Below are positions 1-64,000 of a stretch of DNA of 64,000 nt, piece after piece. The translations under genes were made by a program, and so were the position numbers. Where the stretch lies: the NCBI GenBank assembly GCA_038049695.1, contig CP142451.1, forward strand, positions 33,278,001-33,342,000, read 5' to 3'. The notes under the pieces were generated by a model, which had not been told where the DNA came from, searched no databases, and saw only the letters and a program-made list of their open reading frames with translations. This stretch comes from Cinnamomum chago (lineage: Eukaryota; Streptophyta; Magnoliopsida; Laurales; Lauraceae). Numbering within the stretch: position 1 is the stretch's first letter; each line of letters opens with the position of its first letter.

Positions 1-236
1 AGTTTTAGTTAGATTAGTCTAGTTGTGTTATTTGTAGAATTAATAAAGAGTCTTTTATAATTTCTAGAGTTAGTTAGTGAGTTAAAGGCCCTAGTTAGAT
101 ATTAGTAATTACTATAAGGGGGTCTCCACTTGAGAAGCTTCTAGATTCCCACCTAAAGACCAAACTATCCTAACCCAAACCCTAATTCTATGTTAATTAA
201 AAGGGCCTTTTAGTACTTAGCCACTCAACCTCACCC

Positions 237-243
237 TATATAA
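237..243 (+). promoter_or_regulatory. TATA box of copy E0
   Basis: TATATAA followed by a pyrimidine-rich, ATG-free leader and a splice donor at 488. Copies B and D have an equivalent CTATAAAAG or CTATATAAG box, in reverse orientation, at the same distance from their leaders (about 34210 and 56755-56762). This supports a real retroelement promoter, although activity is not shown. Confidence 0.5.
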
Positions 244-1027
244 CTCTTTCCTCCCATTTTCCCTACGTTGGCTACCATCTCACTCTCATTTCCTTCAAGT
301 CTCTTCTCTCATTTCCCTCCAACACTCTCTCATTTTCCTCCAATTCTTTCCTCCTCTCTTCCTCTCTCTAAAACCCTAGATCTAGGACTTCAAGAAGAAG
401 AAGGCTATCTACCACAATTCCAGCAGCAACTTATCCTAAGAATCTTCATCTCTATCTTACTAGTCTCTCATTTCTCTTCAAATCAAGGTATGAGCCCTTT
501 CCTAGTGCAATTTCATTAGAAAGCCCTCTTTCTCTCTCTAGATTCCTCTTCCTTATAGCAATTCTCTATGGATGTGGGAATAGGAGTAGAGATCTTTTCT
601 AGATCTGAGATTTTGGACTGGTTTTGTGGTTGGGAAGACTATAGGAGCTTTGGATTGCTTTTATATAGCTTGGATCTTTCTTCTCTCTCTCTCTCTACAA
701 TCTTGCATTTCGATTAAGGCAAGTACAATATACTTATTTAGCATAGAATGTATGTTTTCCTTTACATTGATTTTGTAATTTCAATTCAATTGACGTACAT
801 ATGTTAGATCTACCTTTGAGCTTAGTTTTGATGGATTTTGGCCATTGATGGATGAGTTCTCTCTTTTGGAAGATCAATGGCCCAATTTGATGATGGATGG
901 TGACAGATTGAAGTGTATTTGTAGTCTTTTATGTTTATGTGATGAATGGTGTGGATTGGAGATGATTTAGAGGAATCCTGGTTCGAAATTGGTTGGAAGA
1001 GGCAGAATTCTAGAAATTATAACAGGC

Positions 1028-1490
1028 GTGTGTACTCGGTCGACCGACCTGCAAGGAGGTTGATCGAAGACACTGTATTTTGGGAAAATCCAAGTCCCAG
1101 TTATCTTCCTGTGGAATTTTCAATCCCGTGTACTCGGTCGACCGAAGACACAGGATCTGCAAGGGAATAACTGAGAGCTGGGAATTTCTAACAGACTCAG
1201 AAACCAGTATTCCCGATCGACCGACCCCTGTGCCAGGTCGACCGAGGACACTGAAAATCACAAGTTCTGAGATATGACCTGTACCCTGTCTGACCCAGGT
1301 AAATCTGTGTACCGGGTCGACCGGCTGACCACCCGGTCGATTGGATACACTGTAAATCTCAGAGTACAAATCAGATTTCAATTCCTGATCTGCAGCATAG
1401 CAGGTCGACCCGACCCTTGCTAGGTCGACCTACCACACTGCATATAGACTGCAGGTTGACCCGACCCTTGCTAGGTCGACCTGCCACACC
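1028..1490. repeat. GGTCGACC palindrome array in copy E0
   Basis: About nine degenerate copies of the self-complementary core GGTCGACC, usually extended to CGGTCGACCG. They lie near 1037, 1133, 1213, 1235, 1315, 1334, 1400, 1423, 1453 and 1476, often as pairs 20-25 bp apart, with the pairs some 50-90 bp apart. The last two pairs lie in a clear tandem duplication. The array lies inside the inferred intron of the element. Confidence 0.8.
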
Positions 1491-3524
1491 GCAGATAGAC
1501 ATTTCTGGGTTCAACCTATTTTGGGGACTTTGATCGTTTGTGGGGCCCATTGACCATCCAAATGAACCTTTATTGATGTGCCAAGGCCGAGTCAATGGTG
1601 TGGCTCAACCTTGACTCGTGTGGACTACCAAGTAGGGTCTTGGTTGTTTAATCTACGTTGATCCGATCCTTAAACGTTGTCAATGATGCCTGTAACTTCA
1701 GGAGCACCAAACACAGTATCCATTGACATCATATCAAATTACCTGAGATGAACCTGGACCCGAATGTGGATCATTACCTAGGTTGGATTATTGATATTTT
1801 CCTGTTGATTTTTGTACTTGGAGTTCTTACTTTACTTATCATATTACTGTCACTCTTGTATCCTTACTATAGCTTATAACTATTAATTAAATGGGAAATG
1901 GATGACCTGAACCTAGGACTACTTAGAGGTGACCCGATGGTGTGATTGGGAGAACACTGACTCGTGTCTGTGGCTAGGCGGGCCCCTTTTATGGCCTTAG
2001 TATGGTTGTGTATACCCTTAGACTGGAGAGGTAAATTATATGGGATTCATATTGTGCTATTTACCATTGGAAATGGGCTTATTATCTCGTTTGGACTGTT
2101 TTAGACCAGTTCATGTACCTGATAGGCCTTGATATGGATCCAACGAGTGGACTTGGACTTGGATTGTGATCCATGGACCGAATTGATGTTTGAATCTCTT
2201 AGAGACCTTGTTAGGACCTTGTTCACGCAAGACAAAGACTAGACAGACACAGATCTTTAGAGTTTCTTTGAGTCGGCATAGACATTCACTCAATTGATCT
2301 AAGCTCAGCCTTTGGACTGATCATCACTGGTAGGAGCTAATTATGAGTGTTGTTAGACCCCAACCCAGACTTATTCGATTAGTGTACGATTAATGTGTGT
2401 TTAGTCTTAAGTGGTTTTAGTTATCGTTGGGTTAGAAATAATTAGTTTTAGTCTTGGACATAGGTTTGGGAATTTTGAGAACGTTTAGTACTAGTCAGAC
2501 ACACTCAGGAAGGCCTGAGTGCACGTGTAAGCTTGGGAGGATAATATCGGTTTCCGTGTATTTGTGATTTTGATTTCATTTGAATGATTTTACTATGTGT
2601 TACAACTTTCGTCTTCAGCTCATTCATGTTTGAAGCCTAAAAACCCAAGTTCTGGCCCAAAAAGGGTAAAGTTGTCTTTTATACACAAATCTGGATACAA
2701 AATTTGAGATCTCAAAACCATGTCAAAAATGTACTTTTTGGAAACTAGATATTTCGAGGATCGTTTTATCCTTCTTCGTCGAGTTCATTCGAGGCCCGCA
2801 AGATCATGTTTTCATTGATACAAGATTTGGCTATTTGGGCCCCATTTGCAAGTGTTTTAAGTCAACTACTCTTTCCCTCCTTCACTTTCAACTACTCTTT
2901 CCCTCCTTCACTTTCCTTCCACTTTGTTTTCTTGAATGATCAAGCTAGAAGAGTCCAAAGAAGATTCCAAGACCATCACCTTCTTCCTCTCATCTCAAGC
3001 TTTCTATTGATGTCCTTTTCTTGAAAGTTAGAAGTGAGCAAGCTCTCTATTGTCTTCATTTCTCTTGTTTGACCTTTTCTAGGTAAGAGCTCCAACCCAT
3101 CTCTTTAATGAAGTCTTTTTAGTTCCTTAAAATCTTGTTTTTCATGTTACAAACCCTTTTGTGAAAATGGGTTTCTTGTTTTCAAGATTGAGTGAGTTTT
3201 GTGTGGTTTCTTGGGTTTTGTAGTTCTTGGGATTAGCTTGAGTGGAAGTGCTTGAAGAGGTTAGTGGCATCTTTGATTTAAGGCAAGTAACCAATCTAGG
3301 ATGGATGTTAGCATGTGTGCATTTCATTTGTTTTCCTTGTACTCTCCTCATTCATTGAAAAATTTGGGGGATTTTGTTTTGATTGGAAAATGGAAATAAA
3401 ATGTCTCAATTTGTGGCTTGAGATGTGTATTTTACCCTTGGAGAGCATGCAGGCTCAGGGAGTGCAGGTGGAATGAGAAACAAGAAGAAGGGAAGAAGAA
3501 AACGTGAGAAATCTAAACTCAGCT

Positions 3525-3975
3525 GCATTTCCCGTGCAGTTTCGGTCAGCCGCTGGTCAGTTGGCGGCTAGCCGAAATCCCCATTTTGGTTAACCGCGAG
3601 CTGACTGAGCTCGGCGGTTCCCTTTCCAGAAGCTGGCATTTCGACAATGGGTTTCGGTCAGCTTGACGGTTAGCTAGCGGCTAGCCGCAATACCCCATTT
3701 TGGCTAACCGCTGGCCAACCGAACGTTTTCAGCTCCTTTTCCCGAAAGCTAAGTTTCATACGGGGGTCCTAGCGGTCAGCCCTACGGTCAGCTTACGGCT
3801 AGCCGCCGGGTCGCATTTCGGCTAACCGTAAGCCGACCGAAGTCAGTTCGGTTTCTTTTCCAAAGAGCTGCGTTTGGACCTGGATTTCCAGCGGTCAATC
3901 TGTCGGTCAGTTGGCGGCTAGCCGCTAGATCCTAGTTCGGCTAGCCGACACCTGACCGCGAGCTGACCGACACTG
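3525..3975. repeat. CGGCTAGCCG / CGGTCAGC palindrome array in copy A
   Basis: Many copies of CGGCTAGCCG (perfect palindrome), GGTTAACCG and CGGTCAGC / GCTGACCG words in both orientations, arranged in four or five sub-blocks of about 80-120 bp separated by ordinary sequence. The block sits between the splice donor at 3083 and the acceptor at 4836. Copy B carries the same word type. Confidence 0.8.
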
Positions 3976-4836
3976 ACACCATTGCCATTTTGAAGAGTGT
4001 TTGTAAGAATGAAAACTAGAACATGTTAAGTGACCTTTAGCCGATATTGTGCACTCGAACCTGAGATGTCTTTTAACTTCTGGGGCACCGATTCTCTTTT
4101 AAATTCCAACATTTGGGTTCAATTACACAAAGACCATCTAAAGGTCCTTACATGTGCTTGATAGGCTTTGTGTTCGTACTTTAGTTTTGATATAATGGAT
4201 ATCATCGTGTACTCGTTTTGAAGTTTAAGTACAAGCTCGTTTTGAAGATTTGTTTCAAGAAAAAGGGGTCACTTCTTAAGCGTGTTATGCATATTAATTA
4301 TGCCTTTTGCTAGTCGTGTTCGTCGTGTTTTGATAAGTGGTTTTCCCCTTTTATCTCGACATGTTTAAACAATGTTTTGCATGTTTTGTGCATTCATGAA
4401 TTTAAGTGAACACCACTGAGTTTGGACTGTCCTTTCAGTTTGATCCACTGTCTGGGGGTCCTTAAACTTGTGGACTGTCTGCAGACTGGTCGTGTATTTA
4501 TTACACATCGTGCGTGTCCGGTTCCGCAGCCGGAATCCCCGTATATGTGGGAATCGTGTCGTGATTATATTATGTATATCTTACTTGTCGTACGTGCTTG
4601 CTCTTTTCATTATAGATGATAGAGAAAGGATGGGCTCGTTGTGGAATGTAACTATTAATGATATAATAAGTATGCATGTTAGTTTCGCTCGTATTTTGAA
4701 ATGCTTAGTCTTGTAACTGTTTACAATCCAGCAAAATGTCTTTATTTGTTTCTTTAAACGTTTACTATTTTATGCTCATGCCTAAATTGATTACCTGCCA
4801 AACCGTTGTGTTTGATCCTTGTTTGTTGGTGCCCAG

Positions 4837-4925
4837 GTGTAGGTGACGTTGCCTTTGAGGAGCGTCCGAAGGAGGCTCTTGAGCCACCTCCAGTTAGAGA
4901 GTGGCAGCCCGACGATGTCAACTAG
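4837..4925 (+). other. Acidic terminal-exon reading frame of copy A
   Basis: After the acceptor-like GTGCCCAG, the frame beginning GGT at 4842 reads G-D-V-A-F-E-E-R-P-K-E-A-L-E-P and ends R-E-W-Q-P-D-D-V-N-stop. Copies B and D have a similar ending at the same place (E-stop-Q-A-D-D-V-M-stop and E-W-H-A-D-D-V-V-stop). It has no Met, so a start codon would have to lie in another exon. No known protein family is recognised. Shared residues argue for past coding function, but translation is not shown. Confidence 0.4.
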
Positions 4926-5300
4926 ACGTCGGGCGGGTTCTTGAGTTTCGCCATTTTTGTCATGGGGTTCTTTTACTATTTTGAGGATTGTATTGGCCTG
5001 TGTTGGCCTCTTATGGGATGTAACTAAACTTAACTTACTTTGTGTAGTCTCATAACTTGAATTATGATGGGAATGCCATGTTAACTCTTTTCTTTTGATA
5101 CTATGTCTTGTTATTATTTGTCATAGCACTTAAAAATTTATTGGTTCTTATCCTGATGTGATTTGTTACACGCTTCCGCAAACTTGATCGTGTGAGACAG
5201 ATTCCGCGTGTTTCGGGAATCCTCACCGCGGGAACCTGTGGGAAAACATAACAATCATTGATTCAACTCGTCGCGGGCCCGGGGTCAACTCGCCGCGACT

Positions 5301-6013
5301 GTGTTCAGTATGGGAGGGCCGCGGCATAATATCCCGCGGTATCCACCTCGTGTGAATGTGCCATATTGTATTAGACTAGGTATTATGCTTATCCTGAATC
5401 TAAATGCTTATCTTGCTTAACTGCCTAGATCATGTATCTTGACACTCTCTTAACTGTGTAACTGTCTTTACTCTTTTGATACATATGTTATATGTTACTT
5501 GTATACTGTGACTTACCAGATCATTAGATTTGACCCATTCTTGGTGCTTAGGTCTTGACCCCGAGTATGAGTACGAGGACGATGTGTTCGTGCTCATAGA
5601 GGCACCCGTAGCAGGAGACTACGGATGGGGACCAGTTGACCAAGAGGTCGAGCCGGAGGTTGGAGAGCTAGCACCTGGGGTTTGAGCGTCTATCTATGTT
5701 TGGGTTTTTGAGCGATTACTATAGTGAGCTGGATAGCAGTCAAATATGTAATAAATCATTGTTCTTATCAATTAATACTTTTATACTGGACTTCAGTCCC
5801 GTTTATATTTGATATATCATGATACCTATTGCTTCTATTTTACTTCTTACGCTTCCGCAATTTAACCATTGATATTATATTGTTTAAAAGTTTTAAATTG
5901 GAATTCACTGTGGACCTACGATCTTGGAAGTTCTCGATTTTTCTTTTCAAGGAGTAGTGCGCCAACTTTGATACCTTGACGGTTTTCTCGGTATACGGAA
6001 TTGGGGCGTTACA
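5301..6013 (+). mobile_element. TG...CA element copy E0, 3' part
   Basis: Sequence after nested copy A continues E0. It holds a GC-rich block like the GTTACCCGGTTCCGCGG block of B, an acceptor (GTGCTTAG at 5551), an acidic reading frame and a terminus GGGGCGTTACA ending at 6013. This explains why two terminal-exon segments occur 700 bp apart in one orientation. No target duplication can be checked because the left end is outside the window. Confidence 0.55.
5552..5685 (+). other. Acidic terminal-exon reading frame of copy E0
   Basis: After the acceptor TGCTTAG (ending 5551), an open frame from CTT at 5554 to TGA at 5683-5685 encodes about 43 residues: it begins L-D-P-E-Y-E-Y-E-D-D and ends V-G-E-L-A-P-G-V. 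It is strongly acidic and in the same position as the exons of copies A, B and D, but its C-terminus has diverged. No Met and no recognisable domain. Confidence 0.35.
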
Positions 6014-9000
6014 CCTTTGGTCTTAAGGGCCCATTTGTTTGCATAGAATTTAATACATAGGAACTCATGGTCAAATAAGCTCTTATGAAAGAGGTGAGGG
6101 GTAAAGGATAAAAGGTAAAGATGTAGATGGAATATTGATTTAACAAGATTTGAACTAGGGTGACACTGGGTAATTATTTTATTTTCCATCAAAGAGGAGA
6201 TCATTTGATGGTTATTCTTTTAACATTCAACTACATTTCTTAGATTTTGATCACTTAAAAAAATACAGGTCTTCGAATTCATTGGAACTAAATCACATGG
6301 AAAAGATAGGGCCCTAGAAAATCATTGGGTACCAAACTCTTTTTTATGAAAGGGATTGTAAAAGTGTAAATTCAATGGAATGCAACGAGCAACCTAGTCA
6401 TAGACGAAAATCTCAATTTCCTACAATATGATTTAGTAGGGTGATGGCTGGAGTTACCATCCACAGGTCCAGTCGGGTCTAATTTGCGCTAGATGGGTTA
6501 GTCCGACCCGAGACTTAATGGGTGCGGGCCGGTTAGGGTTGGTGGTCCAATAAGTATGCTCTACCTCTAGCCCGGCCCGACCCATTTGAGAAGAGAGAGG
6601 GTTCAAAATAAATTAAATTGATTGAATGAGTCAAAATCAATTGGAGAGAATTGGAGCTAGACAAAAAACAACCGGATCTAGTACAAAAAAAAGATTAAAA
6701 AAATTCTCATGTAGCACATCATTGGAATTGTACTTTTTTTGGATGAAATTACCCAAATGACAATATCGTTATGCAGATGACGATCACATTACTTGTCCGA
6801 GAGCATCATTACCAGCCTGAGAGCGTCGTCTCCCCCATTCCCCCCCCGTATCTTTTTTTCTTTTTTTTGTTTCTATCTCCCGTTTACATCATTAATAACT
6901 ATCTGAATATTGAAATCCAAGTGAAGAAAAACATATTTTCAAGGGAAAAAATTAAGGCATTAAATCTGAGATAAAACTCATCTAAGAGGTTGTTTTTAGC
7001 ATTAATGGAGATGATTTGGACAAGCCTCTCTCTTATGAAGGCTAAATCTCCAACATGGGAGAAAATGAAAATTTATTTGTAGAAGTGAATGGTTAATTGG
7101 AGTCCAATGATAACCATCTCTTGACAACAAACGGATGTTTAAAAGAACCTCTTAGACAGATCTTATCTCAAATTTTATACATTTTCTACTTGCAAATATA
7201 ATTTTCTTCACTCGGGCTTAAAGATTTTGTTTTTTAAGATCTTCAAGAGTAATATGGTTGTTGATGGAAATATGAGATGAAAATAAAAGAAGCGCTCTCG
7301 TGGGTGAGAAATATACCAGAGAAATTCTACAAAATGCCCTCTTCAAAAAGGGGCATTTCTGCCCGTATCTAACATTAAATGAGAGAAGGGTTGGTAGAAA
7401 GACTTTTTCTCCTACTTTAAAGCAACATTAATTGTCATTTACTAAGAGAAATGTGCATTTAAGTCCTCCATCTATTTGTTAAGATGAAGAGAGAGAGAGA
7501 GAGAGAGTTAAATCTTGAGGGCATTTAAACTGCTAAACATGTAAGTTTTAATTGCATGGCTTGCCATGTGCAACTTCTTTTCTTATTCATCTTTGAACAG
7601 TAAGAGGGCCCCATTGAACTTGTTTTCCAACTAACCATCGACTCCCTTTAGATTTAATCATAAAAATAAGAGTGCCCTATTTACAAGGTGAAAAGATTGG
7701 GAAGTGCTAAACTGCCTAATCAACCACTAATTAGATTCATCACAGTATAAAAGGGCCCCATTGAGAAGGAGAAAAAATAGGAAAGGACTGAACAACCTTA
7801 ATAGTGCTAGCATTTAGGAAGGGAGAAAAATTAGGAAGGGATTAGTTGCCTATTTATGAGAGAAAGCAAGCATTTAAATGCATTAACTTTCTCCCTAAAA
7901 AAAAATTAAACTTATTCAGCAACGATATCATCATCTTACATAACGACATGTCCCGTGGCAAATTTCGTCCATAAAAATGTATGGCACACTATTGGGTCGT
8001 TTCTCTATTTTTCTTTAGTAATTCAACTAATCAAGATTTAGAGAGTGTTTTTCATAAAAATTCAAAAACAAAAAAAGAATTATGTATCGATTATTAAAAA
8101 AAAAAACCCACGAAGAATCACATGAAAATCACATAAAAATGATAAAAATAAACTTATATAAGAATCATATAAAAACCCAAATTAGAATCGCATGAAATTC
8201 ATGCTCAAGTAATTCTACATATATGCTCGAATAAATCCAGTGAGGGCTGGCTCAGGCCAAGCCTATTATTGTTCAAGGTCAACCCTCAAATTTAGAGTCT
8301 TGCAAAAATCTTATCCTAACCTGGCCCTTGTGTTTTTCAAGAAAAACAACAAAAAGCTCTCTTTTTGTAGGCTCCCTCATAAAAGGGCTGGATTGACCAA
8401 TACTAAGGGATATTTATTTATAACCACTATATTTCCTAGAAATCGCAATTAGCCACCTGAAAAAAAAAAAAAAAAAAAAAACTACCAGCCATTAATTTTC
8501 AAATCTCAATCAACCACCCAAGCTCAAAATTAAGGACTAAGTTTTGACCCATTAGTGAAATCTATTGCAAAATAATGAAAACTTTCTTAGGTCTATCCTA
8601 ATTAATCTAAACCTAAGGAAGCTAATCCTGCTAACTTTGACTTGGATATAACGACCCTTTCTTATTTGCCCCACAAATTTAATTTTAATGGAGCCAGATT
8701 TAAGGAAGATTTTATCCTTTTAGAAAAATACAATGAACTTTATAATGATGGTCAAGGTGGTTGGCCAAAATTTTAGATTAGAAAGATGTGGTTGCCTGCA
8801 AGAGATTAAAAGAAAAAGGTAACTCATTATTTGCAATTGTCTAAAGTACAAGGGTCAATATGTAAATTTCCCTAGTATTAAATACTAGTTAAAAACTACC
8901 AGTTGGATCACAAGCGATGAACTAGTCAAAGAAATCTATGAAGCGCCATCAAGATGTAACATAATTCTTACTTAAAAATTATTAAGCATTATATAACACA

Positions 9001-9501
9001 ATGTCTCTCCACCAAACGACTTATTTATTATACATATTTCAATCAGGGTCCACGGTAAGTTCTCTAAAAAGATGTTGCCAGCCGTCCAAGTTCAGGTGGT
9101 AAAACAAATGGTAACTATAGAAATTTTCTTATTTCATGGCCTTAAATTAAACAACGGACATCATTTAATAAACTTGACTTTTGTCCAAACCAAACTCTTA
9201 AACCCAAGGAGTGAACCTCTTGTTAGGGATATAGAGATTTTTTTTTATGGGAAACAATAAAATTGTCATTCAAACAAGTAAATTTTTTTTACAAAATAGG
9301 CAACAACAAAAGAAAGTGGAGCAAGAGGAATTGATTTCATTTTATTCAAATCGCAGCCACTAATATATGAACACAAGAAAAAATACACATACATTTTTTT
9401 ACACATATTCACATTTATATTAGAAATATTCAAATGACAACCATTCACACCTTTATTCGATGACACTAGGCTGATCACCCATGATCAAGTTACCCATCAT
9501 A

Positions 9502-9538
<37 letters not shown>

Positions 9539-9835
9539 CTACTGTTGTCATTTGCAACAATGGGGTTGATTTATTTTTTTTTTGTGGAAAGAGAGAAGCT
9601 CAATAGAAACACCTTTGAAAACCAATAAACTTGAGGGCAAATGACAACGACATTTTTGTTATGTACCACGCAATTGAATCTCATGTGAATAAACTATTTC
9701 AATCCATCTTTATCTAAATGCAGAGAAAGGGACATATAGTGAGAGGAATCATCGCTGGTTTTAATTACATATAGAAAGTCCCAAGTCTAAACAGAGACAG
9801 GATCCAAGTTGGAAACTGAAAGTTCACCACATGCC
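6014..9835. other. Intergenic region, no gene seen
   Basis: AT-rich DNA without a convincing reading frame. It contains a (GA)n run at about 7491-7506, a 22 bp poly-A near 8460, a (TA)n microsatellite (9505-9534), and pieces that look like old MITEs (for example GGGCCCATTTGTTTGC at 6027). A CCGACCCG / CGGGCCGG-rich segment at 6470-6590 resembles a transposon edge but cannot be assigned. The last few hundred bases should hold the promoter of the MASS-like gene. Confidence 0.5.
9505..9534. repeat. (TA)n microsatellite
   Basis: About 15 uninterrupted TA units roughly 300 bp upstream of the MASS-like start codon. Confidence 0.9.
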
Positions 9836-10183
9836 ATGGCTGAATTGCAAAGATCTGCACTTTCTTTCCGGAGACAAGGTTCTTCTGGATTAGTATGGGA
9901 AGATCTGCTCCTTTCAGCAGATCACTCGAATCAAGCTAACAAGAAAGAAGAGAAAGCAGAAGCAGGCCAAGTAGAATTCAGACAGAGAAGACCTTCTCAA
10001 AGTGTAGGATCAACGGTAGTGATGAAATGCAGCAGATCCGATGGTGGAGAGCGTGGATGGCCCACTGATAAAGTTGCACCTTCCATCGACCCCCCTTCAC
10101 CTAAGGTTTCTAGTTGTGGTTTATGTGGGGTTTTTGGAAAACCCACAAATTCCAAGCAGCACAACAAATCCCATAAGCGCTAG
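9836..10183 (+). CDS. MASS-type MAPK-substrate protein (At1g80180-like)
   Basis: Single-exon gene for a 115-residue protein. Its N-terminus, L-Q-R-S-A-L-S-F-R-R-Q-G-S-S-G-L-V-W-E-D (residues 4-23), and the C-terminal D-P-P-S-P-K (85-90) followed by C-G-L-C-G-V-F-G (94-101) are hallmarks of the small plant family annotated as MAPK kinase substrate protein At1g80180 (MASS, MAPK substrates in the stomatal lineage). Ser88-Pro89 is a candidate MAPK phosphosite. The tail is basic (H-N-K-S-H-K-R). The start is the ATG in the context CCATGG; the frame is open upstream to a TTG at 9809, but family members begin at Met-Ala. No membrane segment or signal peptide is seen, so a soluble signalling protein is expected; the exact role here is inferred from the family. 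Confidence 0.85.
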   Translation: MAELQRSALSFRRQGSSGLVWEDLLLSADHSNQANKKEEKAEAGQVEFRQRRPSQSVGSTVVMKCSRSDGGERGWPTDKVAPSIDPPSPKVSSCGLCGVFGKPTNSKQHNKSHKR

Positions 10184-11524
10184 TTCTTTTCAGCTGTCAG
10201 CTGTAAGTTTCTCTTTTTTCCTTTTCATGGCTTCTCTGAGCTTATAGATGTATACTTTGTTTTGATGGGTGGTCTGTATAAAGGGAGAAGCTCAATAGAG
10301 TACATGTTGTAAATCCTTTTAGATGAGTCTGGAAAACAGACAGCATGGTGAGAACCAAAAATCTCCTCTTCCTGGGTTTTCGTTTTAACTATCTTAAAGG
10401 CCCCATAATCCCTGGGATTCCTAATTAGTCTTCCATGGAGTTCTGGAAAAGCCGCGATTTCGAGGATTTAGTCATGTGAAAATCCTTATTTTTTGAGGAT
10501 TTGGTCCTGTGGAACTCCTTAATTCTAAGGACTTTTAGGACTAACCTCCTTCCATAAGATTCAGAAATCTTTTATGTGGAATTACACACTCATAATAATT
10601 TTTTCTCAACTATACTCATTACATGCATTGATATCTATATGAAATCTTCAACTATACAAATTCTTAATGAAAAATCCCTACTCTAAGGTAATTGCAAGTT
10701 CACCTGTTGCCAAACGTGCCGGGACAAGGAAGAGACTTTAATATAAAAAAAGGGGATGAGAACCTCTTCCCCTGCAAGTCGAGGGGCATAGAGAGAGAGA
10801 GAATAAAGGGTAACCCTTTTCATTGCCTTTGTCCACACTTGGTTTATCTCTCACGGATCCTACGCTTGTGTTCGCTGCCATCCAATATACTGATCCGTCC
10901 TTACATTGGTGGCGGAGCATCACAAAAGGAATTCTCTGAGCCATCGCTATAAAAAAATCCCTATAAATTCCATCAGTGGGGCACAAACAAGGCTAAGAAT
11001 CCAAACCATTTTTGTTTTTAAAAATTTATCAGAAAAATAAAAAAAATTAAGTCACTCTCAATTAATTATTTCAAAATCACATAATTAAAATAGTCGATGA
11101 ATTTTATAGCGGCGGTACTTCTCATTAGAGGGAAATTTAGTTCAAAGATTAAATTAGTGGGAGTAATATTTTGAGCGGTTTGAATTTCAGGGTCAATCTC
11201 CACTGATGATGATGATTTATAGCGATGGGTTCAGAGAATTCAATTGATTCTCTCCATGCCACTTGAACAATCTCCGTAGAGATAATCACAGGATTAAGTT
11301 ATGATAAGATTCGACAGGTTGTGGATTGTCCTATTACAACTGATGTCATCACAAAACACACACACACACTCTCTCTCTCTCTCTCTCTTATAGTAGTATT
11401 ATATAAATCTTGATAAAAGTGTCAAGCCATCAATAGTGAGATAGTGACTCCAAAAATTCACCTGTAGATTTTAATCTGATCTTAACTGATATTAGGGACC
11501 AGTGTGGAAGGATTGGATCCAATG
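10184..11524. other. 3' flank of the MASS-like gene and intergenic DNA
   Basis: The first ~150 bases are probably 3' UTR. The rest has no supported gene. It holds repeated GAGGATTTAGTC / GAGGATTTGGTC words (about 10455-10510), an (AC)n-(CT)n microsatellite (11355-11390) and AT-rich filler. The overlapping short frames at 10692-10986 lie on both strands and show no domain. Confidence 0.45.
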
Positions 11525-11782
11525 GAAGGTGCGTTTGTGCAACGGTAGGAATCCATGGTAGAAATGAAAATTATTTATATTTTTCATGCAGTTTCTTTTT
11601 CCGATTGTTTGGTGCGATGCATTTTCCTTACAAATTAGGGTAAAAATGAACTAATTTTCTTTAATAGAAAGGATTTGGATTTTATCATGGAAGGGGTACA
11701 ATTACAAAGGAATTCCTCTCTATTATGGAAATGAAAATCTCTATATAGAGTGAATTCCTCTAGCTGCCAAACACACCCTAAA
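11525..11782. mobile_element. MITE (about 258 bp)
   Basis: The ends are imperfect inverted repeats: AGGTGCGTTTGTGCAACGG at the left and, reading inward from the right, AGGGTGTGTTTGGCAGCTAG, each followed by a GGAAT word. The GTGTGTTTGG terminus is typical of many plant hAT-like MITEs. No coding capacity. No clean 8 bp target duplication was found. Confidence 0.5.
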
Positions 11783-13237
11783 TTGACAAACTGATTGCAA
11801 GATGCCGATTTCATTGTTTTTCCCACAAGAAGGTGCATGCTACATTTTTTTTCTCAATAAATAAACATTAATTATGGGTGTGCAAGGTAGGGCAGGGCAG
11901 CCAAGATTCTCTATTATTGAGAAATTGTGTTGGGGGCCATTTTTAGAGAGCAGACAAGCAAAGTAGGTGATATTAATGTATGTCTCTAGACCAAGAAAAC
12001 AACTTATTCCATAAAATAGTTGGATATTGTATTTGCAACTATTGACTCCTGGCATACGATGATTCGAGCCGTTGGATCTTATTGCCTTTGGAGATATGCA
12101 ATCATGACCCTACATTTATTTGCACTGTGACTGGTGCCAATAATATGATTTCTTTACAAGTGGGCCACACTGAGAGTAGAGCCCAACCCAAATCGAAACC
12201 GCCGGATCTCTATTTCCCATGTATTTTAGTGGGCTAAATTACATTCGAATTAAACAGAAGAAGAGAAACGTCTTTTTTCTTTCTTTTATGAAAGGAGGTT
12301 TTTTTTTTTTTTAAATGAAAATAAAATATATTTTACATATGATCAATCCGACATATTGAGAATCGGGTTAATCATTTGGTTTATAATATGGCCTGCTCAT
12401 TTGGTTTGTAATATGGCCTCTCCATCTATCTAAGGTTGGATAGCGTGTTTGGATATAGGGTGAATTTAAGTATCCAATCAAGTAAAAATAAAATACAGCG
12501 GTTATGATATTCTTTTGCTTTTAGTTGTTTGGACCTTTTGTGTGAAAAGATGATTGATTTTTTTTTTTTTTTTTTTGTGATTTAGTAGAAAAGGGAGGTT
12601 GTTTTCTAACCTTGTTTTTTTAGAAATAAGGGAATTTTAAATTTATATATTTTTTTATAGTACTCATTGTCTTTCTTTGTTTGGATAATGGGGGATTCAC
12701 TTCGCTTCACTTCACTTTAACTTTACTGGTAAAGTGTCAAACGCTGGCTAAGTTATAACCTGCTCTCTTCTATGTGTGTGGGCGATTGCTTCCGGGCTTA
12801 GTTGCCGGCTCCAATTAGATAAAAATAAGTAAATAAATAAACACGAGGAATCTTAAAAACTCTCACTGGATATGCTTTTGCCATATCAATGCAGCTAGTT
12901 GCTAGCGTTTAAGAGATAAGATCTAGTTACAAATCCAGTGTGACATGAGCTGAGTCATCTCAAAGATATGGACATTTTCAAGAGAAGACAGGCTGTGGGG
13001 CCAACTTGGCCTTCCCTGTCCCGGGCAAGAGTTAGAAATGACCGGAATGAGCCCGGATCTGGTGAGGCTTTACCGTGATTGGTCCAACCATACTCATCGT
13101 GGGTCAAATCACTCACAAAATTTCAATTCCCAAATTTGACAGCTATCAAAGTTGTATAGGCCCTTCCAATGATCATTAATCTAATGGCTAGAAAATTGAT
13201 ACTTTTTTATTGGTAACCCCGCGAAGGGGTTGGACCT
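11783..13237. other. Intergenic region with possible MITE remnants
   Basis: No gene seen. A segment at about 12440-12755 begins TAGCGTGTTTGG and ends with the roughly complementary CAAACGCTGGCTA, so it may be another short MITE. Long poly-T runs occur at 12300 and 12557. Confidence 0.4.
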
Positions 13238-14113
13238 GAGAACATCTCCAACAGCTCATTCAAATTCAATGTGGAATGTTCACCTTGGATATTTGGCACG
13301 GTTGATGTGGAGTGGAGTTCCAACAACTATACCAAAAATGACTGGCATTTGACATGTTAGAGCTCAACATCAAATTTTGCGTATGGGAAAGGGAGATACC
13401 AAATCTCATTTTTGGGTTATTTTATTTTAGGAAAATTTTCAAATAAGGCCTTGGTTTTTGCCTTACTTCAAAAAATGACATAAGTTTTAAAACTTTTCAA
13501 ATTAGTCCCTAAGTTTCTCAATAAAACTTCAATTAAAGCCTTCTGGTCATTTAAAGGTATTTTTTATGGCATTTTCTCTCAATTTTTTAACAATACCTAG
13601 AGTACCTTTATTTAAAGCCATGATATGTTTCTGACAGCCACTATATTTAGTCGGTCTTTGTGGAAATGTTAGTTTTTCTCGATCACTATAAGGCTGTCAG
13701 TGAAAAAAATGAAAAAAAAAATATAGAGGAAGTGAATGGGGTTTTTATTTTATTGAAGGATAATTTGGATAGTTTTAAAATTTTGAAGAAAAAAGTTATC
13801 AGAAAATAGCTTTAAATGAATAAATGCCCTCAAATTTCATGAAAAACTTAGGAACTAATTTGAAAAGTTTTAAAACTTGTGTCTTTTTTTTAAATGAGGC
13901 AAAAACTTAAGGACTTATTTGAAGTTTTCCATTTGTTTTATTTTAAAATGGACCATTAGAGACATATTGGGTTTAATAATAAAATATTAAATTTGACATA
14001 TGGGCTGAAGTGGTAACTTTTGGTGATGTCAAATTCCAAAATGCAAATTGTAACATAAGCCATCAAATGAAACTTGGTATCTCCAATTTCGCATATGTAC
14101 TGGAGATGCCTTG
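13238..14113. mobile_element. Outer MITE with GCATCTCCA-type ends
   Basis: Left end AACATCTCCAACAGC and right end ACTGGAGATGCCTT are inverted. Both inner flanks keep related words (the left side has AAATCTCATTTTTGGG, the right side CTTGGTATCTCCAATTTCGC). A second foldback element (13431-13932) lies inside, so this is a nested pair. Non-coding. Confidence 0.5.
13431..13932. mobile_element. Foldback element nested in the 13.2-14.1 kb MITE
   Basis: The left arm (about 13431-13600) and right arm (about 13780-13932) are complementary over ~150 bp. For example GGAAAATTTTCAAATAAGGCC pairs with the right-hand end GACTTATTTGAAGTTTTCC, and AAGTTTTAAAACTTTTCAAA pairs with TTTGAAAAGTTTTAAAACTT. The transcript would form a long hairpin. 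Confidence 0.65.
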
Positions 14114-14470
14114 AAACTTATGATGCAACTTACACATAAAAGGAGAGAAAGACATAACTCACACATACGAAGTGATAGAAATTCGCGATATGAAATAGAC
14201 ACAAATCACACGTGTGAAGAGAATAATTACAGCTCACACGTGAGGTAATAAAAAGTCACATATGCGAAGAGGGAAGAAACCGGTTCAAACCCGAGAACTC
14301 CCAATGAAAACTAGGGTTATGACACTTGAAGTGCTCAAAATGGCACGTGATCCATTTCCTTCATACATGGGAGTCATAGAGAACTCTCAAACTGCTCAAA
14401 GTTTTAGTGCTTTTAGGTGAGCCCCAAAGCTGGTGGAAACGGATCCCCTGTTTGATCCTCGGGGATCTAG

Positions 14471-14772
14471 ATCCCAAAGGTGGTTCATTTCCAAGCTATC
14501 CTAGAAAGATTTTGATAAGATCAATACAAGTGTTCCACAAAATAGCAAAGAGTAAAGAATAGGTATGGACAATATGTCGCATCAATAATATAATTTATAA
14601 TGTCACATCAATAATATAATTTATAGGAAACCTTGTTTGGACATCCCAAAGGGGGTTCATTTCCAAGCTACCTAGAAAGATTTTGATAAGATCAATACAA
14701 GTGTTCCACAAAATAGCAAAGAATAAAGAATAGGTATGGACAATATGTCACATCAATAATATAATTTATAGG
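14471..14772. repeat. Tandem duplication, ~165 bp unit
   Basis: The block starting ATCCCAAAGGTGGTTCATTT (14471) is repeated from about 14644 with few differences, including GATAAGATCAATACAAGTG and the closing CATCAATAATATAATTTATA. The short closing word is itself doubled in the first copy. No gene. Confidence 0.85.
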
Positions 14773-17184
14773 CTGTGTCCCTTAAGAATGGCCTTGTGGG
14801 GCCAATCAGTGGGCATTTTCAAATCTATCGGATCATTCTAAAAACTTCAGCCACAACCCTCAAGTTGTGCAGCTTTACATGGCGTCATTTTCTTTTTATT
14901 AATTCTTGTCTAACGATCAATTCCATTCAGTTGGGTGTAAAAAAAAGAAAAAAGAAAAAAAAAAAGATCATGTGGCATTTAGTGTGGCTAGTGCTATTGA
15001 ATTTGGAGAATTTGGAGCCAAAACTGACTAGCGATCTCATGGCCTTTGTGCTATTCATTTTTATCTGGCGAAGCAGATCAATAGATCATAAACATGTTTG
15101 AATTGTGAAATATATACATTTGTACACGTAAGATTAGCTTCAATCGCAAGAAAGAAATGTAGAAACCCAATGTTTTTTTTATGGCAAATAAACTATCTAA
15201 ATTTGCCATTGGGCCCAAAACCCATGAATTGTGAACCACGTGGCACATGCCATTCTAAGGTCATTTTAGCCCGTTTTAACCTTGAGAAGTTTCAGGGTTG
15301 CCAAAGCATCAGTTGCAAGGTTGTCCCCTTTTGGTGACCCTTCAGCTTTGAAGCCTGTTCTCAGGGTCGTCCCAGCTGCAAAATAGCAAACCCTGCAGCT
15401 TGTTCCATGTAGGATTGTGTTACTATTTTTATGTTGGCTAATTCATGGGTTGGACAAAACTTTGGATCCATTGAGTTGTTTTTTCTAATTTATTTTATAA
15501 TGGATTGTGGTTATCTCGCCTGAAGAGCTAAAGCGAAGAAAAAAGAAGGAAAAAAGAGATGATCGGGTGAAACCACCGAGGACCGATCGATCAGGTCCTG
15601 TACAATCAATCGGATGGCTGAAGTGTCTCAGTTATCCTTAGGTCCGATCGATTGGAAAAAGTCCAGTTTGCTACACGATTTTGTTTCCTTTTGACACTTT
15701 ATTTTTCAATTTTAGTCCTACTTGTGCACTAAGTCTAAGACACGAATTTGAGTAGAGCTATTTATAGGTGTTTGCTCTCAACTCCAAGTGACTAGACAAG
15801 AAGTTAATTCTCTCTCTTGATTTGAGGTTAGAATATCATAAGAGAGATTTTTTTGTTTTTCTGGAGCCATTGAGAGATTGTTTTAAAGAGCTGCTCTAGA
15901 AGGTCATTATTGCTTCTACTCTCTTGTAGAAAATAGTTCATCTTGACTGACAAGATACGAGGAAATCAAGTAAGGAGAACGGTAAACCGTAGAAGTCGTG
16001 GCAGCGGGAAGTTGTATATGAATAACTACAGTCCTTAAGTCGGGGTACTGATTGAGGTAAAATAGATGTGAGTATATCTTGTAACTGTTTATAAGTTCGT
16101 GGTTTTTTTTCTCTCTTTCTTGTGGTGTGTGCCTAGTAGATTGCTAGTTTATTTGATTACGTCCATTGCATTCGTTAATTAAATCTAATATCCATTCCGG
16201 TAACCTAAGAAACTTTCAGATTGCTTCTTTGCTGCTCGGAGCAGTTGGAAATGGGAACAATAAACTCCGTATGGATCAACCTGAAACCAAGTGGAGGCTC
16301 ATTTTGAAGCAATTGGGCTCCATGGTCGTCGGCTGCTTTGCAGACCCAACCGACCCATTTTCTCTCCCCACTTCCCTAAAATGCATGGGAACATGAAAAA
16401 AAAAAAAAGCTTCTTGGATTAAAATACCACCACTTAAGGTCACTTTAAGGATCCTTAACCAGTCCTTAATCAAACCCTTAGCCATATTCCTTTTGACAGC
16501 CCTTTCACATGTGTGGCTCCCACATGGAAGGAAACACGACTAAGAATTCGTACACATACCTTAACAAGAAACACCAAAAGCTCAATCTGCAGTGAACCAT
16601 TGAACAATGTATATGAAAAAGTCCTGTCAGTGGGGAATTATGCTGGAACGCCTCGTCGCCAGATTTTTCATTCCCCATACACTTAATTTCCTTTTCATGT
16701 CCACTTCAAGGGGCTACTTTTCTCCAAAATGTGACAACCTTTTTGTCAACACATCCAAGCACCACAGGGCCATTGAAGAAACTAGCATCAAGACTTTCGT
16801 CGAACAGTTCAAACTTATACCTACCCCATAACGCTTGGCATGTATATATCAATATAAAATTCTCACATTTGTCCGTGTCAGAAAAGGATGTAATGTAAAC
16901 TTGTAATGTAAACTGGTTGAATGAGATTCATTTGTGTATGAATGTATATATTTATTTTTCTTCCCGATCCGATGTAGAAAACCAAGCCTTTCCATGTGAG
17001 CAAGAATGCCGCCATCCATTCTAACATATGAGCCTAAAAAGGATTAAAAGGACTATAGGGTAGGCTAGCGGCTAGCCTACATTCATCGGTTTGTTTCAAA
17101 CACATCCACTAGATAACACCCCATCGCTAAATTAACGAAGACAAGGTTTTGATTTTGTTTGGAATAGTGCATGTAAAGGCGGCC
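14773..17184. other. Intergenic region with a possible degraded element
   Basis: No supported gene. 15575-15655 holds a compact hairpin, GGACCGATCGATCAGGTCC, followed by two more GATCGATT / AATCGGA words. A TATA-like TATTTATAGG at about 15759 and leader-like sequence up to 16150 follow. The short frames at 16166-16396 and 16607-16831 show no domain. A 10 bp-arm hairpin (17060-17080) contains the GCGGCTAGCC word seen in copy A. Confidence 0.4.
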
Positions 17185-17415
17185 TTTCAACTATCAAATA
17201 GTATAAGAATGGCTCCCTACCCCAGATTTTACTTGTTGTCCGAGTTCGAATCCTGGGTACGTCACGTCATCTCTTCCTATTTGTGCAGTTCCTTTTCCAC
17301 TTGTGTGGGCTTTTTTCTCGCTTGTGCGGGGCTTATTTCTCACTTTGATTGGGCTGCCTTCCCGTGTATTTACAGGCTTTCTCTTGAATCCCAACCCCTT
17401 TGGGTGGGTTAACAA
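17185..17415 (+). mobile_element. SINE-like copy (tRNA-type B box)
   Basis: Contains a tRNA-gene B-box match GAGTTCGAATCCTGGGT (about 17243), then a body with TTGTGCAGTTCC, CTTGTGTGGGCTTTTTTCTC and GCTTGTGCGGGGC. The same body words recur in reverse orientation at 29660-29855, which shows a dispersed family. The A box is not clear, so the head may be degraded. Confidence 0.55.
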
Positions 17416-18100
17416 AAAAGTAAGAAAATAAAAATAAAACTATCAAATAGTATCTCACAAAGCCACTGGTTTTAGCTAATTCATGTTAAATACAAGGCCC
17501 TTGGCCATTCTTTTAGGCGTGTTTCTTGGACAAGAAGTGATAAAAGGCACACAAGTTTCCCTATATTACTTAGGTCCAATGTTGATTGATATTGAAGACC
17601 GCTATCCACACCCATCGAGAAAGAAAGTCTAGCCTTAATGTTTATTGTGCAAAAGCTGCAATTTATCTTTTATCCAACACAGCCTATCTGGAATCACACG
17701 TTAACCCTGATCAAAATCCTTGTGATAGAAGCAGGATCCCTCAATGTTAACACTATCCACTAAAAGTATCCAATCCAATTATCTTAGCCAAGTGAGCAGC
17801 TTGGGCTTGTAGCCCTTCTGTGGGACCCACAATGCCGGTAGCATGACTCTCCTCCAAATACACAAGCTGGGAACTCCCCATCTCCCCACACTTTAAAAAT
17901 AAAAATACCCATGAGATTTTCACCAAGAATTCATTCAGAAGATAATCTAAGAACGCTGTACTCCAAATTTTTTTTTATAAAATAAGCCCACGATGAGCAA
18001 AATGAGCAGCAATACATGGACTGAAATAGGTCCAAAATACATACTACTACACGTTTCGCAAGGCCACAAAAAAATCTCAAAAAGAAGCTATCTTCCACAA
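17416..18100. other. Intergenic, downstream of the glucanase gene
   Basis: No gene recognised. Because the glucanase is on the minus strand, the bases just below 18101 are its 3' UTR and polyadenylation region. Short frames here are shadows. Confidence 0.5.
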
Positions 18101-21100
18101 TCACAGAGAGCCCATAATTCTCAAAACCACACACACACACAGAGTCACAATCCACAGCAGAAACACATTCCTTTCCCCAGCAAGGCTGGCTGAACCACTA
18201 CCGTCACTAATCCCCACCAAGAACCGGCAATCACCAATCGATGGATCGAGAAATGTTACCAGCCCGAGCCCGTCATAATCGCAGCTCTGTGAGTTCTGTT
18301 TCTGCAGCTGATAGTAACTGTTAAAAGCATAGGAGATGTTTCCCTTCGCGCCTATCGCATTGCACGATCCACCAAAAGAAAGAGTTGTGCAATCCGCCAC
18401 ACTGCAGGCCAGCTTTATGTGATTACCAACTCCTGAAAGGTCCCGAGAAGGGTCTGCAATGCACCACCGTGATGGAAGATACTGAACGTCACGAGCATTC
18501 CTCAGCAGCCTACCCAACCCAAGGTTTAAAGGATACTTAGCCTGGCCATCGAATGAAAAGATACCCCAATGCCTTTCGAAGTTCCCGGGAAGAACGCTCT
18601 TTTGCCCTTCATCAAGTAGACTGAAAAGGTAGATATCCATGGGAGGAACCCCAGGTCTCAAAGGAGTCCCTTTGTTGCTTAAGACATGGTTTATTAGGCC
18701 TTGGTTGAAAGCCCTTGCAGCACTGAGATTTGCACCTAGAGCCCCATCTGTTGGCCAACCAACCTCCCCAACTACAATTGGCATCTGTCCATATCCAATT
18801 CGATTGAGGGCGGCGACTAACGTGTCAAAATTGCCATCAAATGCATTGGAGTAAACATTTTGTCCATCTGTAACGGGATGAGTAGTTCCATCAAAGAAGG
18901 CATAATCTTGCGGGAAGTCTGTGCTCTGGTAGAGGCTTAAGAAGGGATAAATGTTGACGACAAAGGGTGACCCATTTGTGTTGAGGAATGAGACAATCTG
19001 AGTAATTAGCGGGGTAAGTTCAGGTCGGAAAGCTCCCAGAGAAGGAAGTGAAGATTCATAGGCATCAGCATTGCAAGGAACTACAAGCTTGACATAAGAA
19101 GCAAGATTAGCTTTTGTCAGCGACTGCTGCAGGTTGAGAAGAGCAGGGAGGACAAAGTTCTGGAACTGGCCTTGGTAGTTTGAGAGGAATGGTTCATTCC
19201 CAACTGCGACATACCTGCAATCGTTACAAGTGTTCAGAACAGTTGATGGAAAATCTGAAACTGGGAAAAGACTAGAAGTAGTACTTGTATTGATCAGGGA
19301 GAATTCAAAGCTGTGGATCGCATATCAATGTATTTGGATCAAAATTCACGCCTTTTCAGTTCTTTTAAGTAAAAAATATCACAATGAACATGAGTGATCT
19401 AATGTTAGAATAAATGCATCTGTCATCTCTAAGTATGTTCAACTACATATCATATGAACTTAAAAGTGCTTACTTAAAACTATGTTAAACAAAAATAAAT
19501 AGTTGATTCTGCTCATGCAAGTCAGACAGTGCAAATCAGATATGGATATGCTTATCGCAACTACGAGGAATTTATATTGGGTTCTTAGAGCCTGAAAATG
19601 CATATCAACTGTCAAGCAATCATATGACCCATCTGTTAACATGTACCATATTGACATAAAAGCATCCAAACCTGAACATCTTTACTTTTTGTATGACATA
19701 CATTTCTGTTGAGATACAGCCACTGGTACCAAAAAACAGCGTTATCCTCAAAATAAATAGAAAACTCAAGAGAAATAGAAACGAACATGGAAGCAGTTAC
19801 AGGATTCTTACATATGAGTCTGTTGAGGTGTGCTTGATGCATCCAACCCATGTGAATAATGTGTGAGAGCCCGATGGGGTCCACCTAGGAGGACGAGACT
19901 GAGGGGATGGGAAGGGTTATGTCAGCGTATCAGCCCCACCAAATCTCAGATCCAAAGGATTTGAGATGATGAAGATATAACTGAAAAAAATCAACAGTCA
20001 AAAACATTGTTCGCGGGGGATAAGGGGTGGGAAGGGCTGTTTTTGGATGGGAGCCCCCACAAAATCTAAGATCCAAATAATTTGGGGCGATGAAAATATA
20101 ATTCAAGAAAAAGCAAGTTAAAAACTTCAAGACTCAAATCCAACAGTAAGATCATTCTTGATCAGTGTCAAATTCAGACTGGTGGCAATTCACGGGTTGG
20201 GAAGTGAGGTTGGCTGGGATCAAAGGTAGGCCCCGCTGTTGCTTGCCAGTGTATGTTATCCAGGGAATCAGCTATAAACCCAACGGACATCTGGCTATAC
20301 AAGGCTTCTTATTGTAGGTTTTGCCCATTCACCTTCAAATAGGGCACCAACTTTTGGATATTGCACACTTGTTGCCAAGAATCTCATAACATTGAAAAGA
20401 ACAAACCAATCTGTGGTAGCTATATGCCTACATCCAGTATGGATGCTGAGTATGGAGCAATGGCTTAGGCAACATGAAAGATCAAGTGTTGGGTCCTAGG
20501 AGAAAACTGGTTATACTGGTTGAACACCAATTCCTATGTATTGTGACAATCACACAGCAGGTGATGCGGCTGTCAATCCTATTTTCCATAAATGTACAAA
20601 GAAAACTGAAGTAGAATGACTAGCATGTGGCACAATGGAAGGTGCTCATTATTGCAACCTTGAGGTTGCAGCTTCAAGTCATGTTACCAATAGTGGAATG
20701 CCACTTTGTAAGAGAAGAGGTTGCAGACTTTCATCGGAAAGAATCTCAACTTCCTTTAGGGACTCAGAGGACTCGTCAACAAATAATTGTGTCCAACCTT
20801 GATACGATTAACATTTATAGTCCAGCTTGATAAGCATAGATAAATAGCAACTTCCACATGAAATCTCTTCACGTGCGATGGAGTAAATGGTTATAGTAGA
20901 CATGAGTCTAAAATGTCAAGCATGGAAGTTTTATGCTCATAAGGTGTACAGAAAGAGGGTATTATCCCTTGGGATAAGGGCTATATCTTAGAGTCCATAA
21001 AGAGCTTTATTACAGATCTTTTTAGTATAGAAGATTATAGGAGAAAAGATACCAGGATAGGATTATCCTCACTTGCACACACTCACTTGCTTGGACATAA

Positions 21101-24100
21101 GTGATTGCTTCTTTTTTATTATAAAAGCTACAAAAACTACCTAGTGCTTTAGTGTGGAAGTATGTGAAAACCTCAGGTGTGCACCTGAGCATGCGTGAGG
21201 GGACCACTTGGAAGTACTTATCCGAGAGCAACAATTGAACAAAACAGAAAGCTTGAAGAAGAAATTGCAATAGAAATAGTGCACGTGGGAGAGAAGATAA
21301 AGGGAGTGGTCTAATACCATTGAGTGCCACATCACCTAAAGGGAAAGTTTGGCTATGCAAGTTGATGGCCTGCGCAGGGAAAGGGGTAAGACGAAATGGA
21401 CGTGGATGGAGATAGTAAAATAGACTGAAGAAGTGCAACTTATCTAAGGAAAATGAACTTCAAAATGGCTTACTAAACCTGTCAAATGATGGATGCATTA
21501 GGAAACTAATGTGATGCATAAAATTCCATTTTATTTTACTAATAGTACAAATGTTTTCACATGAATAAACCTTAATAGAAGTGCCATATATATTTCTTTT
21601 AGATATCTATTTAAAAAATACATTCTAATAACAAAAAATGTTGTTACCCAACACTTACAATCAAATCTCTAGACACACTTTTAAATTACTTTCTCAGCAA
21701 AGATCATTATTGTTCTATTGATTAAGGAAAAAGGACAATAAAAAAATATGAAATTATAATTTCCTTCTACATCTCTACAACTTTTCCATTATAAAGTATG
21801 TTCCCTCATCAATAAGAACTTTTCCATCAAGGTTAAAAAATCTATCTTCTCCCTGTCCCTGATTTTTCCATTATAGTGTCCGTCCCCCATCAATAAGAAC
21901 TTTTCCATTGAGGCACATTTCAATTTTGTTCCTTCCATGCATCCTTTGTGAATCGAGCATGACAGAAAAATGAATATCCTGATTCCAACGAAGAATATAG
22001 TAAATCTTGATTGTGCATACAGGATTACCTGTAGGATCCTCATTCCTCAAGTACAATTTCTTTTCAACTTTCAACAAGCAACACTGTGTTAAGAGCTCCA
22101 AGGCTCTGAAACAGGCTATACTCTATAGCAAACTACCTTGCCTGGAAATAGCATGGGTCCATCTTCTGCACTTAAATTTTAGCTTCCCAAAGAAAAGAAC
22201 ACTCTTTTAGAGATACCCATATTGCCTTTTAGAATCCACTCCTTTTCACAATGAGTTGATGCTGAACATGTACTGATTCAAAAAACCTAAAAAGGCTGAA
22301 ATTTATTTTTCTCATATAATTGAAGGACTTTTTAGCAGAGATACATGATAGCTTTACGAGGTTTATTGACACACCAGATGAATAATTGGGCTTTTGGATT
22401 ATAATCTACCAAAAATCAGCCCACTTGACATTTCTAGTCATTTGATCTATGGTGATGAGATGAGTAAAAATGTACGATGGGCCTAAATTTTGATACACCC
22501 CTAATTGCCAACCTACCTATGCATTTGGCAGGGCTAGTGTACTCGCCATCAATGTTCATTTGTCTTAGATGTCTACTACAAGTAAACACACTTTTCTTCT
22601 ACTAACAAGAAATCATGCATCCATCTTCTACACTTAAAATTTTAGCTCCCCATTTAAGCGAAGCGATTTTTGAAATTCCCATACTGTTTCTGGAATCCAT
22701 GCCCTTTCACAATGGATTGTATTAGAATCCATACTAATTTGAAAAATCTAAATGGACGAAAGCTATTTGTTATATTATAGATGAAATTTCATCTGAAATG
22801 TGACATCTTTATGAGGTCTACTAACCCTACCGGATGCATATTTGGTATTTGATTAGAGGCTACAAAAAATCAGCCCCATTAGACATCTCTAGCCATCTTA
22901 TCTAGGGTGATTAAATTACTAGAAATGTCCAATAGGCAAATTTTTTATACAACCCTAACCAACAACCTACCCATGCATTCAGTAAGGCTAGTGAACCCAC
23001 CACCAATATTTCATTTGTTTTAGCTATTTGCTACAACAAAACAACACTTTTCTCATATTAACAAGAAATAACACAGGTCTATCCTCTCCAGTTGAAATTT
23101 TAGTTCCCCTAATACGATGATGCCCTTTCTATATTGTTTTTAGAATCCATGCCCTTTTACAATGGTTTGACATACATTCTAATTTGAAAAACCTATGACG
23201 ACGAAAATTATTTTTTAGGATTATGGATGGATTTTCAAGTGAGACACATGATATCTTTATGAGGTCCACTGACTGTACCAGATGCATATTTGGGCTTTAG
23301 ATTAAGGTCTACCAAAAATCAACCCCATTAGACATTTCTAGTCATCCTACACAAGGTTTATCAAATAACTAGAAATGTTCAATAGAGCTGATTTTTGGTA
23401 CACCCCTAACTAGCAACCTACATATGCATTTGGTAATGCTGGTGAACCCACCACCAATATTTCATTTGTCTCATTTGTTTGGTAGAAGAGAAAGCACGTC
23501 CTCCTAACAAAAAATTGCGCCAGTGCATCTTCTGTACCTGAAATCTTAGCTCCCCCATAAAATGATAATCTTTAGGAATTCCCATACTATTTTTCAGAAT
23601 CCATGCCATTTTGACAATGGTTTGCACAAAAGACATACTAATTTGGAAAACCTAAATGGACAAAAGCTATGTTTTTCATATGATCTACCAGATCAAAAGC
23701 TATGTTTTTCATAAATGGACAAAAGCTATATTTTTAGCTAAGACGTGACATATTGATGAGGTCCACTGGCCCTACCAGATGCATATTTGAGCTTTGGATT
23801 AAGGCCTACAAAAAACAGCCTCATTGGACATTTCTAATCCTTTGATCTTTAGACAATGAGAATGCTAGAAATATCCAATGAGGTAGATTCAGTACACACT
23901 AATTGACAACCTACCTATGCATTTGGTAGGGCTAGTGAACCCGCCACCAATATTTCATTTATCTTATAGTTGTTTGCTACAAGAACTAAAAAAAAAAAAA
24001 AAAAAAAAAAATCCTATTAGCAAGAAGTAGCATGGGTTCCATCTTTTACATTTAAAATTTTTAGCTCCCCCATAAAATGATGCTCTTTTGCAATGGTTTG

Positions 24101-27100
24101 ACACATAATACATACTAATTCAGAAAACCTATATGGACGAAAAACTTTTTTATTTATTTGATAGATGGAATTTTAGCTAAGACATGTGATATATTTAAGA
24201 GGTCCACTGGTCCTATCAGATGCATATTTGGGCTTTGGACTAGAATCTACCAAAAGTCAACCCCATTGGATATTTCTAGTCATCAGTAGCATCTGACAAC
24301 TAAAAATGTCCAATGAAGCTGATTTTTAGTACATCCTAAGTGACAACATACCTATGCATTTGCTAGGGCTAGTGAACCGCTGCCAATATTTCATTTTTTT
24401 GGTTGTTTGCTACAACAAAAAATAAATCATTTTTTTCCTATTAGCAAGAAATAGCATAGGGCCTATCATCTACAACTAAATTTTAGCCATCCTAGTAAAA
24501 TGATGCACTTTTTAAAATTCCCATTCTATTTTTCAAAATCCATGCCTTCTCAAAATGGTTAGACATAGAACACATACTAATACAAAAAACCTAAATGGAT
24601 AATATTGCTTTCATATGATGGAAGAACTTTCAGCTAAGAAGTGTGTCACTACCCCCAATAGACAACATACTTGTGCTTTAGATTAGTGTCTACCAAAAAG
24701 AAGTCGCATTAGGCATTTCTAGTCATCTGATGTAGAGAGGTGATCAAATGACCAGAAATGTCCAATGGAGTTGACTTCTGTTAGACCTATAATAAATACC
24801 CATGCACTTGGTCGAAGTTAGAATCCACTACCAAATATTTCATTGTCTCAATTGTTTAATTGTTTGCGACGAGAAAAGGCACTCTTCTCCTACACGTAAG
24901 ACTCATTAATTCCATTGTAATTAAATATCACAAGCAATGACTTTTAGAATCAATCATATTAGGTCATGGATTGATTGGATTCCAAATTTAGAGACTTGGC
25001 AAAGAGAGGCTGCCCAAATTCGATAACCTAATAAATTCTTTGGTAAAGAATTGAAGTAATTTAGAAAAACCAAATCACCTTGAAATTATATAATAAAGTG
25101 TTCATGAAGATCCTCAAATCTTTCTGCCAAGATAGCCTACTCTATTGCAAGAAGTACCTAAATGGGCATTCAACATTATAGCTTTCAAGCCAAACCATCC
25201 ACAACTAATGTTATGCATCCAAACCTGCTCTAATTTAGATCCTCTCATTAAATGGGTGTGGAGCATTTTCCTAAAAAAATAAAATGGTTAGCAAGGGAAA
25301 GGATCGTGCACCTAAAAAGTTTCCCTAGTTTTCATTCTATAAGATGGGAGCATTTTCTGAAAGTTCTGCAAAAGCATATTTTAGAGGCTTTCTCTATACA
25401 TTTCTCCATTAAGAAATGTATACCTCAAACAGAATTCCCTAACCTTTAAAAGAAAAATAATAATAATAATAATCATTTGGGTAACTCTTGTGTACTTCTT
25501 TACTGCAAATCACAGTGATGGATTCCTTTGCAAGTTTTTCAAGTGTCAAAAGTTACCCTGAATTTTTTCCTTTTTCCCACTCTTTTAGAGTCTTCCTCGA
25601 TACGAGGAAGCCCCTAGAAGGAACTGATCACAAGGTGTGATCAGGAGGAGCGAAGACCCAAGACTGAAGGGCAATTATCGGTGAACTTTGTCTCCCAATG
25701 AAAGTTTAAAGAAAATAACAAGAACAAGAAAAAGGCCAATGTTCCAAAGGAAGCTGAAAAGCCAGTGAAGAAAAGGAAGGGGTTATGAAGAAATGCTTCT
25801 TCTATGGAAAGAAGGGCACATTAAGAATTACCTAAATGGTTTTTTCCTTTTACAGGCTTCCTCTTCGCATTTCTTCCATCAATAAACGTATACCAAAAAA
25901 AAGGTTTTTTTCCTTTTAGAGCTTCCTTTACATGTTTCTTCCATAAAGAAACGTATACCCAAATAAAATTCACTAAATAGCAATTTATGAAAGAGTCTGG
26001 ACCGCAGTTTCGTTGAAACAGGGAGATACTGTTTCATCCTATCAACATTTGCCAGCTATATAAAATCTCATGACAGCTAATGCACCCTCTCAATTGCTTC
26101 ATTGGAATGAAAAAAAAAGAGGAGATTTTATATAGCCGGCGAATGTTGATAGGATAAAACAATATCTCCCTGCTTCAACAAAACAGGGGATCTGGGCTCT
26201 TTATCAAAAGGGTATACATTCCTTAATGGATGAACCGTATAAAAAAAGCCTGTAAGGGTAACTCTTGTCTACTTTTTTGTAAATCTTGGTGATGGCTTCC
26301 TTTGCAAGAGGTTCAAGTGACGAGAGTTACCTAGAACCTTACCTTTAATAGGTTTCCTTATACGCTTCTTCCATAAAAAAACACATGCCTCAAACAAATC
26401 TCCCCAAATGGCAGCAATGAAAGAGGTAAGCCATTGAAATTAAACAAATTGTTCGAGGCCTTATTGCACGCATCGTTAATTCCAAGTGAGGGACCCAGTG
26501 GACCACATGAACCAACAGCAGATTCAGACACCGGGGAGTGGAGAACTGTTTTTTGCAGTCTAAATAAGAAATAAAAATATATATTTCACCGCAGAAAATT
26601 ATCACCGCACAAAAATAGAAACTGAAACTGTATAAAATGAAGTCTTGAGTTTCATTTTTTACAGAAAGTAAAATCATTGTGGAAATAAATAACCATTGGA
26701 TAACTGTTGCAGACAAACACGTCCTAATTATTTTAGGGTTACATTTCTTCATTCTCTATTATCCCAACATCAGTTCTGGATTGGCTAATTTTAAGTTCCA
26801 ATACTCATCATACCCAACAAAAATCAATTGAAATGCAGACAAACAAAAAGGAGCGAAACTCGGAAGAAGATAACAAAACTTGCAAGAAATTCATCACATA
26901 TCATCAAATTCAGACAATGAAAAGAAATTAATGAAACCAAGATGAAGTAATTCAAAGACTTCTCAAACAAAACACGGACACGCAATAAGAAAAATCATCA
27001 ATCCCTAATTATAAAGACAAACAGTAGAAGCAATTCATGGTTAAGTGCAAAACCAACCATAAGCCATGAAATCCAAACTCATACACAGAAATAAAGCAAA

Positions 27101-28577
27101 TCGAGATTGGAAATCCAATCTTTTACCAAACAGAACTTACCCAACAATCAAAAAGCAAGATTATGAAGAAAAATGGTAAAACCCATGTAAGGGAAACGGT
27201 AAAACCAACCCTATGCCTGGAACACTATCAGATATAGAGTTAACATCTACTGCCCTAATCTGGTATGGAGCTCCATTTTGCAGCCTACAACCTCTTGGTT
27301 TGGATGGAGGCTCTTGCATAACAGAACCCCAACTGCAGCCTGGGCCCAATCAACAGGTTAACACCTAGCTTCAAGATGCCCCCTTTGCATGCAACACCCA
27401 GAAACGGCTCATAATATTTTCTTCAATTGCTCCCAATCTCATCGAGTTTGGGAATCCGTCTACTCCATGTCAGAAATCTCCCCACAGCTGCCAGAACATG
27501 GAGCGCTCTCTCTCTCTCTCTCTCTCTAGCAATTTTCGGTAAAATTGCTAAACAAGGGATAGGTGTTGCGATGATCAGTACCAACTCACTTCTATGGAAA
27601 GGCTAAATAGCCAAGTTCATCAAGGCCATAATCCATAATTTCAACCCCATCTGCTCTTCAACCAGAGAGGAAACCTTCAGCTCTTTCAGAAATATCATGA
27701 ATCGTTTTGCAGGAGCCATCTTCAGGGCGTTAAGGCTCCTTTTCCAGCTCATTAAAGCTTCATATGCTACTAACATCTTAATTAGTTTGCTTGTTTTGTT
27801 TTATTGCTTTCCATGTGACTCTGTAGATGTCTTCATACAGTTACAGTGGACATTGTTTCCTATTGGGGGCTCCATCTTGGAGCTATTTTTTATGAAACCA
27901 CTTTTGCGTTCTAGCAGAAAAAAAAACCTAGGCCATGATATCCAGACACAAAAAAATAAAAAATAAAAACCCAGATAGGAAATCCAACCATTTACCAAAA
28001 TAAAACTCACCCAACAATCAAAACCCAGATTCTGATTAAAAAATGGGAAAACCCCATGTAAGGATAAGAGAAATAAACACTGACAAAGTGACAATATGTC
28101 ATGAAACACAAACACAAATAAAGAAATAAGCCAAACCCAAATAGGAAATCCAAGCATATAACAACACAAAACTCACTCAAAAGATAAATGAATAGACTCA
28201 TCCATCCAAACGCACCTGATATTAACACCACCTTTCACAGCATATCTCGACACATTCTCTCTCACCCACAAATCCGCAGCCACAGGGGACGAGCTCAAGA
28301 GACCCAACATATCATTTGAGATCCCCACCATCACCTCAATCTTGCTCCCCATCAGACCCTTGAGAGCAACTGGGTCGGCGTCAAAGATCTTCACCTTCTC
28401 TATTCCGTTCTCTTTCATGAGATCAACCACAACAGATGGTGAGAGCCTGTGGGAAGAGAGTGTACCCCAGTTCACACCAATGGCAGATTCCCCTCTCAAA
28501 ACCAAGGCTAAGAAGAAGAAGAAGAAGAAGAAGGAGAGAGAGAAGATTGCTGAAGCTGTGAGATGGGTTTCTGCCAT
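18101..28577 (-). CDS. Glucan endo-1,3-beta-glucosidase, GH17 + X8 (CBM43), GPI-anchor type
   Basis: Two-exon gene: exon 1 28577-28216, intron 28215-19215 (GT...AG, phase 2), exon 2 19214-18101; joined length 1476 nt, 491 residues, no break. It hydrolyses beta-1,3-glucans such as callose, at the cell surface or wall. Residues 1-32 form a signal peptide with a run of Phe, and the mature part starts A-I-G-V-N-W-G. The joint restores N-I-R-Y-V-A-V-G-N-E-P. Glu128 (GNEP) is the GH17 acid catalyst and Glu271 (G-E-V-G-W-P) the nucleophile. The X8 carbohydrate-binding domain starts at W-C-I-A-D-P (371) and runs to about 455. A Gly/Ser-rich segment and a hydrophobic tail (471-491) predict a GPI anchor. 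It resembles the Arabidopsis glucan endo-1,3-beta-glucosidase 5/6 group. The exon split just before the GNEP motif is usual for the family; the 9.0 kb intron is long. Confidence 0.93.
19936..20130. repeat. Tandem duplication in the glucanase intron
   Basis: CAGCCCCACCAAATCTCAGATCC... (19936) recurs as AGCCCCCACAAAATCTAAGATCC (20052) with a diverged but collinear ~75 bp, unit spacing about 118 bp. Confidence 0.75.
20622..20720 (+). mobile_element. tRNA-derived SINE-like head
   Basis: TGTGGCACAATGG (about 20626) matches the RNA polymerase III A box, and GCAGCTTCAAGTC (about 20669) the B box, about 40 bp apart as in tRNA genes and SINEs. It cannot fold as a normal tRNA from inspection, and lies inside the glucanase intron in the opposite orientation. 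No matching second copy was seen in the window. Confidence 0.45.
22140..24893. repeat. Six-unit tandem array, ~457 bp period, in the glucanase intron
   Basis: Units start with a CATCTTCTACACTTAAA-like word at about 22151, 22615, 23070, 23517, 24030 and 24452. Spacings are 464, 455, 447, 513 and 422 bp; the 513 bp unit is lengthened by a poly-A tract near 23990 and a local duplication. Each unit also carries GCATTTGGTAGGGCTAGTG and CCACCAATATTTCATTTG. Each has an internal inverted repeat, for example 23310-23341 against 23369-23400, where CAAAAATCAACCCCATT pairs imperfectly with AATAGAGCTGATTTTTG. No reading frame persists through units, so this is satellite-like, non-coding DNA. Confidence 0.9.
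25482..26410. repeat. Repeat cluster around a foldback
   Basis: AACTCTTGTGTACTTCTTT...TTCAAGTG...AGTTACC at 25482-25562 recurs at 26260-26336. The word CTTCCATAAAGAAACGTATACC (with variants) occurs at about 25393, 25877, 25937 and 26358 and inverted at 26208-26236. The cluster looks like repeated insertion of one small family. Confidence 0.7.
25930..26240. mobile_element. Foldback / MITE with ~110-135 bp arms
   Basis: The left arm (25935-26070) holds CGTATACCC, GAAACAGGGAGATACTG and TTTCATCCTATCAACATT. The right arm (26129-26236) is its reverse complement with few mismatches, ending GGGTATAC. The arms are separated by ~60 bp of loop. Non-coding. A related word, GAGATACTGTTTCACCC, occurs near 61982. 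Confidence 0.75.
27290..27960 (+). pseudogene. LINE fragment, zf-RVT (reverse-transcriptase zinc-binding) region
   Basis: From 27378 a frame reads C-P-L-C-M-Q-H-P-E-T-A-H-N-I-F-F-N-C-S and then H-R-V-W, the zinc-binding segment found after the reverse transcriptase of plant LINEs. A (CT)n microsatellite (about 27509-27527) and stops follow, so the frame is dead. It ends in an A-rich stretch near 27918-27966, as expected of a LINE 3' end. The RT domain itself is absent (5' truncation). It lies antisense in the glucanase intron. Confidence 0.65.
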
Positions 28578-29436
28578 TTTGGAAGATCGGTGGTTTGGAT
28601 CAGAGGATTGGATGGTTTTGCAGGGGCATCATAATTCGATTGGAGGTTGGAGTAGAAAACAAGAGAGTGGCAGTAGAACTGGAGAACTGTGAAATGGCAG
28701 AGGAAAGTGAAATGGCCGCGGCTATGTTGGAATTTGGTGCAAATGCACCTGGTTTTTATGGAAATTATGCAGAGTATCTTTCTTTTAGGTGTTATGTCAC
28801 ATTCAAAAGTTTATCTCTTTAAGTGTAGGAGCTCTTTTTTCATTTGGTACTTTTGGTATAAATAAGGAGCTCTGATATATGCAATATTTCAACTAATCTT
28901 AACCCATTGATGAGTAGGTTTAAAAGTTTATCAATTTTAAATGACATTATTTTTATTTTTATTTTTTTGCTAGTTGGGCCACTAGTTAAGAGCAATACTT
29001 CTAAGTGGAATATCTAGATTGATCCCGGATGAGAGCAATACGTTTTTCCACTAGTTGGGCCACTGGTCGAGAGCAATACTTTTAACATATATGTGAAACT
29101 AAAATGCCAACACCATTCAAACACCATTCAACCTAAGTGTGCTGGCAGCATCACTTATCTTTTTATTGTTTTTCAATCTAATGATCCGTAGTGATCTGCA
29201 TAGGTGCAACAGCCATTTACAATTACAATAGTGGCCTCGGTTACTTTCTCTAATTACCTTTCAAATGCAATCACATATCCTGTGTTTTTCAACAACCTGA
29301 GAAAGAGTCCTACATAGGCTTTTAGTAAAGCATTGTTTGTCCCTCACGTTCGGACATTGACCCATTCACTTTTAATGTGGAATGTTAAAATGCCCGCCAC
29401 TCTCATTTTCAATCTCAGCAAACCCTGCAGCTCCAT

Positions 29437-29467
<31 letters not shown>

Positions 29468-30584
29468 GTGCCTCCCTTTTTTATTTTTTCTGCCATAGGT
29501 CTGGAATACACACTCTTTCATATCTCATGGGCCTATTTGTTTGAGAGCATTTTTGTGGAATTCTCTAAAAAAATGTATCCATGAAAATTCACAATTCCTA
29601 TTTCATCGGATTTAGATGGTCATTTCATTGTTTTTCTTCGTAAAATTGCCTGATAAAAGGTTTTTTTTTTTTTTTGTAAGTACTACAGCATGCATAAGTG
29701 GGACGAAAGGCCCTACAAGTGAAAAAAAAGCAAGCACAAGCGGAAAAAAAGCCCACACAAATGGGAAGATGTAGCGTATTCAACGTTCAAACTCTGGACA
29801 ATCAGGTGAGGACTGCAGCCACTTACTAGCAAGGTTAGTAGCCGTTCTTTCTTAATAAGAGTTTAAACTAAACTATTTCATAAAGATTACTTTTTTTTAT
29901 TATTATTAAATGGTTAAAACCCAATTCTTGCTTTAATGAAGGGAGAAATTTCCTCGTGTGAAGCAGCTTCACAAATTATAACACAAAAAATTGAAAAAGA
30001 AAATCTAAAATAGGATATGAATATTCTTAACCAAATCACTTCAAAAGGCCATGATGCGACTATCGGATGAAGCGGTTCAGTGGCTGGATGGACGAATTTG
30101 CATAGAATTGGCATGCTTCGCAGCATCATGCGTATTTCATTGCATCCTTCACCATTGTGGGTCAGTAGTAGCCCATCTTGTTTATTCGATAATGTAGGTT
30201 TAAGCCCGATTGGTGTGCACCATAAATGCTGGCATTCATCTCCTTTAGGGCCTCACCTGCTTCCTGATATGCAAGGCACTTCAACAAATGGATAAGATTA
30301 AGATGCTATTAGGCTGTTGGTTAAAGACTTCAAACTTCTAGGCAAGTCTCCTTAGAATTGCAACTTAGTGAGTTAGAGCCAAACATGAACCAGCACCCAA
30401 AGTGAAACTGAGTTGGGCTTGTCTTTGTTTGGCAAGGCACATGGGATTTGGGCCAATTCGTGTTTGGGGCTTAGCTATTTCAAATTTAGGAGTGTTTTAT
30501 ACTCGTAAAAGATAATATCAACGTGGTTATTTCATCTTCACATAATGAAATACAAGCAAGATATGCTCATATAAGTGGTTGGTT
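28578..30584. other. Upstream region of the glucanase gene, intergenic
   Basis: The first few hundred bases should include the minus-strand promoter and 5' UTR of the glucanase. A ~70 bp direct repeat with CTAGTTGGGCCACTAGTTAAG and GAGAGCAATAC words lies at 28968-29078. Poly-T tracts occur at 29440 and 29660. The plus frames 28342-28692 and 28595-28822 overlap glucanase exon 1 or its leader and have no domain. No other gene seen. Confidence 0.5.
29660..29855 (-). mobile_element. SINE-like copy, second member
   Basis: Read on the minus strand it shows a degraded B box (GAGTTTGAACG), then CTTCCCATTTGTGTGGGC and TCCGCTTGTGC, the same body words as 17185-17415, ending in a homopolymer tract. It is therefore an inverted second copy of that family. 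Confidence 0.5.
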
Positions 30585-31352
30585 TTAAGGGATTTTTACC
30601 ATACAAGATATAAAAGGCCTTGAATTCCTCAAAATGATGTTGACCAAAACTATATCCCAAATGTGAGTACTATACATGGGACCCCAAATTCTTTTTCAAA
30701 TTCTACCCATTTTGTGCGATATCGCACAAATTGAAGGTGAAAATAATCAATTTTCCTCTTATATTTTCCTCTGTTCTCATCTCCTAAAGCACTAAACCTA
30801 CATTTCTTCTTGTGACTTTCTTCATTTCTACTACTTTCTCCATCATTCAAAAAGGTTTTTTAATAGGGTTTCTCCGTTTCTTTTCCATTTTTCCAAAAGT
30901 ATCTCTAGGTTTCTCCACAACTCTTCTTCATTTTTCTTTTCCATTTGGTCATTGTCCTGTTCTAATAACTTTAGCATGAGGACTAGGGATGGATCCACAA
31001 TATCAATACCTTGTAAAATTTTGTGGTCTATGTACCCTTTTTGGGAACTGCTTCTCATGAATCATTTTTAGGTGAAGAAAATAAAAGACTACACTTTTTG
31101 GGAACCTTTTTAAAAGATTGATAAAGTAATAGGAACGGGAAGGTTGCAGGGAAAAAAAAAAGGTTTAGTGCTTTAGGAGATGAGAATGGAGGGTAATATA
31201 AGAGGGTGATCGAACAGTTTGTGCGATATCACATAAATTGGGTAGAATTGAAAAAAGAATTTGGGGCCCCATGTATAGTACCCACATTTGGGATATAGTT
31301 TTGGTTGACACCATTTTGAGGAATTCATATATCCAGTATGGTAAAAATCTCT
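30585..31352. mobile_element. Foldback MITE, ~200 bp inverted arms
   Basis: The left arm (about 30590-30805) contains TTTTTACCATAC, ACCAAAACTATATCCCAAAT, CTATACATGGG and CTCATCTCCTAAAGCACTAAACC. The right arm (about 31150-31352) contains their reverse complements. Each arm carries a nested palindrome: TTTGTGCGATATCGCACAAA (30711-30730, perfect) and its decayed partner at about 31219. The centre has no domain-bearing frame. Confidence 0.8.
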
Positions 31353-32091
31353 AGTTTTAAAATAAGAGTCCTTTTGGCTGGTTTGGAAATGAAAAATGGA
31401 AGTTGTTAAAAATTACAAATTCCAAAATACGTTATTACATTTATTTATTTATTTATTTTTGAAATCAAAAGAATCATTTTTGCTAGGCCCATCACATTCT
31501 CAAATTTCTTTTTAGATTTTTTCCCATCATCTAGTTGGTAGAATTCGTATTTGTCAAAATTGAAAGGCAGTTGTCAAAATCAAATTGAAACCTTCTACTA
31601 TAATATTGGTGTGGGGACTAGTAAGACTCCAATTTCGTAGGTAACAGTCAAAATTTAATTGAAGGACTACTTGTCGCAACCCCGGACCGGGTCAAAGGCC
31701 TAATCCGGGATCTGGACTAAGTGAGTGATGTGATGTAATGTTAAAGTATGGTAATAAGATGTACACAATTAATTAATTTCCCACAGGTGTCCGCGGTGAG
31801 GATATCACAACAACATAATACATTTTTGTTTAAGTGCAGAAGCGTGTAGTAAATCAAATCATAATTCATTTCAAAATTACATGACTAATAACATATCTAT
31901 ATAACTTGATTTCAGAGTGAGCAATGATCATTATAACATTTTTCCAAAAAGTAAAGTTAAATGTTTATACAAAAGATTAGTTAATTAATCACTCCCCAAA
32001 AATAAAGGCCAACAAAGGCCAGTACAACCAAAAGAATGTGTCAGTCATAATCCCCAAAAAGTGTTTCGTATCTCATAGTCTGACTCGATGT

Positions 32092-32183
32092 CTACATGAC
32101 ATCATCAGCTTGTCATTCGCCTAAACGTTGCGGCTCTCCGGCCGCCTCCTCCGGCTCCTTCTTAAGGAAGGGGGCATCTGGAC
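32092..32183 (-). other. Acidic terminal-exon reading frame of copy B (one internal stop)
   Basis: The frame after the acceptor reads G-P-D-A-P-F-L-K-K-E-P-E-E-A-A-G-E-P-Q-R-L-G-E, a TGA, then Q-A-D-D-V-M-stop. Copy D has Trp where B has the TGA, so B is a broken version of the same exon. In B the frame is also open upstream of the acceptor (W-Y-S-G-P-D). Confidence 0.45.
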
Positions 32184-33149
32184 CTGAGTACCAAAAGTAG
32201 TCGGTCAGACACGATGGTCTGGCAGGTGGGTGAAAAGATATAGCAATATGACAATAATTAAATGTAACTTGGAAAACATTGAAACCTGTTAAAACAATAA
32301 TTTCTATGAAAAAGAATGCATTATTAGTTAAAAAGCATATATGCAATATAAAGCATGAAAGGTACCAAGGAAACAGGAAACTGGCAAGATGGCAACCACA
32401 CTAAGCTAAATCCTCCATCACTAATGTGATGAGAGCATGCTAGAGGCGTTGGTCTCAGGCACTCGAGGTGACAAGAACCAACTAAATATATAAATACATG
32501 TAGCTAAACAAGACCACGACCGCGGAACCGGGTAACGGGATAGGTAGGATCCAGACTGCAACTGGCAGGGACAAGATGGGGACGCAAAGTCAGTGGATCA
32601 AACCGACAAGGTTGTCCAAGCTTAGTGGTGCCGACTTATAGGTTACAAACAAGAAATCACAACATATACATATATATACAGATAGGTGTGTAACACCTAA
32701 ACAGGCGGGACAAGGTGCACATAGGCACATAAGTCACATTCATGTAAGGTCATGCATATACAGGCTAGCAAGACACTTAAAGTGTATAGTTCAGGCTTTC
32801 TAGAACAAGTTAGTAAAAATCACGTAAAAATGGACGAATATATATGAAATCCAAGTACACGAAAACACAAAAAGGATTTCCACAAGATATCGGACTATGC
32901 ATTGAGGATTTAAGATTTAAATCAAGGTGTATAAGGTCCCGTATGTCAGTTTGTCACTGGCTTGGTACTTATAAGATTTAGGACATTCTAAGAAACCTAT
33001 ACACATTGATAATTTGACAGTTCTCAACGTATTTCCAGGATGAGATTTTTTCTCTAAAAGTTCCCAAACAGTCCTTCCTAACCATCCCATAAACATATGG
33101 TTCAAAACAGTTTTTCTTTCTTCTCAATCTCCAAAAATTATTGGGAGGT

Positions 33150-33330
33150 CGGTCACCTTGGCGGTCAGCAAGCGGCTAGCCGCATGGGCCAGGTCGGCTA
33201 GCCGACTGGTCACCGCCTGGTGACCGCCCCTGCAGGAACCAGAATACCACCTTATTGATATGCCGACTGACCCTGAGCGGTCACCGGGTCGGCGACCAGT
33301 CGGCTAACCGCCTGCTGACCACCCAGTCAG
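33150..33330. repeat. CGGCTAGCCG / GGTCACC palindrome array in copy B
   Basis: GCGGCTAGCCGC, CGGCTAGCCGAC, CGGTCACC and CGGTCAGC words alternate in both orientations over 180 bp. The type matches copy A and is unlike C, D and E0. Confidence 0.8.
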
Positions 33331-33940
33331 CGGGTAGTGCAGATTTTCAACAAATTTCAGCCCCTTTTTCCTCCAATACATTTCTCCTATGAACCTCTTC
33401 ATTTCCTTCAATAAAAATGAGCTCAAAGCTCCTCCAATTCATCATTCAACACTTCCATTCTCTTCATTTCAAATTTCTTCATTTCCATCCTTTCCATTCA
33501 CAATCAATCTCAAGGTAAAGAAAACCCATTTATATAAGAAATCATTTGCAACTTTGACAACACAATACATGCATTTCCAAGATATGAACAAGAGATAATT
33601 AAACTCATCAATATGCATTTTTTAAAGAGTATTAGAACCATTACAAAAAGATTAGATAAAGCATATTAAGAATCATTAGTGAAAAATCAAGATTTCTCCA
33701 TAAAATATGTAAATATTCAAAACAATCCATTCATCCACTTGCCTTGGGTTCAATCTAGCAACTCAAGCCTTTAATCACACTCTTAAGCTCAAATCACCAA
33801 TCTGCACAAAAACCCCCATATACAACCCATTAAAAACCCTAAAAGACCAAAACAATGGAATAAAAGGAGAGAGCTTTCAATAATGGAGATGGAGCTTCTC
33901 AAGGGTCACAAGAATACATATCTAGAAGATGGAGATGATC

Positions 33941-33950
33941 ACTTACTTGG
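33941..33950 (-). other. Splice donor of copy B leader intron
   Basis: CCAAGTAAGT on the minus strand, a strong plant 5' splice site. Equivalent donors are at 488 (E0), 3083 (A), 48154 (C) and 56513 (D). Paired with the acceptor at 32184 the intron is about 1.76 kb. Confidence 0.5.
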
Positions 33951-34712
33951 AAGGTCCTCTAATGGAAAGAGTTTTCTCAAAGAGAGCTTCAATGGTGATG
34001 GATTTCTCCTCCAAGAGTATCAATGGAGAGCTTGTAGGGAGAGGAAGAAGAAAATGAAACCCATTTCTTGATTGGTGCAAGGTTGATGTGGATTTGGAGA
34101 TGGAAGCAAGAAGAAGAAGAAGAAGAAAAACCCTAGGCAACCTTCAAGCAAACCCTCCTTCAATGAAAAAGTAGCTAGAAAGAGTAATGTGAAAAGGGCT
34201 TTCCTTTTATAGCAAATGAAGGTGGGTCCCACAACTAATACGATTTATCGGGCTAGAAACATGTTTCTCGGGATCTCGGATGCATTCGACAAAGAAGGAA
34301 GAAATGATCGTCAAAATTTCTAGTTTTCAAAAAGTATATATTTCGCTGGTTTCATAGATATTGAAAATAGTGTCCAGATGTTTATGTAAAAAGACTGTTT
34401 TGCCCCTAACATAAGAGAAGAGGGGTTTCGGGGTCTCGAACGGGGACGAAGTCAACACGAAAGTTGTAGAGATTAATGAGATAAGTAAAACGAGGCTAAA
34501 ACAAGAATTATCGAAAATTTCGAATAATCTCCAATCATGCGCAAAGTCACTAAAAGAACCCCCAAAGGGTCCCACTAATCACAAAGGCACTCAAAATTCC
34601 CCAAAGCTATTATAATCCCAACTTAAATTAAAATCCACTAATCACACTTAGAACTAAAACACAACTTAATTAATGTTAATCGAGGTCACTCGGGTCGGGG
34701 TCTTACACTACT

Positions 34713-35067
34713 CCTGCTTATCATATTCACACAAAAATTCATAGTAGTTTTTAAATAATTAGTACTTAACAAAATAATCAAATTAGCTACTCAAAAGTAA
34801 AATTAAATTAAAATTATGGAAAGAAAAGTTAATATTTTAAACTGTGATTATAAGAAAATCTTCTTACCAAGAAGTAAATCTTTTGTTAAATGAGAATTTA
34901 TCCCAAACTATTATTAAATTAGAGCTTAAATCTTGTATATAAAAATAAACTTCTCACGACTAAATATAAGAAATTATGAATATTATCTTTCTTATTTTAT
35001 CTTAAAGTTCAAACTTCACTCTAATCTTAGTTGGTCTTACCTTAAAATCATTCGCATGCACGTCAAT

Positions 35068-35099
<32 letters not shown>
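34713..35099. other. AT-rich spacer with (TA)n
   Basis: No gene. A (TA)n tract (about 35067-35100) directly borders the MULE at 35100, and a similar (TA)n follows the other end (44663 on), so the element sits in an AT microsatellite and its target duplication is hidden. Confidence 0.6.
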
Positions 35100-35101
<2 letters not shown>

Positions 35102-36289
35102 AGGGTCCTGTAAGGACTGTCCTTACAGGTTTTCGTATGGACTCATCTCATGCGTCCGTTCTTTCAGCAGATCCAACGATCCAAACCCTCACATATAACA
35201 TATGAGTGGTAAACGAAAAGTGGGAAAATGAGAGCTCTCGCCCAAATCGACCCAAATCGTGGAGAGGAGCACCTACCATTTCGCCGGAGCCAAATCCCTT
35301 AATCTAGTTTGATCCCCCTCTCTCTCTCTCTCTCCCTCCCCCGGCGTCCTATTGGTATATCCTCTCTCGCAATTGCATTGAGTCATCTCCGGCTTGGGAT
35401 CTTCTCTCTCGGGAACGTCTCACTCTCCCTCTCAGCTCTCTCGATCGGCGTCACATCTCACTCTCCCCTCTTTGCGTCGCATGAACAGTAGAAATCCATT
35501 GCATTTAGTCATCTCCGGCCTGGGTTCTTCTCTCTCGGGATCGTCTCACTCTCCCTCTCATCTCTGTCGATCGGCGTCGCATCTCACTCTCCACTTCAAC
35601 AAAGGACTCGTAAGTTGGATACTACTATGCATTCTAGCTGTTTGAAGAAATGCTTCCATATTTTCATTTTCATTGTTCATGTTAATATGTCTTGTTGATG
35701 TTTGAAGAAATGCTCAGGGAATGCTCAGATACTCTGTTTTTCTAACTCTTTTTTTTTTTTGCCTGTTAGTGAGAAAATGGATTTTTTTGTCTGCCTAGGA
35801 AAGATGGGTAAGATTGGCTTCTCCCATGACTCTTGCATGCTGTGGGTGTAGATGTACTTCCTTATAGAATGGCTTCTCTTAGATTTTAAATCCTTGTATA
35901 AACTGTCCAAGACTCATTAGTTTCATCTTAGGTTTCAAATTTAATTTTGCTACTGTAGTTTCATCTGAGATTACAATTTCCATATTAATACTATAAGAAA
36001 TGTGAATTGAGTGCTCTCTGCACATAAATGTGTTAAGAGAAATCCAGGCATGCATGAACTCATGTTTTAGATTTTCAGTGACTCTTGGATGAGAGGGTAT
36101 TCATGTACGGATAGGCAGTTTAAAACTAAATAAATGGTTTGACTCAGCTTGCTGGAACCAACTAGAGTATATTTCTGAATCAGGTGCACTTGAAGCAGTT
36201 CAACATAAGAAGAAAAGTTGCACAAAACAGTGTGGGAGAATGATTCAAATACACAAGGGCAATTTCATAAAACCTCAAGTAGAAATATT
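35100..36289 (+). repeat. Left terminal inverted repeat of the FAR1 MULE
   Basis: Complementary to 43397-44659 nearly throughout. It contains a terminal hairpin (35107-35129), a doubled segment ATTGCATT(G/T)AGTCATCTCCGGC (35373-35474 and 35498-35597), and ends at AGAAATATT. A (CT)n tract precedes the doubled part. Confidence 0.9.
35107..35129. other. Hairpin at the MULE tip
   Basis: CCTGTAAGGA, loop CTG, TCCTTACAGG: a perfect 10 bp stem 7 bp from the end. The other end has the same hairpin with one change (44630-44652). Confidence 0.85.
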
Positions 36290-36568
36290 AGTGCTCATAG
36301 ATTGTGCAGTAGAATACTATGAAGTGCTGGCCAGGTGGTATGATCACATGAAGTGTGCTCTAATAATCAGATATGGAGAGGTAAAGAACCTAAATATTAT
36401 TAGTGGAAGCACATATCATCTCACCAATTTAATTCAATACCGTATGTACATGATCTGTAATGACATTTTTGGTTAAAAACCCTCGTAGTTGTTGGTGTTA
36501 ACCATGCTCCAACTCTCATTAAGAAAGCCAATGCTAGTGGGACTGCCTTCTCCATAGCCTGAGTGAGA

Positions 36569-36660
36569 TTTCTTTGTCTGCCCAGGAAAGATGGGTGAGA
36601 TTGGCTTCTCCCATGACTCTTGTATGCGGTTGGTGTGGATGTACTTCCTTATAGAATGGT
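36569..36660 (+). repeat. Third, internal copy of a TIR segment
   Basis: TTTGTCTGCCCAGGAAAGATGG ... GATGTACTTCCTTATAGAATGG repeats 35781-35871 in the same direction, 280 bp inside the left TIR boundary. It lies just upstream of the GRF gene. Confidence 0.8.
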
Positions 36661-36769
36661 CTCAATCCTTGTTCCATGATTGAAATTTTTTCTAATTATT
36701 TGTATTGGTTTCCTTTATATAATACCTTCTTTTTCTATGTCTACCTGAATTTTTTATCTTTTCTTCAGA

Positions 36770-37264
36770 ATGTCATCTTCTAATACAATCCGATCTGAGT
36801 GTACTCCAAAATGCCGATGTGGAGCAGGAGACATGAGATTATATACTTCTCGTACGCAGTTGAATCCAAATAGAAAATTTTGGAAATGCCCGAATTGGAA
36901 TGTAAGGGTGTTTAGGCTACCTCATAGATCAGTCAATATACATTGTCAAGGTTTCAAATCCATCATTAACAATTTTTTATGTGCGTAAATCTTTATAAAG
37001 AATGAAAATGGATGTGATGCGTTCCTTTGGAAAGATGAAGTAGCAAATTGGCAGTGACCTGAAGCCAATTCATCGACTTGTGAACGAGAAAACTGGAGAG
37101 AAGAAAAGAGCAATTTGATAGCGGTCGTTGAAAAGCTTGAAAGTTCATTCTGTGTTTTTATTGAAGTAGAGAAAGTTCGAAATAAGTATCTACGAAAAAT
37201 TTATCATGCTATTATAGTCACATGTTGTATAATAATCTTTGTTTTTCTGTTCAGCCAGGCATGA
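36770..37264 (+). pseudogene. GRF-type zinc-finger / membrane-anchor protein in the MULE (one stop)
   Basis: Exon 1 (36770-36901, 44 codons) encodes the first half of a GRF zinc finger: K-C-R-C-G-A-G-D, then T-Q-L-N-P-N-R-K-F-W-K-C-P-N-W. The donor is AAT|GTAAGG. Exon 2 (37001-37264, after TTTATAAAG) completes it with N-G-C-D-A-F-L-W-K-D-E. A premature TGA lies at 37055-37057; in the same frame follow a charged segment with heptad-like E-K-L-E-S-S and E-V-E-K-V-R, and a hydrophobic stretch (I-I-V-T-C-C-I-I-I-F-V-F-L-F-S) before TGA. GRF fingers bind nucleic acid in other proteins; small plant GRF proteins with a coiled coil and C-terminal membrane segment are common but uncharacterised. Here it is a candidate accessory gene of the transposon. 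The splice model is from inspection. Confidence 0.7.
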
Positions 37265-39516
37265 AATACATGCTTTGGGGATCTATTTTCAAATACATGA
37301 TTTGGGGATATATTTTCTATAAATTATTAACAACATGTCTTGTGTATGTGGAACATAAACATCTCTGAATGGGCACTTGTGAGTGATCTCTGAATGACAA
37401 CTATGATGGTAAATGAGGGTGGGGATGATTTGTAGATGAAATTTGAAACTCTGGGCCAGTTTCCTTAATCCATTTTTTTCTCCTGTTACCCATCTTTCTC
37501 CTACCGTTTAACTGGGTCTCAGAGTTCCATTAATTCGTTTCTTTTTCTATTTTTATTTTTCAATGATAAAAATATTTGTTTGAAACTCTGGGCCAGTTTT
37601 TGTATCTATTTGAAACTCTGGGCCAGTTCTTGTTGCCTAGAAATTGTATGGGATGTGATTAACATCCTATGAAATGATTCAAATGCCAATGCTATTATTA
37701 AAAGCTCTGCACGTGTTTGATGAAGCTCTGAAAGGGGGAGTCGGATTGCCATGCCCAGCGGTTGAGAACTATGAACCAAATGCCAAAGTGTTAATAGTGG
37801 AACCACATTCTGCAGGACCCATTAGGATCTCTGGAACTTGATTTACCTTATACATAGGTACGTGTTACTTGGGAACTGTGGACACTTTTGCTTTTGCCAT
37901 GGTGAAAGTGAAACATGACAGGGTGAATGCAAAACTAGAGACACAAGTGAATGCAAACCTAGGGACTTGTGTCTGCAACCGAACTGGATGGTGTAGATGA
38001 AGGGATACCGACTTCAGCCTGTGTTCCAAAATTAAAGTAAGTTCAAAGTAAGTTTGAAGTGTAACCAAAGAGGAGAAGGAGCAAAATGTGGAAGGTTTCC
38101 ACCCACTTTTGGACCCTGACATTGGCCCGTTTGGATCTCGGGAGAATGTGTAGCTAATTTGGTCTCCTATTGGCCAATTATCAAGTGCTGCATCTTGGAA
38201 TGAAATTCGCCACTATGAAGTCCCAAAAGTTTGGACCAAGCTGGATTGAACCTATATTTTGTAGCCACACACCTTGGCTTTGTTTGTTTGCACTAAAATG
38301 CCTAGGAGTTTTAAACAGAGGGCGTTTAAAAAAATATCAAAGGTGAATTTTAAAAATAAGCATCAAATAACATCTTTGACGATTTTTTTTGGGAATTCAG
38401 CTTTAGTCTTCATTTTTAACCACTCTATCTATTCTAATGAATAGGCTGGGACTTTTTTTTGTGCTGCTCTGTTTCACCAAAAGACTCCAAAGAAGGCTTG
38501 GGCTATAATTCAATTGGAGTTTAGCTAGCATTTGGATATGATCTCTGCTTCAACCATACAAAAAGCTCCTATAGTCTCTTCTTCACCTACCCTTTTACTG
38601 CCTGAATTTGGAGATGAGTGGCCGGTATAGCTTGTGCTCACCTGGATCAGCACACTTAGGTACAACCATCTGGACATCTTTATCTCATGGCAGTAACTCT
38701 TCAGGTCAGCTGTTGTTGGGCACATTTTGTCTGTTGGTGCTCCAAGAGATTTGGAAAAGTAGAAACCTATCCAAACCTAGGACTCAGACCAACCAGGCTT
38801 TGGACCAGAGAAACTACCTTTCTGGCCCTGAAGTGCAACACTAAATCTTTCAGAAGTCAGTATCTGGATAAAATTCTTCATTGGCTCAACCTCACTAAGC
38901 CAAGTACAAACAATGAGTGAGAAGCAAAATTTATTGGCCAAACTATCTATGAAAAGCACTACTATGGAAGGAAGTCAACAACGAAGACCTACCAGTACAT
39001 CAGATGAAATATAGAATTCAGATGAACTAAAATCCTCAAGGATAGCATTGAAACATAACCATCCATACAAATTACAGAAGATTGGGAAAAAAGGCAAAAG
39101 GCATTCCAATAGTTCAATATAAAATCTCTGTTTCTGAAAACTTAAATTTGCGACAACATTCACATTAGGATTAGAAATCCCACAAAGCATTCGGGAGAAT
39201 TCTGCAAGATCACATGGCTGCTACCAAATCAGGAACCAACTGCATCTTACATCAGTTGAGGACATAAATTCGTGAGGTAATGTCTTGAACCATCCAATCA
39301 AATCCCTCAAGCAAAATATCATCTCTAAGGGTTGACATCGGAACCGGACACATCTGAAGAGCTTCCTTCAACATGTGTATCAGATGGTGCTTCTGGCATT
39401 CTTGGAATGTCCACATGTAGATCGACAATCCCCCTGAAAATAAAACACAGGCTTTGTAATTAGTGATGTAAAATAAGAATAACAAAAAATGAACAAAAAA
39501 AAAATGACGCAAATCA
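37265..39516. other. MULE interior between the GRF and transposase genes
   Basis: No domain-bearing frame. The word TTTGAAACTCTGGGCCAGTTT occurs three times (about 37444, 37579 and 37609). Short frames at 37606-38122 and 38525-38959 lie on both strands and show nothing recognisable. A possible last exon of the transposase lies at 39434-39252 after an acceptor-like TTTTCAG. Confidence 0.5.
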
Positions 39517-41678
39517 TTACCTATTCAAGAGAGCTGGGCAATTCCGTTTGTCATGTGAAACACCACATTGATTACATCCACGACAAAGTCGTTCTTTCTT
39601 TTGAGCTTTCTCCTTTGATGACTTTAGTCTCTTTGGACGGCCCTTTGTTGTAGCATGAGGTGGTTCAATCAATTGCACTGCTTCACTAACTGCGTTACTA
39701 ACCATTTTGTGTTTTCCATTTGATGTATGTTCTTCTCCAAGTTCAAGTTGATTCATTTGGCGACACATTTTATGAAGATCAGTCAAAACACTTATTGCAT
39801 ACTCGTATGTGTTTGAAAACATACTTGCCTCATTAGAAACCATGTTGCCCCAATAAGACAAATCACCATGCCGGACAATCAACGAGTTACCACCAGTAGT
39901 ATTCTCCACCATGACACATTTGCTATATTTCGTACCATCTCTTGCGTGACGAGTCCATCTCTTTAATATAAAGTGCTCAGGCAAGGTGAAAATCATCTCG
40001 TGTTTCAACGCAACAATGATATGACTGCATGTAATTCCTCGAAACTCAAATAGTTGGCAAGAGCAGTTTGCACATTTAGAATCTTTCTTGAAGATGACCC
40101 TTTCAGAAGTTTTGCATTTATTTTTCATGGACAAAACATCATAGATGCTCTCTGCCTCATCTTCCTTTACAAGTTTTGGAATGGATGATACCATTGCCAT
40201 GAATTGAACTTGAAACTCATGGAAAATTTTTCTCGAATATATTCCGGCCATTTGTTCTTCCATCTCCAAATCAGTAAGCAGTTTTGGCCTCGTTTGCAAG
40301 TTTTCGTGCTCCGCTTTTAACTCTTGGCACCTTTGACGTGCAATGGCACGTTCAAAGCGCATCATAAAGTCATGCAAACCACACTTATGTGTTTCAAACT
40401 GCTTAAGGAAGGCATTGAAACTTTCACTTCTCTGCGATGATGACATTCCCGCAAAAAGCATACCCTTTAAAAAGATTGGTACCCACATCTCACGAAGCGT
40501 GTACATGTCTTCTAGCCAACTGTTTTCTTTCAATTTATATTCATTTCGAATGCCGGCCCATTCCTTCTCAAAATGATCCTTTGAGACAGCATTGTAAACA
40601 ACTTTATTTATTGCATCCATAAGCCCGTCAGCATGAATTGCAATTCCACCTAACTTGCTGGGCAACTTTTGCATAATGTGCTAGAGACAAAATCGATGAA
40701 TTGCGGAAGGCATAACGGTTTTAATTGCTTTCCTCATCGCCGGATCTTGGTCTATTACAATCGCTTTTGGTGGACCCGCAGGCATAACTTCCAACCAACG
40801 TTTAAATAGCCACACAAATGAATCAAAACTCTCATTTGATAAAAAACCACTTCTGAAGATCACCGTTTGATCATGGTGATTTACTCCCATAAATGCACCG
40901 AAGATAAGATCATATTTATTAGTTTGATATGTTATGTCAAAAGTAACAACGTCACCAAAAACGTTGTATGAAAGTCGACATAGGTGATCCGCCCAAAATA
41001 CATGCTTGATTTGATTGTTCTCATCTGCCTCTATAGAATAATTAAAACCAGGATTCATTTCTTTCATGTTTTCAAAATACTCATACAACATCTTACCATC
41101 TCGCCCCTTCTTTGCTTTCTACTTATCTCGATGGTGATTTCTCATGTCCTGCTCATTGAAACCAACAACTCCTGAACCACCAGCTTGTGTGCTTAAGAAT
41201 CCCATTTGATTTGCAGGACGAATGTTATTTTCTTCAAATGCATCTATTATCTTTTTATGAGCCGGAGTAATCTTACGATGTGAACGAAACATATGGGTTT
41301 TACGCGGAGTAGATAAGACATGAGTATGTTCTACAACCAATTTGTTAACAACCCAGTGATCGATAGTGATTTCTTTCACAATCATCTCCGCTCCACAATT
41401 TTCTCTCGTATATGGAACACGCTTCTGTGCCACATAACCTCGTTCTATTCTTTGACCCTGTTTGCCGCACATAAACTGCTTCCAACATACTTCACCCCTC
41501 TTCTTTTTAACTGAACCACGCCTAACACCAAAACTAGCAGCCCTCACATAAGTTAAAATTCGTAAGCTTCTTCCAAGTCATGAAAATACATTCCGACCTT
41601 TGGGGTTTTATCATCGTCTACATCAGGTATGAATATTTTACTCATGGAAGATGCAGCTGATTCCATCTTCTCATCCAT
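39517..41678 (-). pseudogene. FAR1-type MULE transposase (frameshift and two stops)
   Basis: Reading from ATG at 41678 (M-D-E-K-M-E-S): a FAR1 N-terminal zinc-finger region (G-M-Y-F-H-D-L-E-E-A-Y-E-F, then F-G-V-R-R-G-S with the C-W-K-Q-F-M-C and H-T-H residues), broken by a frameshift near 41555. An in-frame TAG at 41121-41119 follows, then the MULE transposase core: T-F-D-I-T-Y, G-V-N-H-H, V-I-D-Q-D-P-A-M and H-R-F-C-L. A second TAG (40683-40681) stands where the family has Trp in C-L-W-H. The remaining 385 codons include the SWIM finger C-S-C...C-S-H (near 40065-40015) and a basic tail with a knuckle C-N-Q-C-G-V-S-H-D-K-R-N-C. FAR1/FHY3 regulators derive from such transposases; the position within TIRs shows this one is still a transposon gene. 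Confidence 0.88.
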
Positions 41679-43396
41679 AGCCAAAAGTGAACAGCAAACC
41701 AAGAATATACATGAAGGAAAAAAAATTAAGGGATAAAATAATTGCGCATCATATATTCTCAACACAATAATAAATAGATAAGATAAATTAAATTAACTCC
41801 CAAAATATTTCATTTGAGAGATACCTAAAAGTTTCCGTGGTGGTTAGGTGACCCACCATTGTTGGAGCTGGAAAACTCTTCTATCTCATTACCGGCAGGT
41901 AAGGTCTGGGAGAACAGAGCCGGGTGAAAAGAGATAGGGTCATCCATGTATAGCAAAAATATGACCCTCTTGGAGTTGGAATAACAAAAATATTTACTGC
42001 ATCAGGTTTGAAAGAAATATCAAATTTATTTTTCAATAAAAATAAATTAACCTAGAACATCCATCATTGTCGGAGCTGGAGAACTCTGCCTTCGTCTTTG
42101 TGATAAAAAATGGCAGCTTTGTACATAGATCTCTCTCTCTCTCTCACTGCACTTTCATTTCCATGCTTCTTTTCTTCAGTTTGGAAGTAGCATTTACACA
42201 GTTCAATTCAGCTTCTTTTCATGAATCACAAGATCTTAACAGATTAGAAAGTTGTTTTCTTTTCGTTTTTTTTTTTGTTGTTGTGAAATCAGTTCATAAA
42301 GATGTTTGAAAGTTGTTTTCCATGAAATTTGCTTTGAATAGTGTGTCTTCATACCTTAGAAAATGGACAATTTGGATAGAAGATCAGATTTCCAGGTATT
42401 CAATGACTTTTTCCCCAGAAAAGTGGTTGAAAGTGGCCAAAGGCTGGATTTTGAAGGGGAAAAGTCCTGTTTATTTAGGTTCATTGCTTCTGAATTGGCT
42501 GTTTTTTTTTTATGATCTGTGTGTCTGTGCTACCAAACAAGCTTTCATTTGCTGATTGTTTCTGCATTTTTAGTGCTAGATGATTGAATTACACTCAGAT
42601 GTGAAGGAAAGTTCCTTTCTTTTTTGGGGCATTTATGGTGGGGAGGGTTGTAGACATGTGCTCTAATCTTCTGAGCTACAGGCCCTAACCTTGTCTTGTC
42701 TCCACTGGATCTATTCCCTTGACTACCCTTACAAAGGAACCTTTTTCCGCCGCCTTAACCATTCGGGGTTAATGTAAAATTCATCTCCAATGGATCTGTT
42801 TCCTGGGGTTTATGTGCCTTTCTCTCCATAACAATTGTGCTTTTGTGGTGTGAAGTGGGAGAGGGATGTTTTCATAATTGAGGTTTTGAATAATGCATCT
42901 TTTTCATTTTTTCTGTCAAAGTAGGCATCATTTCATCTATTTGCCTTAAAATGGGCTTAATTTGGATGAATTGGGGTGTTGTAGGTTGTTGGCTTAGTTG
43001 AAAATGTCATTAACCTGAGCCTTCTAAGGTGCTCTGCTTATAATCTTTTTGACCCTTTCTGATTTTAGAGAGTAAAGGAATCTTGCTACCATGTATTAAT
43101 AAAATCCAGGTGGATACAATTTTCTGAGGTTTCATCAGGATGTTCAAGTTTGCAACAATTCATTTATGTGATTTTTCTGATGGCTGAAGCTGGAGCCAGT
43201 GAGCCACTGTTTGTCTGCAGAATTGAACCTGCTGTAAACAACCCATTACAGTTCAGCAATGGGTTCATTTAGTTCTAGCCTTTGTGCTTGTTTCTATTTT
43301 TCAATTGTTTCTCTTTTCTCTGTGGATTGTGGAAAGAAGAAAAAGGAAGATTTTGAGGGGGTAGATCCCAATATCTTTCATATGGTTGATATTTCA
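41679..43396. other. MULE interior upstream of the transposase
   Basis: Should contain the transposase promoter and 5' UTR (minus strand). TTGGAGCTGGAAAACTCT near 41862 is repeated as TCGGAGCTGGAGAACTCT near 42070. The plus frames at 42067-42555 have no domain. No gene. Confidence 0.5.
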
Positions 43397-44659
43397 AATA
43401 TTTCTACTTGAGGTTTTATGAAATTGCCCTTGTGTATTTGAATCATTCTCCCACACTGTTTTGTGCAACTTTTCTTCTTATGTTGAACTGCTTCAAGTGC
43501 ACCTGATTCAGAAATATACTCTAGTTGGTTCCAGCAAGCTGACTCAAACCATTTATTTAGTTTTAAACTGCCTATCCGTACATGAATACCCTCTCATCCA
43601 AGAGTCACTGAAAATCTAAAACATGAGTTCATGCATGCTTGGATTTCTCTTAACACATTTATGTGCAGAGAGCACTCAATTCACATTTCTTATAGTATTA
43701 ATATGGAAATTGTAATCTCAGATGAAACTACAGTAGAAAAATTAAATTTGAAATCTAAGATGAAACTAATGAGTCTTGGACCGTTTATACAAGGATTTGA
43801 AATCTAAGAGAAGCCATTCTATAAGGAAGTACATCCACACCCACAGCATGCAAGAGTCATGGGAGAAGCCAATCTCACCCATCTTTCCTAGGCAGACAAA
43901 AAAATCCATTTTCTCACTAACAGGCAAAAAAAAAAAAAAAAAAAGAGTTAGAAAAACAGAGTATCTGAGCATTCCCTGAGCATTTCTTCAAACATCTACA
44001 AGACATATTAACATGAACAATGAAAATGAAAATAGGGAAGCATTTCTTCAAACAGCTAGAATGCATAGTAGTATCCAACTTACGAGTCCTTTGTTGAAGT
44101 GGAGAGTGAGATGCGACGCCGATCGACAGAGATGAGAGGGAGAGTGAGACGATCCCGAGAGAGAAGAACCCAGGCCGGAGATGACTCAATGCAATGGATT
44201 TCTACTGTTCATGCGACGCAGAGAGGGGAGAGTGAGATGTGACGCCGATCGAGAGAGGTGAGAGGGAGAGTGAGACGTTCCCGAGAGAGAAGATCTCAAG
44301 CCGGAGATGACTCAATGCAATGGATTTCTACTGTTCATGCGACGCAGGGAGGGTTCACAACGATTTGGGGATTTTCTGATTGCGAGAGAGGATATACCAG
44401 TAGGACGCCGGGGGAAGGAGAGAGAGAGAGAGAGAGAGAGAGGGATCAAACTGGATTAAGGGATTTGGCTACGGCGAAATGACAGGTGCTCCTCTCCACG
44501 ATTTGGGTCGATTTGGGCGAGAGCTCTCATTTTCCCACTTTTCGTTTCCCACTCATATGTTATATCTGAGCGGTCTGGATCGTTGGATTTGCTGAAAGAA
44601 TGGACGCATGGGATGAGTCCATACGAAAACTTGTAAGGACGGTCCTTACAGGACCCTTA
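43397..44659 (-). repeat. Right terminal inverted repeat of the FAR1 MULE
   Basis: Inverted copy of 35100-36289. It differs by small indels (a longer poly-A at 43926-43943, a longer (GA)n near 44420-44441). Short frames in it are shadows shared by both repeats. Confidence 0.9.
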
Positions 44660-47422
44660 CCCTATATATATATATATGTGTGTGTGTGTGTCCAATTCTT
44701 ATATATGAAAGCCACTCTTTTCAATTGAGAAATCGGTTCCAGTTTTTGCAATTTATTTTGACTATTTTAATTTCTTTTGACCCTCCCAATTCCCTATGTC
44801 CCACGTCCCCTTTCATTAATACATCAAAAAAAAAATCCACATCAAAATCGTTCTCCTTTCTCATATCTCCTCTTAATGCAGTTATCTATAAGTGTTCTTC
44901 AACCATTCCCCTTCTCCTTTCTTCTCACGTTTTTGCTCTCTTATTCTTCTTCATCCTCATGTCAACTTCCTCCACAATAATCCCCCTCTTCCAAAGGAAG
45001 CAACACCTGTGTATGTGAATAAGATCCTGGATCCTCCACCACTTGCCTGACACTTTCTGCGAATGGTAACCTGTTATCTCACTCGCGCTTAACAACTTGA
45101 AGATTTGGTTCGGCATACATAAAGAGCATCGACTCTTCTCCTTCCTCGACTCCTCCTTAGAACAAACTTCAACTGTGACGTCCTAACCGTGGTAGCGAGA
45201 ATGTTAAGATTGCGATATGGGATAATGCTTAGAAGATAAATTTCCCCATTTGATCGGTCACTGACGTCATCGAAATTGCTACTTCCTTCATCGAATTGTA
45301 ACGTATACCTACTATACGTTATATGTTAGAGATAATTGTGATCAGCTATAGTGATTGGTTTTTCCCTTTTTTTCTTTTTAGATCTCAATTTTTGTTTCTC
45401 TTTGTACATCTTAGTCTCAATTGGTGATGAAGAACAATTTGTTATACCCATCATATGTTGTAATGCTATAATGGTTTTATGCACACCAACTGTATGGTAA
45501 AATGTTTGAGTCAACTGTGATTATCTTCATAAGATCATCATGGTGTTTTTCCCAATTCACACATCCATTATGCATCCATCGTATTACAGTATGTTTTCTA
45601 ATTAGATTGATATAAAAATCTACTCTTAAATTCGAGATATGTTTTCGAATACCTATTTTTGTATGATATTTTCTTGCAATGGAATATGTTGTATACTTTG
45701 TTCATGTTTTGGTTAAAGAACATCCAAAAAGTTTAAAAGTTAATTTCTCTTCTATTATATAATGATTTGGTTCATAACTTGATGCGTCGTCCATCACAAA
45801 TTGCACAATTGTAGCATATCGATTTCCTACCACTACTGTAATTTCACCTTTCACCACACAAATTATAAGAAAATAAGTTGATCCCCTTTCTGCATCAACT
45901 GACATTATTAAAATAAAATCAAATAAAGTATACAAATTAAAAATCAACGTCTTACAACATTTTGTTCACCTAACAAACATAGAACTTCATTCACAATCCT
46001 TCAGCACAATTGTTCATCAGTGTTCTTCACTGGGGTCCTTTAATTAATTTCAATATTTTTAATAAGTATAGGAAAAAGAAAATAAAGGAATAGAAATGGA
46101 AATGGTTTTAAGATCTCAATATTTCATATTTTTACTAAAATTTTTACAATTCTATATTTATTATTTTTTTATATTCTCAATTGTGTGACTTTTAAGAAAG
46201 CCTCTAAATTTATGTGTGAGAAATACTTCTATTTTAGATTTTATAAAATATAAACATATGAAATCAAAATTAAATAATATTTATTGTATGACTTCTAAGG
46301 CCCGTGCTAAGCACGGGGATATTTTGCTAGTTATAATTGAGTGAAACAGTGATATTGTTGGGTCACAAAGTCAAAAAATAAAATATATATAGAAGGTGGA
46401 TAATTCTCAATGTCATTTCGACCAAAGTATAAGTTACATAAATGTATTTTCTTAGGGGCTGGTAGCTACTTGTGTGGGTTCTATTTTCTAGTCAGCCTTC
46501 TCTGTTGTATTTTTACTTCTAGATAATGAAATGCCCATTTAGCATAAAAACAAGTTATATAAATGTAAAGTATACATTTTTCTTACTTTTTAAATTGCCA
46601 AGTGAAATGGAGGTTGTTTCTTTGTCATCAAGAAAGAGGAATCTCTCCTTTCTATTGGTTTTGATCAATCAGAATTAGAAATCAAATCGAATGATCATTT
46701 AACTATATCTGAAAAGAAAAGTGACTAAGATTACGTGTAAATGATTGAGCCATTGAAAATTATTAAGAATAATATAGTAAAGTTTGTAACTGAGTGGTCA
46801 AAGTTGAGAATGTGTTGGTGAAAATCAATGATTTTGATATATATAATAATTGTTATAATTTCATGAAAATTTCTTTAAAGAGATTAATTCGACATGAAAC
46901 TATTTTCAAAGAAAATAAAATAAAATAGCACAAACAAACATAAGCATTAAGAATTCATCACTCTAAATAATGGATTCGTCTTATTAATGCTCAAAAGGAG
47001 GTTTTTATTTTAAAAAAAAAAGAGAGAAAAGTTTGTTTAAAAAGAAAATAGGTAGCCACACATCTTAGTGGACATAGTTGTGAAAGATTATTTTATTTAA
47101 TAGATCTAAAAGAATTTCAAAGTTATTTCCAAATTGTAAAAAATTAAAGAAGATACCCTAAGAACACTTTCAGAAATTGTGGGATCGAGAAGTGTTTCGG
47201 AAAGACATGTGGCATGTACGTAGTGCCCATTGGTCCTATCACATGCGGGGTTAGGAAAGTATTGATATATGAAAAAACCAGATTTGTTTGTCAATTTTAG
47301 CTGCTTGGGCAAAGATGAAGAATGATTGTGAATTGTTCAGTACTCATATTTACCATCCGCTTCTATTGGCCATATACAGCTCGAATAGCTACCAGCGTCT
47401 AATGATGTTTATTCTCCATAGA
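44660..47422. other. Intergenic region including Helitron-like DNA
   Basis: AT-rich, no convincing gene. A (TA)n-(TG)n microsatellite follows the MULE. The region up to 46330 probably includes a non-autonomous Helitron whose 3' end is annotated separately; its 5' end could not be placed. 46331-47422 shows nothing recognisable. Confidence 0.4.
46301..46330 (+). mobile_element. Helitron 3' terminus (hairpin + CTAG)
   Basis: CCCGTGCT-AA-GCACGGG forms an 7-8 bp stem (46301-46317). Ten bases later CTAG (46327-46330) is followed by T. A GC hairpin 10-12 bp before CTRR with a T on the 3' side is the structural signature of Helitron ends. No Rep/helicase gene is present, so a non-autonomous copy is likely. 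Confidence 0.6.
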
Positions 47423-47427
47423 TGACT

Positions 47428-50352
47428 TGTAACACCCTCAACCCCATCTAAGTGTGATTAATACTTAATTAATCTCGATTAGATGTCTAATGTTTGTTTT
47501 GAATGAGTTTATGGTGGATTAGGTAGATAAGTGGGCTTTTGTGTAAACTCGGGTAGAATTATGACTCTTTGAATAGTTAGGGTCGCGTGTATTGTTTCAG
47601 TTTTAGTGGGTTCTTTGGGTACACTATAGAGCATTTCCTATTGAGTCATTTTCCTGTTTTGACCCAAGCCATTTGAGCCCAACTCTACTCATATTCAGGC
47701 CCCTTTTCCAGCCAAGGCCCCTTTCCCAAAATATATTAAATTGAATGGGTTTGCATGCAAAACCCATGAATAAAATCCCTTTAAAAGAGCCCACCCCCCT
47801 CCCAGCCGATCACTCTCTTCTTCCCTCAGTTGCATGTAATGCATTTCATCTTCTTTTTTCTAGCTTTCTTTCATTCTCTCTTCTAATCAAAGCAAGGGCC
47901 ATTGATATAAGATTTGAAAATCCCCTCTTCATCTTCAATCCTATATATCTACATCTCCTACAAACAACCTTATCTCAAATCACCTCCATTGATAAGGTTT
48001 TCACTCAACCATCTTTTCTTCGCTTCCACTCAAGTTAATGAGGGTTGTGTATGTTGGATTTGTGGAGCTAGAAAGCTTCACTCAGCTCCAAGTGCAACAT
48101 CGTCTCCATCCTCAAGCTTTCTTCATCGCCATCTTCTCCTATCTCCTCCATTGGTAAGATCTCTCCTTCCTAATGATTCTCCAAAGTTAGAATGGGTTGT
48201 AGGATCCTATTTTGGTTGCATGCACCCTCGTTTAGCTTATCTTTTGCATTTCACCATTTTAGGAGCTTCACATGAGTTAGTGAATTGAGAATTTTACTAC
48301 AATTGAGTCAAATAAGGGTATTAAAGTTGAAAAGCACCAATTAAAGGCAATTATGAGCAATTAAATTCATGCATATTGGTATGATCCTTGATAGTATGAT
48401 AAGTGTTTCATTATGAATTTAATTCAGCCCAATTTTCTAATTGTTGTTTAAATGGAAGAATGAGTCTTAGTGATAATGGGTTAAGGAAGATTGAAATGGG
48501 TATAAGAAAATGGATGGAATAAGAGTATTGGATGCTCAAATTGAGTAGGAATGGTCTTTGGAATGTATTAGAAAAAAGTATGAAAATTTAGGACGGAATG
48601 GAATGGAAGAACAATTCAGAGAGTGCCTTCCCAGGTTCAGTCTTCGGAGTTTGGTCAACTGTCGGTTAACAGACTTCGACTCGTTTATCTGGATAAAGAA
48701 AATATCGGAAATCAGAGTTTGGTTAACCGAGCCCTCACCGACAGGTGATAAAAATCCTTCGGTCATAATAGTTGGATTGGTATTTTCGTACAGTCTGAAC
48801 TTGTAGGACCTCGGTTAGCTGTCGGCTAACTGAAGTGACCACTCCCGATTAACCAACAGTAACCGAGAGGTTACTGAACCCCACTGGGTTCTTTTGATGA
48901 GAAATAAGCTTTAACATTTACTTAGGAAAGTTTATATAACTAGTCATGGTCAACCCTAAGGATGACTATGATGCGTATACTAAGCCAATAAGACTTTAGG
49001 ACATTGAAAGGCCTTGTAGGCAATAGAAATGAAACCCTTGACCGTTTATCATAGTCCAATGGAGATTATTTGCACGAGAAATATTGGGGCTGAGATAATC
49101 TCATGCACTCACTACATCGTAATGGATGGTTAGAGGCTACTGGTAAATAGATTAGGTTGAATATTAAATTACCTCAAATAAATGTTCATATGCATAAATC
49201 GTATTATTTTCCAATTAGTTATTGTAATTGTCCTTCAAATGTTGCTGTATAATGATTTGAAATTTGAACTGACTAAGTATGAGATTTGAATAGAATTGAT
49301 TCGAAATGAATAGAATCGAAATGAATGGATTCGAAATGAATTGAATTGAATAGTCTTACTCAAGTTCTATTATTTGATTCTCATGGTTCGACACTACTTA
49401 GCTTCGACCGTACGATACTCGACGAGGTTAAATTTGATTTAGTTATTTGAGGCCATTGCAGTAGGTCGTCTAGAGCGCCGAACTCCAGAACCAAATAGCC
49501 AGGTCAACCTTTGGCCAGGCCACTGGTGATATTGCAACATGAGTGCTCTCTAATTGAAAGGATAGAGCCAAGATAGTAGTCAACTAGTAAAGTGAATCTC
49601 TCGATCTAGTATTCAAAAAGCATGATTAATTCATAGTGCATAAATTTGCTTAGTGGACTATTGTTTGATCTCTATTTAATCACTGGTCATCAAATCTAAA
49701 TTGATACAACATGTGTTAATTCATAAATTTCTTAATACTTTACTGAATTGTCGTATTCACGGTGCTACTCTTGGTGTCACAGATTCAATTACAGAAATCG
49801 ATGTTGCTTGATTCCAGGAGACTGAGTAAAAGTATTAGTAGTTTCTCCAAGATTAGAGTGTGAGCTGACTAAAGATATCAGCTAGCTTTGATTGTCGAAG
49901 AACACATAAGAGATAACTTGGGTTTGGGAATAGACTTGCATCATTTCACCTTGCATTTATTCTACAGATATGTATATGATCAATCATGATTGGAATTCGT
50001 CTTGGAACATGTTTCAATTATATAAAGCATCTTGTAGTTGTTACCTTTGAAGTACTTTGGAATTATGCATGTAAGGGGTTTTGACTTTCTAATTTAAATT
50101 AATGGACATTCTTATTGTGTAATTATTGGAATTATTAATGGACTGTTCATACTTTAAAACCGATGATAATACAGGCTTTCGCGTGAAATGTATAGTGACA
50201 GGTGCCATCGGTATATCCTCCCACGTGTGAAGTGTTATTTTCTCCTTTGTGGAACTCATACTTGGTCCGAAACAGGTGCGAATCTCATGGGAGTACGTGT
50301 CACATCTCAGAAATTACCCTCATCAAGAAAATCTTGTGCTCGGGACATGACA
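47428..50352 (+). mobile_element. TG...CA element copy C (5 bp target duplication TGACT)
   Basis: Starts TGTAACACCCTCAACCCC and ends GGGACATGACA, flanked by TGACT at 47423-47427 and 50353-50357, a perfect 5 bp duplication. 2925 bp. It has the leader (CT-rich, about 47800-48150), a splice donor TTG|GTAAGA at 48154, a palindrome array (48650-48875) and an acceptor-like GGTGTCACAG near 49782. The acidic frame is not preserved after that acceptor. No pol genes. Confidence 0.85.
48650..48875. repeat. GGTTAACC / CGGTTAGC palindrome array in copy C
   Basis: Words GTCGGTTAACAG, GGTTAACCGAG, TCGGTTAGCTG, GTCGGCTAACTG and GATTAACC alternate over ~220 bp, in the same relative place as the arrays of the other copies. 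More decayed than in A or D. Confidence 0.65.
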
Positions 50353-50357
50353 TGACT

Positions 50358-50875
50358 CACCCATAGTTTTGTTGATATGGAAGGACTAATCAGCCCACTG
50401 ACAACATTGTGCCAATAGATTTAAACATGGAGAATAATATAAGCTTTTTACTTAAAATATCTTAGCAATACATCTAAGTACGATGCTTTTTTAGTCATTT
50501 AACAACATTATCTCTTCTATAGTGGTTACATTTCTTTCGGCCCTCGAGAATCCTTGTGTGTAGAATCTAAAGCTCATTATACATGTATGTAAAGCTAAAA
50601 AAACACTCACCTATGGTTCAGTTCCTTTCAATACAGTTATACTATTATAGTGTATTGTGATACTAGATAATAACTATTGTGTTGCATGGGATGCCATGAT
50701 AAAAATCAGTAGTGTTAATCAAAGCCATGGACGGAGGGAGGGGAGGTCAAGTGAGGGCAATTACCCCCACTCACTTTTTTAAAATCTCAATAGTATAGTG
50801 GGTCTTACACCCTTTGTCATGGGTAAATTTGTCATTTTTCTATTTTTGCCCTTACTCACCTTTTGGTACAACTTA
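50358..50875. other. Spacer between copy C and the second MULE
   Basis: No gene. GGACGGAGGGAGGGGAGG (50729-50746) resembles the edge of another plant DNA transposon. A piece CATTTTTCTATTTTTGCC...ACTCACCTTTT at about 50834 is repeated at about 50922. Confidence 0.4.
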
Positions 50876-51327
50876 ATAGAATCCCAACAGACACATTGGA
50901 GCAATGTTGTCAATTAATCATTTTTCTATTTTTGCCTCTACTCACCTTTTAATACAAATAGAAGAGAGCTGCTACTCTCCACACACTGCAATAAATGGAG
51001 ATTAAAATACCCACTTGTAAATTTACCAAAAAGGACTCCAGTAAGAAGTATTAGCCCCTCCCATTTGCTTTCTACACTCCCATGTTTTCCCTCCATTACG
51101 TTGAATGGCCTCCCTCCCTCAAACGACGACAATCTCCTTCTCCATGCTACACTAATCTATTTTCAAAACGAAAGCAGCATTTCCTTCTCAGTCTCACTCC
51201 CATTGCTATCCCCTCTCTTTCATCTTCTCTCACTCTTTAAATCTTCACCTCATCCTCTATTTTACTTCATCTCATTAATTTTGATTTCATTCAAAGTTGT
51301 TACACATTGAACTAATATTATTAAGCA

Positions 51328-53736
51328 ATGGACGAGCCAAATGACAAGTAGATGATGGTTCCTGATCATTCTAGCAATGAAGAGGTAAGCATATTCATCA
51401 CGATTTGTTGAATTAGTTTGAGACGAACCATTCGGCCCTGCATATCTGTTCCGTTGTACTTTGGGCAGCATCACAATATCAAAATAGTTCACCATTGAAC
51501 GACACTACAATGACGTACAATTTTTTTTTAATTTGGCCATTCATGACCGAACAGAAGCAATAAATGTGGTTGTATTTGGCCGAACAATTTAATTATGTTC
51601 GGATATTCAGAGCCGTGCAGTGGTATTATTTACATACTCTAACAAAATTGGTTCCATAGCAGTGGAATGCATCTATTGAATGCAGCAAGGTTGACTCGGA
51701 ATATGTGGTTGACTATAGCAAAGAATTTATCACCCCAAGAGGTAATAAATGTAGATGAATCATTCAATATTTAAATTGATGTTGTCACTTGGTTCAATCT
51801 AATTTTGTTTGGTTATGTGTAGATATTCATAAGCCGAGAAGCCCAAATTAATTAAGTGGGCTATTGATGTTGGGAGGAGAAATGGTTTCATTGTTGTGAT
51901 TGAGACATCAGCAATGCCTAACAACAGAAATAAAAAACCAAGATTTCCCCTTGGGTGTGAGAGGAGTGGGTCTTATAGAGACACGATGATAACTAAAGAT
52001 GGGACTGTAGGGAAGAAATTGAAGATGACTGGTTCGAAGAAATATGAATGCTCATTCACGTTACAAGGCAAAATGATGGGCTTAAATGATGAATGGATGT
52101 TGCATGTAGTATGTGGTGTGCATAATCATCCAGCCGCAGAATTCCTAGAAGGGCACTCATTTGCAGGGAGATTAACAGAGGAGGAAATTAACTTCATTGC
52201 TAGTTGACATGTCCAAGAATATGGTTCAGCCAAAAGATATATTGGTGACATTGAAACATAAAAGTGAGTTAAATGTAAGCACAATGAAGACCATTTACAA
52301 TGCACGTCATAGGCATAAAGTTGCGGAGAGGGCTGGACCGAGTCAGATGCACCAACTGTTTCAATTATTGGCGGAACATAAGTACATTGAGTGGCATAGG
52401 AACTGTCCCGAAACAGATACTGTCATTGACTTATTCTTCACACACCCTACCAGCTTAGACTTATTGCGTGTATTTCCTTATGTGTTAATAATGGATTGCA
52501 CTTACAAGACCAATCATTATCGAATGCCCTTATTGGAGATTACTGGGGTGACATCCACAGAGAAGACTTTTTCTGTATGCATTGTATACCTCTAGAATAA
52601 ACGCGAAGACTGCTACTCATGGGCATTGGGTATATTAAATACCGTGATTGACGAGGGTGTTCCTCCTAGTGTGATTGTCACAGACAAAGAGATGGTTTTA
52701 ATGAACGCCATATCTAATGTTTTCCCTAGTGGCAAACATCTTTTATGCAGATGGCATATCAATAGAAATATTTTGGCTAAATGCAAGAAGTTGTTTGAGA
52801 CAAAGGAAAAGTGGGACCGATTTATAATGAGCTGGAACATGTTGGTTTCCTCATCCATAGAGGAACATTACAATATGTAATTCAACTTGTTTCAGAAAGA
52901 GTTCATCACCTATTTGACAGCACTTTAGTATATTAGAGGATCCTGGTTAGATACGTACAAGGACATATTTGTGGCTGCCTGGATGGACAAGGTCATGCAT
53001 TTTGGGAACACTACAAACAGGGTGGAGAGTTCACATGCACAACTGAAGCGGCAGCTTGGATCAAGCCAAGGGACTTTTGAAGACTCTTGGACGAAGAGTC
53101 ACAACTTACTTCAGCTGCAATATACAAATATAAAGGCATCATTTGAAAAAAGTAAGACGGTTGTGCAACATAATTTCAAGCCTTCAGAATTCAACTAAAT
53201 GTGACCCCTCTACCTTTGAATTGGTCGAATCTACCCAGGACAGTTACTCCCTTGCCTTGACTGGAGATACTATTGATCAGTGATCGTACCAAGGGAATTG
53301 TCCTCTTTATGATCGGTGGATGACGATGCCGGATATGGGACATCTTATTTCATCGCACTATAACGTTGTCCTATATATATCACATGTCAGTTGAACAATG
53401 CCTAACTTTTCTTCCTCTTTGATCGGTGCCTATTCCTACTACTGCTAGGCGGGAGATTGCAATCGGTTTTGTCAATCAGAACCACTTCGTTCAGGTGATA
53501 ATAGTATATACATTATTGTACCTCTTTTTTTTTACGTGATAATCAGAACCACTCAAATTCTTTGTCCTGTGTAGGTTTTCCTTGTTCAAGGTCATCCAAT
53601 TCCACCCATTGCTACTAATTGGCGGCGTTACCATTACCCTTCTGCAAATGGTCGGGATACAACTTATCAATCCCAGATACAACTATTCAGAGAAATTATC
53701 AGTCCATCAGTTGCCACATGCGAAATGATCGAGTGA
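51328..53736 (+). pseudogene. MULE transposase with C-terminal OTU-like segment
   Basis: Several exons. Exon 1 starts ATG at 51328 (M-D-E-P-N-D-K, then a stop). A second piece ends S-K-E-F-I-T-P-R at ~51738. Then come the N-terminal zinc region (K-W-A-I-D-V-G-R-R-N-G and C-E-R-S-G-S-Y-R; H-V-V-C-G-V-H-N-H), the transposase core (L-I-M-D-C-T-Y-K-T-N; V-I-V-T-D-K-E; H-L-L-C-R-W-H-I-N-R-N) and N-R-V-E-S-S-H. Breaks: frameshifts near 51852 and 52200; stops at 52593, 52878 and 52926. Downstream, R-W-M-T-M-P-D-M-G-H-L-I, then (other frame) A-I-G-F-V-N-Q-N-H-F-V-Q, an intron (53496-53574) and V-F-L-V-Q-G-H-P-I-P-P match the end of the otubain-like domain found fused to this transposase type in plants. 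The catalytic Cys part of the OTU domain is not visible. Clearly inactive. Confidence 0.85.
51425..51615. repeat. TTCGGCC / GGCCGAAC word cluster, left
   Basis: ATTCGGCCC, GACCGAACAG, GGCCGAACAA and GTTCGGATA occur within 190 bp, in an intron of the transposase pseudogene. A similar cluster lies near the other end (59555-59780). Confidence 0.5.
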
Positions 53737-54142
53737 GAATGATTGTTTTATTTTCTAAAGATGTAGATGGATGTAATAGTTTTTTTTCAATGAAATTGAG
53801 ACTAGTTGTTACTTTTTCACTTGTATTGTTATAAAGCATGTTCCATATATTTTAATGATGCATGGTAAAACTTTATAATTGTATGTTGATTATGTGATAC
53901 TGCACGGTCCTGAGACTACGGAGAAGATTTAATTGCACGGACCTGCTTAATAAAAAAATATCAATTTGTTCGAATTCTTATAACCGAATAGAAGCCGTTT
54001 GTACGACGCAATGATACCGTATATGTATTAAATATCTGGCCCTGAGACGCTGGACAACATTGGAAAAAATATAAATTAAGCCAGTACAGAAATAAACTTC
54101 AGACTCAAGCGCAAAGCCATCCATTAAAATGTAAGTTAACGC
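53737..54142. other. 3' flank of the transposase pseudogene
   Basis: No gene. Contains GTTCGAATTC...ACCGAATAG words like the clusters nearer the ends of the MULE. Copy D is inserted at 54143. Confidence 0.4.
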
Positions 54143-54531
54143 TGTCGCGACCCCGGACCGGGCCCGCGGGGCTAATCCGGGATCGGGACTAATTAATCAT
54201 ATTAAGGATGACAAGGTGTTAAGTGTACACCCACAGGTGTCCGCGGTGAGGATATCACAACAACATAAATATTTCTTTCAATGCGGAAGCGTGTAGCAAA
54301 TCAAACATTCAATTTTTGTCACAAGATAAAAACACTTGTATAAACCAAGTATCAGAATGAGCAATGATCATAAGTGCTTTCCCAGAAGAAAGTTAAAGTT
54401 TATACAAAAGATCATTTAATTACATTTCCCAAAAATAGAGGCCAACAAAGGCCAATAAAAACAAAATACTAACTCCCAAGGAATGGTTAAACGTTTTCCA
54501 AAATGTTTCGTCTCTCATAGCAATCAAATGT

Positions 54532-54623
54532 CTAAACGACATCATCAGCATGCCATTCAACTAGGCGTTGCGGTTCACCGACCGCGTCCTCAAACTCCGC
54601 CTTGGGATAGGCAATGTCTGGAC
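54532..54623 (-). other. Acidic terminal-exon reading frame of copy D (intact)
   Basis: After the acceptor TACTAAG the frame is open for 29 codons: G-P-D-I-A-Y-P-K-A-E-F-E-D-A-V-G, then E-P-Q-R-L-V-E-W-H-A-D-D-V-V-stop. A stop lies in frame just upstream of the acceptor, so the frame makes sense only after splicing. E-P-Q-R-L is identical in copy B. No Met; family unknown. Confidence 0.5.
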
Positions 54624-55627
54624 CTTAGTACCAAAGAGTGGGTCAAACATGACGGTTTGGAAAATTGGTGAAAAGACATGACAATATAATAATAAATGAA
54701 TTTACCTTCAAAAGCATTTAAACCTGTTTAAATAACAATTTCCATAAAAGAGATAAATCGTTTATTCAAGTACAAGTATGTGTTGTAAAACATGTAAAGG
54801 TAACCAAGGAAATAGGAAAACAAGCAAGATGACAATCACACGAAGCTAAGTCCTCTATCACCGAAGTGACAAAGCATATCAAGGCATTGATCTCAATCAC
54901 ACGAGGTGAGGAGAAACAACAAAATATATACATATACATATAATATACGGGACATGACCATGGTAGCGAGCAGGGCATTGGGAACCACGGTAGCTATCTG
55001 GGGTATCGGGACAAGACCACGGTAATAACCGGGTGGTGGGATCCAAACTGCAGCAGGCGGGACAAGAGGGAGATCTCCAAGTCGGTGGATCAGACCAACA
55101 GATTTATCCAAGCTTAGTGGTGCCGACTCATAGGTCAAATGACAAGATCAAAACATGTATAAAATACATCAAGTGCAAGTACATAAACAATGGGATGGGG
55201 GTGCTCAAAGGCACAACTATCATATCAATCCGGGTATGCATATCGGGGCTAGCAAAATGCTACAATTACAATTTTAACATTTTCGGGAATGCATAAGAAA
55301 TTTGGAATAATAAAATACGGATGAACTTTCGAAATCTCAAGACAAGTATCGGGGTTTCAGACTAGTTCGAAGTGAATAGGGATCCCGTATGTCTAAATCA
55401 ATAAAGACTTGGTACTCCTCGAGTTTGGGGACATTCCGGGGTCCTTATACACTTCAAGAATTTTCCAAAACTACAATGAAACTTTGTGAAGTGGTTTCTT
55501 TCTCAAACAAATTTCAAATAATGAGTATAAGTATTCCCATCATAATAGGGTTCCCAACAAACCTCTCTTAATCATTTAAACATTTTATTAGTGCTCCCAA
55601 TACAACCCCAGGTGAACAATACCCATC

Positions 55628-55913
55628 GCTTGAGCGGACATTGAGTTCACTTGAGCGGTGAGCTCTCTGGAATAGTTGTCTAGGTGGGTTCGCTCGAGCG
55701 AAGTTGATGTCGCTCGAGCAAACTCATCCAGTATCAGGTTGGCTCGAGCGAAATTTCAGTTCGCTCGAACTAACCACTCTTTGGAATGAGTCATGGGAGG
55801 GTCGCTCGAGCGATGAAGGGTTCGCTCGAGCGAACTGTCCACTGGAATGGTTCAAACCCTTTTCTGGGCACTTTGCTCGAGCGATCTGTCAAGTTCGCTC
55901 GAGCGAACTATCC
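55628..55913. repeat. TTCGCTCGAGCGAA palindrome array in copy D
   Basis: At least nine copies of the 14 bp perfect palindrome TTCGCTCGAGCGAA or close variants, arranged as pairs about 20 bp apart, the pairs 60-70 bp apart (pairs near 55690/55710, 55742/55761, 55801/55821 and 55872/55893). The spacer after each pair carries a CTGTCC or CTATCC-like word. The array lies in the inferred intron. Confidence 0.9.
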
Positions 55914-57266
55914 AGAAACTGGTCCTGGAACAGTTCTTCTCCTCTGTTTCTCCTCCTTATACAACCTCCTTTTTAGCCCCTTGTATACACCATATGAGGA
56001 GCTCAAAGCCCTATCCAAACCAACATCAAATCTCCAACAACATCCATTCCATCCTCCTCCAATAATATCACATCCAAATATAAAGAAAGAAAGGAAAGAA
56101 ACCACTGCACACAAGAGTACATTTGAGCTATAAACAAGAGATAATTGAATGCCATGAACCAATACAGTTCTATGACATCAAATGCACTATCAAGGCTCTT
56201 TCATAAGCATTTATTTCAAGTCAATGCAATAAATAAGCATGAGTGGAAAAACAACAAAATCAATCACATTTCTTATAAAACCATTTAATGCTCAAATAAC
56301 AAATCATCCACTTGCCTTAGGTCCAAGCTAATCAATAACAAGCTCTAAACACTCCTCCAAGTCAAGAATCCAAGCTACAAACAAAATAAATCCCCAAAAC
56401 AAACCCTAAAAGGGTCAACACAAGAAATAAAAAGAGAAACCTAACAATAATGAAAATAGAACCTCTTCAAGGCCAAAGGAACACAAATCTAAGAGATGGG
56501 GAGGGTTGCTTACTTGTAGGTTCTCCAAATGGGCAAGGTGAGCTCAAAGAAAGTCTTGAAATGGAAGGTCTTCTCTAAAAATGGTATCAAGAGAGCTATG
56601 GTGGTGAGGAAGAAGATGATGATCTCTATTTCTCAATTTGTGCAAGGTTGGTGGTGGATTTGGTGATGGAAAAACGAGAGAAGAAGGAAAAGGGAAAACC
56701 CTAGGTGAAGATTGGAGTTGAGCTAGAAAAGGGGAAAGGGAAGGGGAGTTCTCCTTATATAGAAAATGGGGTTGGGTCCCACCACTAGAATTCTTTGTGG
56801 GCTGAAATCATGGTTTTCGGGCCTTTGAACGAATTCGACGAAGAAGAGAAAAATGATCGTCGAAATATCTTGATTACAAAAAGTATATGTTTCGTGGGTT
56901 TCAGGGATATCAAATTTTGGGTACAGATTTAGTGTAAAAGATTGTTTTGCCCTCAATACTAGGAAAGTCGGGTTTCAGGATCTCGAACGGGCACAGAATC
57001 AACATAAAAGTTGTAGGGATTAACGAGACAAGTAAAATGAGATTAAAATAAAAAAACACAAGAATCTCTGATAATTACCCAAGTAAACGCAAAGTCATAA
57101 AAGGATCCCCCAAAGGGCCCCACTAGTCACAAAGGCACTCAAAATTTTCCAAAGTTATATCAAAAGCTATTCTAATCCCCACTTAACAAAAATTCACTAA
57201 ACACGCTTAAAACTAAAAAATGACTTAATTAATACTAATCGAGGTCACTCAGGACGGGGTCTTACA

Positions 57267-57726
57267 GACGCAACACACAAATATAAAGGTAAAACAACAT
57301 ATTCAGTTTGGATTTGCAAGATCATGATTCATACAATAAACATAACTTTTAACATATTTGGAAATGAATATACTTGGTACCAACCTTGGCATACAAAAAC
57401 CATAACATGTTACATAATTCAAGTACAAAACAAAAGATAATGCCACATCAAAAAGCTAGATGCCATGCCTCCTTTTGTGGCTATATGCACATGTCTCGCT
57501 ACGAGGCGGTCTTTGACGAAGATCTTCCGGATCAGCTCCATCTAGCAACCTGCTGATATCCTCTAGGGCCACTTACAAGCCATCGGGATCTCAGACACTC
57601 AGACTATGCTCCCTCCTTGGAATCGATTGAATAATACTTTGAGCGTTCACGATGCGCTGTTCATTGATCACATAATGTACGAATTAGTAATATTGTTCTA
57701 GATTCAGTTATAATATAGTAGAAGTG
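57267..57726. other. Spacer downstream of the PMD gene
   Basis: No gene; 3' flank of the PMD pseudogene on the minus strand. The plus frame at 57374-57556 has no domain. Confidence 0.4.
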
Positions 57727-59497
57727 CTAGGGCATCATACCAGTTGGGGGTCTATAGAAGAGTTGCCTTGAGAATCTGCGTCTGCCTTGAGAATCTTGAA
57801 CACGTGGATTATACGTGGAGTGATGTTTAGGGTTCTGAATGACCGGGTGCGACACTTGTGTGAGCCATTCCATATAATTAGGTGCGCAGTCCCACGGATG
57901 CGCCAATGGCACACCACACTCCATCGGAGACAGTAGGTGGTTATGCCATCTCTCCCATATTTGGTTCAGGTAATGGTATGCAATCCGATACTGATTTGCC
58001 GTGGCACCCCTCATGGCGCGCTGTGGAGCTAATGGAGTGGGAGGAATTGGCTGGACCCTACCAAACTGCCAAGTACCCGATCAGGATGACATGGTTCAAC
58101 GATATCCATGCATTTAAGACAACCAACGTAATTAGCAACCTCATGAAAGGGGTGATATGCCATGTGCTCTCTATAGGGGTCCCACACTACCTACAAGCAA
58201 AGAACAAATGCATTATTTAAAGATACGTGACTCATATATTAATTTTTGATGCTATAAATTGTAAGACCTTCCTCATGGGCACCAAGATTGTCAAGTGCCT
58301 CTCGTAATAACTGCAGGTTGGACATACAGTCCCCAGACTCTTTACGTGGCACCCGACGATGCACCCGAGATATATTTTCTATGTATGTGCGGTTGGGGTT
58401 AGGCCTGCACCTGCGGAAATGCTCGTATATCCATGTCTCTAGAAGAGTTAGATACCCCACAATCTGCCCAAAGCCAGTCCGGGTCGCAAATCCCAACTGT
58501 TGGTATAGGTATGCCAGCGCAGTAGCACCCCAATCATATGTGCGTGCCTCATCAAAGTTCATTAACAGCCTTAGGTAAATCACTGAGACCCTATTGCCAC
58601 TCTTGTCTGTGAAGAGTGTACAACCTAATATATACAATAGGTATGCTCTAGCAACATGCCTAATGTGCTCTTCCAGCTCCGCATCGGTTACTGCTCTAAA
58701 TAGGTCCCTGAGCCACTCTAGTCTAAGTGACGAGCCCCACATAGTGGCTAACTCTTCATGTGCTTGCTGGGATGTGACCCTAAGAACATGCTTTACAAGT
58801 GTTTTTGTTCACTCAAATGACAGTTGCTCGACTGATACAGATTTTCCTATCACCGGTATCCCAAGAATGGTGCCTACGTCATCAAGGGTAATCGTCATTT
58901 CACCGAAAGGCACGTGGAATGTGCTTGTCTCAGACTGCCATCTTTTCACAAAAGCTGACACCATGTTCTTATTAATGAAACGTTAGGATGTCGCCACCAG
59001 TGGAGCCAACCCTAAACGGCCAATGAGTCTACTAAACACTGTACTCCACCTTCCTTCTGCATTCCATACCCATTCACTGATTTTTTGGGCATGGCTTAGG
59101 CATGTAAGTGGCGGTCTCTCCTGCAATACGAAATAATTTTTTTTAGTGAAGATAATAAATAGTTACAACACATTTATCAAGATTAATCAAAAACCTGTTG
59201 CTGTCAAATACTTGTAGCAATATGCATCCGGAAACTGTGTAGCAGCGACAAACTTATAAGCCCCTCGAGAATTTCTCTAGTCCTTGCCTCAACAGCAATT
59301 GAAGTTTGTTGACGGACTTCTGTCAGTTCATGGACTTCTGGTTGCTTTTGGGCTTCAGTGTGTTCTTCGACTATTTCTTCAGTGTTCACTGCATCATCGG
59401 CCTCATGAGTTTCCCTTAGATCAACATCGACATGTCTCTGACGCAGTCTCCTGTTCGACGTTGTGGGTTGAATCCTAGAGGTACTGGGCACATCCAT
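57727..59497 (-). pseudogene. Plant mobile domain (PMD / MAIN-like) gene in the second MULE
   Basis: Probably three exons. The first (ATG 59497, M-D-V-P-S-T-S-R) is acidic and Gln/Glu-rich. The second (59120-58268, acceptor TATTGCAG) begins R-P-P-L-T-C-L-S-H-A-Q-K-I and carries the PMD core: F-G-E-M-T-I-T-L-D-D-V-G-T-I-L-G-I-P, then R-A-Y-L-L-Y-I-L-G-C-T-L-F-T-D-K-S-G and Y-D-W-G-A-T-A-L-A-Y-L-Y. The third (about 58186-57727) begins V-W-D-P-Y-R-E-H-M and holds V-E-P-C-H-P-D-R-V. Defects: TAA at 58985-58983, TGA at 58815-58813 (W in the family), and a one-base shift near 58070. PMD proteins (MAIN, MAIL1) act in plant genome stability and silencing and have TE-borne relatives. Its position beside the MULE transposase indicates a TE-carried form. 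Confidence 0.82.
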
Positions 59498-59554
59498 ATC
59501 TGAAAAAGACAAAAGAAAACTAGGCAAAAATTAGTGCAAGAAATTAGACAGTGA

Positions 59555-59780
59555 ACTGTTCGGCACTAAGTCACGGCATCCTAAAACATTGTTCGGCCTT
59601 GATTAACCGTGTGGATACTGTACATTCGGCATTACCTCACCATGATACTATGATCCGTTCGGTTATATAAGGGTGTCTAAATCCTATCTGTTTGAACTTA
59701 TGATGCGCAAAGGTACGAAGTTTACGGTATATTAGGATGAACATGTTCTTTGTATTCGGGCCCTCAATGCCGAACAGTGT
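59555..59780. repeat. TTCGGC / GCCGAAC word cluster, right
   Basis: GTTCGGCAC, GTTCGGCCT, ATTCGGCAT, GTTCGGTTA, ATTCGGGCC and TGCCGAACAG lie within 225 bp upstream of the PMD start. They mirror the left cluster (51425-51615). They may be transposase-binding subterminal repeats or chance repeats in intronic DNA. Confidence 0.45.
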
Positions 59781-60313
59781 CGAGAAGTTGAAAAAAAACT
59801 ACGACAATGGCTGGAAATGGGAGAGAGAGAGAGATGCAGTAGAGGCAAGAAAAAACCTCTCAAGAAACCAAATAATGGAACTTAAACGAACACTACAAGC
59901 ATTTCTAAGCAAGCAAAGAGAATGAAATTACTCACCTGTGTATAGAACAGTAATGCAGATTGAAGATGAAGAGAGCACAGAGATCGAAATGGTCTTTGTT
60001 AGGGACCTCGTCGAGATCGAAATTGTCGTGGAGGAACTCGACGTGGGAAGAGGTGCAGCAGAATCATCGAGGAGTCACTGAAATGGGAGGGAAGGAGTTG
60101 AAATGTAGAGTGTAGGGAGAAATCACAAAGAGTCCAGGAAATGGGCGTTTTAGGGAAAATGCTGAGTGTAGAGAGAAAAAAATTGGAATATCTTACACTA
60201 AAATTTACTGTGTATAGAGTTGCAGTGTATAAAGAGCCATTTTTAGTGTGTAGGTATGTAGCAGCACTCCAAATAGAATTACAAAAGACACATTGGGGCA
60301 ATGTTGTCAATTG

Positions 60314-63300
60314 TCATTTGGTTGCTTTAGAAACAGAAGACACGGAAGGGAGATGTCATTTTCCACTTCTTTCTTTATCTCTCCTTTGTTTCTTTCAACT
60401 TCTATCTTTAGCATATTCTCCCTCAAGAGTAACCATTGGCCTCCTCCTTTTTCTTCAAAAATTCAACTTTTTTTCATAAATTATTATTTCTCAAATATAG
60501 GTACATCATCAAGCCATTCCATTTATCTTTTTTTATTATTATTTTTCTTGATTTAATCTGTATTTGGTTGTTTATTGGATGATTTATAGTTTTTTTTAAT
60601 GTCTTGTGCTCTTTTTTTTCCACTCTTGTATTTGAGACAAAAAATTGTATTTCATAGACCAACTACAAGACACTTGAATCCAACTTAGATAACAACTGTG
60701 TAATATGAAGTATTTTTATTGTATGGCAGTGGGTCTCACCATCTCACTTTGACTGTGGCCATTTGTGGAATGCTAAGGTGCTTGGTAATCACATCATAAA
60801 AGACAAATATTGGATGGTAATCTAATTTCCTATTGCCAATGAGTTGAAAGATTTAGTAAGTAAAGGTAGGGAATGTATTTTTTTTTAACTGATAAGGAAA
60901 AGCATGTGACTGTGTCAATTGGAACATTAATGATTACATTATGGGTGAATGGGTTTTGGAGAAGGTAACAAGCTAGAGGGGTTGGATATCAATGTGTAAT
61001 TCGTTGATATCCTCTCAGTATTGATTACTTGTTTACCATCTCACAGTAGTAAGGATTCTAGAGGTGTAAGGCAAGGGGATTCTATTTTACTTTGTAAAAA
61101 CAGGTAAATCTATTTTAGAGGGCAATTAAACATTGGCATATAATAAAGAATCGTTTGCAAAATTGAATGGGAGATAAATGGATGAATGATTGCTTGGTCA
61201 CATACATTGAGAAAGATATTTTTGATAGCATCGATAATGAGACAATCATACAACGCTTTCAAAACATGAAAACGCATTGAGGACAATTGTAAAAAAAAAA
61301 CTCTCTTTTATGTAATCAAGTGGCTAATTGATGCGACTATTTATATTTATGCAAGTTGTTACTTTTTTGTATATCTTTCATTTAGTGAAAAGTTTTAATT
61401 GCTCTTTGCCCCCTCTAGAAGAAATTTCTGGCTTCGTCTCTAATCACAGCGCTATTGGTATGATAATACAAGGAGAGATGATGATGATGGTCTATTGTCA
61501 ATTAATAGTGTTAACCATGTCATTATTGGTATGATAATAGAACGAGAGATGATGATCTATTGCCAAACAGTAGTGTTAACCATTGCATTATTCGTATGAT
61601 AATAGAATGAGAGATGATGATGGTGATGATCTATTGCCATAAGGTCCACTTAATAAAGGATTACAGAGGTGGCCGTATGTAAAAGATGAAAACTGGAGGC
61701 TATGATGGAAACTCATTGTATAACCCATAAATTATGGGGAGCATGGAGAAGTCCACCTAGTGAAAGAACATTGGAAGCCCACCAAATAAACAAACCATTG
61801 ACATTGGAAGAGGACACGTTGTGTTCCTATATCTCTCTCAATCATCTTCTTTCTGTGGGGCTAAAGAGTCTATGTGATGCATGCGGATATCTCCATCGTG
61901 AGAACCATAGAGAGATAATCTAGAACACTCAAGCTAAACCCCATCCCCTATAAGTATACAAAGCAGGGAGATTGAAACAATGAGATACTGTTTCACCCAA
62001 TCTAATCCTATAAATCTGAGTCGAGATCCAAACTCCTACAAGTATATATATAGAGGAGCCCTCTCCTCAACTAAAGCTGAGGAGATCATCCGCTCAGCAC
62101 GTGGGATGAGGCGTCTGTTGTGTTTTTAAAATTTCAATCCAACATCGTGATGAAGGATTTCAAGTGGACCCCGCCCATGCATTTTCGTTTCCCCGCTCTC
62201 CATCTGAGGCCAGAAATCAAATAGGGCATATCTCTCATACCCATTCCCATCTTCGTTCTCTCCCCATTCCCATTTTCGTTCGCTGCCTCTCTCTCGGTTC
62301 TGCCAGGCTTCGCGTGATCGAGAGTCTCTGGCGAAGCGATCATCTCCTCAGGCTTCTCTCCACCGATCGGCTTCTCTCCAGCGAACGAACCCTTCCCCCA
62401 TTTCTCCATCTCCTCTCCCTTTCGATTTCGCCCTGAAACCCATTTTCTCCTGCGAGGTTTGAAGCCACGCACCCTCTCCTGCGATCCGCTGTCATGAAGG
62501 CACGATCTGTCTCCTGCGATCGATTCCCCCATTTCCATCGCCAGGCACGCCCCTTCTCTTCGATGTATGCATTTTCTTCCTTCTTTCTCTGTTTTTTTTT
62601 TTTCCTCTGTTTTTTTCTCTGCCAGCTAGTTTGATATGGGGTTTGGATGCCTTGGATTCAGGGTTGTTTGTGTTTTGATAGGTTTAGGTTTCTATTCAAG
62701 AAAAATAAAACAGACAAAAAAAAAGCAAAAAAAAAAAAAAAACGCATGAATGTCTTCAGGAGTCTGTATGAGTTCTGTTTGCAGTTTGATATGGGGATAG
62801 GAAACTATACAAATAAGAAATAACTACTTAACATATATGACCGAAATATTGAATCTATCACATTATTGAAATTCGTGGGCCCAATGCTGCTATCAATTGG
62901 CTGCCCTTTTGATGATGATGGATTGATTCCCAAATAAGTGAATATACCATTAGTGATGTTACAAGTCATGCTTGATGCTGTTATGTGGTTTATTGAAATC
63001 CACTATTCTGATAGGCTCAGGAGCTACCAGAGTGGCCCAACCATGAGGAGTTTTGAAATTCTTAACTGAAGAAGTGACCATCTTTACTTGATCTCTGCTA
63101 TCAGTTATAGGAAGGATAATGACATCAGAATTGTGATTTTTGTTTAGGTGATCAAGGATTTGTCCAAAGTTACAATTGCCTTTTACTCCTTGTTATGCTT
63201 GTTTGCCAGCCCGGGAGAGAGCGAGGAGGAGAGGAAAGAAAAGAAGTTTTTTCTCACACTGACCTCCTTCCTCAGTGTTGCTTTTTCATAAATATCATTC

Positions 63301-63884
63301 TCTCCTGTAAAACATTTTTCTGTCATCAAAAACAAAATGTGTCCAAGCCCTCTTAATAAAACAATCTTCAAATATTTGGGATTTTTATGGTTGACATGTT
63401 ATGAATGTTTCTCTGTTTCTATATATTACCATTCTCTGTTTCTATATATTACCATTCTCTGTTTCTTAATGTCAAGTGATACGTGAAGTAGTTTGATGGA
63501 GGAGTTTGTTGTTTTTATTCTTTTTCAGCCCGGTCATCTAATAAATTAAATGTTAGCTGCAGCTGAAATCTTACACCCATGTCAAAGTCTTGTTCTTTGT
63601 TTCTTTGTTTTCTTTGAATGAATGGTCTCATTGAAGTTTTGTAGGGAAGCTCTTATTCATGTGTTTATCCATTAAAATCTTGATGTCATTTGGTATTACA
63701 TTAAAATTGGATTTCCTTCATGTTGTTTGACTTTCATGAAAGTGTTGTAGTGCTGTAGTAGCTTTCATAAAATTGGAAGTGTTGTAGTACTGTAGTAGCT
63801 TCTTGTGTTTTGTTCAAAGTCCACTGTAACGAAGTAATGTGCCTCTGTTGTTGGTGTTCTCTAATTTGTTTTTCTTATGTTCAG
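60314..63884. other. Right-hand region, repeats and a possible promoter/leader
   Basis: 60314-61450 has no gene. 61455-61640 is a small triplicate repeat. 61702-61923 is an open plus frame without a recognisable domain. A TATATATAGAGG box near 62045 is followed by a CT-rich, leader-like segment (62160-62580) and then AT-rich DNA to a splice acceptor at 63884, so this may be the 5' end and first intron of the cyclin-like gene. No first coding exon could be identified. Confidence 0.4.
61455..61640. repeat. Three-copy ~65 bp tandem repeat
   Basis: GGTATGATAATA...GAGAGATGATGATG...TCTATTG...AGTGTTAACCAT is repeated at about 61455, 61527 and 61594 with small differences; TGATGATGG expansions vary. 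Confidence 0.8.
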
Positions 63885-64000
63885 AAACCTGATGCAGCTG
63901 TTGTTGATAATGGTGCTAAACCAAAGGCAACAGCTAGACAGAAATCTACTATGATCAAACCTGAACAACCTGCAAAAGTAATCGAAATGAACTCAGATTC
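63885..64000 (+). CDS. Partial exon resembling a B1-type mitotic cyclin
   Basis: After the acceptor TTATGTTCAG (ending 63884) an open frame runs off the window: K-P-D-A-A-V-V-D-N-G-A-K-P-K-A, then K-S-T-M-I-K-P and K-V-I-E-M-N-S-D-S. The pattern of a basic Ala/Lys-rich linker ending in V-I-E-(I/M)-x-S-D-S matches the region between the destruction box and the cyclin box of plant cyclin B1 proteins. Only 38 codons are available, and the exon with the destruction box is not seen upstream, so it may be the true exon 2 of a gene with an unrecognised exon 1 or a captured fragment. Confidence 0.45.

Follow-up and report, generated by a model that had tools for sequence, protein, structure and literature searches.

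VANDALs are DNA transposons. In Arabidopsis these Mutator-like elements carry VANC-target arrays, tandem arrays of motifs that vary from one related element to the next (PMC5735166, PMC10398659), and the motifs are 8-9 bases long in the available portion of PMC5735166, where the term 'palindrom' is absent. As far as these sources go, the arrays described here are likewise short noncoding tandem motifs that differ between related elements while the overall sequences of those elements stay similar, and the copies of the VANC motifs evolve rapidly and jointly. However, VANDALs encode the binding protein, whereas the carrier here is LTR-like and the motif is a dyad arranged in doublets.

The retroviral dimer initiation site, in leader RNA, is also a palindrome whose spelling varies between relatives while self-complementarity is kept, but as described in the accessible part of PMC4588261 it is one loop palindrome of 4-6 nt acting as RNA, whereas several dyads of 10-14 bp are present here with no wobble bias towards the sense strand. 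The 3' UTR repeats of Tat/Ogre elements are likewise a short tandem array that occupies a fixed site in LTR retrotransposons and differs between families, and they have been hypothesised to arise via illegitimate recombination or abnormal strand transfer; the excerpt available describes no paired-dyad architecture for them (PMC7004042). Instead of lying between pol and the 3' LTR, the present arrays lie in the LTR interior, those of B, C and D being inside a 3-kb TG...CA unit with target duplications. BARE, a plant LTR retrotransposon that is spliced and for which signals for dimerisation and packaging are stated, offers a further likeness, though its intron lies in gag, is 104 nt long and comes with no mention of a palindrome in the part of the paper at hand (PMC3735527). 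Among the titles and abstract openings returned by literature searches, no publication on palindrome arrays in plant LTRs was recognised.

The window, by which we mean the whole 64,000-nucleotide stretch analysed, is plant DNA and holds five copies of one element family, named E0, A, B, C and D, with A nested in E0. Judged by their sequence, these appear to be LTRs from a single, diverged plant LTR retrotransposon family, and at least B, C and D appear to be solo LTRs; going by the termini and LTR length, the lineage may be Tekay/Del. The 5' part of E0 (1..2350, forward strand), delimited by landmarks and sequence, starts left of the window and has a TATA-like box at 237, a donor-like GTATG near 485 and AAGGCAAGT at 716. 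Its 3' part (5299..6013, forward strand; left edge accurate to a few bases, 5303 being used in scripts) lies downstream of the nested copy, has the acceptor-like TTGGTGCTTAG at 5541 and ends in GGGGCGTTACA. A (2351..5298, forward strand; TGTTAGACCCC ... CGCCGCGA) is inserted in E0 with an imperfect, ambiguous target duplication (AGTGT vs TGTGT) and a 3' edge uncertain by 1-3 bases. The solo-LTR-like copies are each about 3 kb long with 5-bp target duplications: B (31672..34707, reverse strand; TGTAAGACCCC ... GTTGCGACA) has CTACT on both sides (5/5 bases), C (47428..50352, forward strand; TGTAACACCC ... CGGGACATGACA) has TGACT on both sides (5/5) and D (54143..57266, reverse strand; TGTAAGACCCC ... 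GTCGCGACA) has AACGC / GACGC (4/5). TG...CA termini were found in these three of the five copies (TGTAAGACCCC or TGTAACACCC at one end, ...GACA at the other), while A has no clear CA end and the start of E0 is outside the window. No near-identical second copy was found in the window and no TGGTATCAGA/TCTGATACCA match either, as expected of solo LTRs. Neither an autonomous element nor a candidate array-binding protein was seen in the window, and nowhere in it did Rfam give a match at gathering score.

The preliminary description placed the arrays at the same position in an intron, and this was borne out by splice-like landmarks that have one order in all five copies: a donor-like GTAAG/GTATG, AAGGCAA(G/T)T 190-231 bp further on, the array, and an acceptor-like TTGGT...AG, which in C was matched by a looser pattern added after C had been inspected. 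A TATA-like box lies upstream of the array in four of the five copies. The flanks were also said to be alignable between copies, which is strongly so for B and D only (71% identity over two alignment blocks, 1001 and 962 columns long); A has short blocks in common with both, and E0 and C are recognisable mainly by their landmarks. Identity between B and D is about 0.6-0.85 over most of the element, 0.43-0.54 from 200 bp ahead of the array into its first part, and 0.57-0.63 just after the array. This gradual fall makes the array the trough of a diverging intron interior and not a sharply bounded swap. The B and D arrays themselves do not align (z 0.8 and 0.0) whereas the flanks adjoining them do (z 7.7 and 10.8). 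The reverse holds for A and B, whose arrays give z 9.6 and 9.8 against 2.9 and 1.6 for the adjoining flanks, and score alike in both orientations, as expected of duplex sites.

The E0 array (1028..1500, forward strand) consists of TCGGTCGACCGA-type dyads, with doublet centres at 1041/1061, 1218/1239, 1318/1338 and 1406/1426, a fifth, hand-placed doublet at 1457/1477 and a lone dyad at 1139; its last two doublets form a 51-bp tandem duplication (92% match). The A array (3535..3975, forward strand) has four modules of CGGCTAGCCG and CGGYTARCCG dyads with centres 22-23 bp apart, and extra CGGYYA half-sites at 11-12 bp steps in three of the four. The B array (33145..33330, reverse strand) is of the CGGCTAGCCG type, with a single clear doublet (22 bp) beside a degenerate module, and its half-sites, like those of A, repeat at 11-12 bp. 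The C array (48640..48900, forward strand) is of a degenerate CGGYTARCCG type in which one doublet was picked (23 bp; foldback z -4.7), and the D array (55620..55915, reverse strand) has five doublets of the TTCGCTCGAGCGAA type, centres 20-22 bp apart. All seven occurrences of GGTCGACC are within E0 (1038-1474), the seven of CGGCTAGCCG divide into five in A (3565-3938) and two in B (33173 and 33195), and CGCTCGAGCG occurs four times in D (55691-55896), three times within the full TTCGCTCGAGCGAA.

When perfect palindromes of at least 8 bp were compared with 1000 dinucleotide shuffles per array, E0 had seven (a number reached by 1/1000 shuffles), A six (10/1000) and D eight (0/1000), B was marginal with three (45/1000), and C showed no excess with one (602/1000). 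The preliminary description had given every copy a palindrome array with its own word, and proposed a shuffled control for palindromy. A foldback array is indeed present in all five copies, and E0, A and D have genuine words, all above the control, but the words are marginal in B and fail in C. The word assigned to C, GGTTAACC, occurs there once, without excess. C is not a GGTTAACC array, since it lacks a palindrome excess, since GGTTAACC is also present in A at 3588, and since the C array can be aligned to the B array (z 6.7) and to the A array (z 4.1), both against 100 mononucleotide shuffles, although the A-C value barely exceeds that of the B-C pre-array flank (z 4.0). Four independent words were rejected on this alignment, and C is a degenerate A/B-type array, leaving three word types. 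The consensus half-sites TCGGTC (E0), TCGGTT (C), TCGGCT (A/B) and TCGCTC (D) can be linked into a chain by changes of a single base at a time, which has a chance of 0.000085 for random 6-mers if the A/B and C words are treated as fixed, and is weaker under letter permutations (0.067 and 0.033), the half-sites having been chosen by the analyst. A single change on the D branch would be enough to account for the word types, which may therefore simply follow subfamily phylogeny, the condition that the preliminary description named as refuting.

What the preliminary description missed is that the dyads are grouped as doublets. Neighbour distances below 30 bp are 20-23 bp in 16 of 16 cases (four in E0, six in A, one in B, five in D), while C gave 11, 19, 24, 14, 11 and 23, with just one of six in that range. 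The module in E0, A, B and D is therefore two dyads of 10-14 bp with centres 20-23 bp apart and further complementary arms flanking them. Within an array the dyads agree at 0.67-0.92 of positions and the spacers at 0.27-0.45 (E0, D) or 0.42-0.57 (A), a comparison that leaves out B and C (too few doublets) and is inflated for dyads, which were found by likeness to a word. Outer arms are complementary to arms of the same module more often than to those of other modules (79/135 vs 65.0 expected, p=0.0006; leave-one-array-out p 0.002-0.006). The p value is below 0.01 at arm lengths of 9 to 22 positions and 0.054 at 25, with several lengths tried without correction and module centres set by hand. 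A control foldback across linkers pairs too (52/106) because arms are partly common to modules, so that only the excess over module shuffles counts. Single dyads pair with themselves no better than with other dyads (p 0.36 and 0.39; A, B and C pooled, p 0.13; 2x2 at the variable pair, p 0.18), and selection on the single palindrome was rejected on this ground. The covarying unit is the two-dyad foldback.

These results bear on the earlier proposals that symmetry is kept while sequence is replaced and that self-complementarity itself is selected. B and D do combine homologous flanks with unrelated arrays and the outer arms do covary, but the words are not four unrelated replacements and the unit is not a single palindrome, for which covariation is lacking. 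The sequences support the view that self-complementarity persists while sequence changes; selection and templated conversion are inseparable from the sample of five copies, all of them old.

Folding each array type, as had been proposed, gave sense RNA below shuffles in all five arrays (z -4.7 to -11.0), but the antisense strand was likewise below (z -3.0 to -13.4), more strongly than sense in three arrays and less so in two. Of 639 windows scanned, 17 have z below -4, and ten of these fall in arrays. Judged by eye, the dyads in the lowest-energy sense folds of isolated arrays belong mostly to stems, formed inside one module or across modules. The 75 non-Watson-Crick outer pairs include 18 that are G.U in sense RNA against 28 A.C, which are G.U only in antisense; the counts are 10 vs 17 for self pairs and 7 vs 6 for inner pairs. 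Selection specific to sense RNA was rejected on these counts. Nothing favours sense RNA over DNA, and the suggested RNA dimerisation gained no specific support.

Relatives were also sought elsewhere. The LTR-block pattern had no matches in the viral contigs or the genome contigs searched, and the D-type doublet had none. An A-type doublet was present in two viral contigs and an E0-type doublet in 32, 34 in total (GC 0.53-0.71), mostly with 2-3 words per 500 bp (six in L012, four in L024 and L029). With none of three LTR landmarks in 33 of them and one landmark in the other, and with their high GC, these were set aside as unrelated GC-rich DNA.

The copies differ in spelling more than in pairing, a hint of some shape-like or protein-binding role. 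By analogy with VANC-target arrays, we tentatively propose, at less than even confidence, that the array may be a fast-changing self-complementary cis recognition element. Modules would multiply by tandem duplication, so that an array could quickly be homogenised to a new word, and the array would offer several cis recognition sites to a DNA-binding protein that is dimeric and possibly encoded by the element, the doublet spacing of 20-23 bp being about two helical turns. Since a dimer would read both half-sites alike, a shift in specificity would appear as matching changes in both halves of the dyad, and by switching words families could escape shared silencing or parasitism. Consistent with a recognition array are the uniform spacing, dyads more alike than spacers, the 11-12 bp half-site repeats, the array and flank z-scores of B-D and A-B, the orientation symmetry, the half-site chain and the absence of sense-RNA wobble bias. 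Against it, the significant covariation sits in the outer arms and single-dyad symmetry is non-significant, and a foldback model (RNA hairpin, cruciform or templated conversion) predicts outer-arm covariation more directly than dimer reading does; the C spacing, the gradual fall in B-D identity and the lack of a sharp replacement also count against it, as do the low A-C array score, the absence of any palindrome wording for VANC motifs, the weaker half-site chain under letter permutations and the small number of copies, all old.

The chief rival needs no function. Foldback-provoked template switching during reverse transcription or replication would overwrite one arm with a reverse-complementary copy of its partner and slippage would spread the new module through the array, leaving symmetry as a mutational by-product. 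Template switching has been reported to create and maintain stems, as far as the available text of PMC8794818 goes, and the covariation of same-module outer arms, dyad self-pairing with no excess of its own and the E0 tandem duplication all agree with it. Alone, it would not explain why dyads are alike across modules while spacers differ (E0, D), why four arrays keep one spacing, or why the A and B arrays align when their adjoining flanks hardly do, and we consider it possible but doubtful. The arrays might instead be hypervariable tandem repeats of the Tat/Ogre kind, with palindromes incidental to repeats made by strand transfer. Those arrays vary in the sequence and length of their monomers from one related element to another, and here the B-D alignment diverges fastest where the array lies. 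However, the portion of PMC7004042 available reports Ogre arrays in the 3' untranslated region and not in LTRs, and incidental palindromes would hardly form 20-23 bp doublets in three word types or be more alike than their spacers, which makes this quite improbable.

Modules acting as hairpins of unspliced leader RNA, for genome dimerisation or packaging or for restraint of splicing, would leave the palindrome free to change provided that the RNA can still pair with a second copy of itself. Lying inside a predicted intron, mostly with the TATA-like box upstream, the arrays would be held by unspliced RNA only. The folding of sense RNA and the concentration of strong windows in arrays fit, and lentiviral dimer-initiation palindromes differ too (GCGCGC, GGAUCC, GGUACC and GCGC in the accessible part of PMC4588261). 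The likewise structured antisense strand and the G.U counts do not fit, nor does the contrast between one short loop palindrome, as that source describes it, and several dyads mostly in stems, so that an RNA signal seems unlikely. Returning to the recognition array, a stronger form of it would hold that the conserved information lies in the symmetry and in the spacing of a pair of dyads by two helical turns. The letters would then be a changeable family-specific address that is altered simultaneously in the two half-sites, and a co-evolving dimeric factor, or else the RNA, would read it, which would prevent cross-recognition between related families. We regard this form as rather unlikely.

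If symmetry and spacing are selected, the arrays would be natural footprints of a fast-changing recognition system in LTR retrotransposons, comparable to VANC, and changes of specificity would be directly readable from genomes through the word types. If they are kept by template switching, the arrays would be a record of a template-switching mutational process.

The window was judged to be plant DNA because domains such as GH17-X8, SWIM and the plant mobile domain are present. The five array-bearing LTR-retrotransposon copies (E0, A, B, C and D) are a single diverged family, putatively of the Tekay/Del lineage. Copies B (31672-34707, minus strand, target duplication CTACT, 5 bp), C (47428-50352, plus strand, TGACT, 5 bp) and D (54143-57266, minus strand, AACGC/GACGC, 5 bp with 4/5 matching) open with TGTAAGACCCC or TGTAACACCC, close with GACA and measure 2.9-3.1 kb. 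From these termini, the length and the 5-bp target duplications, their anatomy is that of solo LTRs. Copy A (2351-about 5298, plus strand, imperfect target duplication) is nested in E0 (which starts left of base 1 and ends at 6013), since the E0 acceptor-like site and terminus resume downstream of A.

Landmarks follow one order in 5/5 copies: a donor-like GTAAG/GTATG, AAGGCAA(G/T)T 190-231 bp after it, then the array, next an acceptor-like TTGGT...AG and finally CGCTTCYGC. The last motif occurs in 4 copies with a variant in C, and the looser C patterns for it and for the acceptor were introduced after C had been inspected. A TATA-like box lies upstream of the donor-like site in 4/5 copies. The array-bearing stretch between the donor-like and acceptor-like sites is a predicted intron. 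At that 190-231 bp distance past the donor-like site, all five copies keep AAGGCAAGT, at 716 (E0), 3280 (A), 33745 (B) and 56318 (D), with the form AAGGCAATT at 48344 in C; it matches the consensus of a GC-type 5' splice site. One frame after the acceptor-like site is open to a stop in E0 (5552-5690), A (4837-4925) and D (54531-54623), giving an acidic C-terminal peptide that ends in EWxxDDVx in A and D; B (32092-32183) ends similarly with an internal stop. A spliced ORF may have its final exon within the LTR.

The preliminary description held that every copy carries a palindrome array at the same position, its spelling replaced and its symmetry kept, and proposed selection on self-complementarity itself. 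Compared with shuffles, palindromes supported an array in E0, A and D, marginally in B, and not in C on its own. Relative to 100 dinucleotide shuffles per array, folding set all five apart as foldback DNA, the sense z being -8.1 for E0, -8.8 for A, -9.9 for B, -4.7 for C and -11.0 for D. When 639 overlapping windows of 200 bp were scanned on the plus strand (30 shuffles each), z fell below -4 in 17, and 10 of these 17 lie inside the five arrays. The lowest z of the scan, -13.1, was at 26001-26200, where no inverted repeat >12 bp with a loop <=10 bp was found, so the arms may be further apart. A tandem array at 22145-24857 (unit ~455 bp, copies 72-79% alike) also folds strongly in places (z -7.6 at 24201). 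The inverted repeat of ~235 bp at 30621-31327, 79% alike with arms ~250 bp apart, is a MITE-like or foldback element. Between two inverted repeats of ~1.2 kb (35083-36289 and 43397-44677, 92-98% identical) lies an ORF of 385 aa (39517-40674) that carries a SWIM zinc finger, and the span 35083-44677 is a probable Mutator-like element whose terminal inverted repeats are long; both its ends lie in AT repeats, so the target duplication is ambiguous.

When each copy was searched with its own palindrome word (<=4 mismatches), the single palindromes, or dyads, were found to be arranged as doublets. All 16 neighbour distances <30 bp in E0 (20, 21, 20, 20 bp), A (22, 22, 23, 23, 23, 23 bp, including two measured between the first dyad and an outer half-site), B (22 bp) and D (22, 20, 21, 20, 21 bp) fall at 20-23 bp, and doublets are 30 to >100 bp apart. 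A fifth E0 doublet, with centres 20 bp apart at 1457 and 1477, was positioned manually. The C array is degenerate (short distances of 11, 19, 24, 14, 11 and 23 bp), and the 23-bp pair was chosen as its doublet. Within the E0, A and D arrays dyads agree at 0.67-0.92 of positions, against 0.27-0.45 (E0, D) and 0.42-0.57 (A) for intra-doublet spacers, a contrast partly built in because dyads were selected by likeness to a word; the outer 20 bp agree at 0.27-0.60. Extra CGGYYA half-sites stand beside dyads at 11-12 bp steps in 3/4 A modules and in B. A single-dyad module at E0 1134-1145 is closed directly by outer GTGTAC/GACAC arms, as if a doublet's two dyads had collapsed into one via deletion between repeats.

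Arms were then permuted among modules of the same array (5 in E0, 4 in A, 5 in D). Outer arms, taken past the dyads to within 16 positions of the centre, paired within their own module at 79/135 positions compared to 65.0 expected (p=0.0006). This excess held with any one array left out (p 0.002-0.006), and shifting the register by 1-4 bases lowered the count to 24-45. In the same permutation, neither inner arms (p 0.90) nor single-dyad self-pairing (p 0.36, 0.39) showed an excess. However, the linker foldback between modules also pairs (52/106), as the arms are partly common to all modules. Taken together, the outer-arm excess and its lack in inner arms and dyads indicate that the covarying unit is the two-dyad foldback, for which selection and templated rewriting are both candidate causes with five copies.

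Array types were compared with flank relationships. Flanks group B with D (z 7.7 before and 10.8 after the array; 71% identity over B 1-977 and 2040-2928), whereas the arrays group A, B and C (plus-orientation z: B-A 9.6, B-C 6.7, A-C 4.1) and those of B and D are unrelated (z 0.8 and 0.0). Array-adjacent flanks gave z of 2.9 and 1.6 for A-B, 4.0 and 0.3 for B-C, and 2.9 and -0.2 for A-C, so array and flank differ clearly in A-B but less so in B-C and A-C. A single replacement on the D branch accounts for the word types, and thus no conflict with phylogeny is shown. Nor did alignment identity show a sharp B-D array swap: it declines from 0.65 ~300 bp before the array through 0.54 and 0.49 to 0.43-0.46 in the array's first part, with a stretch of 40 aligned columns at 0.62 and a value of 0.52 further on, and recovers to 0.57-0.63 after it. 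The E0 array scored z 2.8 and 4.9 against B and <2 against A, C and D; A and B arrays have a BLAST match in opposite orientation only, with local scores nearly equal in both. Read inward from the outer edge, the consensus half-sites TCGGTC (E0), TCGGTT (C), TCGGCT (A/B, outer base often G) and TCGCTC (D) form a chain in which neighbours differ by one base. The chance of such joining is 0.000085 for random 6-mers in place of the E0 and D words against those of A/B and C, but letter permutation reaches equal closeness at 0.067 (D half-site) and 0.033 (E0 half-site), so the chain suggests that the words share descent but does not prove it.

Relatives were sought in contig collections. The LTR-block pattern gave 0 matches among viral and genome contigs, and the D-type doublet gave 0 as well. 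A-type and E0-type doublet scans gave 34 viral contigs, all GC-rich, of which 33 had none of three family landmarks and 1 had one.

Four readings were ranked. An RNA signal, placed third, is unlikely. Its nearest parallel is the lentiviral dimer palindromes, where spelling changes with symmetry kept (PMC4588261); splicing and packaging are described for BARE (PMC3735527). The antisense strand also folds (z -9.7, -10.0, -6.4, -3.0 and -13.4 for E0, A, B, C and D), and wobble tolerance on the transcribed strand left no clear sign among outer (18 G.U in sense and 28 A.C of 75 non-Watson-Crick pairs), self (10 G.U vs 17 A.C) or inner pairs (7 vs 6). Ordinary hypervariable repeats, like the hypervariable arrays described for Ogre (PMC7004042), come last and are less likely still. 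Neutral template switching, ranked second, is a possible but doubtful explanation; it is described as both creating and maintaining stems (PMC8794818), and templated rewriting could have produced the outer-arm pairing.

The reading placed first, tentatively, is that the arrays may be multi-site recognition arrays for a dimeric factor. The roughly two-turn dyad spacing and one-turn half-sites fit proteins aligned along a single face of the DNA helix, without proving such an arrangement. The nearest documented behaviour to these arrays is that of VANC targets, which are tandem motif repeats that diverge fast between related elements (PMC5735166, PMC10398659).
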